Shown piece after piece: positions 1-64,000 of a stretch of DNA of 64,000 nt. Where the stretch lies: NCBI GenBank assembly GCA_037976565.1, contig CP137680.1, positions 27,484,873 to 27,548,872 on the forward strand, written 5' to 3'. Below the pieces are notes generated by a model, which searched no databases, had not been told where the DNA came from, and saw only the letters and a program-made list of their open reading frames with translations. Both the position numbers and the translations under genes were made by a program. The stretch's first letter is position 1. Every line of letters begins with the position of its first letter. Source of the stretch: Mesocentrotus franciscanus. Its lineage: Eukaryota; Echinodermata; Echinoidea; Camarodonta; Strongylocentrotidae.

Positions 1-600
1 TAACTGCAGCTGGACAAATTAACAATACCTTGAGATAACAAAAGTATAATCTACATCAAGTAAGTTCAGTAATAGATGATTTCATGGTATGTTCTTCTGC
101 GTTAAGTTCTTTAATTGTTAGGTAATATCTGTTTATGAATGACTATGATTTTTCATTTATTCTTCACATTAGAGAAATTATATTTATTGTAATTAAAACA
201 TTTGAACTGCCTTATCTGTATACTGAATTTCTTTTGGAAAATCAAAAACTTAGAAAAAGTTGAAAGTATTTTTGAGTGGAAGTTTATGCTTATTTCCCTT
301 AGAAATGAGGAAAGGCTTTATTCTTTATATTCTCTCTCCATTGAATAGACTTTAAACTATTCTTCATTGCTGTAAGTTTTTGTCAATATCTTGTTGGGAC
401 AAAAAATATGTTGTAATCTTGTGTGTGAACTTTTAAAAATATGGACATTTCATTTTTTCCTTTCTTATTCCCTGTTTATTTATTTGGTGATGGTCGACAC
501 TGATTTATGTAAAGAATAAGAAATAGTGCATGCAATATATAAGTAGCTTATTTTGTGTATATTTTTGGTTAAAGTTACAAATGTAGATATCTTTTAATTA

Positions 601-790
601 GGGGAGTTGGCTCAGTCGGTAAAGTGTCTGCCTGTCGAACACAAGATTCATGGGTTCGAATTCAACCCAGACAGATGACTGAAGTCTGCTTTGTGTGTTA
701 ACGTGCTCCTCCCCTGTTTCATAGACGCAGGCATTGTTACAGTGGGAAAAAGACTGAATCCCTTAGATAGGGCGTTATAAACTGTACTTT
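601..790 (+). mobile_element. tRNA-derived SINE, unit A
   Basis: The 5' part is tRNA-like: an A box at about 608 (TGGCTCAGTCGG) and a B box at about 652 (GGGTTCGAATTC). A roughly 110-bp non-tRNA body follows, ending near the motif AGGGCGTTATAA. The anticodon arm does not pair convincingly, so it is not a working tRNA gene. Copies occur at the same place in all four units and were duplicated with them. Confidence 0.8.
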
Positions 791-973
791 GCCATAATAG
801 AAATATGATTGTACATTACCATTGATTGTAAAGCTATGATAGATCGAAGGAGATGTGATTGATTAAACCCGTTGAGGAAGATTTCATTTTGCTATAACAC
901 TCATTTCATGTTTGTCCAGATTCTGTCCCTTTTGATTTATATTTTTTTCTTCAGTCATATTTGTCCCCCTCCC

Positions 974-1413
974 TTACACACATCCCACACAGAGCGTGAT
1001 GTCTCCACTAATCGCACGATCCCTGACAAAAATTAAAGGAATGTCTCCCATTTCAGCGTTGAGGTTGTGCAATTTTCTCAAGGGATTGGGTGGACGACAC
1101 ATCCAGTCCAGGCAGTGGACTAATTTCTCGTAGACTCTAGCCTGAGTATACTCAGGTACATGTACCATCCTTAATGACAGAGAGGTACAATCAGTTGTAG
1201 CTCTATGTTCAATACAGGGTCTCGATCTGAGTGATAAACATCATTCTGTACAAATTCAATAACACAAACATTGGCCGGGTTTGCTAGAGCAACCACTTTC
1301 AAAATGTATTTCAATACAATATCATGGGCCGTACCCGGATTGCTTAAATTAGCAGTCTGCCGGGAGTAATTGAGCTTTAGTGGAGTGCCCGGCAGAAGAG
1401 TACAAATGGACAT
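974..1413 (-). pseudogene. Decayed unrecognised coding remnant, unit A
   Basis: Two adjacent minus-strand open stretches (1413-1171, then 1168-974) read as one conceptual peptide split by a frameshift and stop. It contains the segments SNPGTAHDIVLKYILKVVAL, VIEFVQNDVYHSDRDPVLNI and, after the break, EYTQARVYEKLVHCLDWMC. Related remnants sit at the same place in B (15950-16170), C (30590-31030) and D (44390-44790), each with different stops or shifts. The amino-acid pattern looks like a former folded domain, but I do not recognise the family. It could also be a transposon-derived frame. Confidence 0.4.
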
Positions 1414-2332
1414 TGGGATGCACAGCCAATATTGGTAGAAAAAATGTGACCATTCCTTGACTACAATCTACGCAATCATTTCAGTCTGAACATTGTCCCA
1501 ATATTTTGACAGAGATAGTTCAGTACTTCTGCATCAGAATGAAAATGTTTAGAAATTTGACAACTAACTGTGCCTCCGTCATGATACATGATATCGTCTG
1601 CATGTTGAGAGCCTTTAATGAGGGCAGTAGATCACATTCTTTCCCTGATCTGGCGCTCAACAAATGATACGTTGTGTTGGTCAATGAATTACAGACAGAC
1701 ATTTGAAAGCCTGCTCCTGGTATTTCTTTTACCAAAGTCTTATGTATTATGTATGATCACCAAGTATGTAATGAATGAAGGTTACATTGTAAGAATGTTG
1801 GAAGGACAATTCATTTCTATGCTCTATATTTGAAATCTGTATCTATTTATGCAATACTGCAATGAAACATCCTTATATGTAGATATTTTGTTTGGAATGG
1901 TGTTGCGGGGGGGGGGGGGTATTGAATAAAGTAGATATTTATATTTTGATGCAACGTTGCATTTCTTTCAATATAACCAAAGTAATGTTCTTATAACTTC
2001 ATTCTTTCAAAACCAAATCACGTTGTCGTGACAAAAGTGCCCATCAATAATTTCTGTTAATGGACATATGTACAATATGCTAGCATATATGCATCTCTTG
2101 TAGTATTAGTCCTTTCAGATTATAATATATGCATTTGATATTGGGTATTCCTTCTTTCTGAGATTGATTATTAAAAATGCTGAAAACTAAAGATAAAATT
2201 ATTCTTTTGGTACTGATTGTGTTTTTTTGTTTCACTGACAATGAGAGTATGCTTGTTATCAGTGGTGTCACAAGGGGGGCACTTGAGTTGGGAGGGGGCT
2301 TGGCCGAGGTGAGGATGGGGCTCTGGTGTTAA
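1414..2332. other. Non-coding duplicated spacer
   Basis: AT-rich sequence repeated in B (16190-17110), C (31030-31971) and D (44790-45722). Short minus-strand frames containing YHLLSARSGKECDLLP recur in A (1520-1735), B and D but differ in length and ends. They may be part of the same decayed remnant; no supported gene. Confidence 0.5.
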
Positions 2333-2832
2333 AGTGACTCGGTAACATTGTTGAAAGTTGATAAAAAAAACTGCGTAATTTTGTATGAAATGTTACTTAT
2401 TATATTCCTTCTACTGTACAATCCTCTAACATGCAAACAAATCCTGATTTTTTTTAAAACCACAATGATATCTATGGTTTTCTTTGAAGGCGTCACTGTG
2501 CAACACCCTCTAACAGTATATTCTCCCAACTTTTTTGAATTTTCGCAACCGTTTTTCCATGAAAAAATTACATAAGACAGGCATTTAAAAATCTTTCAAC
2601 ACTTAAATATCTGGAATGGTATATAGAGCCAATTCATTGCTTTGTGACGAATTACATTCACCTAAAATGTAATTAAATTGTAATAATATAGTTGGGAGAA
2701 TCGAGGAATCGATCAGATCAGTTTTTCCCAATTTGTATCATCAATAATGGTCTGTTTTCACTCAAACAACTAGCATTGAAGTCACTACCTTTGCAGCATT
2801 TTCTCTCATCTGAACAATGTTACCAAGTCCCT
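2333..2832. mobile_element. TTAA-target MITE, unit A
   Basis: 500-bp non-coding element flanked by TTAA on both sides (2329-2332 and 2833-2836). The terminal inverted repeats, read inward, are AGTGACTCGGTAACATTGTT on the left and AGGGACTTGGTAACATTGTT on the right. TTAA duplications are the hallmark of piggyBac-type transposition. Unit D retains the unoccupied site. Confidence 0.85.
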
Positions 2833-2836
2833 TTAA

Positions 2837-3616
2837 TATGTAGATGAAAAGTACTAAGAGAATAAGACGTGGGGTATTTTCTTTACATTTCGCCCCCCCT
2901 TCCCTTTCTTTCACTATTTGTCTCTGTTCCCAATGTTTTCCTTCAACTCAATATGGCCGGGTAGGGGGTATCTGGGTTTTCCTTCTCCCCATTTTCCCCC
3001 TAATTTTCTCTTTAACCTCTTTATTTCTTTTCTTCTCATAAACTCCTGCTCAACCCCACTTCTTTCTTCTTGCTCTTTCTGTCTCGGATTTTCTTTCTCT
3101 CTCACATATTCTTTTGATTATTTTCCACTTCTAATTTTTTGCCCTTTCATTCATCCTTTCTTTTATTGTGTCCTCCTCCCCCTGTCTCTCTCTCTTTCTC
3201 AATCCAATGTAATACTCACCATTTCTCTATCTTTTTTGTTGTGTTGCTTTTCTCAATCAAAATAACGGGGGAGGGCCTTTTTCTTGTTCTTTCTAGCTCA
3301 AATTGTTTTGTATCTCACCCATTCCTGTAAATTGTTTTCAATTTCTCCCCTTTGCCTCTTCTTTCTTCTGCCATATTCCTTTCTTTCTGAAATCCCCCTC
3401 CCCTTCTCTCTCTGTGTCTATCTCCCTCTCTCTGTCCCCCCCTCTCTCAATCTAATGTACCACTTTTCTCTATCTTGTTTCGTTTCTTTCTCCCCCCCCC
3501 CTCCGCCCTCCGCCCTCCGCCCTCCTGATTCAACAAACGAACAAAATAATACAAAATAACAAATCTATAAGGAATTAGAAACAGTCCTATGAAATACAAA
3601 AATAAAAAATAAAAAA
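2837..3616. repeat. Polypyrimidine (CT-rich) tract, unit A
   Basis: About 650 bp of C/T-dominated plus strand with short (CT)n runs. Counterparts lie at 17613-18375 (B), 32476-33240 (C) and 45727-46607 (D). The long frames it opens (rich in Ser, Leu, Phe and Pro) are compositional artefacts, not genes. Confidence 0.8.
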
Positions 3617-4172
3617 GGATGAGTTTCGAGTTTAGTGCAGCAGACAACCCACGCACCATGATTATGGTGTATTGGGTTTAAGTCCGTTAGCTTCAGTCTC
3701 AAACGATATCCACTACACCACGGCTCACCCCGACATAACACACCATAATTTCACTATTTATCACACACAAAACATTGCAGCACCATCATTATTCAGTAGG
3801 CCCTACTTTGCCAGAGAGGGCGATAAACACATAAAAGTAATAATTCGATGGCAAAAATACAAGTAACACCATAAGTCTAGTCACCATTTATATCATCATA
3901 GTTCTTATACTGTTTTAATTGTTCTCTTGTTTTTTTAATGGTATTATGGTATTGAGTTAAAGCAGATGTCTCACCTCCTTGGTACAAGTTATTTTCACAA
4001 TTTATTACAGACTCTGAAGTATTGCACCATCAAAATCAGTGAACTGAAGCGTTCAGTGATCGACATATGACTCATGATAATTATTCTATTTATCGCCGTT
4101 GAGGGCGACACAAAATATAAAAACAGTCTGTGGAAAAAAAAAGTTAGAAAAGCAAAAAGAAATCAATATATA

Positions 4173-4239
<67 letters not shown>

Positions 4240-5792
4240 TATATGTGAGAGGAGACCGATTCACTATCATTCTTATCATATTTCCTATACTGATTTATAG
4301 TTTCTCTTGCTTTTATGGATTTGATATTAGGTTTTACTAAAATTAAAAATATATATATATATATAAACCTTGAAGTGGGGTAGAGGGGAGGGGGAGGGGG
4401 GCTAAATCAATAATACGTGAATGAAGAATCATCTTGCTTCAAAGTTTTAAAAGAAATATGGTACCCATCGATCTCTCTCTCTCTCTCTCTCCTCTCTCTC
4501 CCTCCACCTCTCCCTCTCCCTGCCCCCCCCCCCTCTCTCTCTCTCTCTCTCAATCTAGCGTGTGTTTTTTGGGTTTTTACAGACGTGTATCAATCAGATA
4601 TGATTATTTACGTCTGGGGACCGACCTTTAACGTCACCATCCGAAAGACGCTATCGTACCACTTTTCTCTATCTTGTTTTGTTTCTTTCTCCCCCGCCCG
4701 CCCTCTTGATTAAACAAACAAACAAAATAATACAACATAACAAATTTATAAGCAATTATAAATATTCCGATGAAATGAAAAAATAAAAAATAAAAAGGAT
4801 GAATTTCGAGTTAAGTGTAGCAGACAACCCACGCACCATGATTATGGCCGTGTATTGGGTCCGTTAGCTTCAGTCTCAAACGATATCCACTACACCACGG
4901 CTCACCCCGACAAAACACACCATAATTTCACTATTTATCACACACAAAATATTGCACCACCATCGTTATTCAGTACTTTGCCAGAGAGGGCGATAAACAC
5001 ATAAAAGTAATAATTCGGTGGCAAAAATACAAGTAACACTATAGAAGTCTAACAACCAGGCCTGCTAACAACCATTATCATCATAGTTCTTATACTGTTT
5101 TAATTGTTCTCTTGTTTTTTAACGGTAGTATGTTATTGGGTTAAAGTCTGGTTGCTTCAGTCTCAAAAGATATCCACTACACCACGGCACACCCCGACAA
5201 AGTACAAGTTATTTTCACAATTTATTACAGACTGAACTATTGCACCATCAAAATCAGTGAACTGAAGCGTTCAGTGATGGAAATATGACTCATGATAATT
5301 ATTCTATTTATCGCCGTTGAGGGCGACACACAATATAAAAACAGTCTGTGAAAAAAGTTAGAAAAGCAAAAAGAAATCAATATATAGATATGTGAGAAGA
5401 AACCGATTCACTATTATTCTTATCATATTTCCTATACTGATTCAAAGTTTTTCAAGTTTTTATAGTTTCGATATTAGGTTTTTTTTATTTAAAACTTGAA
5501 GTGGGGGTAGAGGGAAGGGGGGAGGGGGGCTAAATCAATAATACATGCATGAACGAAGAATCATCATGCTTCGAAGTTTTAAATGAAATATGGTACTCTC
5601 TCTCTCTCTCTCAGCTTTATTGATCTCTCTGTTTCTGAAAGTCTCTCTAATACTAAAATATTTTCTATGAGGAACAATACGTTTTCAAAGAAAAAAATGT
5701 CAAAAGGATTAGTGTCGAGTTCAGTGTACTAGACAACCCCCCATTATTATGGTATCGGGTTTAGATTATATCGTTTGAGACTGAAGCTAACG
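3617..5792. repeat. Two and a half direct repeats carrying a tRNA-like segment, unit A
   Basis: Repeats start at 3617 and about 4797, with a third partial copy at about 5700. Each holds, on the minus strand, a tRNA-like stretch with an A-box-like TGGTGTAGTGG followed by GGACTTAAACCC where a B box would sit. CT runs, (TA)n at 4171-4243 and the conserved words GAGAGGGCGATAAACACAT and CATCAAAATCAGTGAACTG follow. This is probably a tRNA-derived SINE amplified as a satellite. Confidence 0.65.
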
Positions 5793-5937
5793 GCGACGGC
5801 GATGACTTCTCCAGGGTGAAGTACAGATGACTCTCATTGTTGCTTTTGCGATTCCCTTTGTTTTCATCTGTGTTGTTTACTTCGGGTTCGAAGACGTGGT
5901 AATGGGCGCGCTGTTGTTTGTATTTTGATGTGTCAGG
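5793..5937 (-). pseudogene. Orphan remnant of receptor tail exon, unit A
   Basis: Minus-strand relative of the first third of the receptor tail exon at 10014-10519. The reading frame is still open for about 40 codons and keeps the words DEN, SNN and SHLYFTLEK despite many substitutions. The upstream acceptor (CCCAG in the intact exon) is CCACG here, while the second acceptor (CAG before ATGAAAAC) is kept. A tRNA-like repeat abuts one side and a transposon end (AGTGGCGGATCCAG) the other, so no Ig exons are attached. Confidence 0.65.
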
Positions 5938-6117
5938 ATCCAGTGGCGGATCCAGCCCCCTCCCCTAGCAAAAAAACACGTTATGTTTACCTTTTTTGTT
6001 AATAAAATTAGTGCTCACTACCCCCTCCACCAAGAGCGAAATATCGGGGTGGGGCGATTTTTCAAATTTTCGAGGGCAAAAAAGAAAGAAAAACAAAATT
6101 GCTCATTACCCCTCCCC
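5938..6117. mobile_element. DNA-transposon end fragment, unit A
   Basis: Starts with CCAGTGGCGGATCCAG, a terminus seen again (as its reverse complement) at 24487-24501. A short non-coding G/C-run body follows, ending against the LINE fragment. The same piece is at 20690-20868 in B. Confidence 0.45.
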
Positions 6118-6535
6118 TTGGGTAATGATCTTTCCCAGGTTGTCACCTTCTCTCCTAGAAATGTGTCCAAAATATTGCAACTTGTTCTTATCTATCTTCT
6201 GGCATAGGGTGACCTTCGCTCCAATTTGGTTCTTGACAAAATCATTTGATTCATGAGCCTTCCAGGATATCCTGAGCATCCTCCTCCAACACTACATTTC
6301 GAAAGTGTGGATTTTCGTTCTAAATGCTGCTCCAAGAGCCCACGTCTCTGATCCATATATAGCAATTGGAAAGACCAAAGCATTCATCATATGAATCTTG
6401 GTGTTCCTTGAGATCCCTCTGTCTTTCCAGATGTCAGTAAAGCTTATGGCGGATGATCTAGTCATGGCGAGACGTCGTCTTATTTCTTGTGAGCTTCCAC
6501 CACCATCCACAATCAGAGAGCCCAGAAGTTGAAAG
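6118..6535 (-). pseudogene. LINE reverse-transcriptase 3' fragment, unit A
   Basis: Minus-strand translation matches the C-terminal part of RTE/CR1-like non-LTR retrotransposon polyproteins: a GSLIVDGGGSSQEIRRRLA segment, then IWKDRGISRNTKI, LVFPIAIYGSETW, CWRRMLRISWKAHESNDFV and QYFGHISRREGDNLGKI. The Trp expected after FEM is a TAG stop. Only about 140 codons remain and no catalytic motif is included. Family assignment is from recalled consensus patterns, so the clade is uncertain. Confidence 0.75.
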
Positions 6536-7320
6536 TGTTGACTACTTCTGATAATTGCCCCTGTTCCGTTCTAAAAAGTGCCCTTTTTCTGGTGAGTGCC
6601 GCTTATCAGGTGCGAGAAGTGCCCCATTTCCCCTCAGATAATTCCCCTTTTTACTTTGAAACGTGCTCCTTTTCTTTAAATGCCCCCTTTCTATTCAACA
6701 TAAGATGTAAGACTATTAAGAGCAACTTTCTCTTTAATTTCACCAAAACTCGCTCGCTACGCTCGCTACCATTTGAAGTTGATATAATTTTTGTGTCTAA
6801 TTATAGGTCTTTTCATTCTTTAATGAGATTGTGATTCAAACCCCATCAGGATTGTGTTCTCCTCTTTATAAGATGCAATTTTTCGCACTGCGACTTCACA
6901 AATCTTAAATATTTTGCTCGCTCGCTTCGCCCGCCTGCAAATTAATATTCAGACCATCACACCCAACTGCAAGATATGATGCTAAAGCAGTATCTTGGAC
7001 CATGTAAAGAGAGAAACAAATGTTGAAATCATCCCTTATAATGTAATCACAATGTAGGGATATACCAATGTATAACAATTATGTATTTTCACTTTGAGGT
7101 TTTTCCTTTGTAGGTACCCCCTTTTTCCCCAGAAAGTGCCCTTTTTGTTGGTGCCGCCCCCTTTGAAAGATGCTCCGCAGCCCCTGTATAGTACGTATGG
7201 CCACATGATAGTATTCGAGGAAAGTTTTCACCATTTCGTGCAAAGGAATGGTAACAGACATTGCACTGTTACACTCGTTGGTATTTAGAGTCTTTAGAGG
7301 GCATTAACTCTTTGTAAAAT
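6536..7320. other. Non-coding spacer with pyrimidine and CTCGCTCGC words, unit A
   Basis: Contains repeated GTGCCCYTTTT-like words (6570-6690 and 7100-7170) and CTCGCTCGCTACGCTCGCTA at about 6750. Counterparts are 21287-22068 (B) and 35427-36175 (C). Probably old transposon sequence. The small frames opening across it are not conserved in length between copies. Confidence 0.5.
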
Positions 7321-7342
7321 AATAATAATAATAATACTAAGT

Positions 7343-7510
7343 TTTTATATAGCGCTTATTACAATCACTAAGCGCTTCCAAACTTGGAGATTATTACCCC
7401 GGCTTTAGATGTGCTGCCATTACGGCGCTCTAGCATTTCAAAGAATTAATTCCTGCCAGGTACCCATTTACATCACCTGGGTTGAGTGTGGAATCAAGTT
7501 ATTGTACTTT
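7343..7510 (+). repeat. Dispersed AGCGCTT repeat, unit A
   Basis: Hallmarks are TATATAGCGCTTATTACAAT, ATTACCCCGGCTTTAG and GGTACCCATTTACATCACCT. Duplicates lie at 22095-22262 and 36209-36370. More diverged members are at 14325-14475 (inverted), 28190-28345, 42600-42720, 55288-55345, 59140-59260 and 63125-63330. An abundant interspersed repeat without coding capacity. Confidence 0.65.
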
Positions 7511-7685
7511 TGGCTCTAAGCAGAGGACACGACATGAATTGAATTGATTTGTGTTGGTATTTATTCAAAAAATCAACATGGCAGCCCAGGGGCTGAATCA
7601 TATGGAGTTTACAAGGTAAAATGACAAAGACAAAATGTTTTACAAATTTATACATATATCATGATAATATATTAATATGAAGGAG

Positions 7686-7775
7686 AGAAATAGAGAGAGA
7701 GAGAGAGAGAGGAAGAGAGAGAGAGAGAGAGAGAGAGGAAGAGAGTGAGAGAGAGAGAGAGAGAAATTGAGAGAC
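7686..7775. repeat. GA microsatellite, unit A
   Basis: Interrupted (GA)n. The same locus is longer and purer in B (22444-22531) and shorter in C (36558-36601). Confidence 0.9.
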
Positions 7776-10013
7776 GGGACAGAAAAGGAGAGAACAAGAA
7801 ACGATGATATAGAGGCAGAAGTGTGACAATCTAGATGAAGAGATTATAAATTACATAAGAAATAAGGAGATTGATTAACATTCTAAAATTACGGTAAAAT
7901 GTAAATAATTGTAGTAAGCGGAGGTAAAGAGTAGATGCAATAGAGGGGAATTGCGTGAAGGGGACAGAAGGGTAAGAGGGAGGGAGACAGATAGAGAAGA
8001 GATCGATATTTATTATATATAGAGAGAGAGGGGGGAGGAAGGAGGAGGAGAGAGGAATACAAAAGAAAAATGCATGATGATAAGATATATAAATACATTG
8101 TGATATTATAAAGTGAGAACAAAATTATCGGGGATAATAATTTATGGTATAATTGTTAGTTTTGAGTAAGGATATAAATGCTCAAAAAATGCTCTAGCGT
8201 GATATATAAATTTAAATTAAACCATTTGAAATATCATACGATAAACGTAAGAAAGATGTAACAATCATAAAGATTATATACATGTAAAAGCAGCATCAGC
8301 AACAAGTTGCCAACAACAACAATGAATATACATGTAAATATAAAAAGCATCTTTCACTATTTAAAGAGGAATATTGCACTTGGGAGTTTGCGTGTGAAAG
8401 TTCATTTACATTAACGATTTTATTTTAGCATAATTTACACAGCATGCCTATAGCTTGATTTACATTAATTATGAAGTTTTAATCATAAGCTACCAAAGTT
8501 GGGTATCTTATTGTATACGCTGCATAACGGAAATGTTGGTGGGTTTTAAAAAAATATAAACACACACATAAAATAGATATGCTGGATCAAATTAAAAACT
8601 AAAATACGAAGAAAAGTTTTTAAAATTCTAATAATCTCCATGTTGCTACTTTAAAGTGCATTTTTCATACTAACACGGACAATTGATAAATCAAGTATAA
8701 TGTGGAAAGTGAATCAACATGTTAGGGCACTGAATATAGTATTTTTCGTAAAACAGAAAATTGTGACAATTACAAATCATTTGGTATGCTTGCTGAGCCT
8801 CAATCAATTGACTAATTATTTACATGATTTGAGAGAATATGACTTTAAGTTATGTATATTTAGCTTTCCACTATTTTGGAATATCACATTCCTCTCAAAT
8901 TCAAGAAATGTTTTTTTCTTCGTTTTCATCCTCTTTACATCCTCCTTCTCCCAAAATTGGATTCGAAGCGATTTTAATATATTTCCTGTTGCTATACAAA
9001 CACGTGTCCAGTTTAGCTTACTCATTGGTCAACAAGTTTACAATAGCTTGATCTGTGAACTTCATTTCATCAAACCGAGTTTAATATTTTTATACTGATT
9101 CTTTTTTTTTTTCTTCCATAACTCGATTTTTGTAGTCGCTTGTCACATTAAAGAAGGAAACATTCGGAACTGGGAAACCTTGCTCTACCAAATTTACATC
9201 ACACTTGACGATCCCTTTAATCATTTAACCGATGAGGATGAGTTTGTAAATTATAAATCCCAACAGGTACCAATTTAGGTCACCTAGCTTAGCTGAGAAG
9301 TGCACTAGATACATGTAGGTATTCGAACTCTAAACATATTTATTGAAAATTAGATGAAATAATTATTGAAGTCCTATTATCGATCCCTGTGTACGGCCAA
9401 CATTTACAGACTAATTTTACACTTGGGGGTTCTTTCTATAACATCATAAGTCTTCCCACTGCCATAATGGAAGGCAATAAAAAAGGCTCTCATATAATAT
9501 GTACATGTAGAGACAGTAGAGATAATGCCATTAAAGATTTGTAACGAAAAGGCCCATAATTAGCTCCTAAGTCTGTATCGTCAAAGACACGCACGTTCTT
9601 TCTTTATTTCTATAATCATTAAACCATTTAGCCTCTGTCATAGTGGTTAAAAATAGAGACAATCGTAAGGGTACAAATAAAAAGCTGTTTTATTTAAAAT
9701 TACTAGTTTAACAGAAAAATGGCAAGATCTGGCTTATGGTTTTTTTGCATAATAGTTAGACGTTGCATGCTGAAAGGAACGAACATGAAGAGAAACAAGT
9801 GGCCACCTGAAAAACTCCAAATACCAATGTGAATTTAAAAAAATTAATATACAAAAATTATTATTAAAAAAAAAATTGGTTATGATATTTCCTTCATATG
9901 GCGATTTCTGCCAAGACTGTTTCCCCGTTTAAGCAAGTTCAGTCGATCCATAAAAACATGGGAACAATTTGTATACAGATGTCCAGAAATCCCATTTTGT
10001 ATAGGATTTATAC
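7776..10013. other. Non-coding spacer downstream of receptor, unit A
   Basis: AT-rich, with no supported gene. A plus-strand frame at 8700-9098 recurs at 23459 and 37540, but its length varies through indels (132, 172 and 84 codons) and its composition is low-complexity, so it is not called. Counterparts are 22532-24334 (B) and 36602-38857 (C). B lacks the part matching A 9388-9577. Confidence 0.6.
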
Positions 10014-10519
10014 CTATGCTTTATTTACCTTGCTATAAAGTCTAGAAATGTCATCCCCCTTTACCCTTTTTCCAGACTTTTTAAGGGATGGAAGGACGAT
10101 CTGATAGATCAGGGGGCCACTTTCCTTGGATGTGCTTACCAACCTCGGCATATTCAACAATATCAGGGGGCCACTTTCCTTAAACGTGCTTACCAACCTC
10201 GGTATATTCACCAATATCAGGAGGTCCCTTTCCTTGGAAGTGATTACCAACCTCAGCATATTGCCCAAGATCATAAGAGCATATGTAGCGCCCTTGTTGG
10301 GTTCCCTGACTGTTTCATAGCCTTGCCAATGACTGCTATGGGGATGGTTCAACGATGCTGGATTGGCATCAGGCTGTTTCCATCTTGCTATCGAAGCCCT
10401 CGGTAAGGAATTCACTGGCGACGGGGATAACTTCTCCAGGGTGAAGTACAAATGACTCCCATTGTTGCTTTGGCGATTCCTATTGTTTTCATCTGCACTT
10501 TTTACCTCGGGCGCGAAGA
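10014..10519 (-). CDS. Putative alternative cytoplasmic-tail exon of Ig receptor, copy A
   Basis: Open minus-strand frame directly after the receptor stop codon, ending in TAG at 10014. It fits a tail exon. A GTGAGA donor inside the receptor (intron starts 10589) and a CCCAG acceptor (ends 10520) remove 70 nt and keep frame, as does a second acceptor giving a 97-nt intron (10493-10589). The peptide runs about 165 residues: FAPEVKSADEN, HLYFTLEKL, GYETV, TYALMI, then three 18-residue repeats ending KESGPLI. YFTL and YETV are Yxx-hydrophobic signals and YALM is YxxM-like, so a signalling tail is plausible. The frame is conserved in B, C and the orphan remnant at 5793. Splicing is inferred only. 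Confidence 0.6.
10020..10025 (-). promoter_or_regulatory. Candidate poly(A) signal overlapping tail-exon end, copy A
   Basis: AATAAA on the minus strand, four to nine bases before the stop of the tail frame. Equivalent in C at 38864-38869; lost in B with its replaced 3' end. Confidence 0.35.
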
Positions 10520-10589
10520 CTGGGATATGGGGGCTGTTGTTTGTGTTTAAAGTGTCAGGCTTCCCTCTAGCTTAACAATGGTGTCTCAC
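10520..10589 (-). other. Candidate 70-nt retained/alternative intron, copy A
   Basis: Begins GTGAGA and ends CCCAG after a C-rich stretch. If it is retained, translation stops at TAG (10567) with a short tail ending ETPLLS. If removed, the phase-1 join continues into the tail exon. The same donor and acceptor occur at 24913-24982 (B) and 39364-39433 (C). An alternative acceptor (GTGCAG, then ATGAAAAC) lies 27 nt downstream and keeps the same phase. Confidence 0.5.
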
Positions 10590-11754
10590 GTTCACCAGAA
10601 TCTTCATTTGGTACTGATGCATTCCTTGAGGCCAATGCAATACCGGAAGTACCAGACTCATTCCTTTTGGGTGTGCAAAACAACCAGACTCCACCCACTG
10701 CAATGGTGATTAACCACAGTGAGAGAAATAACAACGTTAACACCAAGTAAGGATTATATGCATTAGGAGTGGTTGCTGGATCTTCAGAATTATATTTATT
10801 GTTGTCTCCAGTAAGTCTCGAGATTATGGTAAAACCAATGGTACCATTGTTGGTCTGGTTGTCATCTCCTTTGGTTCGACACACCACCACTTTCCCGACA
10901 TCTCGTTCAGATATATCCCGTATGAGCAGTGTTCGCCCTCCGTCACGTGTCCATGAACGATTCTCAATATCTTCTTCTATTCCATCTGAACTGTAAAAAC
11001 GCCAATCGACATCCGATTTATCTTCACATTTGATAATGATGTCATTTCCTTCATCAATGTATTGCACCTTTATAATATTTGGGTAGATGCAAGATCGCGT
11101 TACGTCAATGTTTAGAAAATATGCATTGCAGGAAGCGTTATGAACGTTGTTGAAATCGTCAAAGTAGAGAGTTTTAGCTTTGATACTTTGAGATGACCCG
11201 GGGGCATCATCAATTCCATTTTGTCCAATTCCTTTTAATGTCCAAATGACATCGAGTTCACCCGAGTTTACTTCACATGATAATGTCATACTGCCCACTC
11301 CATTTTCATCACTACGCGGGGATGTAACAATGCACTTGGGTACGATATTAGATGGGTCAATTGATTTTACCAAATATTCCTGCAGAATATCATTCCCCAC
11401 TTTACACTGAAAATCATGCTCCTCTTCACCGGATGGTGATAATGAAAGAATTGAAGTTTCATTTCTTCGGGTCGCTTCAATATGATCAAATTTACGAGAA
11501 AAAATGATCACAATATTATCAGCACTAGTAAATTGACACCGATCATTCTGACAGGTGTAGATATGAGCGAAAAAGTTTTGTCCGATATGATACAACCAAG
11601 TAACATCTTCAGTTGAGTTTAAATAACAAGTCAAATTTACTTGCTGGCCAATTAACGCATGTTTTTCAATTATTCCGCCTTGTCCTTCTGCATACAACCA
11701 AGACTGGATCCCAAACAATAGGCCTACAAACGAACGAAATGAGATAGTAGCCAT
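10567..11754 (-). CDS. Ig-superfamily single-pass receptor, copy A
   Basis: 395-codon uninterrupted frame: signal peptide (1-24), three Ig-like domains, TM segment (about 336-359) and a short tail ending ETPLLS. Domain 1 has C43, W53 and C117 plus an extra pair C68/C73. Domain 2 has C160, W171 and C209. Domain 3 has C243, W251 and C292 with a D-V-G before the last Cys. Several N-glycosylation sequons (NLT, NST, NET, NAS, NRS). No ITIM is present in this frame. The start is the ATG before MATISF, conserved in all copies. Likely a cell-surface recognition protein; the ligand is unknown. A whole ectodomain plus TM in one exon is unusual for animal Ig receptors and may reflect a retrocopy origin. 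Confidence 0.85.
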   Translation of the reverse strand: MATISFRSFVGLLFGIQSWLYAEGQGGIIEKHALIGQQVNLTCYLNSTEDVTWLYHIGQNFFAHIYTCQNDRCQFTSADNIVIIFSRKFDHIEATRRNETSILSLSPSGEEEHDFQCKVGNDILQEYLVKSIDPSNIVPKCIVTSPRSDENGVGSMTLSCEVNSGELDVIWTLKGIGQNGIDDAPGSSQSIKAKTLYFDDFNNVHNASCNAYFLNIDVTRSCIYPNIIKVQYIDEGNDIIIKCEDKSDVDWRFYSSDGIEEDIENRSWTRDGGRTLLIRDISERDVGKVVVCRTKGDDNQTNNGTIGFTIISRLTGDNNKYNSEDPATTPNAYNPYLVLTLLFLSLWLITIAVGGVWLFCTPKRNESGTSGIALASRNASVPNEDSGERETPLLS

Positions 11755-12830
11755 GGTTCTCAGATATGATATTCAGATGCCCAATGGCACAATGCGCATT
11801 ACATTATATACACCGTGCAGAAGCCCCTCCGAATAAGTAGCACATTGCGATCGAATGTGCTCTATGAGAATAAAGCAAGTTCATCACATATAGGAGCGCA
11901 TAGATGGCTCTGATTCCACATACAATGGCGTGCACCGTGTTGAGGTTTGGTATTCATCCATTCGTAGATGGCGTACGCAGTCTGAAGTTGGAAGGTTTCA
12001 TGGAGTCCGAGTATGCTTTTGAATATCTGAAATTAAAAGGGGCTGCATAACCAAAATGAAAATGGTTTCTTTGTTATTGATTTTTCCATTTTGGGGTTAA
12101 ATATTGCAGCCTGAGGGCAGAATTTTTACAATGAAAATATATATATGAAAATGTATACATAGGCCTAGTAATCACAGACATGTGAGAGAGGGAATTGGGA
12201 CCGAGAGAGAGAGAGAGAGAGAGGTGGAAGGAGGGAGAGAGAGATTAAAGAAGAGAGAGGAAGAGAGATGGAAGGAGAGAAAGGGATTACATGAGAGGGA
12301 GAGAGAGAGAGAGAGAGAGATAGACAGACAGAGAAAGGAGAGATTGTTTAAATAACAAGCATCGGGTTTATATGAATGAATGATGAATGAATGAATGAAT
12401 GAATGATGATTTTTTTTTTACCTGACTGCTAAGAAAGCATAAATGCTTGTTAGTAAGCAACCCCCTCCTAAAGTGCTTTTGCAGTTTTTTACAGTAAGTT
12501 TCATTCACTTGATGAATGTTAAAAAGAAAAAGACAATGACAAAAAAGTGACGTTGTGAACAAAAAGATTGACATTTCTCTATCAACATAATGAAGGGTTG
12601 GAGGGCTGTCCTTTCATTTAAAACATATTTTAGAATTGATGTATGGACTTGTCAACTACAGGAAAAGGCTTATCAACATTTCCCTCTATTTTGTTCTGCT
12701 ACAAGTCATGTAATATTTGGGCATTAACCTTTGTTAGGTATTTCCTCAAATTCCCTCTGGCATTTTAATTTACGTCAAATGAGGAATTTGTCGAGATCTG
12801 TTGCATTTCTTATTAATACTACTTAAAGGT
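11755..12830. other. Receptor upstream region, unit A
   Basis: Shared with B (26148-27180) and C (40599-41480). It contains the presumed promoter, GA microsatellites (12209-12230 and 12300-12320) and an (ATGA)n stretch near 12373-12405 found only in A. Short frames here are not consistent between copies. Confidence 0.5.
11804..11810 (-). promoter_or_regulatory. Candidate TATA box, copy A
   Basis: TATATAA on the minus strand about 50 bp before the receptor ATG. The aligned site is degraded in B (TGTAAAATG, around 26205) and C (GGTTAATAATG, around 40693), so the copies could differ in promoter strength. Confidence 0.3.
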
Positions 12831-14280
12831 AATACAAAGTTTTGGTATGGGGTCATGAATTTGGTTCAAATGAACATATTGGAAACATATGCGATTTTAC
12901 AATATTCAATGATCGTTGTCGCGGTTGAAATCGAGTCTAATACTTTTGTGTGTTTTTTCAAATTTTGTGGACCCTCCGACAGGCCATTTTATTGAAAATC
13001 AATCTCTGAATAACATATTTGAATACATGTACAAATGAATATAATATTATATTATACTTTAGAATAATATAAACATAATGAATATCAAACATAATAAGCG
13101 ATTACTAAAAGCGTAGCATATTGATAATAATAATATGATAATAATAATATTGTTTACAATATTACTGTACAAACAGAACATAGATTTAAAAATATATTTA
13201 AAAAAACAATGCAACATCATGACTTAAAATTCTTCGGGAAATTCAATATAATAATACTAAACGATCAAAATCCTCTCAAAATTTATCAATTTTTTACCGA
13301 ATTTGTCAGTTTTGTTAGCAAGTATGCTAACTTGCCTCTCATTTGTGTAACTATTACTGATATATTGTTTTATTGTCTGGAAGGACGGTATAGACTTTTG
13401 TATTCGAGAAAAATATAATTGTTGTTTAGTCCAAATTATCATTTCGTTTCTCAATGAAACCTAACAAAACATTTATTAAAGACCGTTTTATTCTACAGCG
13501 TGTTACAGAGTTTAACCAGTCAGTCAAACGACTCTAAATCAATTTGGTCACGTTACACGAGTAAACAAAGTACACCATGTCTTCTTCTTCTCTTCCACAA
13601 AGGGAAAAGTTCTTATTTAGAATTATTTTGATTTTCACAAGATCTTTATTCAAATATAGTATTCTATTTAAAAGTCTGTACTGAAAGTACCGAACTGTTG
13701 CATGCATTGTACAGCGAAACATAACCCTGAAATAATAATGCATATATTTATCATCAAATAATATACCATCAGCATGCCATCTATTACATACTATATTCAA
13801 ATGATCGTCCTTTTTTTAAACATGGTTTGATATCTATGTCTACATCCTTTTTTATCTTTCAACAAGCATGAAATAATTATATGCAGGGCATAATGTGATG
13901 AAATTGTAAATAATAAACTATTTATGTTGTATAGCTCCCTCTCATGACTGATATTACTTTAGCTTTAAAACAATATTTCTTGACTACAATCGACCAATTT
14001 GCTATTCCCGTTTGGAAATTATATATCAGAAAGGCATATTCTGAGATTTTCATGGTCGTAGCTACCATGGAATGGCCTTCGGTGCTATTTGAAATATTTA
14101 AAATTTACCGGGAGCACCGGTAAATTTTGATTATTTAATTTCTCGAAAGCAGAAGTGTTTTAGGAGCTAAAATTTTTAGTGCTAATAATAAATCCACAGG
14201 GGCACCCAAATATATCAAAATTTTAAAGAATTATTATCCATCCAATTTTCAAAATTTCCCAAAACTTTGCATTACCTTTA
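12831..14280. other. Unit A-specific AT-rich region
   Basis: Not present in B or C, which instead continue into the Cys/His-rich gene region. Very AT-rich, with one recognisable LINE scrap (13534-13800, minus). Confidence 0.6.
13534..13800 (-). pseudogene. LINE polyprotein fragment
   Basis: The minus-strand frame includes VRYFQYRLLNRILYLNKDL and KIKI, then FSLCGREEEDMVYFVYSC. This is the pattern FQ(Y/F)(R/K)...RI...N..L.K..I....C..C...E....H.F..C typical of the C-terminal zinc-knuckle region of L1/Tx1-like non-LTR retrotransposons, and it resembles the region at 56930-57090. About 88 codons; no catalytic domain. Confidence 0.6.
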
Positions 14281-14284
14281 ACAT

Positions 14285-14324
14285 CCTCATGTTTTCTACT
14301 TTTTCCCATCAGATCAAACATAGA
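14285..14324 (+). pseudogene. Leftover exon boundary of the Cys/His-rich gene, unit A
   Basis: TTTTCTACTTTTTCCCATCAG (with its AG) followed by ATCAAACATAGAGGG matches the acceptor and first bases of the exon at 27186-27220 in B. The ATG of B reads ATA here. An inverted dispersed repeat (14325-14475) replaces the rest. Confidence 0.55.
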
Positions 14325-14475
14325 GGGATGAATAAAATGGGCACACAGTAAGATGAAATTCCTTGAAGGCTTGTGCACCTTTATATCACGATAGCTGTGC
14401 CAAAGTCGGGGTGATTGCAGGGCCGTCAAGGGGAACGTTACCCTGTCATTATCATTAATGTTATCATAAATTATT
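14325..14475 (-). repeat. Inverted dispersed AGCGCTT-type repeat
   Basis: Reverse complement matches 28140-28290 (words CAATCACCCCGACTTTGGCA and AAGCCTTCAAGGAATTTCAT), i.e. a piece found in direct orientation downstream of the Cys/His-rich gene in B and C. Confidence 0.6.
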
Positions 14476-14483
14476 GTTCTTAA

Positions 14484-15056
14484 AGGGAAATCCAACCCAA
14501 ATAGTCAACGACTCTAAAAGAAAGCAGAAAATCAGAGAAGCAAACTGATGAAAGTTTCAATTAAATCTGACTAAATATAAGAAAACTATAAATTTTTTGA
14601 AAGTTGTAATCACTATACGTATGGGCACTTCACATTGGCTGAAGTGGTAATGTCAATATGATATAGTGCCGGACTACTTTCCCATCTGTTCCAACATATA
14701 AAATGACTAAAACTTAAATTTTGTATAAAAGTTCATTGCTCAGGAGGGTCTATTCTTTATAGAGGGCCTATAATAATATGCTTTATATCTACAATATATT
14801 TTGAGTAGTGCCCCAAGGGAGAAGGAACTAACTAGAAAAACATAAATTAATGATATGATAATGGGAGAGTTATCCACGTCCTACGTCACAATCCACTGAC
14901 CAAACTACCAATTTTAAATTCGCATAGACTTAGTGATCTCATATTTCAAACATTCGTAACTTCCTTACTATTGGTTCGATTCATTTCAAGCTTTTGCCAT
15001 TCTGTTTTCTGTTATTTTTCATACAAATCAACTTATTACAAGGGTTGGATTGCCCT
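14484..15056. mobile_element. TTAA-target MITE at the A/B boundary
   Basis: 573 bp, flanked by TTAA (14480-14483 and 15057-15060). Terminal inverted repeats are AGGGAAATCCAACCC on the left and AGGGCAATCCAACCC read from the right. No coding capacity. A family different from the MITE at 2333. It ends exactly where homology of unit B begins. Confidence 0.8.
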
Positions 15057-15547
15057 TTAAGTTAAAGGTAGTGTCTAATGAATGACTATGGTTTTTCATT
15101 TCTTCACATTACAGAAATTGTATTTGATGTAATTAAAAAACCTGAACTGCCTTTTTCTTACTGAAGGTCTTTGGGAATATCAAAAATTTAGAAATATTAA
15201 AAAGTATTTTTCAGTGGAAATTTAAGCTTATTTTCCTTAGAAATGAGGACAGGGTTAGGGTCAACTTTTACATTCTCTCTCCATTAGATGGACTTTAAAC
15301 TATTTATTCATTGCTGTAAGTTTTGTCAATATCTTGTTGGGACAAAAAATATCTTGTAATCTTGTCTGTGAACTTTTAAAAATATGGAAATATCATTTTT
15401 TTCTTTCTTATTCCCTGTTTATTTATTTGGTGATGGTCGACACTGATTTATGTAAAGAATAAGAAATAGTGCATGCAATGTATAAGTAGCTTATTTTGTG
15501 TATATTTTTGGTTAAAGTTACAAATGTATATAGATATCTTTTAATTA

Positions 15548-15735
15548 GGGGAGTTGGCTCAGTCGGTAAAGCGTCTGCCTGTCGAACCCAAGATCATGGG
15601 TTCGAATTCAACCCAGACAGATGACTGAAGCCTGCTTTGTGTGTTAACGTGCCCCTCCCCTGTTTCATGGATGCAGGCTATATTACAGCGGAAAAGACTG
15701 CATCCCTCAGATAGGACGTTATGAATTGTACTTTG
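15548..15735 (+). mobile_element. tRNA-derived SINE, unit B
   Basis: Orthologous by position to the SINE at 601. Both promoter boxes match the internal pol III consensus. Substitutions and small indels separate it from the A copy. Confidence 0.8.
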
Positions 15736-15949
15736 CCATAATAGAAATATGATAGTGCATTACCATTGATTGTAAAGCTATGATAGATTGAAGGAGATGT
15801 GATTGATTTAACCTGTTGAGGAAGATTTCATTTTGCTATCAATGACACTCATTTCATGTTTGTCCAGATTCTGTCCCTTTTGATATATTATTTTTCTTCA
15901 GTCATCTTTGTCCCCCTCCCTGACACGCATCCCACACAGAACGTGACAT

Positions 15950-16190
15950 CTCCCTAATCGCACGATCCCTGACAAAAATGAAAGTTTCAGCGTTGAGGGT
16001 GTGCTGTACAAATTCAATAACACAAACATTGGCCGAGTATTCAAGAGCAACCACTTTCAAAATGTATTTCACTACAATATCATGGGCCGTACCTGGATTG
16101 CTTAATTTAGCAGTCTGCTAGGACCCGGAGTAATTGAGCTTTTGTGTGTCCAGCAGGAGAGTACAAATGGACATTGGGATACACAGCCAA
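15950..16190 (-). pseudogene. Decayed unrecognised coding remnant, unit B (shortened)
   Basis: Counterpart of 974-1413 with about 220 bp missing between 15988 and 16005, leaving only the ends of the remnant. Confidence 0.3.
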
Positions 16191-17110
16191 TATTGGTAGA
16201 AATATTTTACCATTCCTAGACTACAATCTAAGCAAATATTTCAGTCTGAACATTGTCCAAATATTTTGACAGGGATAGTTTAGTCCTTCTGTATCAGAAT
16301 GAAAATGTTTAGAAATTTGACAAAAATCTGCGCCCTCCTCTTGATACATGATATTGTCTGCTTGTTGAGAGCCTTTAATAAGGGCAGTAGATCACATTCT
16401 TTCCCTGATCTGGCGCTCAACAAATGATAAATTATGTTGTGTTGGTCAATGAATGACAATGCTACAGACAGCATTATAAGAACTATTTGAAAGCCTGCTC
16501 CTTGGTATTTCTTACCCCGAAGTCTTATGTATTATGTATGATCACCAAGTATGTAATGAATGAAGGCTACATTGTAAGAATGTTGGAAGGACAATTCATT
16601 TCTATGCTCTATATTTGAAATCTGTATCTATTTATGCAATACTGCAATGAAACATCCTTATATGTAGATATTTTGTTTGGAATGGTGTAGCCGGGGGGTA
16701 TTGAATAAAGTAGATATTTATATTTTGATGCAACGTTGCATTTCTTTCAATATAACCAAAGTAATGTTCTTATTACTTCATTCTTTCAAAACAAACTCAA
16801 GTTGTTGTGACAAAAGTGCCCATCAATAATTTCTGTTAATGGACATATGTACAATATGCTAGCATATATGCATCTCTTGTAGTATTAGTCCTTTCAGATT
16901 ATAATATATGCATTTGATATTGGGTATTCCTTCTTTCTGAGATTGATTATTAAAAATGCTGAAAACTAAAGATAAAATTATTCTTTTGGTACTGATTGTG
17001 TTTTTTGTTTCACTGACAATGAGAGTATGCTTGTTATCAGTGGTGTCACAAGGGGGGCACTTGAGTTGGGAGGGGGCTTGGCCGAGGTGAGGATGGGGCT
17101 CTGGTGTTAA

Positions 17111-17605
17111 AGTGACTCGGTAACATTGTTGAAAGTTGATAAAAAAACTGCGTAATTTTGTATGAAATGTTACTTATTATATTCCTTCTACTGTACAATC
17201 CCTCTAACGTGCAAAAAATCCTGAATTTTTTTTAAAACCACAATTATATCTATGGTTTTCTTTGAAGGCGTCACTGTGCAACACCCTCTAACAGTATATT
17301 CTCCCAACCTTTTTTTAATTTTCCCAACCGTTTTTCGATGAAGAAATTACATAAGACAGGCATTTAAAAATCTTTCAACACTTAAATATCTGGAATGGTA
17401 TATAGAGCCAATTTATTGCTTTGTGACGAATTACATTCACCTAAAATGTAATTAAATTGTAATAATATAGTTGGGAGAATTGAGGAATCGATCAGATCAG
17501 TTTTTCCCAATTTGTATCATCAATAATGGTCTGTTTTCACTCAAACATCTAGCATTGAAGCATTTGCAGCATTTTCTCTCATCTGAACAATGTTACCAAG
17601 TCCCT
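17111..17605. mobile_element. TTAA-target MITE, unit B
   Basis: Copy of the element at 2333, flanked by TTAA at 17107-17110 and 17606-17609. It was duplicated with the unit rather than inserted independently. Confidence 0.85.
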
Positions 17606-17612
17606 TTAATAT

Positions 17613-18375
17613 GTAGATGAAAAGTAATAAGAGAATAAGACGTGGGGTATTTTCTTTACATTTCGCCCCCCCCCCTTCCCTTTCTTTCACTATTTGTCTC
17701 TTTTCCCAATGTTTTCCTTCAATTCAATATGGCCTGGGGAGGGTAGGGGGCATCTGGGTTTTCCTTCTCCCCCACTTTTTTTCCCTAAATTTCTCTTTAA
17801 CCTCTTTCTTTCTTTTCTTCTCATAAACTCCTGCTCAACCCCACTTCTTTCTTCTTGCTCTTTCTATCTCAGATTTTCTTTCTCTCTCACATATTCTTTT
17901 TATTATTTTCCATTTCTAATTTTTTGCCCTTTCATTCATCCTTTCTTTCATTGTGTCCTCCTCCCCCTCTCACTCTCTCTCTCTCTCTCTCTCTCTCTCA
18001 ATCCAATGTAATACTCACCATTTCTCTATCTTTTTTGTTGTGTTGCTTTTCTCAATCAAAATAACGGGGGAGGGCCTTTTTCTTGTTCTTTCTAGCTCAG
18101 ATTGTTTTGTATCTCACCCATTCCTGTAAATTGTTTTCAATTTCTCCCCTTTGCCTCTTCTTTCTTCTGCCATATTCCTTTCTTTCTGAGATCCCCCACT
18201 CTCTGTCTCCCCCCTCTCTCAATCTAATGTACCACTTTTCTCTATCTTGTTTTGTTTCTTTCTCCCCCCCCCCCCTCCGCCCTTCTGATTCAACAAACAC
18301 ACAATAATACAAAATAACAAATCTATAAGGATTTATAAACAGTGCTATGAAATACAAAAATAAAAAATAAAAAAG
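17613..18375. repeat. Polypyrimidine tract, unit B
   Basis: Counterpart of 2837-3616. The CT run at 17970-17998 differs in length from A. Confidence 0.8.
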
Positions 18376-18928
18376 GATGAGTTTCGAGTTTAGTGCAGCA
18401 GACAACCCACGCACCATGATTACGGTGTATTGGGTTTAAGTCCGTTAGCTTCAGTCTCAAACGATATCCACTACACCACGGCTCACCCCGACGTAACATA
18501 CCGTATTTTTACTATTTATCACACACAAAACATTGCACCACCATCATTATTCAGTAGGCCCTACTTTGCCAGAGAGGGCGATAAACACATAAAAGTAATA
18601 ATTCGATGGCAAAAATACAAGTAACACCATAAGTCTAGTCACCATTTATATCATCATAGTTCTTATACTGTTTTAATTGTTCTCTTGTTTTTTAATGGTA
18701 TTATGGTATTGAGTTAAAGCAGATGTCTCACCTCCTTGGTACAAGTTATTTTCACAATTTATTACAGACTCTGAAGTATTGCACCATCAAAATCAGTGAA
18801 CTGAAGCGTTCAGTGATCGACATATGACTCATGATAATTATTCTATTTATCGCCGTTGAGGGCGACACAAAATATAAAAACAGTCTGTGGAAAAAAAAGT
18901 TAGAAAAGCAAAAAGAAATCAATATATA

Positions 18929-18985
<57 letters not shown>

Positions 18986-19213
18986 TAAATGTGAGAGGAG
19001 ACCGATTCACTATCATTCTTATCATATTTCCTATACTGATTTATAGTTTCTCTTGTTTTTATGGATTTGATATTAGGTTTTACTAAAATTAAAAATATAT
19101 ATATATATATAAACCTTGAAGTGGGGTAGAGGGGAGGGGGAGGGGCTAAATCAATAATACGTGAATGAAGAATCATCTTGCTTCAAAGTTTTAAAAGAAA
19201 TATGGTACCCATC

Positions 19214-19249
<36 letters not shown>

Positions 19250-20542
19250 CACCTCTCCCTCTCCCTGCCCCCCACCCCTCTCTCTCTCTCTCTCTCAATC
19301 TAGCGTGTGTTTTTGGGTTTTACAGACGTGTATCAATCAGATATGATTATTTACGTCTGGGGACCGACCTTTAACGTCACCATCCGAAAGACGCTATCGT
19401 ACCACTTTTCTCTATCTTGTTTTGTTTCTTTCTCCCCCGCCCGCCCTCTTGATTAAACAAACAAACAAAATAATACAACATAACAAATTTATAAGCAATT
19501 ATAAATATTCCGATGAAATGAAAAAATAAAAAATAAAAAGGATGAATTTCGAGTTAAGTGTAGCAGACAACCCACGCACCATGATTATGGCCGTGTATTG
19601 GGTTTAAGTCCGTTAGCTTCAGTCTCAAACGATATCCACTACACCACGGCTCACCCCGACAAAACACACCATAATTTCACTATTTATCACACACAAAATA
19701 TTGCACCACCATCGTTATTCAGTACTTTGCCAGAGAGGGCGATAAACACATAAAAGTAATAATTCGGTGGCAAAAATACAAGTAACACTATAGAAGTCTA
19801 ACAACCAGGCCTGCTAACAACCATTATCATCATAGTTCTTATACTGTTTTAATTGTTCTCTTGTTTTTAACGGTAGTATGTTATTGGGTTAAAGTCTGGT
19901 TGCTTCAGTCTCAAAAGATATCCACTACACCACGGCACACCCCGACAAAGTACAAGTTATTTTCACAATTTATTACAGACTGAACTATTGCACCATCAAA
20001 ATCAGTGAACTGAAGCGTTCAGTGATGGAAATATGACTCATGATAATTATTCTATTTATCGCCGTTGAGGGCGACACACAATATAAAAACAGTCTGTGAA
20101 AAAAAGGTTAGAAAAGCAAAAAGAAATCAATATATAGATATGTGAGAAGAAACCGATTCACTATTATTCTTATCATATTTCCTATACTGATTCAAAGTTT
20201 TTCAAGTTTTTATAGTTTCGATATTAGGTTTTTTTTATTTAAAACTTGAAGTGGGGGTAGAGGAAGGGGAGGGGCTAAATCAATAATACATGCATGAACG
20301 AAGAATCATCATGCTTCGAAGTTTTAAATGAAATATGGTACCTCTCTCTCTCTCTCTCTCAGCTTTATTGATCTCTCTGTTTCTGAAAGTCTCTCTAATA
20401 CTAAAATATTTTCTATGAGGAACAATACGTTTTTCAAAGAAAAAAATGTCAAAAGGATTAGTGTCGAGTTCAGTGTACTAGACAACCCCCCATTATTATG
20501 GTATCGGGTTTAGATTATATCGTTTGAGACTGAAGCTAACGG
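18376..20542. repeat. Direct repeats with tRNA-like segment, unit B
   Basis: Near-identical counterpart of 3617-5792, with a (TA)n run at 18929-18990. Confidence 0.65.
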
Positions 20543-20689
20543 CGACGGCGATGACTTCTCCAGGGTGAAGTACAGATGACTCTCATTGTTGCTTTTGCGA
20601 TTCCCTTTGTTTTCATCTGTGTTGTTTACTTCGGGTTCGAAGACGTGGTAATGGGCGCGCGCTGTTGTTTGTATTTTGATGTGTCAGGA
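20543..20689 (-). pseudogene. Orphan remnant of receptor tail exon, unit B
   Basis: Counterpart of 5793-5937, duplicated with the unit; the frame is open in the same way. It is missing from unit C, where 35130 joins directly into the LINE fragment. Confidence 0.65.
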
Positions 20690-20868
20690 TCCAGTGGCGG
20701 ATCCAGCCCCCTCCCCTAGCAAAAAAACACGTTATGTTTACCTTTTTTGTTAATAAAATTAGTGCTCACTACCCCCTCCACCAAGAGCGAAATATCGGGG
20801 TGGGGCGATTTTTCAAATTTTCGAGGGCAAAAAAGAAAGAAAAACAAAATTGCTCATTACCCCTCCCC

Positions 20869-21286
20869 TTGGGTAATGATCTTTCCCAGGTTGTCACCTT
20901 CTCTCCTAGAAATGAGTCCAAAATATTGCAACTTGTTCTTATCTATCTTCTGGCATAGGGTGACCTTCGCTCCAATGTGGTTCTTGACAAAATCATTTGA
21001 TTCATGAGCCTTCCAGGATATCCTGAGCATCCTCCTCCAACACTACATTTCGAAAGTGTGGATTTTCGTTCTAAATGCTGCTCCAAGAGCCCACGTCTCT
21101 GATCCATATATAGCAATTGGAAAGACCAAAGCATTCATCATATGAATCTTGGTGTTCCTTGAGATCCCTCTGTCTTTCCAGATGTCAGTAAAGCTTATGG
21201 CGGATGATCTAGTCATGGCGAGACGTCGTCTTATTTCTTGTGAGCTTCCACCACCATCCACAATCAGAGAGCCCAGAAGTTGAAAG
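20869..21286 (-). pseudogene. LINE reverse-transcriptase 3' fragment, unit B
   Basis: Counterpart of 6118-6535 with the same TAG in place of the conserved Trp codon. Confidence 0.75.
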
Positions 21287-22094
21287 TGTTGACTACTTCT
21301 GATAATTGCCCTGTTCCGTTCTAAAAAGTGCCCTTTTTCTGGTGAGTGCCGCTTATCAGGTGCGAGAAGTGCCCCATTTCCCCTCAGATAATTCCCCTTT
21401 TTACTTTGAAACGTGCTCCTTTTCTTTAAATGCCCCCTTTCTATTCAACATAAGATGTAAGACTATTAAGAGCAACTTTCTCTTTAATTTCACCCAAAAC
21501 TCGCTCGCTACGCTCGCTACCATTTGAAGTTGATATAATTTTTGTGTCTAATTATAGGTCTTTTCATTCTTTAATGAGATTGTGATTCAAACCCCATCAG
21601 GATTGTGTTCTCCTCTTTATAAGATGCAATTTTTCGCACTGCGACTTCACAAATCTTAAATATTTTGCTCGCTCGCTTCGCCCGCCTGCAAATTAATATT
21701 CAGACCATCACACCCAACTGCAAGATATGATGCTAAAGCAGTATCTTGGACCATGTAAAGAGAGAAACAAATGTTGAAATCATCCCTTATAATGTAATCA
21801 CAATGTAGGGATATACCAATGTATAACAATTATGTATTTTCACTTTGAGGTTTTCCTTTGTAGGTACCCCCTTTTTCCCCAGAAAGTGCCCTTTTTGTTG
21901 GTGCCGCCTCCCGCCCCTTTGAAAGATGCTCCGCAGCCCCTGTATAGTACGTATGGCCACATGATAGTATTCGAGGAAAGTTTTCACCATTTCGTGCAAA
22001 GGAATGGTAACAGACATTGCACTGTTACACTCGTTGGTCTTTAGAGTCTTTAGAGGGCATTAACTCTTTGTAAAATAATAATAATAATAACTAA

Positions 22095-22262
22095 GTTTTT
22101 ATATAGCGCTTATTACAATCACTAAGCGCTTCCAAACTTGGAGATTATTACCCCGGCTTTAGATGTGCTGCCATTACGGCGCTCTAGCATTTCAAAGAAT
22201 TAATTCCTGCCAGGTACCCATTTACATCACCTGGGTTGAGTGTGGAATCAAGTTATTGTACT
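22095..22262 (+). repeat. Dispersed AGCGCTT repeat, unit B
   Basis: Positional counterpart of 7343-7510. Confidence 0.65.
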
Positions 22263-22443
22263 TTTGGCTCTAAGCAGAGGACACGACATGAATTGAATTG
22301 ATTTGTGTTGGTATTTATTCAAAAAATCAACATGGCAGCCCAGGGGCTGAATCATATGGAGTTTACAAGGTAAAATGACAAAGACAAAATGTTTTACAAA
22401 TTTATACATATATCATGATAATATATTAATATGAAGGAGAGAA

Positions 22444-22531
<88 letters not shown>
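22444..22531. repeat. GA microsatellite, unit B (expanded)
   Basis: Nearly uninterrupted (GA)n of about 85 bp. It replaces the interrupted form and the adjacent AATTGAGAGACGGG word seen in A. Confidence 0.9.
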
Positions 22532-22533
<2 letters not shown>

Positions 22534-24334
22534 ACAGAAAAGGAGAGAACAAGAAACGATGATATAGAGGCAGAAGTGTGACAATCTAGATGAAGAGATT
22601 ATAAATTACATAAGAAATAAGGAGATTGATTAACATTCTAAAATTACGGTAAAATGTAAATAATTGTAGTAAGCGGAGGTAAAGAGTAGATGCAATAGAG
22701 GGGAATTGCGTGAAGGGGACAGAAGGGTAAGAGGGAGGGAGACAGATAGAGAAGAGATCGATATTTATTATATATAGAGAGAGAGGGGGGAGGGGAGGAA
22801 GGAGGAGGAGAGGAATACAAAAGAAAAATGCATGATGATAAGATATATAAATACATTGTGATATTATAAAGTGAGAACAAAATTATCGGGGATAATAATT
22901 TATGGTATAATTGTTAGTTTTGAGTAAGGATATAAATGCTCAAAAAATGCTCTAGCGTGATATATAAATTTAAATTAAACCATTTGAAATATCATACGAT
23001 AAACGTAAGAAAGATGTAACAATCATAAAGATTATATACATGTAAAAAGCAGCATCAGCAACAAGTTGCCAACAACAACAATGAATATACATGTAAATAT
23101 AAAAAGCATCTTTCACTATTTAAAGAGGAATATTGCACTTGGGAGTTTGCGTGTGAAAGTTCATTTACATTAACGATTTTATTTTAGCATAATTTACACA
23201 GCATGCCTATAGCTTGATTTACATTAATTATGAAGTTTTAATCATAAGCTACCAAAGTTGGGTATCTTATTGTATACGCTGCATAACGGAAATGTTGGTG
23301 GGTTTTAAAAAAATATAAACACACACATAAAATAGATATGCTGGATCAAATTAAAAACTAAAATACGAAGAAAAGTTTTTAAAATTGTAATAATCTCCAT
23401 GTTGCTACTTTAAAGTGCATTTTTCATACTAACACGGACAATTGATAAATCAAGTATAATGTGGAAAGTGAATCAACATGTTAGGGCACTGAATATAGTA
23501 TTTTTCGTAAAACAGAAAATTGTGACAATTACAAATCATTTGGTATGCTTGCTGAGCCTCAATCAATTGACTAATTATTTACATGATTTGAGAGAATATG
23601 ACTTTAAGTTATGTATATTTAGCTTTCCCCTATTTTGGAATATCACATTCCTCTCAAATTCAAGAAGTGTTTTCTTTTTCGTTTTCACCCTCTTTACATC
23701 CTCCTTCTCCCAAAATTGGATTCAAAGCGATTTTAATATATTTCCTGTTGCTATACAAACACGTGTCCAGTCTAGCTTACTCATTGGTCATCAAGTTGAC
23801 AATAGCTTGATCTGTGAACTTCATTTCATCAAACCGAGTTTAAAATTTCTGTGTGTTTTATTTTCCATAACTCGATTTTTAAAGTCGCTTGTCACATTAA
23901 AGAAGGAAACATGCGGAACTGGGAAACCTTGCTCTACCAAATTTACATCACACCTGACGATCCCTTTAATCATTTAACCGATGAGGATGAGTTGGTAAAT
24001 TATAAATCCCAACAGGTACCAATTTAGGTCACCTAGCTTAGCCGAGAGGTGCACTAGATACATGTAGGTATTCGAACTCTAAACATATTGATTGAAAATT
24101 AGATGAAATAATTATTGAAGTCCTATTATCGATCCCTAATAGTCTGTATCGTCAAAGACACGCATGTTCTTTTTTTATTTCTATAATCATTAAACCATTT
24201 AGCCTCTGTCATAGTGGTTAAAAATAAGACAATCGTAAGGGTACAAATAAAAAGCTGTTTTGTTTAAAATTACTAGTTTAACAGAAAAAATGGCAAAATC
24301 TGGCTTCTGGTTTTGAATAATAGTGAGACGTTGG

Positions 24335-24504
24335 CTAGGAGCACAATTTTTTTTTTTTTGCCTCCGAAAATTGAATTTTTTTTTTAACCACCCCCTTGAG
24401 CGCCAGGGGAGGGGGCCCATCTTCTTTTTTTTAACAATAAAGGTTGTTTTTACCTGTTTTTTTTCTAGGGGAGGGGGCCCCCCCCTGGATCCGCCACTGG
24501 ATTA
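24335..24504. mobile_element. MITE fragment disrupting receptor tail, unit B
   Basis: Replaces the sequence found in A (about 9760-10100) and C. The right end is the reverse complement of CAGTGGCGGATCCAGGGGGG. The interior has long T runs and GCCTCCGAAAATTGAA, also found near 52893. It cuts the receptor tail frame. Confidence 0.65.
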
Positions 24505-24912
24505 GGGGGCCACTTTCCTTGGAAGTGCTTACCAACCTCGGTATATTCAACAATATCAGGGGGCCACTTTCCTTAAAAGTGCTTACCAACCTCATCATAT
24601 TCACCAATATCAGGAGGTCCCTCTCCTTGGAAGTGATTACCAACCTCGGCATATTCTCCAAGATCATAAGAGCATATGTAGCGCCCTTGTTGGGTTCCCC
24701 GACTGTTTCATAGCATTGCCAATGACTGCTATGGGGATGGTTCAACGATGCTGGATTGGCATCAGGCTGTTTCCATCTTGCTATCGAAGCCCTCGGTAAG
24801 GAATTCACTGGCGACGGGGATAACTTCTCCAGGGTGAAGTACAAATGACTCCCATTGTTGCTTTGGCGATTCCTATTGTTTTCATCTGCACTTTTTACCT
24901 CGGGCGCGAAGA
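24431..24912 (-). CDS. Putative tail exon of Ig receptor, copy B (3' end replaced by transposon)
   Basis: Same structure as 10014-10519: donor GTGAGA at 24982, acceptor ending 24913 (70 nt) or 27 nt further on. YFTL, YETV and YALM are kept, as are three 18-residue repeats in a different order of variants. After the last GPLI the frame runs into transposon sequence (QWRIQGGAPSPRKK), because a MITE with the terminus CAGTGGCGGATCCAG has replaced the native C-terminus. Confidence 0.55.
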
Positions 24913-24959
24913 CTGGGATATGGACGCTGTTGTTTGTGTTTAAAGTGTCAGGCTTCCCT

Positions 24960-26147
24960 CTAGCTTAACAATGGTGTCTCACGTTCACCAGAATCTTCAT
25001 TTGGTACTGATGCATTCCTTGAGGCCAATGCAATACCGGAAGTACCAGACTCATTCCTTTTGGGTGTGCAAAACAACCAGACTCCACCCACTGCAATGGT
25101 GATTAACCACAGTGAGAGAAATAACAACGTTAACACCAAGTAAGGACTATGAGCACTAGGAGTGGGTGCTGGATCTTCAGAATTTGATTTATTGTTGTCT
25201 CCGGAAATTTTAGAGATTATGGTGAAACCAATGGTACCATTGTTAGTCTTGCCATCTCCTTTGGTTCGACACACCACTACTTTCCCGACATCTTGTTCAG
25301 ATATATCCTGTATCAGCAGTGTTCGCCCTCCGTCACGTATCCATGAACGATTCTCAATATCTTCTTCTATTCCATCTGAACTGTAAAAACGCCAATGATC
25401 GACATCCGATTCATCTTCACATTTGATAATGATGTCATTTCCTTCATCAATGTATTGCACCTTTATGATATTTGGGTAGATGCAAGATCGCGTTATATCA
25501 ATGTTTGGAAAATAAGCATTGCAGGAAGCGTTATGAACGTTGTTGAAATCGTCAAAGTAGAGAGTTTTAGCTTTGATACTTCGAGATGACCGGGGGGAAT
25601 CATCAGAAACGTTTAGTCCAATTCCTTTCAATGTCAAATTGACATCGAGTTCACCCGAGTTTACTTCACATGATAATGTCATACTGCCGACTCCGTTTTC
25701 ATCACTACGCCGGGGTGTAACACTACAATTGGAGGCAAGTTTATTTGGGTCAATCGGTTTCATCCTGAATGTTCGCATAAGAACATTCCCTAAACTGCAT
25801 TTAAAATTTTGCTCATTTTCCTCGGATGGTGTTAGTGAAAGAACTGAGGTATCGGCACTTCGCGTTGCTTGAATATTGAATGCAATGTTACTCAAAGAGA
25901 TTCCAGCCATAGTAGGTGTGCACTGACCAATCTGATTATCCTGGCAGGTGTATATAGAGATGTACGATGTGCCATCTAAACTACAGCGCCAAGTAACATC
26001 TTCAGTCGAGTTTAAATAACATGTCAGATTAACTTGCTGGCCAATCAACCCATGTTTTTCAATTATTCCGCCTTGTCCTTCTGCATACAACCAAGACTGG
26101 ATCCCAAGCAAAAGGCCTAACAACAAACGAAATGAGATAGTAGCCAT
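24960..26147 (-). CDS. Ig-superfamily single-pass receptor, copy B
   Basis: 395 codons, intact, same architecture as copy A: signal peptide, three Ig-like domains, TM, and a tail ending ETPLLS. Domain 1 (residues about 54-145) is highly different from A: an extra Cys at 55, the extra loop pair C68/C76, and a CSLGNVLMRTFRMKPID strand region. The domain 2 Trp is replaced by Leu (VNLTLKG). From about residue 146 onward it is nearly identical to A. Intact frame and conserved cysteines suggest a working gene; function beyond surface recognition is not evident. Confidence 0.85.
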   Translation of the reverse strand: MATISFRLLLGLLLGIQSWLYAEGQGGIIEKHGLIGQQVNLTCYLNSTEDVTWRCSLDGTSYISIYTCQDNQIGQCTPTMAGISLSNIAFNIQATRSADTSVLSLTPSEENEQNFKCSLGNVLMRTFRMKPIDPNKLASNCSVTPRRSDENGVGSMTLSCEVNSGELDVNLTLKGIGLNVSDDSPRSSRSIKAKTLYFDDFNNVHNASCNAYFPNIDITRSCIYPNIIKVQYIDEGNDIIIKCEDESDVDHWRFYSSDGIEEDIENRSWIRDGGRTLLIQDISEQDVGKVVVCRTKGDGKTNNGTIGFTIISKISGDNNKSNSEDPAPTPSAHSPYLVLTLLFLSLWLITIAVGGVWLFCTPKRNESGTSGIALASRNASVPNEDSGERETPLLS

Positions 26148-27185
26148 GATTCTCAGATCTGATGTTCAGATGCACAATGGCACAATGGCACAATGCACAT
26201 TACATTTTACACCATGCAGCTATAGAAGCCCCCTCCGAATAAATAAGCACATTGCGAATGTGCTCTGAAAATGAAGCGAACTCATCACACATTCATTCCA
26301 CGTACAATGGGGTACACTCTTTCGCCCGAGTGAGTAAAACCGTGTTGACCTTCGGCATACATCCATTCGTAGATGGCGTATACAATCTGAATTTGGAAGG
26401 TTTCATGGAGTCCAAGTATGCTTTTGAATATCTGAAATTAAAAGGGGCTGCATAACCAAAAATGAAAATATTTTCTTTGTTAATGATTTTTATCTTTTGG
26501 TTAAATATTGCAGCCTGAGGGCAGAATTTTTACAATGAAATTATGAATATTGATACATAATAATCACAGACATGTGAGAGAGGGAATTGGGACCGAGAGA
26601 GAGAGAGAGAGAGAGGGGGGGATAGAAGGAGGGATATATATATATATATATATATATTAAAGGAGAGAGAGGAAGAGAGATGGAAGGAGAGAAAGGGATT
26701 AAATGAGAGTGAGAGAGAGAGAGAGAAAGGAGAGATTGTTTAAATAACAAGCATTGGGTTTATATCCCCCTCCTAAAGTTCTTTTGCAGTTTTTTACAGT
26801 AAGTTTCAGTCACTTGATGAATGTAAAAAAGAAAAGAAAAGAAAAAGACAATGACAAAAAAGTGATGTTGTGAACAAAAAGATTTACGTTTCTCTATCAA
26901 CATACTGAAGGGTTGAAGTGTTGTCGTTTCATTTATAACATATTTTAGAATTGATTTGTGGACTTGTCAACTACAGGAAAAGGCTTATCAACATTTCCCC
27001 TCTGTTTTGTTTTGCTTCATGTAATATCTGGGCATTAACCTTTGTTAGGTATTTACTAAAATTCTCTCTGGCATTTTAATATACGTCAAATGGTGCATTT
27101 TAATATACGTCAAATGGTGAATTTGTTGAGATCTGTTGTATTTTGTATTAATACTAGATCTACTTAACATTCTCATGTTCTCTAC

Positions 27186-27752
27186 TTTTTCTCATCAGAT
27201 CAAACATGGAGGCGAAATACTCAGTGTTCAACTGCTCATCTCAGGCGGCCAGTGCTGTTTACGTCCGTTGTAAGCACTACACCAGAGTATTCTGTCAGAG
27301 CTGCGTTCATCACTCCTCAAGCGCTCGTCGCTGCTACAAACGCCCTCGTGGTCATAGCTTCGTCCTCATCGCACATCCCTCGTCTTAAGCTAATTCTTCC
27401 TCCAACAACAACAACTCTATTACCCCTTCAGCTGCTGTTTCTCTGGAAAGTCATCGACATCGCAGGCATCACCATGGATACCATCATCATCACCATCATC
27501 ATCATCAATCTGGTAGTAGGCATCAGCACAACTCCTCGTCTCGGCGCCACCATCATCATCAGCATTCTTCGCATCACCATGACAACCAGGAGTTCTCCCA
27601 GCAACAGCACCAGCGGAGGGACTGCCGTCGCAGCAGGGGCGAACACAGGTCGAGCCTGAGGTCAGGAGTGCGACGAAGGTCATGTCAGGGTCCAAAGGGA
27701 AGGGCATTATTCACGAATGATGGAAAGATTCTTTGAAGATCTCATTATCTAG
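27186..27752 (+). pseudogene. Small Cys-rich/His-rich gene, broken, unit B
   Basis: A probable exon starts after TTTTTCTCATCAG (27198); the ATG at 27206 has a good context (AAACATGG). The N-terminus has Cys at residues 10, 22, 30, 33 and 43 (CKHYTRVFCQSC). A poly-Asn/Ser stretch and a His-rich region (HHHGYHHHHHHHHQSGSRH) follow. An in-frame TAA at 27386, where C has CAA, and 4 extra bases near 27655 break it. Without these it would be about 180 residues ending MERFFEDLII. C-x2-C-x4-C-x2-C (second Cys is Tyr here) suggests a zinc site, by inference. It is divergent to the receptor gene. Family not recognised. Confidence 0.55.
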
Positions 27753-28690
27753 TCATTTTCTAGGTCAGGAGATAACTTCTGTTAACATGTTAACTACTGA
27801 ATTCTTTTACTCCCCATTGATGTTGAACAGGAACTTTCCAATACCAGTAGGCAATGGGTTAACCTGGTAGTTATGATTTGATTTTGGTATCAGATGCATT
27901 TTCTATAGACTTCAGTCCAAGCTGTCTTAGTATTAACCCATAACCTGCTGGAACCTGGTGGCCCTTTGTATTAAGCCTATGGCAATCAATGAATTCCGTA
28001 GTCAACGGCTTTAATACACAGATGAAGCATTAGCAATGTTGTTGGACTATTTTGAAACTACAATAGATCCTTGTTATAGTGAACTCTGTGGGACCCATGT
28101 AGTTAATATACTGAAACCTTCTTAGATCAGGGCTTAAGAACAATAAATTATGATAACATTAATGATAATGATAGGGTAGCCTCATCAGTGATCATAAATG
28201 TTCTCCCTGAGGGTCCTACAATCACCCCGGCTTTGGCACAGCTTTCATGATAAGGTGCATAAGCCTTCAAGGAATTTCATCCTACCGGGTGCCCAATGTT
28301 TTCACCTGGGTGGAGAGTGGCAAATGTAGATTCATGTTTTGTAACTTCTAAGAAGTGGGATTGGCAATGTTACTTTGTTCTAAAAAGAGAGTTTGTTTTG
28401 AAAACTTTTGATAGTGTACTTTATAACTAGGTTCCACAACATTACACGTTAATCAAATCCCCCCCTATGAAGAGCAATGATTTTAGAATTTCTCTGAGTT
28501 AGATAGATAAATTCCTCTTTGTGCTGAAATATGACCAAAGCTCTTCCCCCTGTAGTTTCCTCTGTCAAAAAATATGTAACCTGAAATCATTCTGGAATAT
28601 GGCTGAAAATCGTATAAGTACGTATTGCTGAAAGGCAGCAATGGAAGAAAACGTTTATCTAGGTCTTAATCATGTATTTGGTGGTTACAA
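27753..28690. other. Spacer downstream of Cys/His-rich gene, unit B
   Basis: Counterpart of 42163-43076 in C, with a dispersed AGCGCTT-type repeat part at 28190-28345 (C lacks about 30 bp of it). No gene seen. Confidence 0.5.
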
Positions 28691-28700
28691 ATAATAGTAT

Positions 28701-29274
28701 AGTTATATCGACTGCTACGAGAGGACTAGCTGTTTCTATACGCTCAAGGGATAGTTGAATCCCCTGCTATCACCCCGAGGCGCGCCTGGGTGGGCGGCGC
28801 GCCGATGGGTGATAGCAGGGGATTCAACTATCCCGCGAGCCAGTAAAGAAACAGCTAGTCCTCGAGTGTTAAAGCAGTCGATATGACTTTTATATGCCGA
28901 ATTAAAACAAAAATCTACCAAGAATTCTTACCTTAGCCTTTTAGTGAGTAAAAATTTGTTAAAACATCACAGAAAATCTGAAACACTGTCTGTTAATCTT
29001 CTCTTAATCTTCGAGTGAAAGTTTCAATCATTTGGGAATCGCAGACAAAGAGCACTGTATATGGCGTCCGTGCTCGCACGTAGACAATTTTAACACGCAA
29101 ACCAATGGGGATCGCAGTAAACCAATGGGAATCGCAGGATAATGAGGCGGAGGGTAGAAACTTTTAACTAGGCCCTGTGGGCTATTGCTATGCCCTGTGA
29201 GTTGGGCATGGCTTGAAATCACGACTCTAAGTTCGACCAATCAGATGACTAGATTTCTAAAGTGAGGTATATAA
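28701..29274 (+). mobile_element. MITE with internal palindrome, unit B
   Basis: 574-bp insertion absent from C at the same site (43076), probably with a TA target duplication. The first 190 bp form a large imperfect hairpin: TATCGACTGC, GGACTAGCTGTTTCT and GATAGTTGAATCCCCTGC pair with their complements around GGCGCGCC words (28750-28805). The rest is non-palindromic. A second copy lies inverted at 54166-54715. Confidence 0.8.
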
Positions 29275-30212
29275 TATTGTTTAATGTAATTTACTAGATT
29301 GCTATAGATGGGATGAAGTGAAGTTTGGGAGTTATATCTTACTCTATAAAAAACTAGTTAAGAGAGATTTAGCTCTGGACATGCGTTAAAAAGTTGAAGA
29401 TGAAATCAGTTTGATGCAAGAACTGAAAAGTGCATCACACTTTGAAAGATAAAAGAAGGCAATAAATGTAATAGTAAAATTGTAAATTTAGATGTCAAAA
29501 ATTATAGTTACCTTTTTAAAATTAAATCTTGCTAGAAGTATAAAAAGGATGCAAACTGTTGCAATATGAGCAGATGTACTTACAGTAATCTTTGATATGT
29601 CACTGCAGCTGGACAAATTAATACTACCTTGAGATAACGAAAATATAAGCTACATTGAGTAATTTCAGTAATAAATGTATTTATTCATGGTATGTTGTTC
29701 TGTGTTAAGTTTTTTAAGTTATAGGTAATGTCTGTTTTTGAATGACTATGGTTTTTCATTTCTTCACATTACAGAAATTATATTTGATGTAATTAAAACA
29801 ACCTGAACTGCCTTAATACCTATGTACTGAGTTTCCTTGGGAATGTTGAAAAAATTAGAAAAAGTAAAAAAAAGTCTTTTCAAGTGGAAATTTAAGCTTA
29901 TTCTTTAGAAATGAGGACAGGGTTAGGGTCAACCTTTACATTCTCTCTCCATTGGATGGACTTTTAACTATTTATTCATTGCTGTAAGTTTTTGTCATTA
30001 TCTTGTTGGGACAAAAAATATGTTGTAATCTTGTGTGTGAACTTTTAAAAATATGGACATTTCATTTTTTCCTTTCTTATTCCCTGTTTATTTATTTGGT
30101 GATGGTCGACACTGATTCATGTAAAGAATAAGAAATAGTGCATGCAATATATAAGTAGCTTATTTTGTGTATATTTTTGGTTAAAGTTACAAATGTAGAT
30201 ATCTTTTAATTA

Positions 30213-30400
30213 GGGGAGTTGGCTCAGTCGGTAAAGTGTCTGCCTGTCGAACACAAGATTCATGGGTTGGAATTCAACCCAGACAGATGACTGAAGTCTG
30301 CTTTGTGTGTTAACCTGCCCCTCCCCTGTTTCGTAGATGCAGGCTATGTTACAGCGGAAAAGACACAGCATCCCTCAGGTAGGGCGTTATAAATTGTACT
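30213..30400 (+). mobile_element. tRNA-derived SINE, unit C
   Basis: Same element as at 601. The B box reads GGGTTGGAATTC, where A and B have GGGTTCGAATTC, so the key C is lost. The change is shared with the copy at 43994. Confidence 0.8.
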
Positions 30401-30589
30401 TTGCCATTATAGAAATATGATTGTACGTTACCATTGATTGTAAAGCTATGATAGATCGAAGGAGATATGATTGATTTAACCTGTTGAGGAAGATTTCATT
30501 TTGCTATAACACTCATTTCATGTTTGTCCAGATTCTATCCCTTTTGATATATATTCTTTTCTTTAGTCATCTCTGTCCTCCTCCATTCC

Positions 30590-31030
30590 ACACATCCCAC
30601 ACAGAGTGTGACGACGTCACTAATCACCCCATCCCTGAATAAATTTAAGGAATATCACCGTTTTAGCATTGAAGGTGTGTTATTTTCTCAGGGGATGGGG
30701 CGCACGACACATAAACAGTTCAGGCAGTGGACTAAGTTCTCGTAGACTCCAGCCTGAGTATACTCATGTACCATCCTTAATTTCAGAGAGATATAATCAG
30801 TTGTAGGTCTATGTTCAATACAGGGTCTCGATCTGAGTGATTAACATCTGTACAAATTCAATAACACAAACATTGGCCGAGTATTCAAGAGCAACCACTT
30901 TCAAAATGTATTTCACTACAATATCATGGGCCGTACCTGGATTGCTTAATTTAGCAGTCTGCTAGGACCCGGAGTAATTGAGCTTTTGTGTGTCCAGCAG
31001 GAGAGTACAAATGGACATTGGGATACACAG
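30590..31030 (-). pseudogene. Decayed unrecognised coding remnant, unit C
   Basis: Counterpart of 974-1413. The segment at 30850-31030 is almost identical to B 16005-16190, including an in-frame stop after LNYSGS. The segment at 30590-30850 follows D. Confidence 0.35.
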
Positions 31031-31971
31031 CCAATATTGGTAGAAATATTTTACCATTCCTAGACTACAATCTAAGCAAATATTTCAGTCTGAACATTGT
31101 CCAAATATTTTGACAGGGATAGTTTAGTCCTTCTGTATCAGAATGAAAATGTTTAGAAATTTGACAACAATCTGCGCCCTCCGACTTGATACATGATATC
31201 ATCTGGTGGTTTAGAGCCATTAATAAGGGCAGTAACTCTCATTCTTTTACAGTGTTAATTCCCTGATCTGGCATTCAACAAATGATACGTTGGTTTGGTC
31301 AATGAATGACAATTCTACAGACAGACAGCATTATAAGAACTATTTGAAAGCCTGCTCCTTGGTATTTCTTTTACCAAAGTCTTATGTATTATGTATGATC
31401 ACCATGTATGTGTAATGAATGAAGGTTACATTGTAAGAATGTTGTAGAGACAATTCATTTCTATGCTTTTTATTTGAAATCTGTATCTATTTATGCAATA
31501 CTGCAATGAAACATCCTTATATGTAGATATTTTGTTTGGAATGGTGTAGCCGGGGGTATTGAATAAAGTAGATATTTATATTTTGATGCAACGATGCATT
31601 TCTTTCAATAAAACCAAAGTAATGTTTTTATTACTTCATTCTTTCAAAACGAAATCATGTTGTTGTGACAAAAGTGCCAATCAATAATTTTGTTTAATGG
31701 ACATAATATGTACAATATGCTAGCATATATGCATCTCTTGTAGTATTAGTCCTTTCAGATTATAATATATGCATTTGATATTGGGTATTCCTTCTTTCTG
31801 AGATTGATTATTAAAAATGCTGAAAACTAAAGATAAAATTATTCTTTTGGTACTGATTGTGTTTTTTGTTTCACTGACAATGAGAGTATGCTTGTTATCA
31901 GTGGTGTCACAAGGGGGGCACTTGAGTTGGGAGGGGGCTTGGCCGAGGTGAGGATGGGGCTCTGGTGTTAA

Positions 31972-32468
31972 AGTGACTCGGTAACATTGTTGAAAGTTGA
32001 TAAAAAAACTGCGTAATTTTGTATGAAATGTTACTTATTATATTCCTTCTACTGTACAATCCCTCTAACATGCAAACAAATCCTGATTTTTTTTTAAACC
32101 ACAATGATATCTATGGTTTTCTTTGAAGGCGTCACTGTGCAACACCCTCTAACAGTATATTCTGCCAACTTTTTTTAATTTTCGCAACCGTTATTCCAGG
32201 AAAAAATTACATAAGACAGGCTTTTAAAAATCTTTCAACACTTAAATATCTGGAATGGTATATAGAGCTAATTCATTGCTTTGTGACGAATTACATTCAC
32301 CTAAAATGTAATTAAATTGTAATATACTTGGGAGAATCGAGGAATCGATCAGATCAGTTTTTCCCAATTTGTATCATCAATAATGGTCTGTTTTCACTCA
32401 AACAACTAGCATTGAAGTCACTAACTTTGCAGCATTTTCTCTCATCTGAACAATGTTACCAAGTTCCT
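31972..32468. mobile_element. TTAA-target MITE, unit C
   Basis: Copy of the element at 2333, flanked by TTAA at 31968-31971 and 32469-32472. Confidence 0.85.
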
Positions 32469-32475
32469 TTAATAT

Positions 32476-33240
32476 GTAGATGAAAAGTACTAAGAGAATA
32501 AGACGTGGGGTATTTTCTTACATTTCGCCCCCCTTCCCTTTCTTTCACTATTTGTCTCTTTTCCCAATGTTTTCCTTCAACTCGATATGGCCGGGGGAGG
32601 GTAGGGGGCATCTGGGTTTTCCTTCTCCCCCACTTTTTTCCCTAATTTTCTCTTTAACCTCTTTATTTCTTTTCTTCTCATAAACTCCACCTGCTCAACC
32701 CCACTTCTTTCTTCTTGCTCTTTCTATCTCAGATTTTCTTTCTCTCTCACATATTCTTTTTATTATTTTCCATTTCTAATTTTTTGCCCTTTCATTCATC
32801 CTTTCTTTCATTGTGTCCTCCTCCCCCTCTCTCTCTCTCTCTCTCTCTCTTTCTCAATCCAATGTAATACTCACCATTTCTCTATCTTTTTTGTTGTGTT
32901 GCTTTTCTCAATCAAAATAACGGGGGAGGGCCTTTTTCTTGTTCTTTCTAGCTCATATTGTTTTGTATCTCACCCATTCCTGTAAATTGTTTTCAATTTC
33001 TCCCCTTTGCCTCTTCTTTCTTCTGCCATATTCCTTTCTTTCTGAAACCCCCCTCCCCTTCTCTCTCTCTGTCCCCCTCTCTCAATCTAATGTACCACTT
33101 TTCTCTATCTTGTTTTGTTTCTTTCTTCCCCCCTCCGTCCTCCGCCCTCCTGATTTAACAAACAAACAAAATAATACAAAATAACAAATCTATAAGGAAT
33201 TATAAACAGTCCTATGAAATACAAAAATAAAAAATAAAAA
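32476..33240. repeat. Polypyrimidine tract, unit C
   Basis: Counterpart of 2837-3616, with a CT run at 32825-32850. Confidence 0.8.
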
Positions 33241-35130
33241 AGGATGAGTTTCAAGTTCAGTGCAGCAGACAACCCACGCACCATGATTATGGTGTATTGG
33301 GTTTAAGTCCGTTAGCTTCAGTCTCAAACGATATCCACTACACCACGGCTCACCCCGACAAAACACACCGTAATTTTACTATTTATCACACACAAAACAT
33401 TGCACCACCATCATTATTCAGTAGGCCCTACTTTGCCAGAGAGGGCGATAAACACATAAAAGTAATGATTCGATGGCAAAATACAAGTAACACCATAAGT
33501 CTAGTCACCATTTATATCATCATAGTTCTTATACTGTTTTAATTGTTCTCTTGTTTTTTTAATGGTATTATGGTATTGAGTTAAAGCAGATATCTCACCT
33601 CCTTGGTACAAGTTATTTTCACAATTTATTACAGACTGAACTATTGCACCATCAAAATCAGTGAACTGAAGCGTTCAGTGAGCTAAATATGACTCATGAT
33701 AATTATTCTATTTATCGCCATTGAGGGCGACACACAATATAAAAACAGTCTGTAGAAAAAAAAGTTAGAAAAGCAAAAAGAAATCAATATTTATATATAT
33801 GTGGGAGGAGACCGATTCACTATCATTTTTATAATATTTCCTATACTGATTTATATTTTCTCTTGTTTTTATGGTTTTGAGATTAGGTTCTAATACAAAA
33901 TTTAAAAAACACCTTGAAGTGGGGGTAGAGGGGAGGGGGGGAGGGGGCTAAATCAATAATACATGAACGAAGAATTATCATGAATCAAAGTTTTAAAAAA
34001 ATATGGTCCCCATCTCTCTCATTCTGTCTCTCCCTCTCCCTCCCCCCCTCTCTCTCTCCCTTCTCCCTCTCTCTCTCTCTCTCAATCTATGTACCACTTT
34101 TCTCTATCTTGTTTTGTTTCTTTCTTCCCCCCCCCCCCTCCGCCCTCCTGATTCAACAAACCAAACAAAATAATACAACATAACAAATTTATAAGGAATT
34201 ATAAATATTCCGATGAAATGAAAAAATAAAAAATAAAAAGGATGAGTTTCGAGTTTAGCGTAGCAGACAACCCACGCACCATGATTATGGTGTATTGGGT
34301 TTAAGTCCGTTAGCTTCAGTCTCAAACGATATCCACTACACCACGGCTGGCACCCCGACAAAACACACCATAATTTCACTATTTATCACACAAAAAATAT
34401 TGCACCACCATCGTTATTCAGTACTTTGCCAGAGAGGGCGATAAACACATAAAAGTAATAATTCGATGGCAAAAATACAAGTAACACTATAGAAGTCTAT
34501 CAACCAGGCCTGCTAACAACCATTATCATCATGGTTCTTATACTGTTTTAATTGTTCTCTTGTTTTTTAACGGTAGTATGTTATATTGGGTTAAAGTCTG
34601 GTTGATTCAGTCTCAAAAGATATCCACTAAACCACGGCACACCCCGACAAAGTACAAGTTATTTTCACAATTTATTACAGACCGAACTATTGCACCATCA
34701 AAATCGGTGAACTGAAGCGTTCAGTGATGGAAATATGACTCATGATAATTATTCTATTTATCGCCGTTGAGGGCGACACACAATATAAAAACAGTCTGTG
34801 GAAAAAGGTTAGAAAAGCAAAAAAGAAATCAATATGTAGATAAATATGTGAGAAGAAACCGATTCACTATCATTCTTATCATTTTTCCTATACTGATTCA
34901 AAGTTTTTAAGTTTTTATAGTTTCGATATTAGGTTTTTTTTTAAAACTTGAAGTGGGGGTAGAGGGGAGGGGGTGGGGGGCTAAATCAATAATACATGCA
35001 TGAACGAAGAATCATCATGCTTCAAAGTTTTAAATGAAATATGGTACCTCTCTCTCTCTCTCTCAGCTTTATTGATCTCTCTGTTTCTGAAAGTCTCTCT
35101 AATACTAAAATATTTTCTATGAGGAACAAA
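33241..35130. repeat. Direct repeats with tRNA-like segment, unit C
   Basis: Counterpart of 3617-5792 with monomer starts at 33241 and about 34240. The (TA)n run is nearly absent, and the third partial repeat is cut at 35130. Confidence 0.65.
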
Positions 35131-35426
35131 ATCATTTGATTCATGAGCCTTCCAGGATATCCTGAGCATCCTCCTCCAACACTACATTTCGAAAGTGTGG
35201 ATTTTCGTTCTAAATGCTGCTCCAAGAGCCCACGTCTCTGATCCATATGTAGCAATTGGAAAGACCAAAGCATTCATCATATGAATCTTGGTGTTCCTTG
35301 AGATCCCTCTGTCTTTCCAGATGTCGGTAAAGCTTATGGCGGATGATCTAGCCATGGCGAGACGTCGTCTTATTTCTTGTGAGCTTCCACCACCATCCAC
35401 AATCAGAGAGCCCAGAAGTTGAAAGT
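35131..35426 (-). pseudogene. LINE reverse-transcriptase 3' fragment, unit C (shortened)
   Basis: Counterpart of 6118-6535 carrying the same TAG. A deletion has removed its 3' end, the transposon end fragment and the remnant tail exon, so it joins directly to the CT repeat segment at 35130. Confidence 0.75.
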
Positions 35427-36208
35427 GTTGACTACTTCTGATAATTGCCCCTGTTCCGTTCTAAAAAGTGCCCTTTTTCTGGTGAGTGCCGCTTATCAGG
35501 TGCCCCATTTCCCCCAGATAATTCCCCTTATTACTTTGAAACGTGCTCCTTTTCTTTAAATGCCCCCCTTTCTAATCAACATAAGATGTAAGACTATCAA
35601 GAGCAACTTTCTCTTTAATTTCACCCAAAGCTCGCTCGCTACGCTCGCTACCATTTTAAGTTGATATAATTTTTATGTCTAATTAAAAGTCTTTTCATTC
35701 TTTAATGAGATTGTGATTCAAACCCCAACAGGATTGTGTTCTCCTCTTTATAAGATGCAATTTTTCGCACTGCGACTTCACAAATCTTAAATATTTTGCT
35801 CGCTCGCTTCGCCCGCCTGCAAATTAATATTCAGACCATCACACCCAACTGCAAGATATGATGCTAAAGCAGTATCTTGGACCATGTAAAGAGAGAAACA
35901 AATGTTGAAATCATCCCTTATAATGTAATCACAATGTAGGGATATACCAATGTATAACAATTATGTATTTTCACTTTGAGGTTTTCCTTTGTAGGTACCC
36001 CCTTTTTCCCCAGAAAGTGCCCTTTTGATGCTCCGCAGCCCCTGTATATAGTACGTATGGCCACATGATAGTATTCGAGGAAAGTTTTCACCATTTCGTG
36101 CAAAGGAATGGTAACAGACATTGCACTGTTACCCTCGTTGGTATTTAGAGTCTTTAGAGGGCATTAACTCTTTGTAAAATAATAACAATAATAATAATAA
36201 TACTCAGT

Positions 36209-36370
36209 TTTTATATAGCGCTTATTACAATCACTATAAGCGCTTCCAAACTTGGAGATTATTACCCCGGCTTTAGCTGTGCTACCATTACGGCGCTCTA
36301 GCATTTCAAAGAATTAATTTCTGCCAGGTACCCATTTACATCACCTGGGTTGAGTGTGTAATCAAGTTAT
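36209..36370 (+). repeat. Dispersed AGCGCTT repeat, unit C
   Basis: Positional counterpart of 7343-7510, with small changes at the AGCGCTT word. Confidence 0.65.
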
Positions 36371-36557
36371 TGTACTTTTGGCTCTAAGCAGAGGACACGA
36401 CATGAATTGAATTGATTTGTGTTGGTATTTATTCAAAAAATGAACATGGCAGCCCAGGGGCTGAATCATATGGAGTTTACAAGGTAAAATGACAAAGACA
36501 AAATGTTTTACAAATTTATACATATATCATGATAATATATTAATATGAAGGAGAGAA

Positions 36558-36601
36558 ATAGAGAGAGAGAGAGGAAGAGAGAGAGAGAGAGAGAGAGAGA
36601 A
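36558..36601. repeat. GA microsatellite, unit C
   Basis: Short interrupted (GA)n at the locus corresponding to 7686 in A. Confidence 0.9.
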
Positions 36602-38857
36602 ATTGAGAGGCGGGACAGAAAAGGAGAGAACGAGAAACAATGATATAGAGGCAGAAGTGTGACAATCTAGATGAAGAGATTATAAATTACATAAGAAATG
36701 AGGAGATTGATTAACATTCTAAAATTACGGTAAAATGTAAATAATTGTAGTAAGCGGAGGTAAAGAGTAGATGCAATAGAGGGGAATAGCGTGAAGGGGA
36801 CAGAAGGACAAAGAGCTGGTAAGAGGGAGGGAGACAGATAGAGAAGAGATCGATATTTATTATATATAGAGAGAAAGAGGGGGAGGGGAGGAAGGAGGAG
36901 AAGAGGAATACAAAAGAAAATGCATGATGATAAGATACATAAATACATTGTCATATTATAAAGTGAGAACAAAATTATCGGGGATAATAATTTATGGTAA
37001 AATTGTTAATTTTGAGTAAGGATATAAATGCTCAAAAAATGCTCTAGCGTGATATATAAATTTAAATTAAACCATTTGAAATATCGTAAGATAAACGTAA
37101 GAAAGATGTAACAATCATAAAGATTATATACATGTAAAAAGCAGCATCAGCAACAACAACAATGAATATACATGTAAATATAAAAAGCATCTTTCACTAT
37201 TTAAAGAGGAATATTGCACTTGGGAGTTTGCGTGTGAAAGTTCATTTACATTAACGATTTTATTTTAGCATAATTTACACAGCATGCCTATAGCTTGATT
37301 TACATTAATTATGAAGTTTTAATCATAAGCTACCAAAGTTGGGTATCTTATTGTATACGCTGCATAACGGAAATGTTGGTGGGTTTAACAAAAATATAAA
37401 CACACACATAAAATAGATATGCTGGATCAAATTAAAAACTAAAATACGAAGAAAAGTTTTTAAAATTCTAATAATCTCCATGTTGCTACTTTAAAGTGCA
37501 TTTTTCATACTAACACGGACAATTGATAAATCAAGTATAATGTGGAAAGTGAATCAACATGTTAGGGCACTGAATATAGTATTTTTCGTAAAACAGAAAA
37601 TTGTGACAATTACAAATCATTTGGTATGCTTGCTGAGCCTCAATCAATTGACTAATTATTTACATGATTTGAGAGAATATGACTTTAAGTTATGTATATT
37701 TAGCTTTCCACTATTTTGGAATATCACATTCCTCCCAAATTCAAGAAATGTTTTCTTCTTCGTTTTCATCCTCTTTACATCCTCCTTCTCCTAAAATTGG
37801 ATTCAAAGCGATTTTAAAATATTTCCTGTTGCTATACAAACACGTGTCCAGTTTAGCTTACTCATTGGTCAACAAGTTTACAATAGCTTGATCTGTGAAC
37901 TTCATTTCATCAAACCGAGTTTAATATTTTAAAACTGATTCTGTTGTTTTTTCTTTCCATAACTCGATTTTTGTAGTCGCTTGTCACATTAAAGAAGGAA
38001 ACATTCGGAACTAGGAAACCTTGCTCTACCAAATTTACATCACACCTGACGATCCCTTTAATCATTTAACCGATGAGGATGAGTTGGTAAATTATAAATC
38101 CCAACAGGTACCAATTTAGGTCACCTAGCTTAGCCAAGAGGTGCACTAGATACATGTAGGTATTCGAACTCTAAACATATTGATTGAAAATTAGATGAAA
38201 TAATTATTGAAGTCCTATTATCGATCCCTGTGTACGGCCAACATTTACAGACTAATTTTACACTTGGGGGGGGGGGGGTCTTTCAATAACATCATAAGTC
38301 TTCCCACTGCCATAATGGAAGGCAATAAAAAGGCTCTCATATAATATGTACATGTAGAGACAGTAGAGATAATGCCATTAAAGATTTGTAACGAAAAGGC
38401 TCATAATTAGCTCCTAAGTCTGTATCGTCAAAGACACGCACGTTCTTTCTTTATTTCTATAATCATTAAACCATTTAACCTCTGTCATAGTGGTTAAAAA
38501 TAGAGACAATCGTAAGGGTACAAATAAAAAGCTGTTTTATTTAAAATTACTAGTTTAACAGAAAAATGGCCAGTTCTGGCTTATGGTTTTTTTGCATAAT
38601 AGTTAGACGTTGCATGCTGAAAGGAACGAACATGAAGAGAAACAAGTGGCCACCTGAAAAACTCCAAATACCAATGTGAATTTTAAAAAATTAATATACA
38701 AAAATTATTATTTAAACGAAAATTGGTTATATTTCCTTCATATGGCGATTTCTGCCAAGACTGTTTCCCCGTTTCAGCAAGTTCAGTCGATCCATAAAAA
38801 CATGGGAACAATTTGTATACAGATGTCCAGAAATCCCATTTTGTATAGGATTTTCAC

Positions 38858-39363
38858 CTATGCTTTATTTACCTTGCTATAAAGTCTAGAAATGTCATTC
38901 CCCTTTACCCTTTTTCCAGACTTTTTAAGGGATGGAAGGACGATCTGATAGATCAGGGGGCCACTTTCCTTAAAAGTGCTTACCAACCTCAGCATATTCA
39001 CCAATATCAGGAGGTCCCTCTCCTTGGAAGTGCTTACCAACCTCGGCATATTCACCACTATCAGAAGGTCCCTCTCCTTGGAAGTGATTACCAACCTCAG
39101 CATATTGCCCAAGATCATAAGAGCATATGTAGCGCCCTTGTTGGATTCCCTGACTGTTTCATAGCCTTGCCAATGACTGCTATGGGGATGGTTCAACGAT
39201 GCTGGATTGGCATCAGGCTGTTTCCATCTTGCTATCGAAGCCCTCGGTAAGGAATTCACTGGCGACGAGGATAACTTCTCCAGGGTGAAGTACAAATGAC
39301 TCCCATTGTTGCTTTGGCGATTCCGATTGTTTTCATCTGCACTGTTTACCTCGGGCGCGAAGA
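38858..39363 (-). CDS. Putative tail exon of Ig receptor, copy C
   Basis: Same structure as 10014-10519: intron 39364-39433 (70 nt). Tyr motifs are conserved. The three 18-residue repeats carry a different mix (two with SKERDLLI, one with KESGPLI). It ends with the same lysine-rich stretch as A (PSLKKSGKRVKG). Confidence 0.6.
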
Positions 39364-39410
39364 CTGGGATATGGGGGCTGTTGTTTGTGTTTAAAGTGTC
39401 AGGATTCCCT

Positions 39411-40598
39411 CTAGCTTAACAATGGTGTCTCACGTTCACCAGAATCGTCATTTGGTACTGATGCATTCCTTGAGGCCAATGCAATACCGGAAGTACCAGA
39501 CTGATTCCTTTTGGTTCTACACCCCAACAAGACTCCAAACACTGCTGTTGTGATTAACCACAATGAGAGAAATAACAACGTTAACACCAAGTAAGTACTA
39601 TGGGCACTAGGAGTGGGTGCTGGATCTTCAGAATTTGAGTAATTGTTGTCTCCGGACATTTTAGAGATTATGGTGAAACCAATGGTTCCTTTGTTATTCG
39701 GGTTGTCATCTCCTTTGGTTAGACACATCACCACTTTCCCGACATCTCGTTCAGATATTTCCTGTATCAGCAGTTTTCGCCCTCCGTCTCGAATCCATGA
39801 ACGATTCTCAATATCTTCTTCTATTCCATCTGAACTGTAGAAACGCCAGTGATCGACATCGGATTCATCGTCACATTCGATAATGATGTCATTTCCTTCA
39901 TCAATGTATTGCAACTTTATGATATTTTGGTAGATGCAAGATCGCGTTATATCGATGTTTGGAAAATATGCATTGCAGGAAGCGTTATGAACGTTGTTGA
40001 TATCGTCAAAGTAGAGAGTTCTAGCTTTGATGCTTCGAAATGACCCGGGGGCATCATCAATTCCATTTAGTCCTATTCCTTTTAATGTCAAAGTGACATC
40101 AAGTTCACCCGAGTTTACTTCACATGATAATGTCATACTTCCGACTCCATTTTCATCACTACGCGGGGATCTAACAGTGCAATTGGGCATAATTTTACTA
40201 GAGTCAATTGATTTTACCGAATATTTCTGCGGAATATTATCCCCTAACTTACACTTAAAATCATGCTCCTTTTCATCGAATAGTGTTAGTGAAAGGACTG
40301 AGGTATCGGTACTTCGCGTTGCTTGAAAATTAAATTCATTGTTACTCAAAAGCAATCCAGCTTCAGTAAGTGCACATTGACCATTCTGATTATCCTGGCA
40401 GGTGTATATAGAGATGTATGCGTCATCTAACCCATAAAGCCAAGTAACATCTTCAGTCGAGTTTAAATAACATGTCAGATTTACTTGCTGGCCAATCAAC
40501 GCATGTTTTTCAGTCATTCTGCCTTGTCCTCCTGCATACAACAAAGACTGGATCCCACACAATAGGCCTAAAAACGAACGAAATGAGATAGTAGCCAT
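39411..40598 (-). CDS. Ig-superfamily single-pass receptor, copy C
   Basis: 395 codons from the ATG at 40598 (MATISF), the start conserved in A and B. An in-frame ATG 24 codons upstream (40670) exists only here and would put a non-hydrophobic stretch before the signal peptide, so it is not chosen. Same three-Ig, TM and short-tail layout. The domain 1 centre (YISIYTCQDNQ, then QATRSTDTSVLSL) resembles B, but its end (HDFKCKLG, then VKSID) resembles A. The membrane region is slightly changed (ITTAVFGVLLGC) and the tail has NDDSGERETPLLS. The domain 2 Trp is Leu. Confidence 0.85.
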   Translation of the reverse strand: MATISFRSFLGLLCGIQSLLYAGGQGRMTEKHALIGQQVNLTCYLNSTEDVTWLYGLDDAYISIYTCQDNQNGQCALTEAGLLLSNNEFNFQATRSTDTSVLSLTLFDEKEHDFKCKLGDNIPQKYSVKSIDSSKIMPNCTVRSPRSDENGVGSMTLSCEVNSGELDVTLTLKGIGLNGIDDAPGSFRSIKARTLYFDDINNVHNASCNAYFPNIDITRSCIYQNIIKLQYIDEGNDIIIECDDESDVDHWRFYSSDGIEEDIENRSWIRDGGRKLLIQEISERDVGKVVMCLTKGDDNPNNKGTIGFTIISKMSGDNNYSNSEDPAPTPSAHSTYLVLTLLFLSLWLITTAVFGVLLGCRTKRNQSGTSGIALASRNASVPNDDSGERETPLLS

Positions 40599-41144
40599 GA
40601 TTCTCAGATCTGATATACGTGATTCACAGTCAGGGATATTATGAAGATGGTGTATTATATTCAGATGCACAATGGCACAATCCGTATTTCATTATTAACC
40701 GTGCAGAAGCCACTCCGAGTAAATAACCACATTGCGAATGTGCTCTAAGAATGAATCAAGCTCATCACATAGGAGCGCATTCATTTCACGTACAATGGCG
40801 TGCACACTTACGCCCGAGTGAGTAAAACCGTGTTGAGGTTTGACATTCGTCCATTCATAGAATGACGTATACAATCGGAATTTGGAATGTTTCATTGAGT
40901 CCGAGCATGCTTTTTAATATCTGAAATGAAAGGGCCTGCTCAACCAAGAATGATAATAGTTTCTTTGTTAAAGATTTTCATTCTTTTTTTAAATATTGCA
41001 GCCTGATCGAGGGCAGAATTTTTACAATAAAATTATATATGAATAGTATACATAATAATCACAGACTGTGAGAGAGGAAAATGGGACAGAGAGAGAGAGA
41101 TTAAATGAGAGAGGGGGAGAGATAGAAGGAGGGAGAGATATTAA

Positions 41145-41183
<39 letters not shown>

Positions 41184-41479
41184 AGAGAAAGGAGAGAGTG
41201 TCAAAGAAAATAATGAATTGGGTTTATACCCCCGTAAGTGCAGTTGCAGTTTTTTACAGTAAGTTTCCTTCACTTGATGAATGTTTAATTTTAATTTTTT
41301 TTTAAGACAAGGGCAAAAAGTGATGTTGTGAACAAAAAGATTGCATTTCTCTATCAACATATTGAAGGGTTGAAGGGTTGTCATTTCATTTAAAGCATAT
41401 TTTAGAATTGAGTTATGGACTTGTCAACTACAGGAAAAGGCTTACAAAAAAAATTCCCTCTGTTTTTTCTGCTACATGC

Positions 41480-41672
41480 AAGGTCGTATCTAGGGGGTGT
41501 TTGGCGTTCAAACACCCCCCCCCCCCTTGGCAAACATGGGGGTGTTTTAGGTGTTCAAACACTCCCCTTGGCATCCCCCATTTTACCCCCATTTTGATTT
41601 TTTTTTGTTAACTTAGTGCTCACACTAAAATGCGTTTTGCCCCCCATGCCCTCCGCACTTCCGGCACCTATG
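41480..41672. mobile_element. Transposon fragment in unit C
   Basis: Begins AGGTCGTATCTAGGGGGTG and has paired words (GTTCAAACACCCCC and GTGTTCAAACACTCCCC). Absent from A and B at this place; it has removed the 5' end of the Cys/His-rich gene. Confidence 0.5.
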
Positions 41673-42162
41673 GTTGTAAGCACTGCACCCGAGTATTCTG
41701 TCAGAGTGCGTCCATTACTCCTCAAGTGCTCGTCGATGCTACAAACGCCCTCGTGGTCATAGCTTAGTCCTCATCGCACATCCCTCGTCTCAAGTTATTT
41801 CTTCCTCCAACAACAACAACAACTGTATTACCCCTTCAGCTGCTGTTTCTCGGGGAAGTCATCGACATCGCAGGCATTTCCATGGATACCATCACCATCA
41901 CTATCATCATCATCAATCTGGTAGTAGGCATCAGCACAACTCCTCGTCTCGGCGCCACCATCATCATCAGCATCCTTCGCATCACCATGACAACCTGGAG
42001 TTCTCCCAGCATCAGCACCAGCAGAGGGACTGCCGTCGCAGCAGGAGCAGGGGTCAACACAGGTCGGGAGGTCAGGAGTGCGACGAAGGTCATGCCAGGG
42101 TCCAAAGGGAAGGGCATTATTCACGAATGATGGAAAGATTCTTTGAAGATCTCATTATCTAG
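41673..42162 (+). pseudogene. Small Cys-rich/His-rich gene, broken, unit C
   Basis: Counterpart of 27186-27752. The first 21 or so codons are replaced by a transposon fragment. A 1-base deletion near 41706 shifts the frame after CKHCTRVFCQS. The position of the B stop is CAA here, and the downstream frame runs open through the His-rich part to MERFFEDLII and TAG at 42160. It keeps the second Cys (CKHC) that B has lost. Confidence 0.55.
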
Positions 42163-43993
42163 TCATTTTCTATAGGTCTGGAGGAAACTTCTGTTAACAT
42201 GTTGACTACTGAATTCTTATACTCCCTATTGATATTGAACAGGAACCTCTCAATTCCAGTAGGCAATGGGTTAACCTGGTAGTTTTTATTTGATTTTGGT
42301 ATCAGATGCATTTTCTATAGACTTCAGTCCAAACTGTTACATGCTTAGTATTAACCCATAACCTGCTGGAACCTGGTGGCCCTTTGTATTAAGCCTATGG
42401 CAATCAATGAATTCCGTAGTCAACGGCTTACACAGATGAAGCATTAGCAATGTTGTTGGACTATTTTGACACTACAATAGATCCTTGTTATAGTGAACTC
42501 TGTGGGACCCATGTAGTTAATATACTGAAACCTTCTTAGATCAGGGCTTAAGAACAATAAATTATGATAACATTAATGATAATGATAGGGTAGCCTCATC
42601 AGTGATCATAAATGTTCTCCCTGGCACAGCTTTCATGATAAGGTGCATAAGCCTTCAAGGAATTTCATCCTACCGGGTGCCCAATTTTTTCACCTGGGTG
42701 GAGAGTGGCAAATGTAGATTCATGTTTTGTAACTTCTAAGAAGTGGGATTGGCAATGTTACTTTGTTCTAAAAAGAGAGTTTGTTTTGAAAACTTTTGAT
42801 AGTGTACTTTATAACTAGGTTCCACAACATTACACGTTAATCAAATCCCCCCTATGAAGAGCATTGATTTTAGAATTTCTCTGAGTTAGATAGATAAATT
42901 CCTCTTTGTGCTGAAATATGACCAAAGCTCTTCCCCCTGTAGTTTCCTCTGTCAAAAAGTATGTAACCTGAAATCATTCTGGAATATGGCTGAAAATCGT
43001 ATAAGTATTGCTGAAAGGCAGCAATGGAAGAAAACGTTTATCTAGGTCTTAATCATGTATTTGGTGGTTACAAATAATAGTATTGTTTAATGTAATTTAA
43101 TAGATTGCTATAGATGGGATGAAGTGAAGTTTGGGAGTTAAATCTTACTCTATAAAAAACTAGTTAAGAGAGATTTAGCTCTGTACATGCGTTAAAAAGT
43201 TGAAGATGAAATCAGTTTGATGCAAGAACTGAAAAGTGCATCACACTTTGAAAGATAAAATAAGGCAATAAATGTAATAGTAAAATTGTAAATTTAGATG
43301 TCAAAAATTATAGTTACCTTTTTAAAATTAAATCTTGCTAGAAGTATAAAAAGGATGCAAGCTGTTGCAATATGAGCAGATGTACTTACAGTAATCTTTG
43401 ATATGTCACTGCAGCTGGACAAATTAATACTACCTTGAGATAACGAAAATATAAGCTACATTGAGTAAGTTCAGTAATTAATGTATTTATTCATGGTATG
43501 TTGTTCTGTGTTAAGTTTTTTAAGTTATAGGTAATGTCTGTTTTTGAATGACTATGGTTTTTCATTTCTTCACATTACAGAAATTATATTTGATGTAATT
43601 AAAACAACCTGAACTGCCTTAGTACCTATGAAAAAATTGGAAAAAGTAAAAAAAGTCTTTTCAAGTGGAAATTTAAGCTTATTCTTTAGAAATGAGGACA
43701 GGGTTAGGGTTAACCTTTACATTCTCTCTCCATTGGATGGACTTTTAACTATTTATTCATTGCTGTAAGTTTTTGTCATTATCTTGTTGGGACAAAAAAT
43801 ATGTTGTAATCTTGTGTGTGAACTTTTAAAAATATGGACATTTCATTTTTTCCTTTCTTATTCCCTGTTTATTTATTTGGTGATGGTCGACACTGATTCA
43901 TGTAAAGAATAAGAAATAGTGCATGCAATATATAAGTAGCTTATTTTGTGTATATTTTTGGTTAAAGTTACAAATGTAGATATCTTTTAATTA

Positions 43994-44180
43994 GGGGAGT
44001 TGGCTCAGTCGGTAAAGTGTCTGCCTGTCGAACACAAGATTCATGGGTTGGAATTCAACCCAGACAGATGACTGAAGTCTGCTTTGTGTGTTAACCTGCC
44101 CCTCCCTGTTTCGTAGATGCAGGCTATGTTACAGCGGAAAAGACACAGCATCCCTCAGGTAGGGCGTTATAAATTGTACT
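43994..44180 (+). mobile_element. tRNA-derived SINE, unit D
   Basis: Same element as at 601, with the B-box C-to-G change shared with unit C. Confidence 0.8.
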
Positions 44181-44389
44181 TTGCCATTACAGAAATATGA
44201 TTGTACGTTACCATTGATTGTAAAGCTATGATAGATCGAAGGAGATATGATTGATTTAACCTGTTGAGGAAGATTTCATTTTGCTATAACACTCATTTCA
44301 TGTTTGTCCAGATTCTGTCCCTTTTGATATATATTCTTTTCTTTAGTCATCTCTGTCCTCCTCCATTCCACACATCCCACACAGAGTGT

Positions 44390-44790
44390 GACGACGTCAC
44401 TAATCACCCCATCCCTGAATAAATTTAAGGAATATCACCGTTTTAGCATTGAAGGTGTGTTATTTTCTCAGGGGATGGGGCGCACGACACATAAACAGTT
44501 CAGGCAGTGGACTAAGTTCTCGTAGACTCCAGCCTGAGTATACTCATGTACCATCCTTAATTTCAGAGAGATATAATCAGTTGTAGGTTTATGTTCAATA
44601 CAGGGTCTCGATCTGAGTGATGAACATCTGTAAAAACTCAATAACACAAACATTGGCTGAGTATTCTAGAGCAACCACTTTCAAAATATATTTCAATACA
44701 ATATCATGGGCCGTACCCGGATTGCTTAAATTAGCAGTCTGCCGGGAGTAATTGAGCTTTAGTGGTGTGCCCAGCAGGAGAGTACAAAAT
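44390..44790 (-). pseudogene. Decayed unrecognised coding remnant, unit D
   Basis: Counterpart of 974-1413. The conceptual frame here reads through the region that is shifted in A (segment PTTDYISLKLRMVHEYTQAG) but has other stops after CVVRPIP. Different lesions in different copies suggest decay after the original gene or element was duplicated. Confidence 0.35.
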
Positions 44791-45722
44791 AATGGACATT
44801 GGGATGCACAGCCAATATTGGTAGAAAAATGTGACCATTCCTAGACTACATTCTACGCAAACATTTCAGTCTGAACATTGTCCAAATATTTTGACAGAGA
44901 TAGTTCAGTACTTCTGTATCAGAATGAAAATGTTTAGAAATTTGACAAAAATCTGCGCCCTCTGTCTTGATACATGATATCGTCTGCATGTTGAGAGCCT
45001 TTAATAAGGGCAGTAACTCACATTCTTTCCCTGATCTGGCGCTCAACAAGTGATACGTTGTTTTGGTCAATGAATTACAGACAGACAGCATTATAAGAAC
45101 TATTTGAAAGCCTGCTCCTTGGTATTTCTTACCCCGAAGTCTTATGTATTATGTATGATCACCAAGTTTGTAATCAATGAAGGACATACAATTTATTTCC
45201 ATGCTTTTTGAAATGTGTATATATTTCAATATGCAATACTGCAATGAAACCTTTTCATATGTAGACATTTTTTTGGACTGGTATAGGGGGGGGGGGGATA
45301 TTGAATAAGGTGGATATTTATATTTTGATGCAACGATGCATTTCTTTCAGTATAACCAAAGTAATTATGTTTGTTTACTTCATTCTTTCAAAACGAAATC
45401 ATGTCGTTGTGACAAAATAATGCGCCCATCAATAAGTGTTTTTAATGGACATATGTACAATATGCTAGCGTATATGCATCTCTTGTAGTATTAATCATTG
45501 CAGATTATAACGTATTCCTTCTTTCTGAGATTGATATAAAAATTGCTGGAAACTAAACATACAATTATTCTTTTGGTGCTGATTGTGTTTTGTATTCAAT
45601 TATTTTTTAAATTTCACTGACAATGGGAGTATGCTTGTTATCAGTGGTATCACAAGGGGGCACTTGATTTTTTTTGATTTTTTTTTTTGGGGCGCGGCCG
45701 GGGTGAGGATTGGGCTCTGTTG

Positions 45723-45726
45723 TTAA
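45723..45726. other. Empty TTAA target site in unit D
   Basis: The flanks on both sides match those of the MITE in A-C (left GGGCTCTG, right TATGTAGATGAAAAG), but only a single TTAA lies between them. This is the unoccupied site. Confidence 0.85.
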
Positions 45727-46095
45727 TATGTAGATGAAAAGTACTAAGAGAATAAGACCAATGAATATCGGTGGGGTATTTTTCTTTACATTTTGCCCCC
45801 TTCCCTTTCTTTCACTATTTCTCTCTTTTCCCAATGTTTTCCTTCAATTCAATATGGTAGGGAGGGGGGAAGGGGGGCATCTGGGTTTTATTTCTCCCTC
45901 ACTTTTTTCCTAAATTTCTCTTTAACCTCTTTCTTTCTTTTCTTCTCATAAACTCCTGCTCAACCCCACTTCTTTCTTCTTGCTCTTTCTGTCTCGGATT
46001 TTCTTTCTCTCTCACATATTCTTTTGATTATTTGCCATTTCTAATTGTTTGCCCTTTCATTCATCCTTTCTTTCATTGTGTCCTCCTCCCCCTCT

Positions 46096-46135
<40 letters not shown>

Positions 46136-46340
46136 CTCAATCCAATGTAATACTCACCATTTCTCTTTTCATTTTTTTTGTTGTTGCTTTTCTCAATTAA
46201 AAAAACGGGGGAGGGTCTTTATCTTGTTCTTTCTAGCTCAGATTTGTTTGTATCTCACCATTCTTGTAAATTGTTTTCAATTTCTCCCCATTGCCTCTTC
46301 TTCCTTCTGTCATATTCCTTTCTTTCTGACATCCCCTCCC

Positions 46341-46379
<39 letters not shown>

Positions 46380-46424
46380 TCCCTCTCTCTCTCTCTCTCC
46401 CTCTCTCCCCTCTCTCCCCTCTCT

Positions 46425-46469
<45 letters not shown>

Positions 46470-46607
46470 CTAATGTACCACTTTTCTGTATCTTGTTTTG
46501 TTTCTTTCTTCCCCCGCCCGCCCGATTAAACAAACAAAATAATACAACATAACAAATCTATAAGGAATTATAAATATTCCGATGAAATAAAAAAATAAAA
46601 ATAAAAA
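45727..46607. repeat. Polypyrimidine tract with long (CT)n, unit D
   Basis: Counterpart of 2837-3616, with CT runs expanded at 46098-46132 and 46342-46466. The latter is about 125 bp of nearly pure CT/CCCT. Confidence 0.8.
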
Positions 46608-49036
46608 GGATGAGTTTCGAGTTTAGTGCAGCAGACAACCCACACCATGTTTATGGTATTAGGTTTAAGTCCGTTAGCTTCAGTCTCAAACGATATCCAC
46701 TACACCACGGCTCACCCCGACATAACACATCATAATTTCATTATGTATCACACATAAAATATTGCAACACCATCGTTATTCAGTACTTTGGCAGAGAGGG
46801 CGATAAACACATAAAAGTAATAATTCGATGGCAAAAAACAAGTAACACTATAGAAGTCTCACCACCATCATCATCCTAGTTCTTATACTGTTTTAATTGT
46901 TCTCTTGTTTTTTAATGGTTTTGACATTAGGAAAATACATTGGGTGAGAGTGAGGCTAAATAAGTAAAGCATGAACGGAAAATTGTCATGGTTTACATGC
47001 AATAAGAAACATTTTTATCAAAATGAACAAAATTTAAGTCGAAATTTCCACCCTCTCTCTCTCTCTCTCTCTCTCTCGATCTTACTGTATGCATCGTGTT
47101 TCTTTATTTATTTATTTCAGGGGGGGGAGGGAGGGGGGGCTTATCTATTTTTTTTTGTCTCTCTGTCTAGGAAAGATTATCCAGTGACCTGTAAATGACA
47201 TGTCTCTGTTTTCCTTTTTTCTCGCCCACTCTTTGTCTCCTTTTACCTCTTTCTTTCCTTTCATCTTTCTTTCTCCCAACTGCATGCCTCGATCTTACCC
47301 TAACTTCCCCCCTCTCTCTCTCTCAATCTAACGTACCACTTTTCTCTATCTTGTTTTGTCTTTTCTTCCCCCTCCCCGCCCGCCCTCTTGAATAAACAAA
47401 CAAACAAAATAATACAACATAACAAATTTATAAGCAATTATAAATATTCCGATGAAATAAAAAAAATAAAAATAAAAAGGATGAGTTTCGAGTTTAGTGT
47501 AGCAGACAACCCACACCAGATTTATGGTATTGGGTTTAAGTCCGTTAGCTTCAGTCTCAAACGATATCCACTACACCACGGCTCACCCCGACAAAACACA
47601 CCATAATTTCATTATTTATCACACATAAAATATTGCACCACCATCGTTATTCAGTACTTTGGCAGAGAGGGCGATAAACACATAAAAGTAATAATTCGAT
47701 GGCAAAAAACAAGTAACACTATAGAAGTCTCACCACCATCATCATCCTAGTTCTTATACTGTTTTAATTGTTCTCTTGTTTTTTTAATGGTTTTGACATT
47801 AGGGAAAATACATTGGGTGAGAGTGAGGCTAAATAAGTAAAGCATGAACGGAAAATTGTCATGGTTTACATGCAATAAGAAACATTTTTATCAAAATGAA
47901 CAAAATTTAAGTCGAAATTTCCACCCTCTCTCTCTCTCTCTCTCTCTCGATCTTACTGTATGCATCGTGTTTCTTTATTTTATTTTTTCAGAGGGGCTTA
48001 TCTATTTTTTTGTCTCTCTGTCTAGGAAAGATTATCCAGTGACCTGTAAATGACATGTCTCTGTTTTTCCTTTTTCTCTCGCCCACTCTTTGTCTCCTTT
48101 TAACCTCTTTCTTTCCTTTAATCTTTCCTTCTCCCAACTGCATGCCTCGATCTTACCCTAACTTCCCCCCTCTCTCTCTCTCTCAATCTAACGTACCACT
48201 TTTCTCTATCTTGTTTTGTCTTTTCTTTCCCCCCCCGCCCACCCTCTTGATTAAACAAACAAACAAAATAATACAACATAACAAATTTATAAGCAATTAT
48301 AAATATTCCGATGAAATAAAAAAAATAAAAATAAAAAGGATGAGTTTCGAGTTTAGTGTAGCAGACAACCCACACCAGATTTATGGTATTGGGTTTAAGT
48401 CCGTTAGCTTCAGTCTCAAACGATATCCACTACACCACGGCTCACCCCGACAAAACACACCATAATTTCATTATTTATCACACATAAAATATTGCACCAC
48501 CATCGTTATTCAGTACTTTGGCAGAGAGGGCGATAAACACATAAAAGTAATAATTCGATGGCAAAAACAAGTAACACTATAGAAGTCTCACCACCATCAT
48601 CATCCTAGTTCTTATACTGTTTTAATTGTTCTCTTGTTTTTTTAATGGTTTTGACATTAGGGAAAATACATTGGGTGAGAGTGAGGCTAAATAAGTAAAG
48701 CATGAACGGAAAATTGTCATGGTTTACATGCAATAAGAAACATTTTTATCAAAATGAACAAAATTTAAGTCGAAATTTCCACCCTCTCTCTCTCTCCCTC
48801 TCTCTCGATCTTACTGTATGCATCGTGTTTCTTTATTTATTTACTTCAGGGGGGAGGGAGGGGGGCTTATCTATTTTTTTTTTGTCTCTCTGTCTAGGAA
48901 AGATTATCCAGTGACCTGTAAATGACATGTCTCTGTTTTCCTTTTTTTCTCGCCCACTCTTTGTATCCTTTTTACCTCTTTCTTACCTTTCATCTTTCCT
49001 TCTCCCAACTGCATGCCTCGATCTTACCCTAACTTC

Positions 49037-49759
49037 TATGGCGCGCCGTTTGACCAATAATTCAGATAAACAGTGTTTATCGAGTGATAAACACTGTTTT
49101 TCGAGTGATAAACACTGTTTATCGGCGATAAACACTGTTTTTCGGTGATAAACATTGTTTATCGAGCGATAAACACTGTTTATCAAGAGAAACTATGTTT
49201 ATCGACTGATAAACACAGTTTATCTCGATAAACAATGTTTATCGCCGAAAAACAGTGTTTATCGCCGATAAACACTGTTTATCGAGCGCCGTTTGACCAA
49301 TAATTCAGATAAACAGTGTTTATCGCCGAAAAACATTGTTTATCGAGTGATAAACACTGTTTATGAGTATGGCGCGCCGTTTGACCAATAATTCAGATAA
49401 ACACTGTTTATCGTCGAAAACACTGTTTATCGAGTGATAAACACTGTTTATCAAGCGATAAACACTGTTTATCGAGAGAAACTATGTTTATCGACTGATA
49501 AACACAGTTTCTCTCGATAAACAATGTTTATCACCGAAAAACAGTGTTTATCGCCGAAAAACAGGGTTTATCGCCGATAAACAGTGTTTATCGAGAGAAA
49601 CTGTGTTTATCAGTCGAAAACATAGTTTCTCTCGATAAACAATGTTTATCACTGATAAACAGTGTTTATCGCTCGATAAACAGTGTTTTTCGGCGATAAA
49701 CACTGTTTATCGGCGATAAACACTGTTTATCTGAATTATTGGTCAAACGGCGCGCCATA
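49037..49759. mobile_element. Foldback element built from ~31 short palindromes
   Basis: 723 bp flanked by a 6-bp duplication AACTTC (49031-49036 and 49760-49765). The ends are perfect inverted repeats starting TATGGCGCGCCGTTTGACC (about 36 bp). The interior is a series of 17-22-bp units around GATAAACACTGTTTATC, itself palindromic. Two further internal copies of the terminal sequence are at about 49286 and 49367. No protein-coding capacity. It sits inside the fourth monomer region of the tandem array. Confidence 0.9.
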
Positions 49760-51261
49760 AACTTCCCCCCTCTCTCTCTCTCAATCTAACGTACCACTTT
49801 TCTCTATCTTGTTTTGTCTTTTTCTTCCCCCCCCCCCTCCCCGCCCGCCCTCTTGAATAAACAAACAAACAAAATAATACAACATAACAAATTTATAAGC
49901 AATTATAGATATTCCGATGACATTTTTAAAAAAAATTTAAAAAAGGATGAGTTTCGAGTTTAGTGTAGCAGACAACCCACACCAGATTTATGGTATTGGG
50001 TTTAAGTCCGTTAGCTTCAGTCTCAAACGATATCCACTACACCACGGCTCACCCCGACAAAACACACCATAATTTCATTATTTATCACACATAAAATATT
50101 GCACCACCATCGTTATTCAGTACTTTGGCAGAGAGGGCGATAAACACATAAAAGTAATAATTCGATGGCAAAAAACAAGTAACACTATAGAAGTCTCACC
50201 ACCATCATCATCCTAGTTCTTATACTGTTTTAATTGTTCTCTTGTTTTTTAATGGTTTTGACATTAGGAAAATACATTGGGTGAGAGTGAGGCTAAATAA
50301 GTAAAGCATGAACGGAAAATTGTCATGGTTTACATGCAATAAGAAACATTTTTATCAAAATGAACAAAATTTAAGTCGAAATTTCCACCTCTCTCTCTCT
50401 CTCTCTCTCTCTCGATCTTACTGTATGCATCGTGTTTCTTTATTTATTTATTTCAGGGGGGGGAGGGAGGGGGGGCTTATCTATTTTTTTGTCTCTCTGT
50501 CTAGGAAAGATTATCCAGTGACCTGTAAATGACATGTCTCTGTTTTCCTTTTTTTCTCGCCCACTCTTTGTATCCTTTTTACCTCTTTCTTACCTTTCAT
50601 CTTTCCTTCTCCCAACTGCATGCCTCGATCTTACCCTAACTTCCCCCCTCTCTCTCTCTCAATCTAACGTACCACTTTTCTCTATCATGTTTTGTCTTTT
50701 TCTTTCCCCCTCCCCGCCCGCCCTCTTGAATAAACAAACAAACAAAATAATACAACATAACAAATTTATAAGCAATTATAAATATTCCGATGAAATTTAA
50801 AAAAAAAATTTAAAAAAGGATGAGTTTCGAGTTTAGTGTAGCAGACAACCCACACCAGATTTATGGTATTGGGTTTAAGTCCGTTAGCTTCAGTCTCAAA
50901 CGATATCCACTACACCACGGCTCACCCCGACAAAACACACCATAATTTCATTATTTATCACACATAAAATATTGCACCACCATCGTTATTCAGTACTTTG
51001 CCAGAGAGGGCGATAAACACATAAAAGTAATAATTCGATGGCAAAAATACAAGTAACACTATAGAAGTCTCACCACCATCATTATCATAGTTCTTATACT
51101 GTTTTAATTGTTCTGTTTTTTTAATGGTTTTGACATTTAATAGGGAAAATACATTGGGTGAGAGTGAGGCTTGATAAGAAAAGCATGAACGGAAAATTGT
51201 CATGGTTTCATGATTTGTCATGGCAATAAGAAACATTTATATCAAAATGAACAAAATTTCC

Positions 51262-51297
<36 letters not shown>

Positions 51298-51912
51298 CTT
51301 ACTGTATGCATCGTGTTTCTTTATTTTATTTTTTCAGAGGGGGTTATCTATTTTTTGTCTCTCTGTCTAGGAAAGATTATCCAGTGATCTGTAAATGACA
51401 TGTCTCTGTTTTCCTTTTCTCTCGCCCACTCTTTCTCTCCTTTTTACCTCTTTCCTTCTCCCAACTGCATGCCTCGATCTTACCCCAACTCTCTCTCTCT
51501 CAATCTAACGTACCACTTTTCTCTATGTTGTTTTGTCTATTTCTCCCCCCCCCCCTACCCCCCTCCTCCCTCTTGATTAAACAAACAAAATAATACAACA
51601 TAACAAATTTATAAGCAATTATAAATATTCCGATGAAATAAAAAAATAAAAAATAAAAAAGGATGAGTTTCGAGTTTAGTGTAGCAGACAACCCACACCA
51701 TATTTATGGTATTGGGTTTAAGTCCGTTAGCTTCAGTCTCAAACGATATCCACTACACTACGGCTCACCCCGACAAAAAATACCATAATTTCATTATTTA
51801 TCACACATAAAATATTGCACCACCATCGTTATTCAGTACTTTGGCAGAGAGGGCGATAAACACATAAAAGTAATAATTCGATTGCAAAAATACAAGTAAC
51901 ACTTAAGCAGTC

Positions 51913-52290
51913 TAACCACTTATCTATCGTTCTATCTATCATCTATCCCTTCATCTCTCCCTCTCTCTTTCTCTCTTTCTCCCACTCTTCCTATCTATTC
52001 ATGTACTTATCTATCTCTCCGTCCCTCCATTTCATTTCATTTCATTTCATTTTATTTTATTTCGACACGGATCACTTGCTTCAGCCAATGGCTGTTCTTC
52101 TGCAAGTCCGTGCATACATAATAACAATCACACACAAAATATATACAATTCAAAATAAGACGCAATACAATTTAAACAATTACAACAGTAAAAGAAGAGC
52201 GGATTTAAAATCAATGGAATAAAATTTAATGCAAATCATTGCAACGAGCGTGATGAACAACATAATATAATAATTAATAAATACAAACAT
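51913..52290. other. Low-complexity stretch and possible LINE 3' end
   Basis: (TATC)n-like words at 51918-51955, (ATTTC)n at 52029-52060, then CGACACGGATCACTTGCTTC in an AT-rich stretch. It resembles the 3' end of a non-LTR element in reverse orientation, but there is no coding part to confirm this. Confidence 0.3.
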
Positions 52291-52377
52291 TTCTCCGTAC
52301 TCTCTCTCTCTCTCTCTCTCTCTAATATTATATATATATATATACATATCCCTCCCGGCTTCCCCCCACCCCCCTCC

Positions 52378-52415
<38 letters not shown>

Positions 52416-53439
52416 ATCTCGATCCTTCCCCACTCCCATTTCTATATCAAGACCATCTCCCAAAATGTTATATGCGAACTCGGCATTCACGAATTAATTT
52501 ATATATTGATTCTTACACAGAAAATCCGTTTGAACAAGTCCCTTTCTCTAAAGAATCTTTATTAAAAGTTATTTGATATTCCAATGAAACAAATAAAAAA
52601 TAAAAAAATAATGACAAAAATAAATTTAAAAAAAGGATGAGTTTCGAATTGAGTGCAGCAGACAACCCACCATATTATGGTATTGGGTTTAAGTCCGGTT
52701 GCTTCAGTCTCAAACGATATCCACTACACCACGGCTCACCCCGACAACATTTTCACTATTTATCACAGACTGTGGACTATTGCACCATCAAAATCCGTGA
52801 ACTGAAGCGTTCAGTGATGGAAATATGACTCATGATAATAATTCTATTTATCGCCAGTGAGGGGGTAGTGACCATTTTTTTTTTTTTTTTGCCTCTGAAA
52901 ATTGAAAATTGGAAAATCGTGCCGGTCGATTTTTCGCTCAGTGGGGCTTAATCAATACATGAACGAAGAGTCGTCATGCTTCAACGTTTTAAATGAAGTA
53001 TGGTACCCATCTCTCTCTCCCTTTCTCTCTCTCTCTCTCTCTTTCTCTCTCCTGATTTTGTTATCTGTCTGTTTCTGAAAGTCTCTCTTACTAAAGATTT
53101 TCTATGATGAACTATTAACATTCCAATGAAACAAAAAAATAAAATAATTTTAAAAAAATGTCAAAATGGGATGAGTGTCGAGTTCAGTTTAGCAGACAAC
53201 CCACCATAATTATGTTATCGGATTTAAATGACACCGTTCGAGACTCCAAACGATTCGACATCGTTTCAAACGATATCCACTACACCACGGCTCACCCCAT
53301 CAAAGCACATCAGATTTTACTATTTTCCAACAACACTATTGCACCATCATCGTGAACCAAGCTTTATTCAGTACTTTTCCAGAGATGGCGACACACAAAT
53401 AAAAGTCATCATTTGGTGGAAAGAAAAATTAAAAAGTTA

Positions 53440-54160
53440 ACACATGTCATAAATGTTTTCGGTTTTGATAATTGGGGAAACTTTTTTTTTAGAGGGGGGG
53501 GGGGCTATCGAAACGATATAAACGCAGCATTTTGTCATGCTTCATACGACATTACGTCAAGTTTATTAAAGATATTTGATGAATGATATTTTCAATGAAA
53601 ACCCCTACCCCCTAGCTCCCTTTCCTGTTTGTTTCCCCGTGTTTTTAGCTTTTCTGTTCGGGCGGGGGCGTGTATTTCTTCGTTCTTGCTCTATCTCGCT
53701 TAGCTTTTTCTTTCTCTAACGCCCATTCTTTGATTCCAAATTCTCTTTGTTCACCTGTATTAACTAAATTAACTGAATATACACAAATACATTTTGATGC
53801 CTTATGTGACATATATCATTTTGAATGATTATAATTCCCTTTCACTAAAATAATCCTCTTGTAGAAATATTCATCCAAATAATAATGATGATAACAATAT
53901 TAATACAAATTATAACTGTTATTTTCATATTTATTGTTATTATCATTCTTATTTTTTAGATGATGATGATGATGATTGTTATCATTATTACTATTATTCC
54001 TCTTTTTCCTTCTTCCCATTCCTTCTTTATTATGAATTTGCCTGTCTATTATGATTGCCTCGCGTGCCAAACTGACGTTACTCTCATCGTTCGAAGGCCA
54101 TTATGAGCACGAATTGCGGCTAGTTCATCATTTTTTTAACCGGTTTATCGAGTTAATGAC
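53440..54160. other. Spacer between array and MITE
   Basis: AT-rich with a (GAT)n stretch near 53960. No gene, RNA or clear repeat structure seen. Marks the right end of duplication homology. Confidence 0.4.
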
Positions 54161-54165
54161 TTGTA

Positions 54166-54715
54166 TTATATACCTCACTTTAGAAATCTAGCCATCTGAT
54201 TGGTCGAAATTGGAGTCGTGATTTTAAGCCATGCCCCACTCACAGGGAATATCCATTAATTTGTACCCTCGTAGCCCGCTCACAGGGAATATCCATTAAT
54301 TTGTACCCTCATCCTCCTGCGATCCCCATTGGTTTACGTGTTAAAATTGTCTTTGTGCGAGCGCGGACACCATACAGTGTTTTTTTTCTGCGATTCCCAA
54401 ATGATTGAAACTTTCAGTCATTTTGCTAGCAAAGATTAACAGACAGTGTCTCAGATTTTCTGTGATGTTTTAAGTTTTTAACCAATCTTTACTCAATAAA
54501 AGGCTAAGGTAAGAATTCTTGGCAGATTTTGTTTTAATTCGTACGATCGGCATATAAAAGTCATATCGACTGCTTTAATACTCGAGGACTGGCTGCTTCT
54601 ATACTGGCTCGCGGGAGCACCCAGGCGCACCTCGGGGTGATTGGCAGGGAATTCAACTTTCCCCTTGAGCGTATAAAAACAGCCAGTCCTCTCGTAGCAG
54701 TCGATATCTCTATAC
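54166..54715 (-). mobile_element. MITE with internal palindrome, second copy (inverted)
   Basis: Reverse-complement homologue of 28701-29274 with the same ends (TTATATACCTCACTTTAGAA matches the far end of the B copy) and TA on both sides. The hairpin lies at 54565-54705. A roughly 40-bp segment (CTCACAGGGAATATCCATTA) is duplicated in tandem at 54239-54310. Confidence 0.8.
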
Positions 54716-55012
54716 TATTTTGTTACCGGAAGCCAGTCACGACATTTCTAGATGGGTACAGCCGCAACCCATCCATGTGTCAAATGTTTGCCACTCACGT
54801 ACGGCATGCCTAAAGCCAGATTATTTCTTCTGCGCTCACATTAACTTGCCTGTATGAAAAGCAAGAACAGCGCACTTAGGAGTTTAGAACCAAGCTGCTG
54901 TCAATGCCATCTGTTTCACACCTCCTAGAAGCCCAGCTACAAGGGGTTGCATGTGCTAGATGTGTATGTTGTCAACCTATCCAGTCACTAACTAGCTCGG
55001 TCTTCAATCGAC

Positions 55013-55078
55013 ATGAGTGGAACTTTATACACACGGACTAAAATTTGCAGTCTTCTCTTTCTTACCGCCCTTTTAAAG
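55013..55078 (+). CDS. DSL-type Notch ligand, exon 1 (signal peptide)
   Basis: The ATG at 55013 opens 22 codons, MSGTLYTRTKICSLLFLTAL then LK, a signal-peptide-like sequence, ending in AAG before GTGAGT, a consensus donor. The phase-0 end matches the phase-0 start of exon 2 (ATTGTGCAG), and the joined N-terminus then reads as a Delta-type MNNL region. Intron 1 is about 4.3 kb and holds a LINE insertion. Upstream of the ATG is a non-coding leader region (54720-55012) without an obvious TATA box. Confidence 0.7.
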
Positions 55079-56250
55079 GTGAGTACATTTTTATAATTTA
55101 CTATTGTAGGTAGCTAGTCTATTTTCCGCTAAGAGTTTTTCCCTTCTATAATCATACCAAGAATTGTTCAGTTTTTCGAGTTTTAGGCCTATAGTATCCA
55201 TACCATATGGTAATGATGTAACGTCTATGTGCTACCAGTATTTTCATTATACACTGACTTTACCGACTGTTGTTTATAATATTAATAAATCATATTTATA
55301 AAGTGCTTAATACAAACGTTTCTAAGCGCTTTACATCAATTCATCAAAACAATACACTATAAAATACGTATATAATTAAAGAAATTAACGGCTTACAAAC
55401 TAAATTTACGAGGGAAGTTGTAAGCAATATCACACAAAACATAGCCTAGGTAATGGACAATAAGGAAGAAAATACCAAAAATTAAGTTAACAAAGTATTA
55501 CATGTAATTTATATAGGCCTACATTCTTAAAACTACCGTATGAAGACAAAACATAATGAAAGACGAATAACAAGGCATGGAGAAGTAAACAATATATGAT
55601 TTACATAAGTTAACAGACATGACTACAAGGTATTTGGGGCAGTTAACAATTAATATCTTCAGTGTAGACTTAAAGATAATCCAGAGAAGGGGCATCCCCT
55701 AGCTTGATCGATATAGCCTGTTCCACAGTTTAGGGGTTGCTACGCAAAATGCACGGTTTAATCCAGTAGCATACAGTGTAGGCCTATACTATTTTCACAT
55801 GGGTCGACAGTGACAACGGTATTAAATTGCATTGTCTACACTGTCCATAAACATAACGCACGGCATGGGCAGGTATTCTACCAATCTCTCGATTGAAAGT
55901 CGAACGAATGAACAACTATTTCACGGTGATGAAAACGGCTAAGTGATCGAAGCTAAATGGTAAAATAAAAATGTATCGACGGCCATTAAAATGTTCTTGT
56001 TTTATTCCTCGAACTCACAGGCATCAATAGATAGTTTATGATCGGAAGGTAAACTGTAAGCCAATAGACCTTCATCATCTGTAAACTCATTCAAATCCAA
56101 CCTGGAAAAAGCATGGAGAGCTCAATATGACATGTTCAACCCTAATTAAATGTTTCCGTGCTATTGCATTGTCCGATGCTCCGACATAGGCGGAATCCCC
56201 AGTACGCACAGATTTTAATCCTGCTGCAGAGGGACAACATCAAGGTAAAT
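55079..56250. other. Intron 1 of Notch-ligand gene, left part
   Basis: No exon seen. Contains a partial dispersed AGCGCTT-type repeat (55288-55345) and AT-rich spacer. Confidence 0.5.
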
Positions 56251-57521
56251 AAAACAGCGTGGGTGAAGCGCTATTTAGATACGGATAACAATGGGAAATG
56301 GAAATATTTTCTTAAGCTGTTACTCCGCAAGTTCGGTGATGATTTTTTCTTTCATTATAATATACAATCTGTTGATTTAAATACCAAAAAAATTGACAAT
56401 ATATTTTGGAAAGATGTACTTCAAGCATGGACGTTTCATAAATACTACAATCCTGTGAAATTTAAAGAAATAGTTTTTCAAACTCTATGGCTGAACTCAC
56501 ATATCAAAGTGGATAAAAATGTAATCTTATACAGGAACTGGTTTCAATCTGGTATGCATTATCTCAAAGACATTTTAAATGTTGATGGCTCGTTCATGTC
56601 ATATGAGCAAATATGTTGTAAGTTTGGAAATGAACTATTTATATGTTATTTTTCTCTTATACATGCTTTACCACAGGAATGGAAGAAGGTAATACAAAAC
56701 GTCCATGTAATCGATCATGCTGATTAACCAATAGATGAACGATTAAGTTTTTTTTTTTTAAGTAGAAAGGTCACAAAATTATGCTATAATACATTGTTGG
56801 AAAAAAATATGTCTCTTGCAGACACAAACCAGCAATCCAAATGGCAAGCTGATCTGAATGAAAATTTGACCGATTCACACATCTGGATTTCTCGCTTCCC
56901 ACTTTTATATAAATCTTCCATTGATAATAAACTACGGAATTTTCAATTTAAATTTATTTACAGAAGAATTTCAACGCAAAACTTCCTTTTTAAAGTAAGA
57001 ATAAGAGATACACCTACTTGTAATTTCTGTGAAACCCACATCCAAACCCTCGTTCATCTTTTTCTAAGATGTGAATATATAGTTGCTTTTTGGAATGAAG
57101 TATATGATTGGTTGCGGTCCAAAAATAAAACAAAACAAAATTTTAGTGATATCGAGATTAGTTTTGGGGTTATAACCTTCAATAACTTTTATCTCATTAA
57201 AACCATCTTGTTATTCGCAAAATACTTTATATACTCATGCAAATATGCAAATATAAAACCTACATTTGCCCATTTTAAACTTGGTTTAAAACAAGTTGAA
57301 AAAACTGAGAGAATAATTGCTTTTAAACGTAATTTGATGAATTTACATAGAAAAAAATGGAACGTTCTGTGTCAAGAACAATAAGGAAATTGATATACAT
57401 GTAGGTCATTAAGGGTTTTGAAAGTGTTTTGTAATTATTTTAATTTTATGTATTTTTTATGCATGTGCTACTATGTAATATATGAGTTGAGAAATAAAAA
57501 ATTCTGGAAAAAGAAAAAAAA
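56251..57521 (+). mobile_element. 5'-truncated LINE with target-site duplication
   Basis: 1271 bp bounded by the 15-bp duplication AACATCAAGGTAAAT (56236-56250 and 57522-57536) and ending in a run of A. One frame runs from the 5' break to 57384 with a single in-frame TAA (56725-56727). The peptide is the C-terminal part of an L1/Tx1-like non-LTR polyprotein: TAWVKRYLD, then FWKDVLQAW, then FQFKFIYRRISTQNFLFKVR and CNFCETHIQTLVHLFLRCEY. The catalytic reverse-transcriptase core and endonuclease are absent, so it is dead on arrival. Confidence 0.9.
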
Positions 57522-57536
57522 AACATCAAGGTAAAT

Positions 57537-59344
57537 CAAGGTAAATATGAACCAGTTCAACGAAGATGAAAGTTCGAAGGCACCATTGATTCATGACCCC
57601 GTCTACCCCTCCCCCCATCCCCCTCCACTTCACCTGCTCTTCGCTCTTCAACTCAATCATGAGTATTGACAATTAAATTTTGAAGAAAAAAAACCTACCT
57701 CAAATAGTGCTATGTAAATATCGAAAACAAGACCTCATTTTAACATTGCCCCATGATGGCGTTTATATCCGCTTAATGTATGCTGAAGCAGGCGACTTTT
57801 ATTTTAACCCATGGATTTACGAAAGAAAAATAACATAAAAATACCCTTTAAATATCAATCTGGTACCCGATTACTTACATGGTGTCATAGAATTATAAGT
57901 AATAACTATACGGACCTAGAAAACTCGATTTCGAAATGACGTGGGCCTTTGTTTTTGTGAGAGCCTTCGGTCAAGTGAAAGGTTATCCGCTATTACCCTG
58001 AGCTCTCTATTGTTTCTCTTGTCTACCACAATAATGTGGTATGAAATAATTCATGGAAGGGAAAAGGAAATGATTTCAAGTGGCTTAATGTATTTTCTTA
58101 AATGAGCGTCGTGTTCCTGTCCTGTCTGTCTCTATACTGACTACTGACCTACTATTACACTCTTAAAACTCCTGGGTAAAAGCCCGGCATTTGAGGCGTA
58201 TCCAGGAATCGACAAGAGGTGGGGGTGGAGGGTAACAAATGCATCATGGCAGCTCCGCGTGTTGTAGACCAAATATCACTGGCGTACTGAGGGGGGGGGG
58301 GGCAGTTGCCCCAAATAAAATTCATTCGTGGTTTATTTCTAATTCGATACCAGCGATTTACAAATGTTGCTGAAACGACATGATTTTTCGGGTTTTCTCA
58401 CTCTTTTGTAAATTATGCTCTTTTTGTTGTTGCCCCAAAGGTTTTTGCTCATTACGCCACTGACCGATAGTGAGCGTGTACGTATAGGGATTTACCTAAG
58501 GTCTCCAAACTGAAAGGGGGGTGAGGGCTTCGCACACGACGGGATACACCGCTGAACAATGGGGTCATTAACCAACTATTTACAATTAACTCATATAATG
58601 TCTGTCCATTGGACTTTAATGCTTTGACTTTTTTACGTCACAGCACCCGAGATGGGCACAAAGTGATGAATCACAGCATTTTTATGATTTTATATGGAGC
58701 CATTGTAATCTCCCAAGACTGTGCCAGCTCTTCAAATTTAGTCATCATTATTTTACACATTGTTGAAGTAAGTTAGTTCAGGGGTATATTTTGAATTGTT
58801 CTAGGTGGCCAGTTTAACAATGACAAAACAAGAGGTTTCACAGAAGGGGAGTACTATAGTCGAAAAAGCACGATTGCCCAGAGTTAAGTGGGTTTTAAAC
58901 CTATATGAGCTGATATAAAACCAGTGGAGTATACATTGTAGGAGTGTTGTGATCTAATGGATAATTCACCGAAATGTGAAATACATGGTAAGAGGTTCAA
59001 ATCCCTGCCACAGCACTGATGTCTTTTCGCAAGACATTATTCTACACTTGCCACTCTCCAAACTCCTTGAATGATTGGATAGTAATCAACAATAATCATA
59101 GTAATATTATGTTATTGTATATCGCATATCACATTATGTCCCTTTGCGATACCGAAGAGCCTTTGGAAATTATTACTCCGGCTTTAGCTCCTACGGGCGC
59201 TACATGTATTAGCAATAATATGATTGCAGTGTCCTCAAGGAGAGTCCTCCGATGAGGCTACCCTGGGTAAATAAGATCCTAATAGAGCATACTCATAACT
59301 GTTATACTACTACTAGACATTTTGATTTGTATCTCACTCTATAG
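57537..59344. other. Intron 1 of Notch-ligand gene, right part
   Basis: Contains a short TIR MITE (58276-58463) and a dispersed repeat part (59140-59260). No exon seen; short frames (59019-59255) overlap the repeat. Confidence 0.5.
58276..58463. mobile_element. Short MITE with TCACTGGCGTA termini
   Basis: Left end TCACTGGCGTACTGAG, right end (read inward) TCAGTGGCGTAATGAG. The interior has (G)n, GTTGCCCCAAA and its inverted-like partner. No coding capacity. Target duplication not clear. Confidence 0.6.
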
Positions 59345-59490
59345 ATTGTGCAGAGATGTGACAGTGGTGTGGTGGTGTCTCTACGACTGGATCAGTTTAT
59401 CAATCCGGGTGGAAGCTGTTGTAACATCAGGCATGGGCAATGTGAACCATGTTACTACGAGTTCCAGGTCTGCGTCACAAGACAATCAAG
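59345..59490 (+). CDS. DSL-type Notch ligand, exon 2 (MNNL region)
   Basis: 146 nt between a TCACTCTATAG acceptor and a GTATAT donor (phase 2 end). It encodes the segments RCDSGVVVSLRLDQF, INPGGSCC and CYYEFQVCVTRQS. It resembles the start of the MNNL domain of Delta/Jagged proteins (SG-VFEL-L-F, NPGG, CC, and a YF-VC-like end). MNNL is the lipid- and receptor-contacting C2-like domain of Notch ligands. Confidence 0.85.
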
Positions 59491-60430
59491 GTATATGATG
59501 TAAGAACTTTTTTTTTAAAGTATTGGAACTTTAGAGTTGGCCCGAGCTAAAAAATGTTCAATGTTTATAATGATATGAACATGTATGAATGGGGTCAATC
59601 TGCGTGTCGACATGTTATTATTGGTGCAACGCTCTCAATTGTGTAGGGAAAGTTATTTGAAAGTTCCCTTTCCCCTAGTTACTGATATTTTGCATGACGT
59701 CCTAAGAGGCGGATCAAGAATAGTCAGAAAGGAGATGGAAGGGGGTGGGGGCACAGTGTTTGAAAATATACTAAAGCTCACCATCCCCAGGAAGCTGAAA
59801 TCGATGCAGTAATGTACCGTGATCGTATAAGATTCTCTATGATAGGGGTATACTACAGTTTACTATCTATAAGTGATAATAAATCCGGTTTTGAATAACG
59901 ACAATATCCTTAAAATTATTTTTACTTACTTAATCGTTGTTTACGCCTCACCCAAAATGTTTTGCTGCATGTTGCAGTGCAAACAGATAAACTGTAATTC
60001 ACGATAATGGAGGAAATAAGTAAAATCTTGAACTCCTGGCAATTTGACAATCTGTAACATTTCATTAGGGTAGTGAAATTGTACATGTTGAAGGACTACA
60101 GGCTGGCAACAACGGCAACAGGACATTGAAAAGATTCCGGTAACCCGTTTGTTGCACATTTACACAAAAATAGATTGAAATACAAATAGTCAACATCCAA
60201 TTCTAAAGGTAATTTAAGTGCAATGTTAAGGAGACACTTGAAATACTTAAGTACATTTTGTGGCTTTGGGGGAAAGACCAACAGGTCAAAGTGATTTTTT
60301 GGGGGATGGGGTAATAAGGGTATTTTGCTGAATTTCTGTAAATTCTAGAGTTTCTGTCTTCTTCGAAATTGCATTTTCCCCACATTTTTTTTTTTAAACC
60401 GTTTTCCTCTCCTTTTAATTTCATCCATAG
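59491..60430. other. Intron 2 of Notch-ligand gene
   Basis: No gene or strong repeat seen. Overlapping minus-strand frames at 59941-60424 have no supporting features. Confidence 0.5.
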
Positions 60431-60581
60431 TTACCACTACACATCAGCGGGTGAGCCCTTATGTCACTACGGACGATGGCACACCGGTATGATAAAAACA
60501 TGCGAAGACTCTTTCTATCTGCCGTCAAGATTTCCAAGCGGCCATCTGAATCCGCTGAAAATCCAAGTACCATACTGGGAG
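60431..60581 (+). CDS. DSL-type Notch ligand, exon 3 (MNNL region)
   Basis: 151 nt after a TTTCATCCATAG acceptor, ending before GTAATG. Phase 2 start, phase 0 end. It encodes SAGEPLCHYGRW, DSFYLPSRFPSG and NPLKIQVPYWE, corresponding to the C..G......SF.......NPI.....W part of Delta proteins. Confidence 0.85.
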
Positions 60582-60744
60582 GTAATGTGGCAATTTTTTA
60601 CTGGGTTATAGTCAGTTTCAAAAAAATCTTCGTAGTCATAAAAACTGAATTGTGTTTTTGTACGATATTAATAAGATCGATTTAAAAAAGATAAATATAA
60701 GCAGTACATGAACATGTAAAGTTATAGTGTGCATTAAGCATTAA

Positions 60745-61284
60745 AGGGAAAGTTGAGTTCTTGTTTAAGACCGCAAATGCCTTCAAAGTGCATGGTTATT
60801 GCTCTTATTATTATTCATGACATTTCTAGTGCTCTTTTAGGACCTAAAATTGCTATAAAGGTAATTTTAGACCCCAAAATGAGTGGAATTTAGCCTATAC
60901 GATCATACCAATTCAGCTCCACTTTCAAAAAAATATGGTGACCGTTAATTAATTAATTGATTAATAATAACAATACATGGGCCGGCTGGTTTTGCGTATT
61001 ATAACCTACACAAAAAAGCAAACAAAAAGCCAACATCGGCATTGGCTATAATAAAACGTATAAGGCGCTACCTCGTTTTTCAACGGCTGGTTCAAATTAT
61101 CTAATATTTGTGGTAGCACACAAATATTAGAAATGGTTATATTTATAGATATTTCAGCCGTCTCTGACCGATATTGATCAAACAAAGATGATTTTGTCAT
61201 TTAAATTGTATGTTCTTTCAAATTATTTATCTCACAAAAAAATATTTTGTGTAGCGCCCTCTGCCACAAAACTCAACTATCCCT
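60745..61284. mobile_element. TTAA-target MITE in intron 3
   Basis: 540 bp flanked by TTAA (60741-60744 and 61285-61288). Terminal inverted repeats are AGGGAAAGTTGAGTT on the left and AGGGATAGTTGAGTT from the right. Non-coding. A separate family from those at 2333 and 14484. Confidence 0.8.
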
Positions 61285-61552
61285 TTAACGTATTACTAAA
61301 GAGGGGCCCCATTCCCTGACCTTCATGAGCAGCCCCTTTCCAGGCCATAATCATTTATTTACTTCACTTTTTCATTGGTGGAAACATAAAAATGTCTGTT
61401 CATTACGTAAAATGCATATTCATTGAAAATACGTTGTAGTACGATTCAGATTTTTGATTCAAGAATTAAATTATGATTGCCTGGTTAAATTCATTAGTTT
61501 ATATTACTGTTGAAATTTCATGCTCTCTTTTGAAATGTATACCTACATTCAG

Positions 61553-61713
61553 GGTCGAGTTCGGGTGACAATAACCGTGAAGGACATCGGTATGTGGGGC
61601 TACCACGATGATCTGGTGGTCGAATACACCTGGCACATGACCGATAGGAGGCCTGGAAGAACGGAACTAGATAGTGTAACTTACAACTGGGTGAATGTCA
61701 GATATGGTTTGAG
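61553..61713 (+). CDS. DSL-type Notch ligand, exon 4 (end of MNNL)
   Basis: 161 nt after an ACATTCAG acceptor, before a GTAAGG donor. It encodes GRVRVTITVKDIG, EYTWHMTDRR and YNWVNVRYGL. This matches the linker before DSL in Delta/Jagged, which typically reads LIIEAL, then a W.....H....L.Y.YR pattern. Confidence 0.85.
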
Positions 61714-61738
61714 GTAAGGCTCACCTAGGGAAGCTTAA

Positions 61739-61894
61739 AGGGGGTGTAGCATGACGAGACTACGTGTCTTTCCCGGGGGCCAATGGGGTATCGAATACGG
61801 ACGACGCGACCGCAGTAAGTCCATTCGTTTACGTGCAGTTGTCTAAAAAGAAGTCGTAGATGGCGTTAACCAGTATTTGCCATGCTACACCCCT
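61739..61894. mobile_element. Small TTAA-target MITE in intron 4
   Basis: 156 bp flanked by TTAA (61735-61738 and 61895-61898). Inverted ends AGGGGGTGTAGCATG on the left and AGGGGTGTAGCATG from the right. Confidence 0.75.
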
Positions 61895-62008
61895 TTAAAT
61901 ATGCCGACGAGATGACGAGATATTTGAGGACAAGAAGACGAGAAGACAGGTTTTTACTGTTGGCATAGCGTGCATGGGAGCAGCTTGGAGATACGATCGC
62001 ATGGTTTA

Positions 62009-62602
62009 TTGCCGCTTGGTCTACAATGAGTTCGTCTAATACCCAATTTGTCTATTCCCATACGGTCTACACCCAGCCTGTCTACTATCCACATGGTCTA
62101 TTAATCATTTCGTCTACTTATCATTAGGTCTAATGACCATTTGGGCTATTATTCATTTGGTCTAATTTCCATTTGGTCTAATATCCAATAAGTCTACTAC
62201 CCATTTCGTCTATTGCTCGTATAGTCCAATTTTCCAATCGGTAAAATTCCCAGTTTGTCTAATTCCCATGTCGTCTACTATCCATAAGGTCTAATAATCA
62301 TTTCATGATTATTATTATACATGATTAAATGATTATTATACCATATAAATAGGAAATGGGCATTAGATATACTGGGAATTATACTAACTGGTTATTATAC
62401 TACGTGAACAATAGACCAAATGGGTAGTAGACTTATTGGATATTAGACCAAATAGCTATTAGCCTTAATGGTCATCAGACCAAATGATAAGTAGACAAAA
62501 TGATTATTAGACCTAATGATAAGTAGACGGGCTGGGTGTAGACCATATGGGAATAGACTAATTGGGTAGTAGACGAACTGGTTGTAGACCGAACAGCAAT
62601 TC
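62009..62602. mobile_element. Foldback element of GTCTA repeats in intron 4
   Basis: About 590 bp. The left half is a chain of 13-14-bp words around CCATTTGGTCTAAT. The right half is its reverse complement (TAGACCAAATGG), pairing over about 270 bp around an AT-rich centre near 62,320. Inverted similarity extends slightly outside (ATACGATCG on both sides). Non-coding; no clear target duplication. Confidence 0.85.
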
Positions 62603-62711
62603 ACCGATCGTATAAGGTCGCTGAGAGGGAGAGTGTGCTACTCACATGGGCAATTATATGATCGCATAATGAAGAATGATAATAATGATAATAATGATAA
62701 TAATACGTATC

Positions 62712-62982
62712 AGGACAATTACCCCCTGGACAATCACCCCCCGGAATATTACTCCCGGAAAACAACTCCCCAAGGACAAACCCCCGGAAAATTACCCCCA
62801 AGGACAACCACCCGAGGACAATTACCCCACCCTCAAAATTACCGCTAGGACAATTACCCCCAGGAAAATTACCCCCTGTTCATTAAAGGGGAAGTTCACT
62901 CTGTTAATAATTTGGTTTTAATTTTTTTCCGGTAATTTTCCGGAGGGGGGAGGGGGTGATTGTCGAGGAGGTAATTGTCCTA
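62712..62982. mobile_element. Foldback-like element of GGACAATTACCCC repeats in intron 4
   Basis: Ends form a roughly 29-bp inverted repeat: AGGACAATTACCCCCTGGAC on the left, and AGGACAATTACCTCCTCGAC read inward from the right. The left arm holds about ten direct repeats of a GGACAATTACCCCC-like word. The right arm is short. Confidence 0.75.
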
Positions 62983-63030
62983 GAACCATAATAATAATAA
63001 CAATGATAATAATAATAATAATGATATTAA

Positions 63031-63032
63031 AA

Positions 63033-63097
<65 letters not shown>
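63031..63097. repeat. (AAT)n microsatellite
   Basis: About 22 uninterrupted AAT units with related imperfect units on both sides. Confidence 0.9.
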
Positions 63098-63098
<1 letters not shown>

Positions 63099-63124
63099 TT
63101 ACTAGTAATGGTAATAATTATAAT

Positions 63125-63330
63125 AATGGGGGCTTCTTAAATAGCGCACGTGTCCATCACACTGTGACGCTCCTGGTGCCCCAACATTATAACCCCAGTC
63201 ATAGCTGGCGGCTGAATAATAGCGCTCGGGTACCCATTTACACCTGGATGAAATCGAGTGGCAAATGTGGTTTAATAAGTTGTCATATAATTTTAGTACC
63301 GGGCTAGGATTCGAAGCATCAAACCTTGGA
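63125..63330. repeat. Dispersed AGCGCTT-type repeat in intron 4
   Basis: Diverged member with AATAGCGCACGTGTCC, CGGGTACCCATTTACACCTG and GAGTGGCAAATG words. Confidence 0.55.
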
Positions 63331-63641
63331 TTGAAATTCAAATAAATGAACCCCTATACCACGATACCTCCACTATAACATGAAAGGTATGCTCTTTGGT
63401 GTATCCCAATGATGGAGTATGGTCACACCCAGGAATCTAAGGCTACTGTTCACTCCTAGAATAGATGGCTATGCTTGCCATGCGTGTGGATCCATTCCTA
63501 ATCACATTTAAATTATTAACCTGTTTTTATTTCAATCCAATCATGGATTTTCATAGTAAAAAAACCTAATTTAGCCCATTTCCAAAGTATTTTCGATCGT
63601 GTACACCAACAGATAGTATTAAATAAATTTGTGTTATGATA

Positions 63642-63676
63642 GTGGTGGTGGTGGTGGTGGTGGTGGTGGTGGTGGG
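63642..63676. repeat. (GTG)n microsatellite
   Basis: About eleven GGT/GTG units, 100 bp before the DSL exon acceptor. Confidence 0.9.
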
Positions 63677-63781
63677 GTGGGATGGGAAAGGTGATAAAAC
63701 TAGTGGCACGCCCCTTCTCATATCACTCATCTATTTAATTTGATTTTCACTGCACTGTCATCATGTTCCCTTTGCTTCCAG

Positions 63782-63944
63782 ATTGTATGTGCAGTACGCG
63801 GTATATTGTCAACCGGACTATTACGGCCAATTCTGCAGAGTCTACTGCCAGCTTCCTACTTACTATGACCACTATACGTGCGATACCAATACAGGTCGAA
63901 AAAAATGCCACACATGGTACACAGGGTATAACTGCAGGCAGAAG
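63782..63944 (+). CDS. DSL-type Notch ligand, exon 5 (DSL domain)
   Basis: 163 nt after a TTTGCTTCCAG acceptor, phase 2 in and phase 0 out, before GTTTGT (a weak donor). It encodes a full DSL domain with six Cys: YVQYAVYC, PDYYGQFCRVYC, HYTC, KKC and YNC. It keeps the YYG motif and the Cys spacing of Notch ligands, but lacks the usual PRDD-FGH stretch (it has LPTYYDH) and the Gly of the G-W motif (it has HTW). EGF repeats, TM and tail would lie beyond the right edge. Acts as a Notch-binding surface ligand, by family knowledge. Confidence 0.9.
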
Positions 63945-64000
63945 GTTTGTTAACATTATTGATTCATTTTCTGGAACTTTTCATTTGGTATACTTCTTCC

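Follow-up and report, generated by a model that had tools for sequence, protein, structure and literature searches.

Three receptor genes arrayed in tandem in the window, i.e. the whole 64,000-nucleotide stretch of Mesocentrotus franciscanus DNA analysed here, share near-identical backbones, but each carries within its membrane-distal domain (domain 1) a segment that looks older than the sequence around it and is under weaker constraint. The silent divergence of domain 1 is raised, its tree conflicts with that of the neighbouring domains, and the closest pair of copies changes within it. We consider it probable that old domain-1 lineages have been exchanged between paralogues onto young backbones and kept diverse by selection on recognition.

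The original prediction of three intact 395-codon receptors about 14.4 kb apart was borne out, with open reading frames (ORFs) on the minus strand at all three sites:

10567..11754, minus strand: receptor copy 1, 395 codons in a single exon, with a signal peptide, three Ig-type domains, a transmembrane (TM) segment and a tyrosine-free tail
10678..10752, minus strand: predicted TM helix of copy 1, modelled at aa 335-359
24960..26147, minus strand: receptor copy 2, architecture as copy 1
39411..40598, minus strand: receptor copy 3, architecture as copy 1

The receptor starts are spaced by 14,393 and 14,451 bases. Note that the listed ORF of copy 3 opens with a GTG at 40670, its ATG lying at 40598. 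Each copy runs without introns from the signal peptide through the three Ig-type domains and the TM helix to a tail of 34-35 residues. The receptors display the Ig fold and core cysteine pair of the immunoglobulin superfamily (IgSF), and C43, C68, C73 and C117 are retained in all three copies, as had been proposed for the core cysteines. They are best explained as type I, three-Ig-domain cell-surface proteins in a germline array. Long stretches of the 14.4-kb units align at 91-96%, with poorer stretches of which the lowest, upstream of copies 2 and 3, aligns at 79%. On the right, unit-like sequence gives way to a satellite-like array near 46 kb; the window cuts the receptor array on the left, and further copies may therefore exist. 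A tblastn search of the window for extra domain-1 copies or donor pseudogenes gave a best match of E 0.16 outside the three genes.

We compared the copies along the gene and its flanks, base differences being given for the pairs 1-2/1-3/2-3. They amount to 6.9/6.9/7.5% at aa 1-53, rise to 47.8/48.4/18.2% at aa 54-107, within the V-type domain 1, and to 34.2/19.2/32.5% at aa 108-147, and return to 6.8/6.8/7.5% at aa 148-240, 7.4/11.7/7.8% at aa 241-344 and 0/9.8/9.8% at aa 345-395. The 357 bases after the stop differ by 2.2/2.2/3.9% and the 5' flank, over 758 aligned columns, by 9.9/17.4/17.3%. Domain 1 is thus strongly different on near-identical receptors (18-48% at aa 54-147 versus 0-12% in the rest of the coding sequence), as originally predicted, and lies far above both noncoding flanks. 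Two details of that prediction needed correction: flanks differing by a few bases per 100 are found on the 3' side (2-4%) but not on the 5' side (10-17%), and the variable part covers most of domain 1 but not residues 26-53 (strands A and B and the BC loop, up to W53), which are 86-96% identical among the three copies. The variable parts are:

11314..11595, minus strand: variable part of domain 1 of copy 1, aa 54-147, type A
25707..25988, minus strand: variable part of domain 1 of copy 2, aa 54-147, of which aa 120-147 are nearest P0007 and P0003 (relatives introduced below)
40161..40439, minus strand: variable part of domain 1 of copy 3, aa 54-146, shorter by one residue

Silent and replacement divergence were obtained by Nei-Gojobori counting in two classes of codons, residues 54-147 (domain 1) and elsewhere in the coding sequence. 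For the three pairs, dS is 0.70/0.47/0.32 in domain 1 versus 0.12/0.16/0.13 elsewhere, i.e. 2.4-5.9 times higher, an excess that reshuffling codons between the two classes reached in 0, 1 and 14 of 2000 trials. The ratio ω is 0.87/1.06/0.90 in domain 1 (95% intervals 0.52-1.45, 0.62-1.85 and 0.47-1.81, all containing 1) and 0.39/0.49/0.55 elsewhere, with intervals overlapping those of domain 1; these ratios are rough, because copy 1 is nearly saturated against the others at silent sites of aa 54-93. Replacement-to-silent counts are 92:28 in domain 1 versus 31:22 in the rest for copies 1-2 (p 0.018), 79:21 versus 52:29 for copies 1-3 (p 0.031) and 52:16 versus 48:24 for copies 2-3 (p 0.26). Since its silent divergence is raised as well and ω is not clearly above 1, domain 1 looks older than the backbone; positive selection on it is possible.

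A protein search returned nine homologues and a profile search 14 (P0001-P0014), including the same nine; all are single ORFs with the source label 'ena', and they were compared as amino acids. In the family alignment of the nine relatives and the three window copies, mean column entropy is 1.65 bits at residues 54-93, 0.99 at 94-117 and 1.05 at 118-147, and 0.70 and 0.59 bits further on (170-232 and 233-300). No part of the ectodomain is more conserved than the blocks on either side of the variable part; their positions in copy 1 are:

11596..11655, minus strand: conserved block preceding the variable part, aa 34-53, mean entropy 0.44 bits, putative homology arm
11248..11313, minus strand: conserved block following the variable part, aa 148-169, mean entropy 0.36 bits, putative homology arm

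For five of the 14 relatives, the longest contig given measures 12,171 bases; if this is one contig, its genes are much more closely spaced than those of the window. Among viral_contigs and genome_contigs, 64 and 119 pattern-matching stretches were found and none was confirmed as a relative. Sequence searches of solved structures gave one chance match each (E 0.31 and 0.091) and no relative, and those of named families gave no match to the receptors.

The domain-1 tree (12 rows) groups copy 1 with P0001, P0006, P0007 and P0009 (support 98/98), whereas the tree of domains 2-3 (11 rows, P0009 being excluded as too short) unites copies 1-3 in a clade (support 100/98); the remaining branches of both trees are mostly without support. 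Constraining domain 1 to unite copies 1-3 was rejected (p-AU 0.00033), as was constraining domains 2-3 to unite copy 1, P0001, P0006 and P0007 (p-AU 0.00026), the first constraint being set by the finding and the second group, copy 1 with its type A relatives, having been picked after the tree was seen. Within domain 1, the two-against-one sites show copies 2 and 3 agreeing at 58 of 79 for aa 54-107 and copies 1 and 3 at 26 of 44 for aa 108-147, a change of closest pair with chi-square 34.3 (p <0.000001); over the rest of the coding sequence, copies 1 and 2 agree at 49 of 100. Copy 2 is 70% identical to copy 3 at aa 54-107, and at aa 120-147 its identity is 64% to P0007, 54% to P0003 and 32% to copy 3. 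A scan of the coding sequence puts the single best switch point at aa 188 (reached by 0 of 1000 shuffles), off the borders of the variable part, so the pattern is more complex than one cut there. Correlating distances between segments gave weak values everywhere and, as domains 2 and 3 of the relatives are themselves uncorrelated (r -0.49), says nothing specific on domain 1.

In the exchange that we favour, gene conversion or unequal crossing-over would move domain-1 lineages, whole or partly, between paralogues, and the conserved blocks at aa 34-53 and 148-169 would plausibly guide the process. Backbone and flanks would be young and the domain-1 lineages old, maintained by selection for varied recognition. 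The V-type domain 1 would do the recognising, its binding to a ligand most likely involving the C, C', C'' and D region (residues 54-93). The receptors may serve in immunity or allorecognition, and we would presume an immune rather than an allorecognition use. Several points weigh against this reading: its part on the relatives is built on amino acids, the type A group was selected on its own tree, the best single switch falls away from the variable-part border, and folding alone may account for the conserved blocks. Moreover, the same tree conflict would come from old paralogues whose signal peptide, domains 2-3, tail and flanks were homogenised by gene conversion, domain 1 having escaped or been selectively kept apart with no exchange. 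This alternative, possible but in our view rather unlikely, would also yield the raised silent divergence, and the identity of copies 1 and 2 at aa 345-395, which nearly persists past the stop, resembles recent conversion. However, homogenisation must spare about 280 bases inside the long, closely aligning stretches of the 14.4-kb units and, alone, does not explain why the closest pair changes within domain 1; we prefer exchange because of this change and of the closeness of the whole units.

The original prediction had instead seen in domain 1 the mark of diversifying selection, i.e. recent duplicates diverging there by point changes under positive selection. The part that stands is a hypervariable, membrane-distal domain of V type, as expected for a recognition surface, with replacement changes enriched in two of three pairs and higher point values of ω (0.87-1.06 versus 0.39-0.55). 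The part that does not is point change in young duplicates, which we judge improbable: silent sites are raised too, ω, at about 0.9-1.1, is not established above 1, and the trees conflict, domain 1 of copy 1 grouping with other relatives. More improbable still are chimeric joins or mixed haplotypes, a concern in a repetitive locus judged from its assembled sequence; as the three ORFs are intact and the type A domain 1 of copy 1 recurs in ORFs of other contigs, an assembly or frameshift artefact is unlikely to have produced the differences in domain 1.

We also inspected the gene surroundings, where a minisatellite lies about 300-460 bases 3' of each gene:

10108..10262, minus strand: 54-bp minisatellite, 2.9 copies, about 305-460 bases downstream of the copy 1 stop
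24504..24656, minus strand: 54-bp minisatellite, 2.8 copies, downstream of the copy 2 stop
38952..39117, minus strand: 54-bp minisatellite, 3.1 copies, downstream of the copy 3 stop

GA runs are found about 450-580 bases upstream of each ATG, a proximity that means little as 31 such runs are spread over the whole window. A scan for V(D)J-type recombination signals, using the consensus with 12- and 23-base spacers (up to 3 mismatches), gave no site and no sign of a rearranging system, a result of little power given chance expectations of only 0.50 and 0.62. All three receptor genes are complete in the DNA.

The tails differ across the family. None of the three window copies has a tyrosine after the membrane; in eight of the 14 relatives the tail is of another kind and bears a TPxY motif. 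In P0002 the tail is 219 residues long and contains the form Y..[LIM]x8Y..[LIM] three times (one strict and two relaxed ITAM patterns); 0 of 5000 shuffles gave three. Searched in other proteins, this tail matched P0002, P0005 and P0008 only, the latter two over 19% of its length. Near the window genes, the search for tyrosine-motif tail exons gave nothing convincing, the best matches being the genes' own TM and tail. These sequences suggest that the family has signalling and non-signalling forms, although a single ORF with an ITAM tail lends the signalling members little support: P0002, with its ITAM-like motifs, could signal, and the short-tailed window copies could be partner, adaptor-dependent or decoy forms.

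Arthropod Dscam also limits variation to part of an Ig domain, made there by alternative exons, whereas the variable part in the window lies inside one continuous exon per gene. Membership of the Hydractinia Alr family calls for homology to Alr1/Alr2, a place in the allorecognition complex and a role in which shared alleles decide between fusion and rejection. The window array would work like germline-diversified invertebrate arrays (Hydractinia Alr, snail FREPs, sea urchin 185/333), a likeness of kind and not of demonstrated membership. Alr genes form a cluster and encode single-pass IgSF proteins with V-set and I-set domains, highly polymorphic in their ectodomains (PMC11067881, PMC11999971), and in clustering, single-pass IgSF structure and diverse ectodomains they are like the window array by description, not sequence; their overall identity is low (PMC11067881), unlike the near-identical backbones in 14.4-kb units here. 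The sea urchin Sp185/333 (SpTransformer) genes are small and clustered, with mosaic diversity, flanking simple repeats and a proposed role of gene conversion (PMC1988830, PMC5103432), which the repeats are proposed to limit or promote (PMC5103432). Clustering, mosaic diversity and nearby repeats are shared with the window array; Sp185/333 genes, however, have two exons (PMC1988830), whereas each of the three window receptors is encoded whole, signal peptide included, by one ORF, a single exon with Ig domains and TM. Biomphalaria FREPs are likewise diversified IgSF recognition proteins, varied by point mutation and recombination (PMC11999971), but carry a fibrinogen domain, for which the three window proteins gave no match up to E 1. 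Oyster CgIgIT2, which combines Ig domains, a TM and an ITAM in an invertebrate receptor (PMC11999971), resembles P0002 by description; it has five Ig domains, against three in the window receptors, whose tails are tyrosine-free. KIR and other vertebrate paired receptors join near-identical ligand-binding parts to tails that signal or are of other kinds (PMC12310515); this family may likewise place similar ectodomains on tails with and without tyrosine motifs, as one ORF (P0002) suggests, but here domain 1 is the divergent part. The literature gave analogues and, among the matches listed, nothing recognised as this receptor family, subscription papers falling mostly outside its scope.

More tentatively, and with considerable doubt, the family may represent a cassette-exchange receptor system working without RAG or alternative splicing, in which most of the V domain of an intronless Ig receptor (C to G strand), set between two near-invariant blocks, would be swapped among genes in one or two modules, perhaps even somatically. 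Variability would sit on C-C'-C''-D, where C68 and C73 would make up a further conserved cysteine pair; loops corresponding to CDR1 and CDR3 would stay near-constant, and ITAM-tailed and tail-less members would share the repertoire.

To our knowledge, V(D)J recombination is absent from most animals, and clear cases of germline-built varied recognition repertoires are few. Overall, anatomy, silent-site ages and conflicting trees within one array point to receptors having traded part of an Ig domain. Such exchange would create new specificities while leaving the fold and the membrane part undisturbed, and the extra cysteine pair, together with the variable C'-C''-D region, would put the contact surface elsewhere than in antibodies or T-cell receptors.

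Downstream of the three intact receptor genes (copies 1, 2 and 3, each 395 codons in a single exon on the minus strand), we observed an AATAAA motif 541 bases 3′ of the stop codon in copies 1 and 3 (copy 1 region, 10566-9966). In copy 2, AATAAA was not found in the first 600 bases 3′ of the stop (24959-24359), and the sequence departs from that of the other copies ~400-450 bases beyond the stop. The features recorded on this side of the genes, together with a dispersed repeat, are the following:

10017-10571, 24434-24964 and 38861-39415, receptor strand: stop-to-stop open frames of 177-185 codons, one 3′ of each receptor gene
10108-10262 (copy 1), 24504-24656 (copy 2) and 38952-39117 (copy 3): 54-bp minisatellite, ~3 copies, downstream of the receptor stop
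3442-3942, 4651-5126, 18214-18699 and 33077-33566, among other positions: ~480-base dispersed repeat

A Pfam scan of the open frame at 10017-10571, the only one of the three scanned, returned no matches.

The dispersed repeat occurs many times, both in the ~14.4-Kbp units surrounding the receptor copies and in a satellite-like array of ~860-base repeats (46452-51919) that lies at the right border of these units. Short palindrome-like units of ~20 bases (consensus GATAAACACTGTTTATCGGC) are arrayed at 49043-49731. Further right lie a LINE-type retrotransposon remnant (56146-57381), with a zf-RVT match in its second ORF, and a segment (62008-62600) displaying a 79% self-alignment to its own reverse complement.
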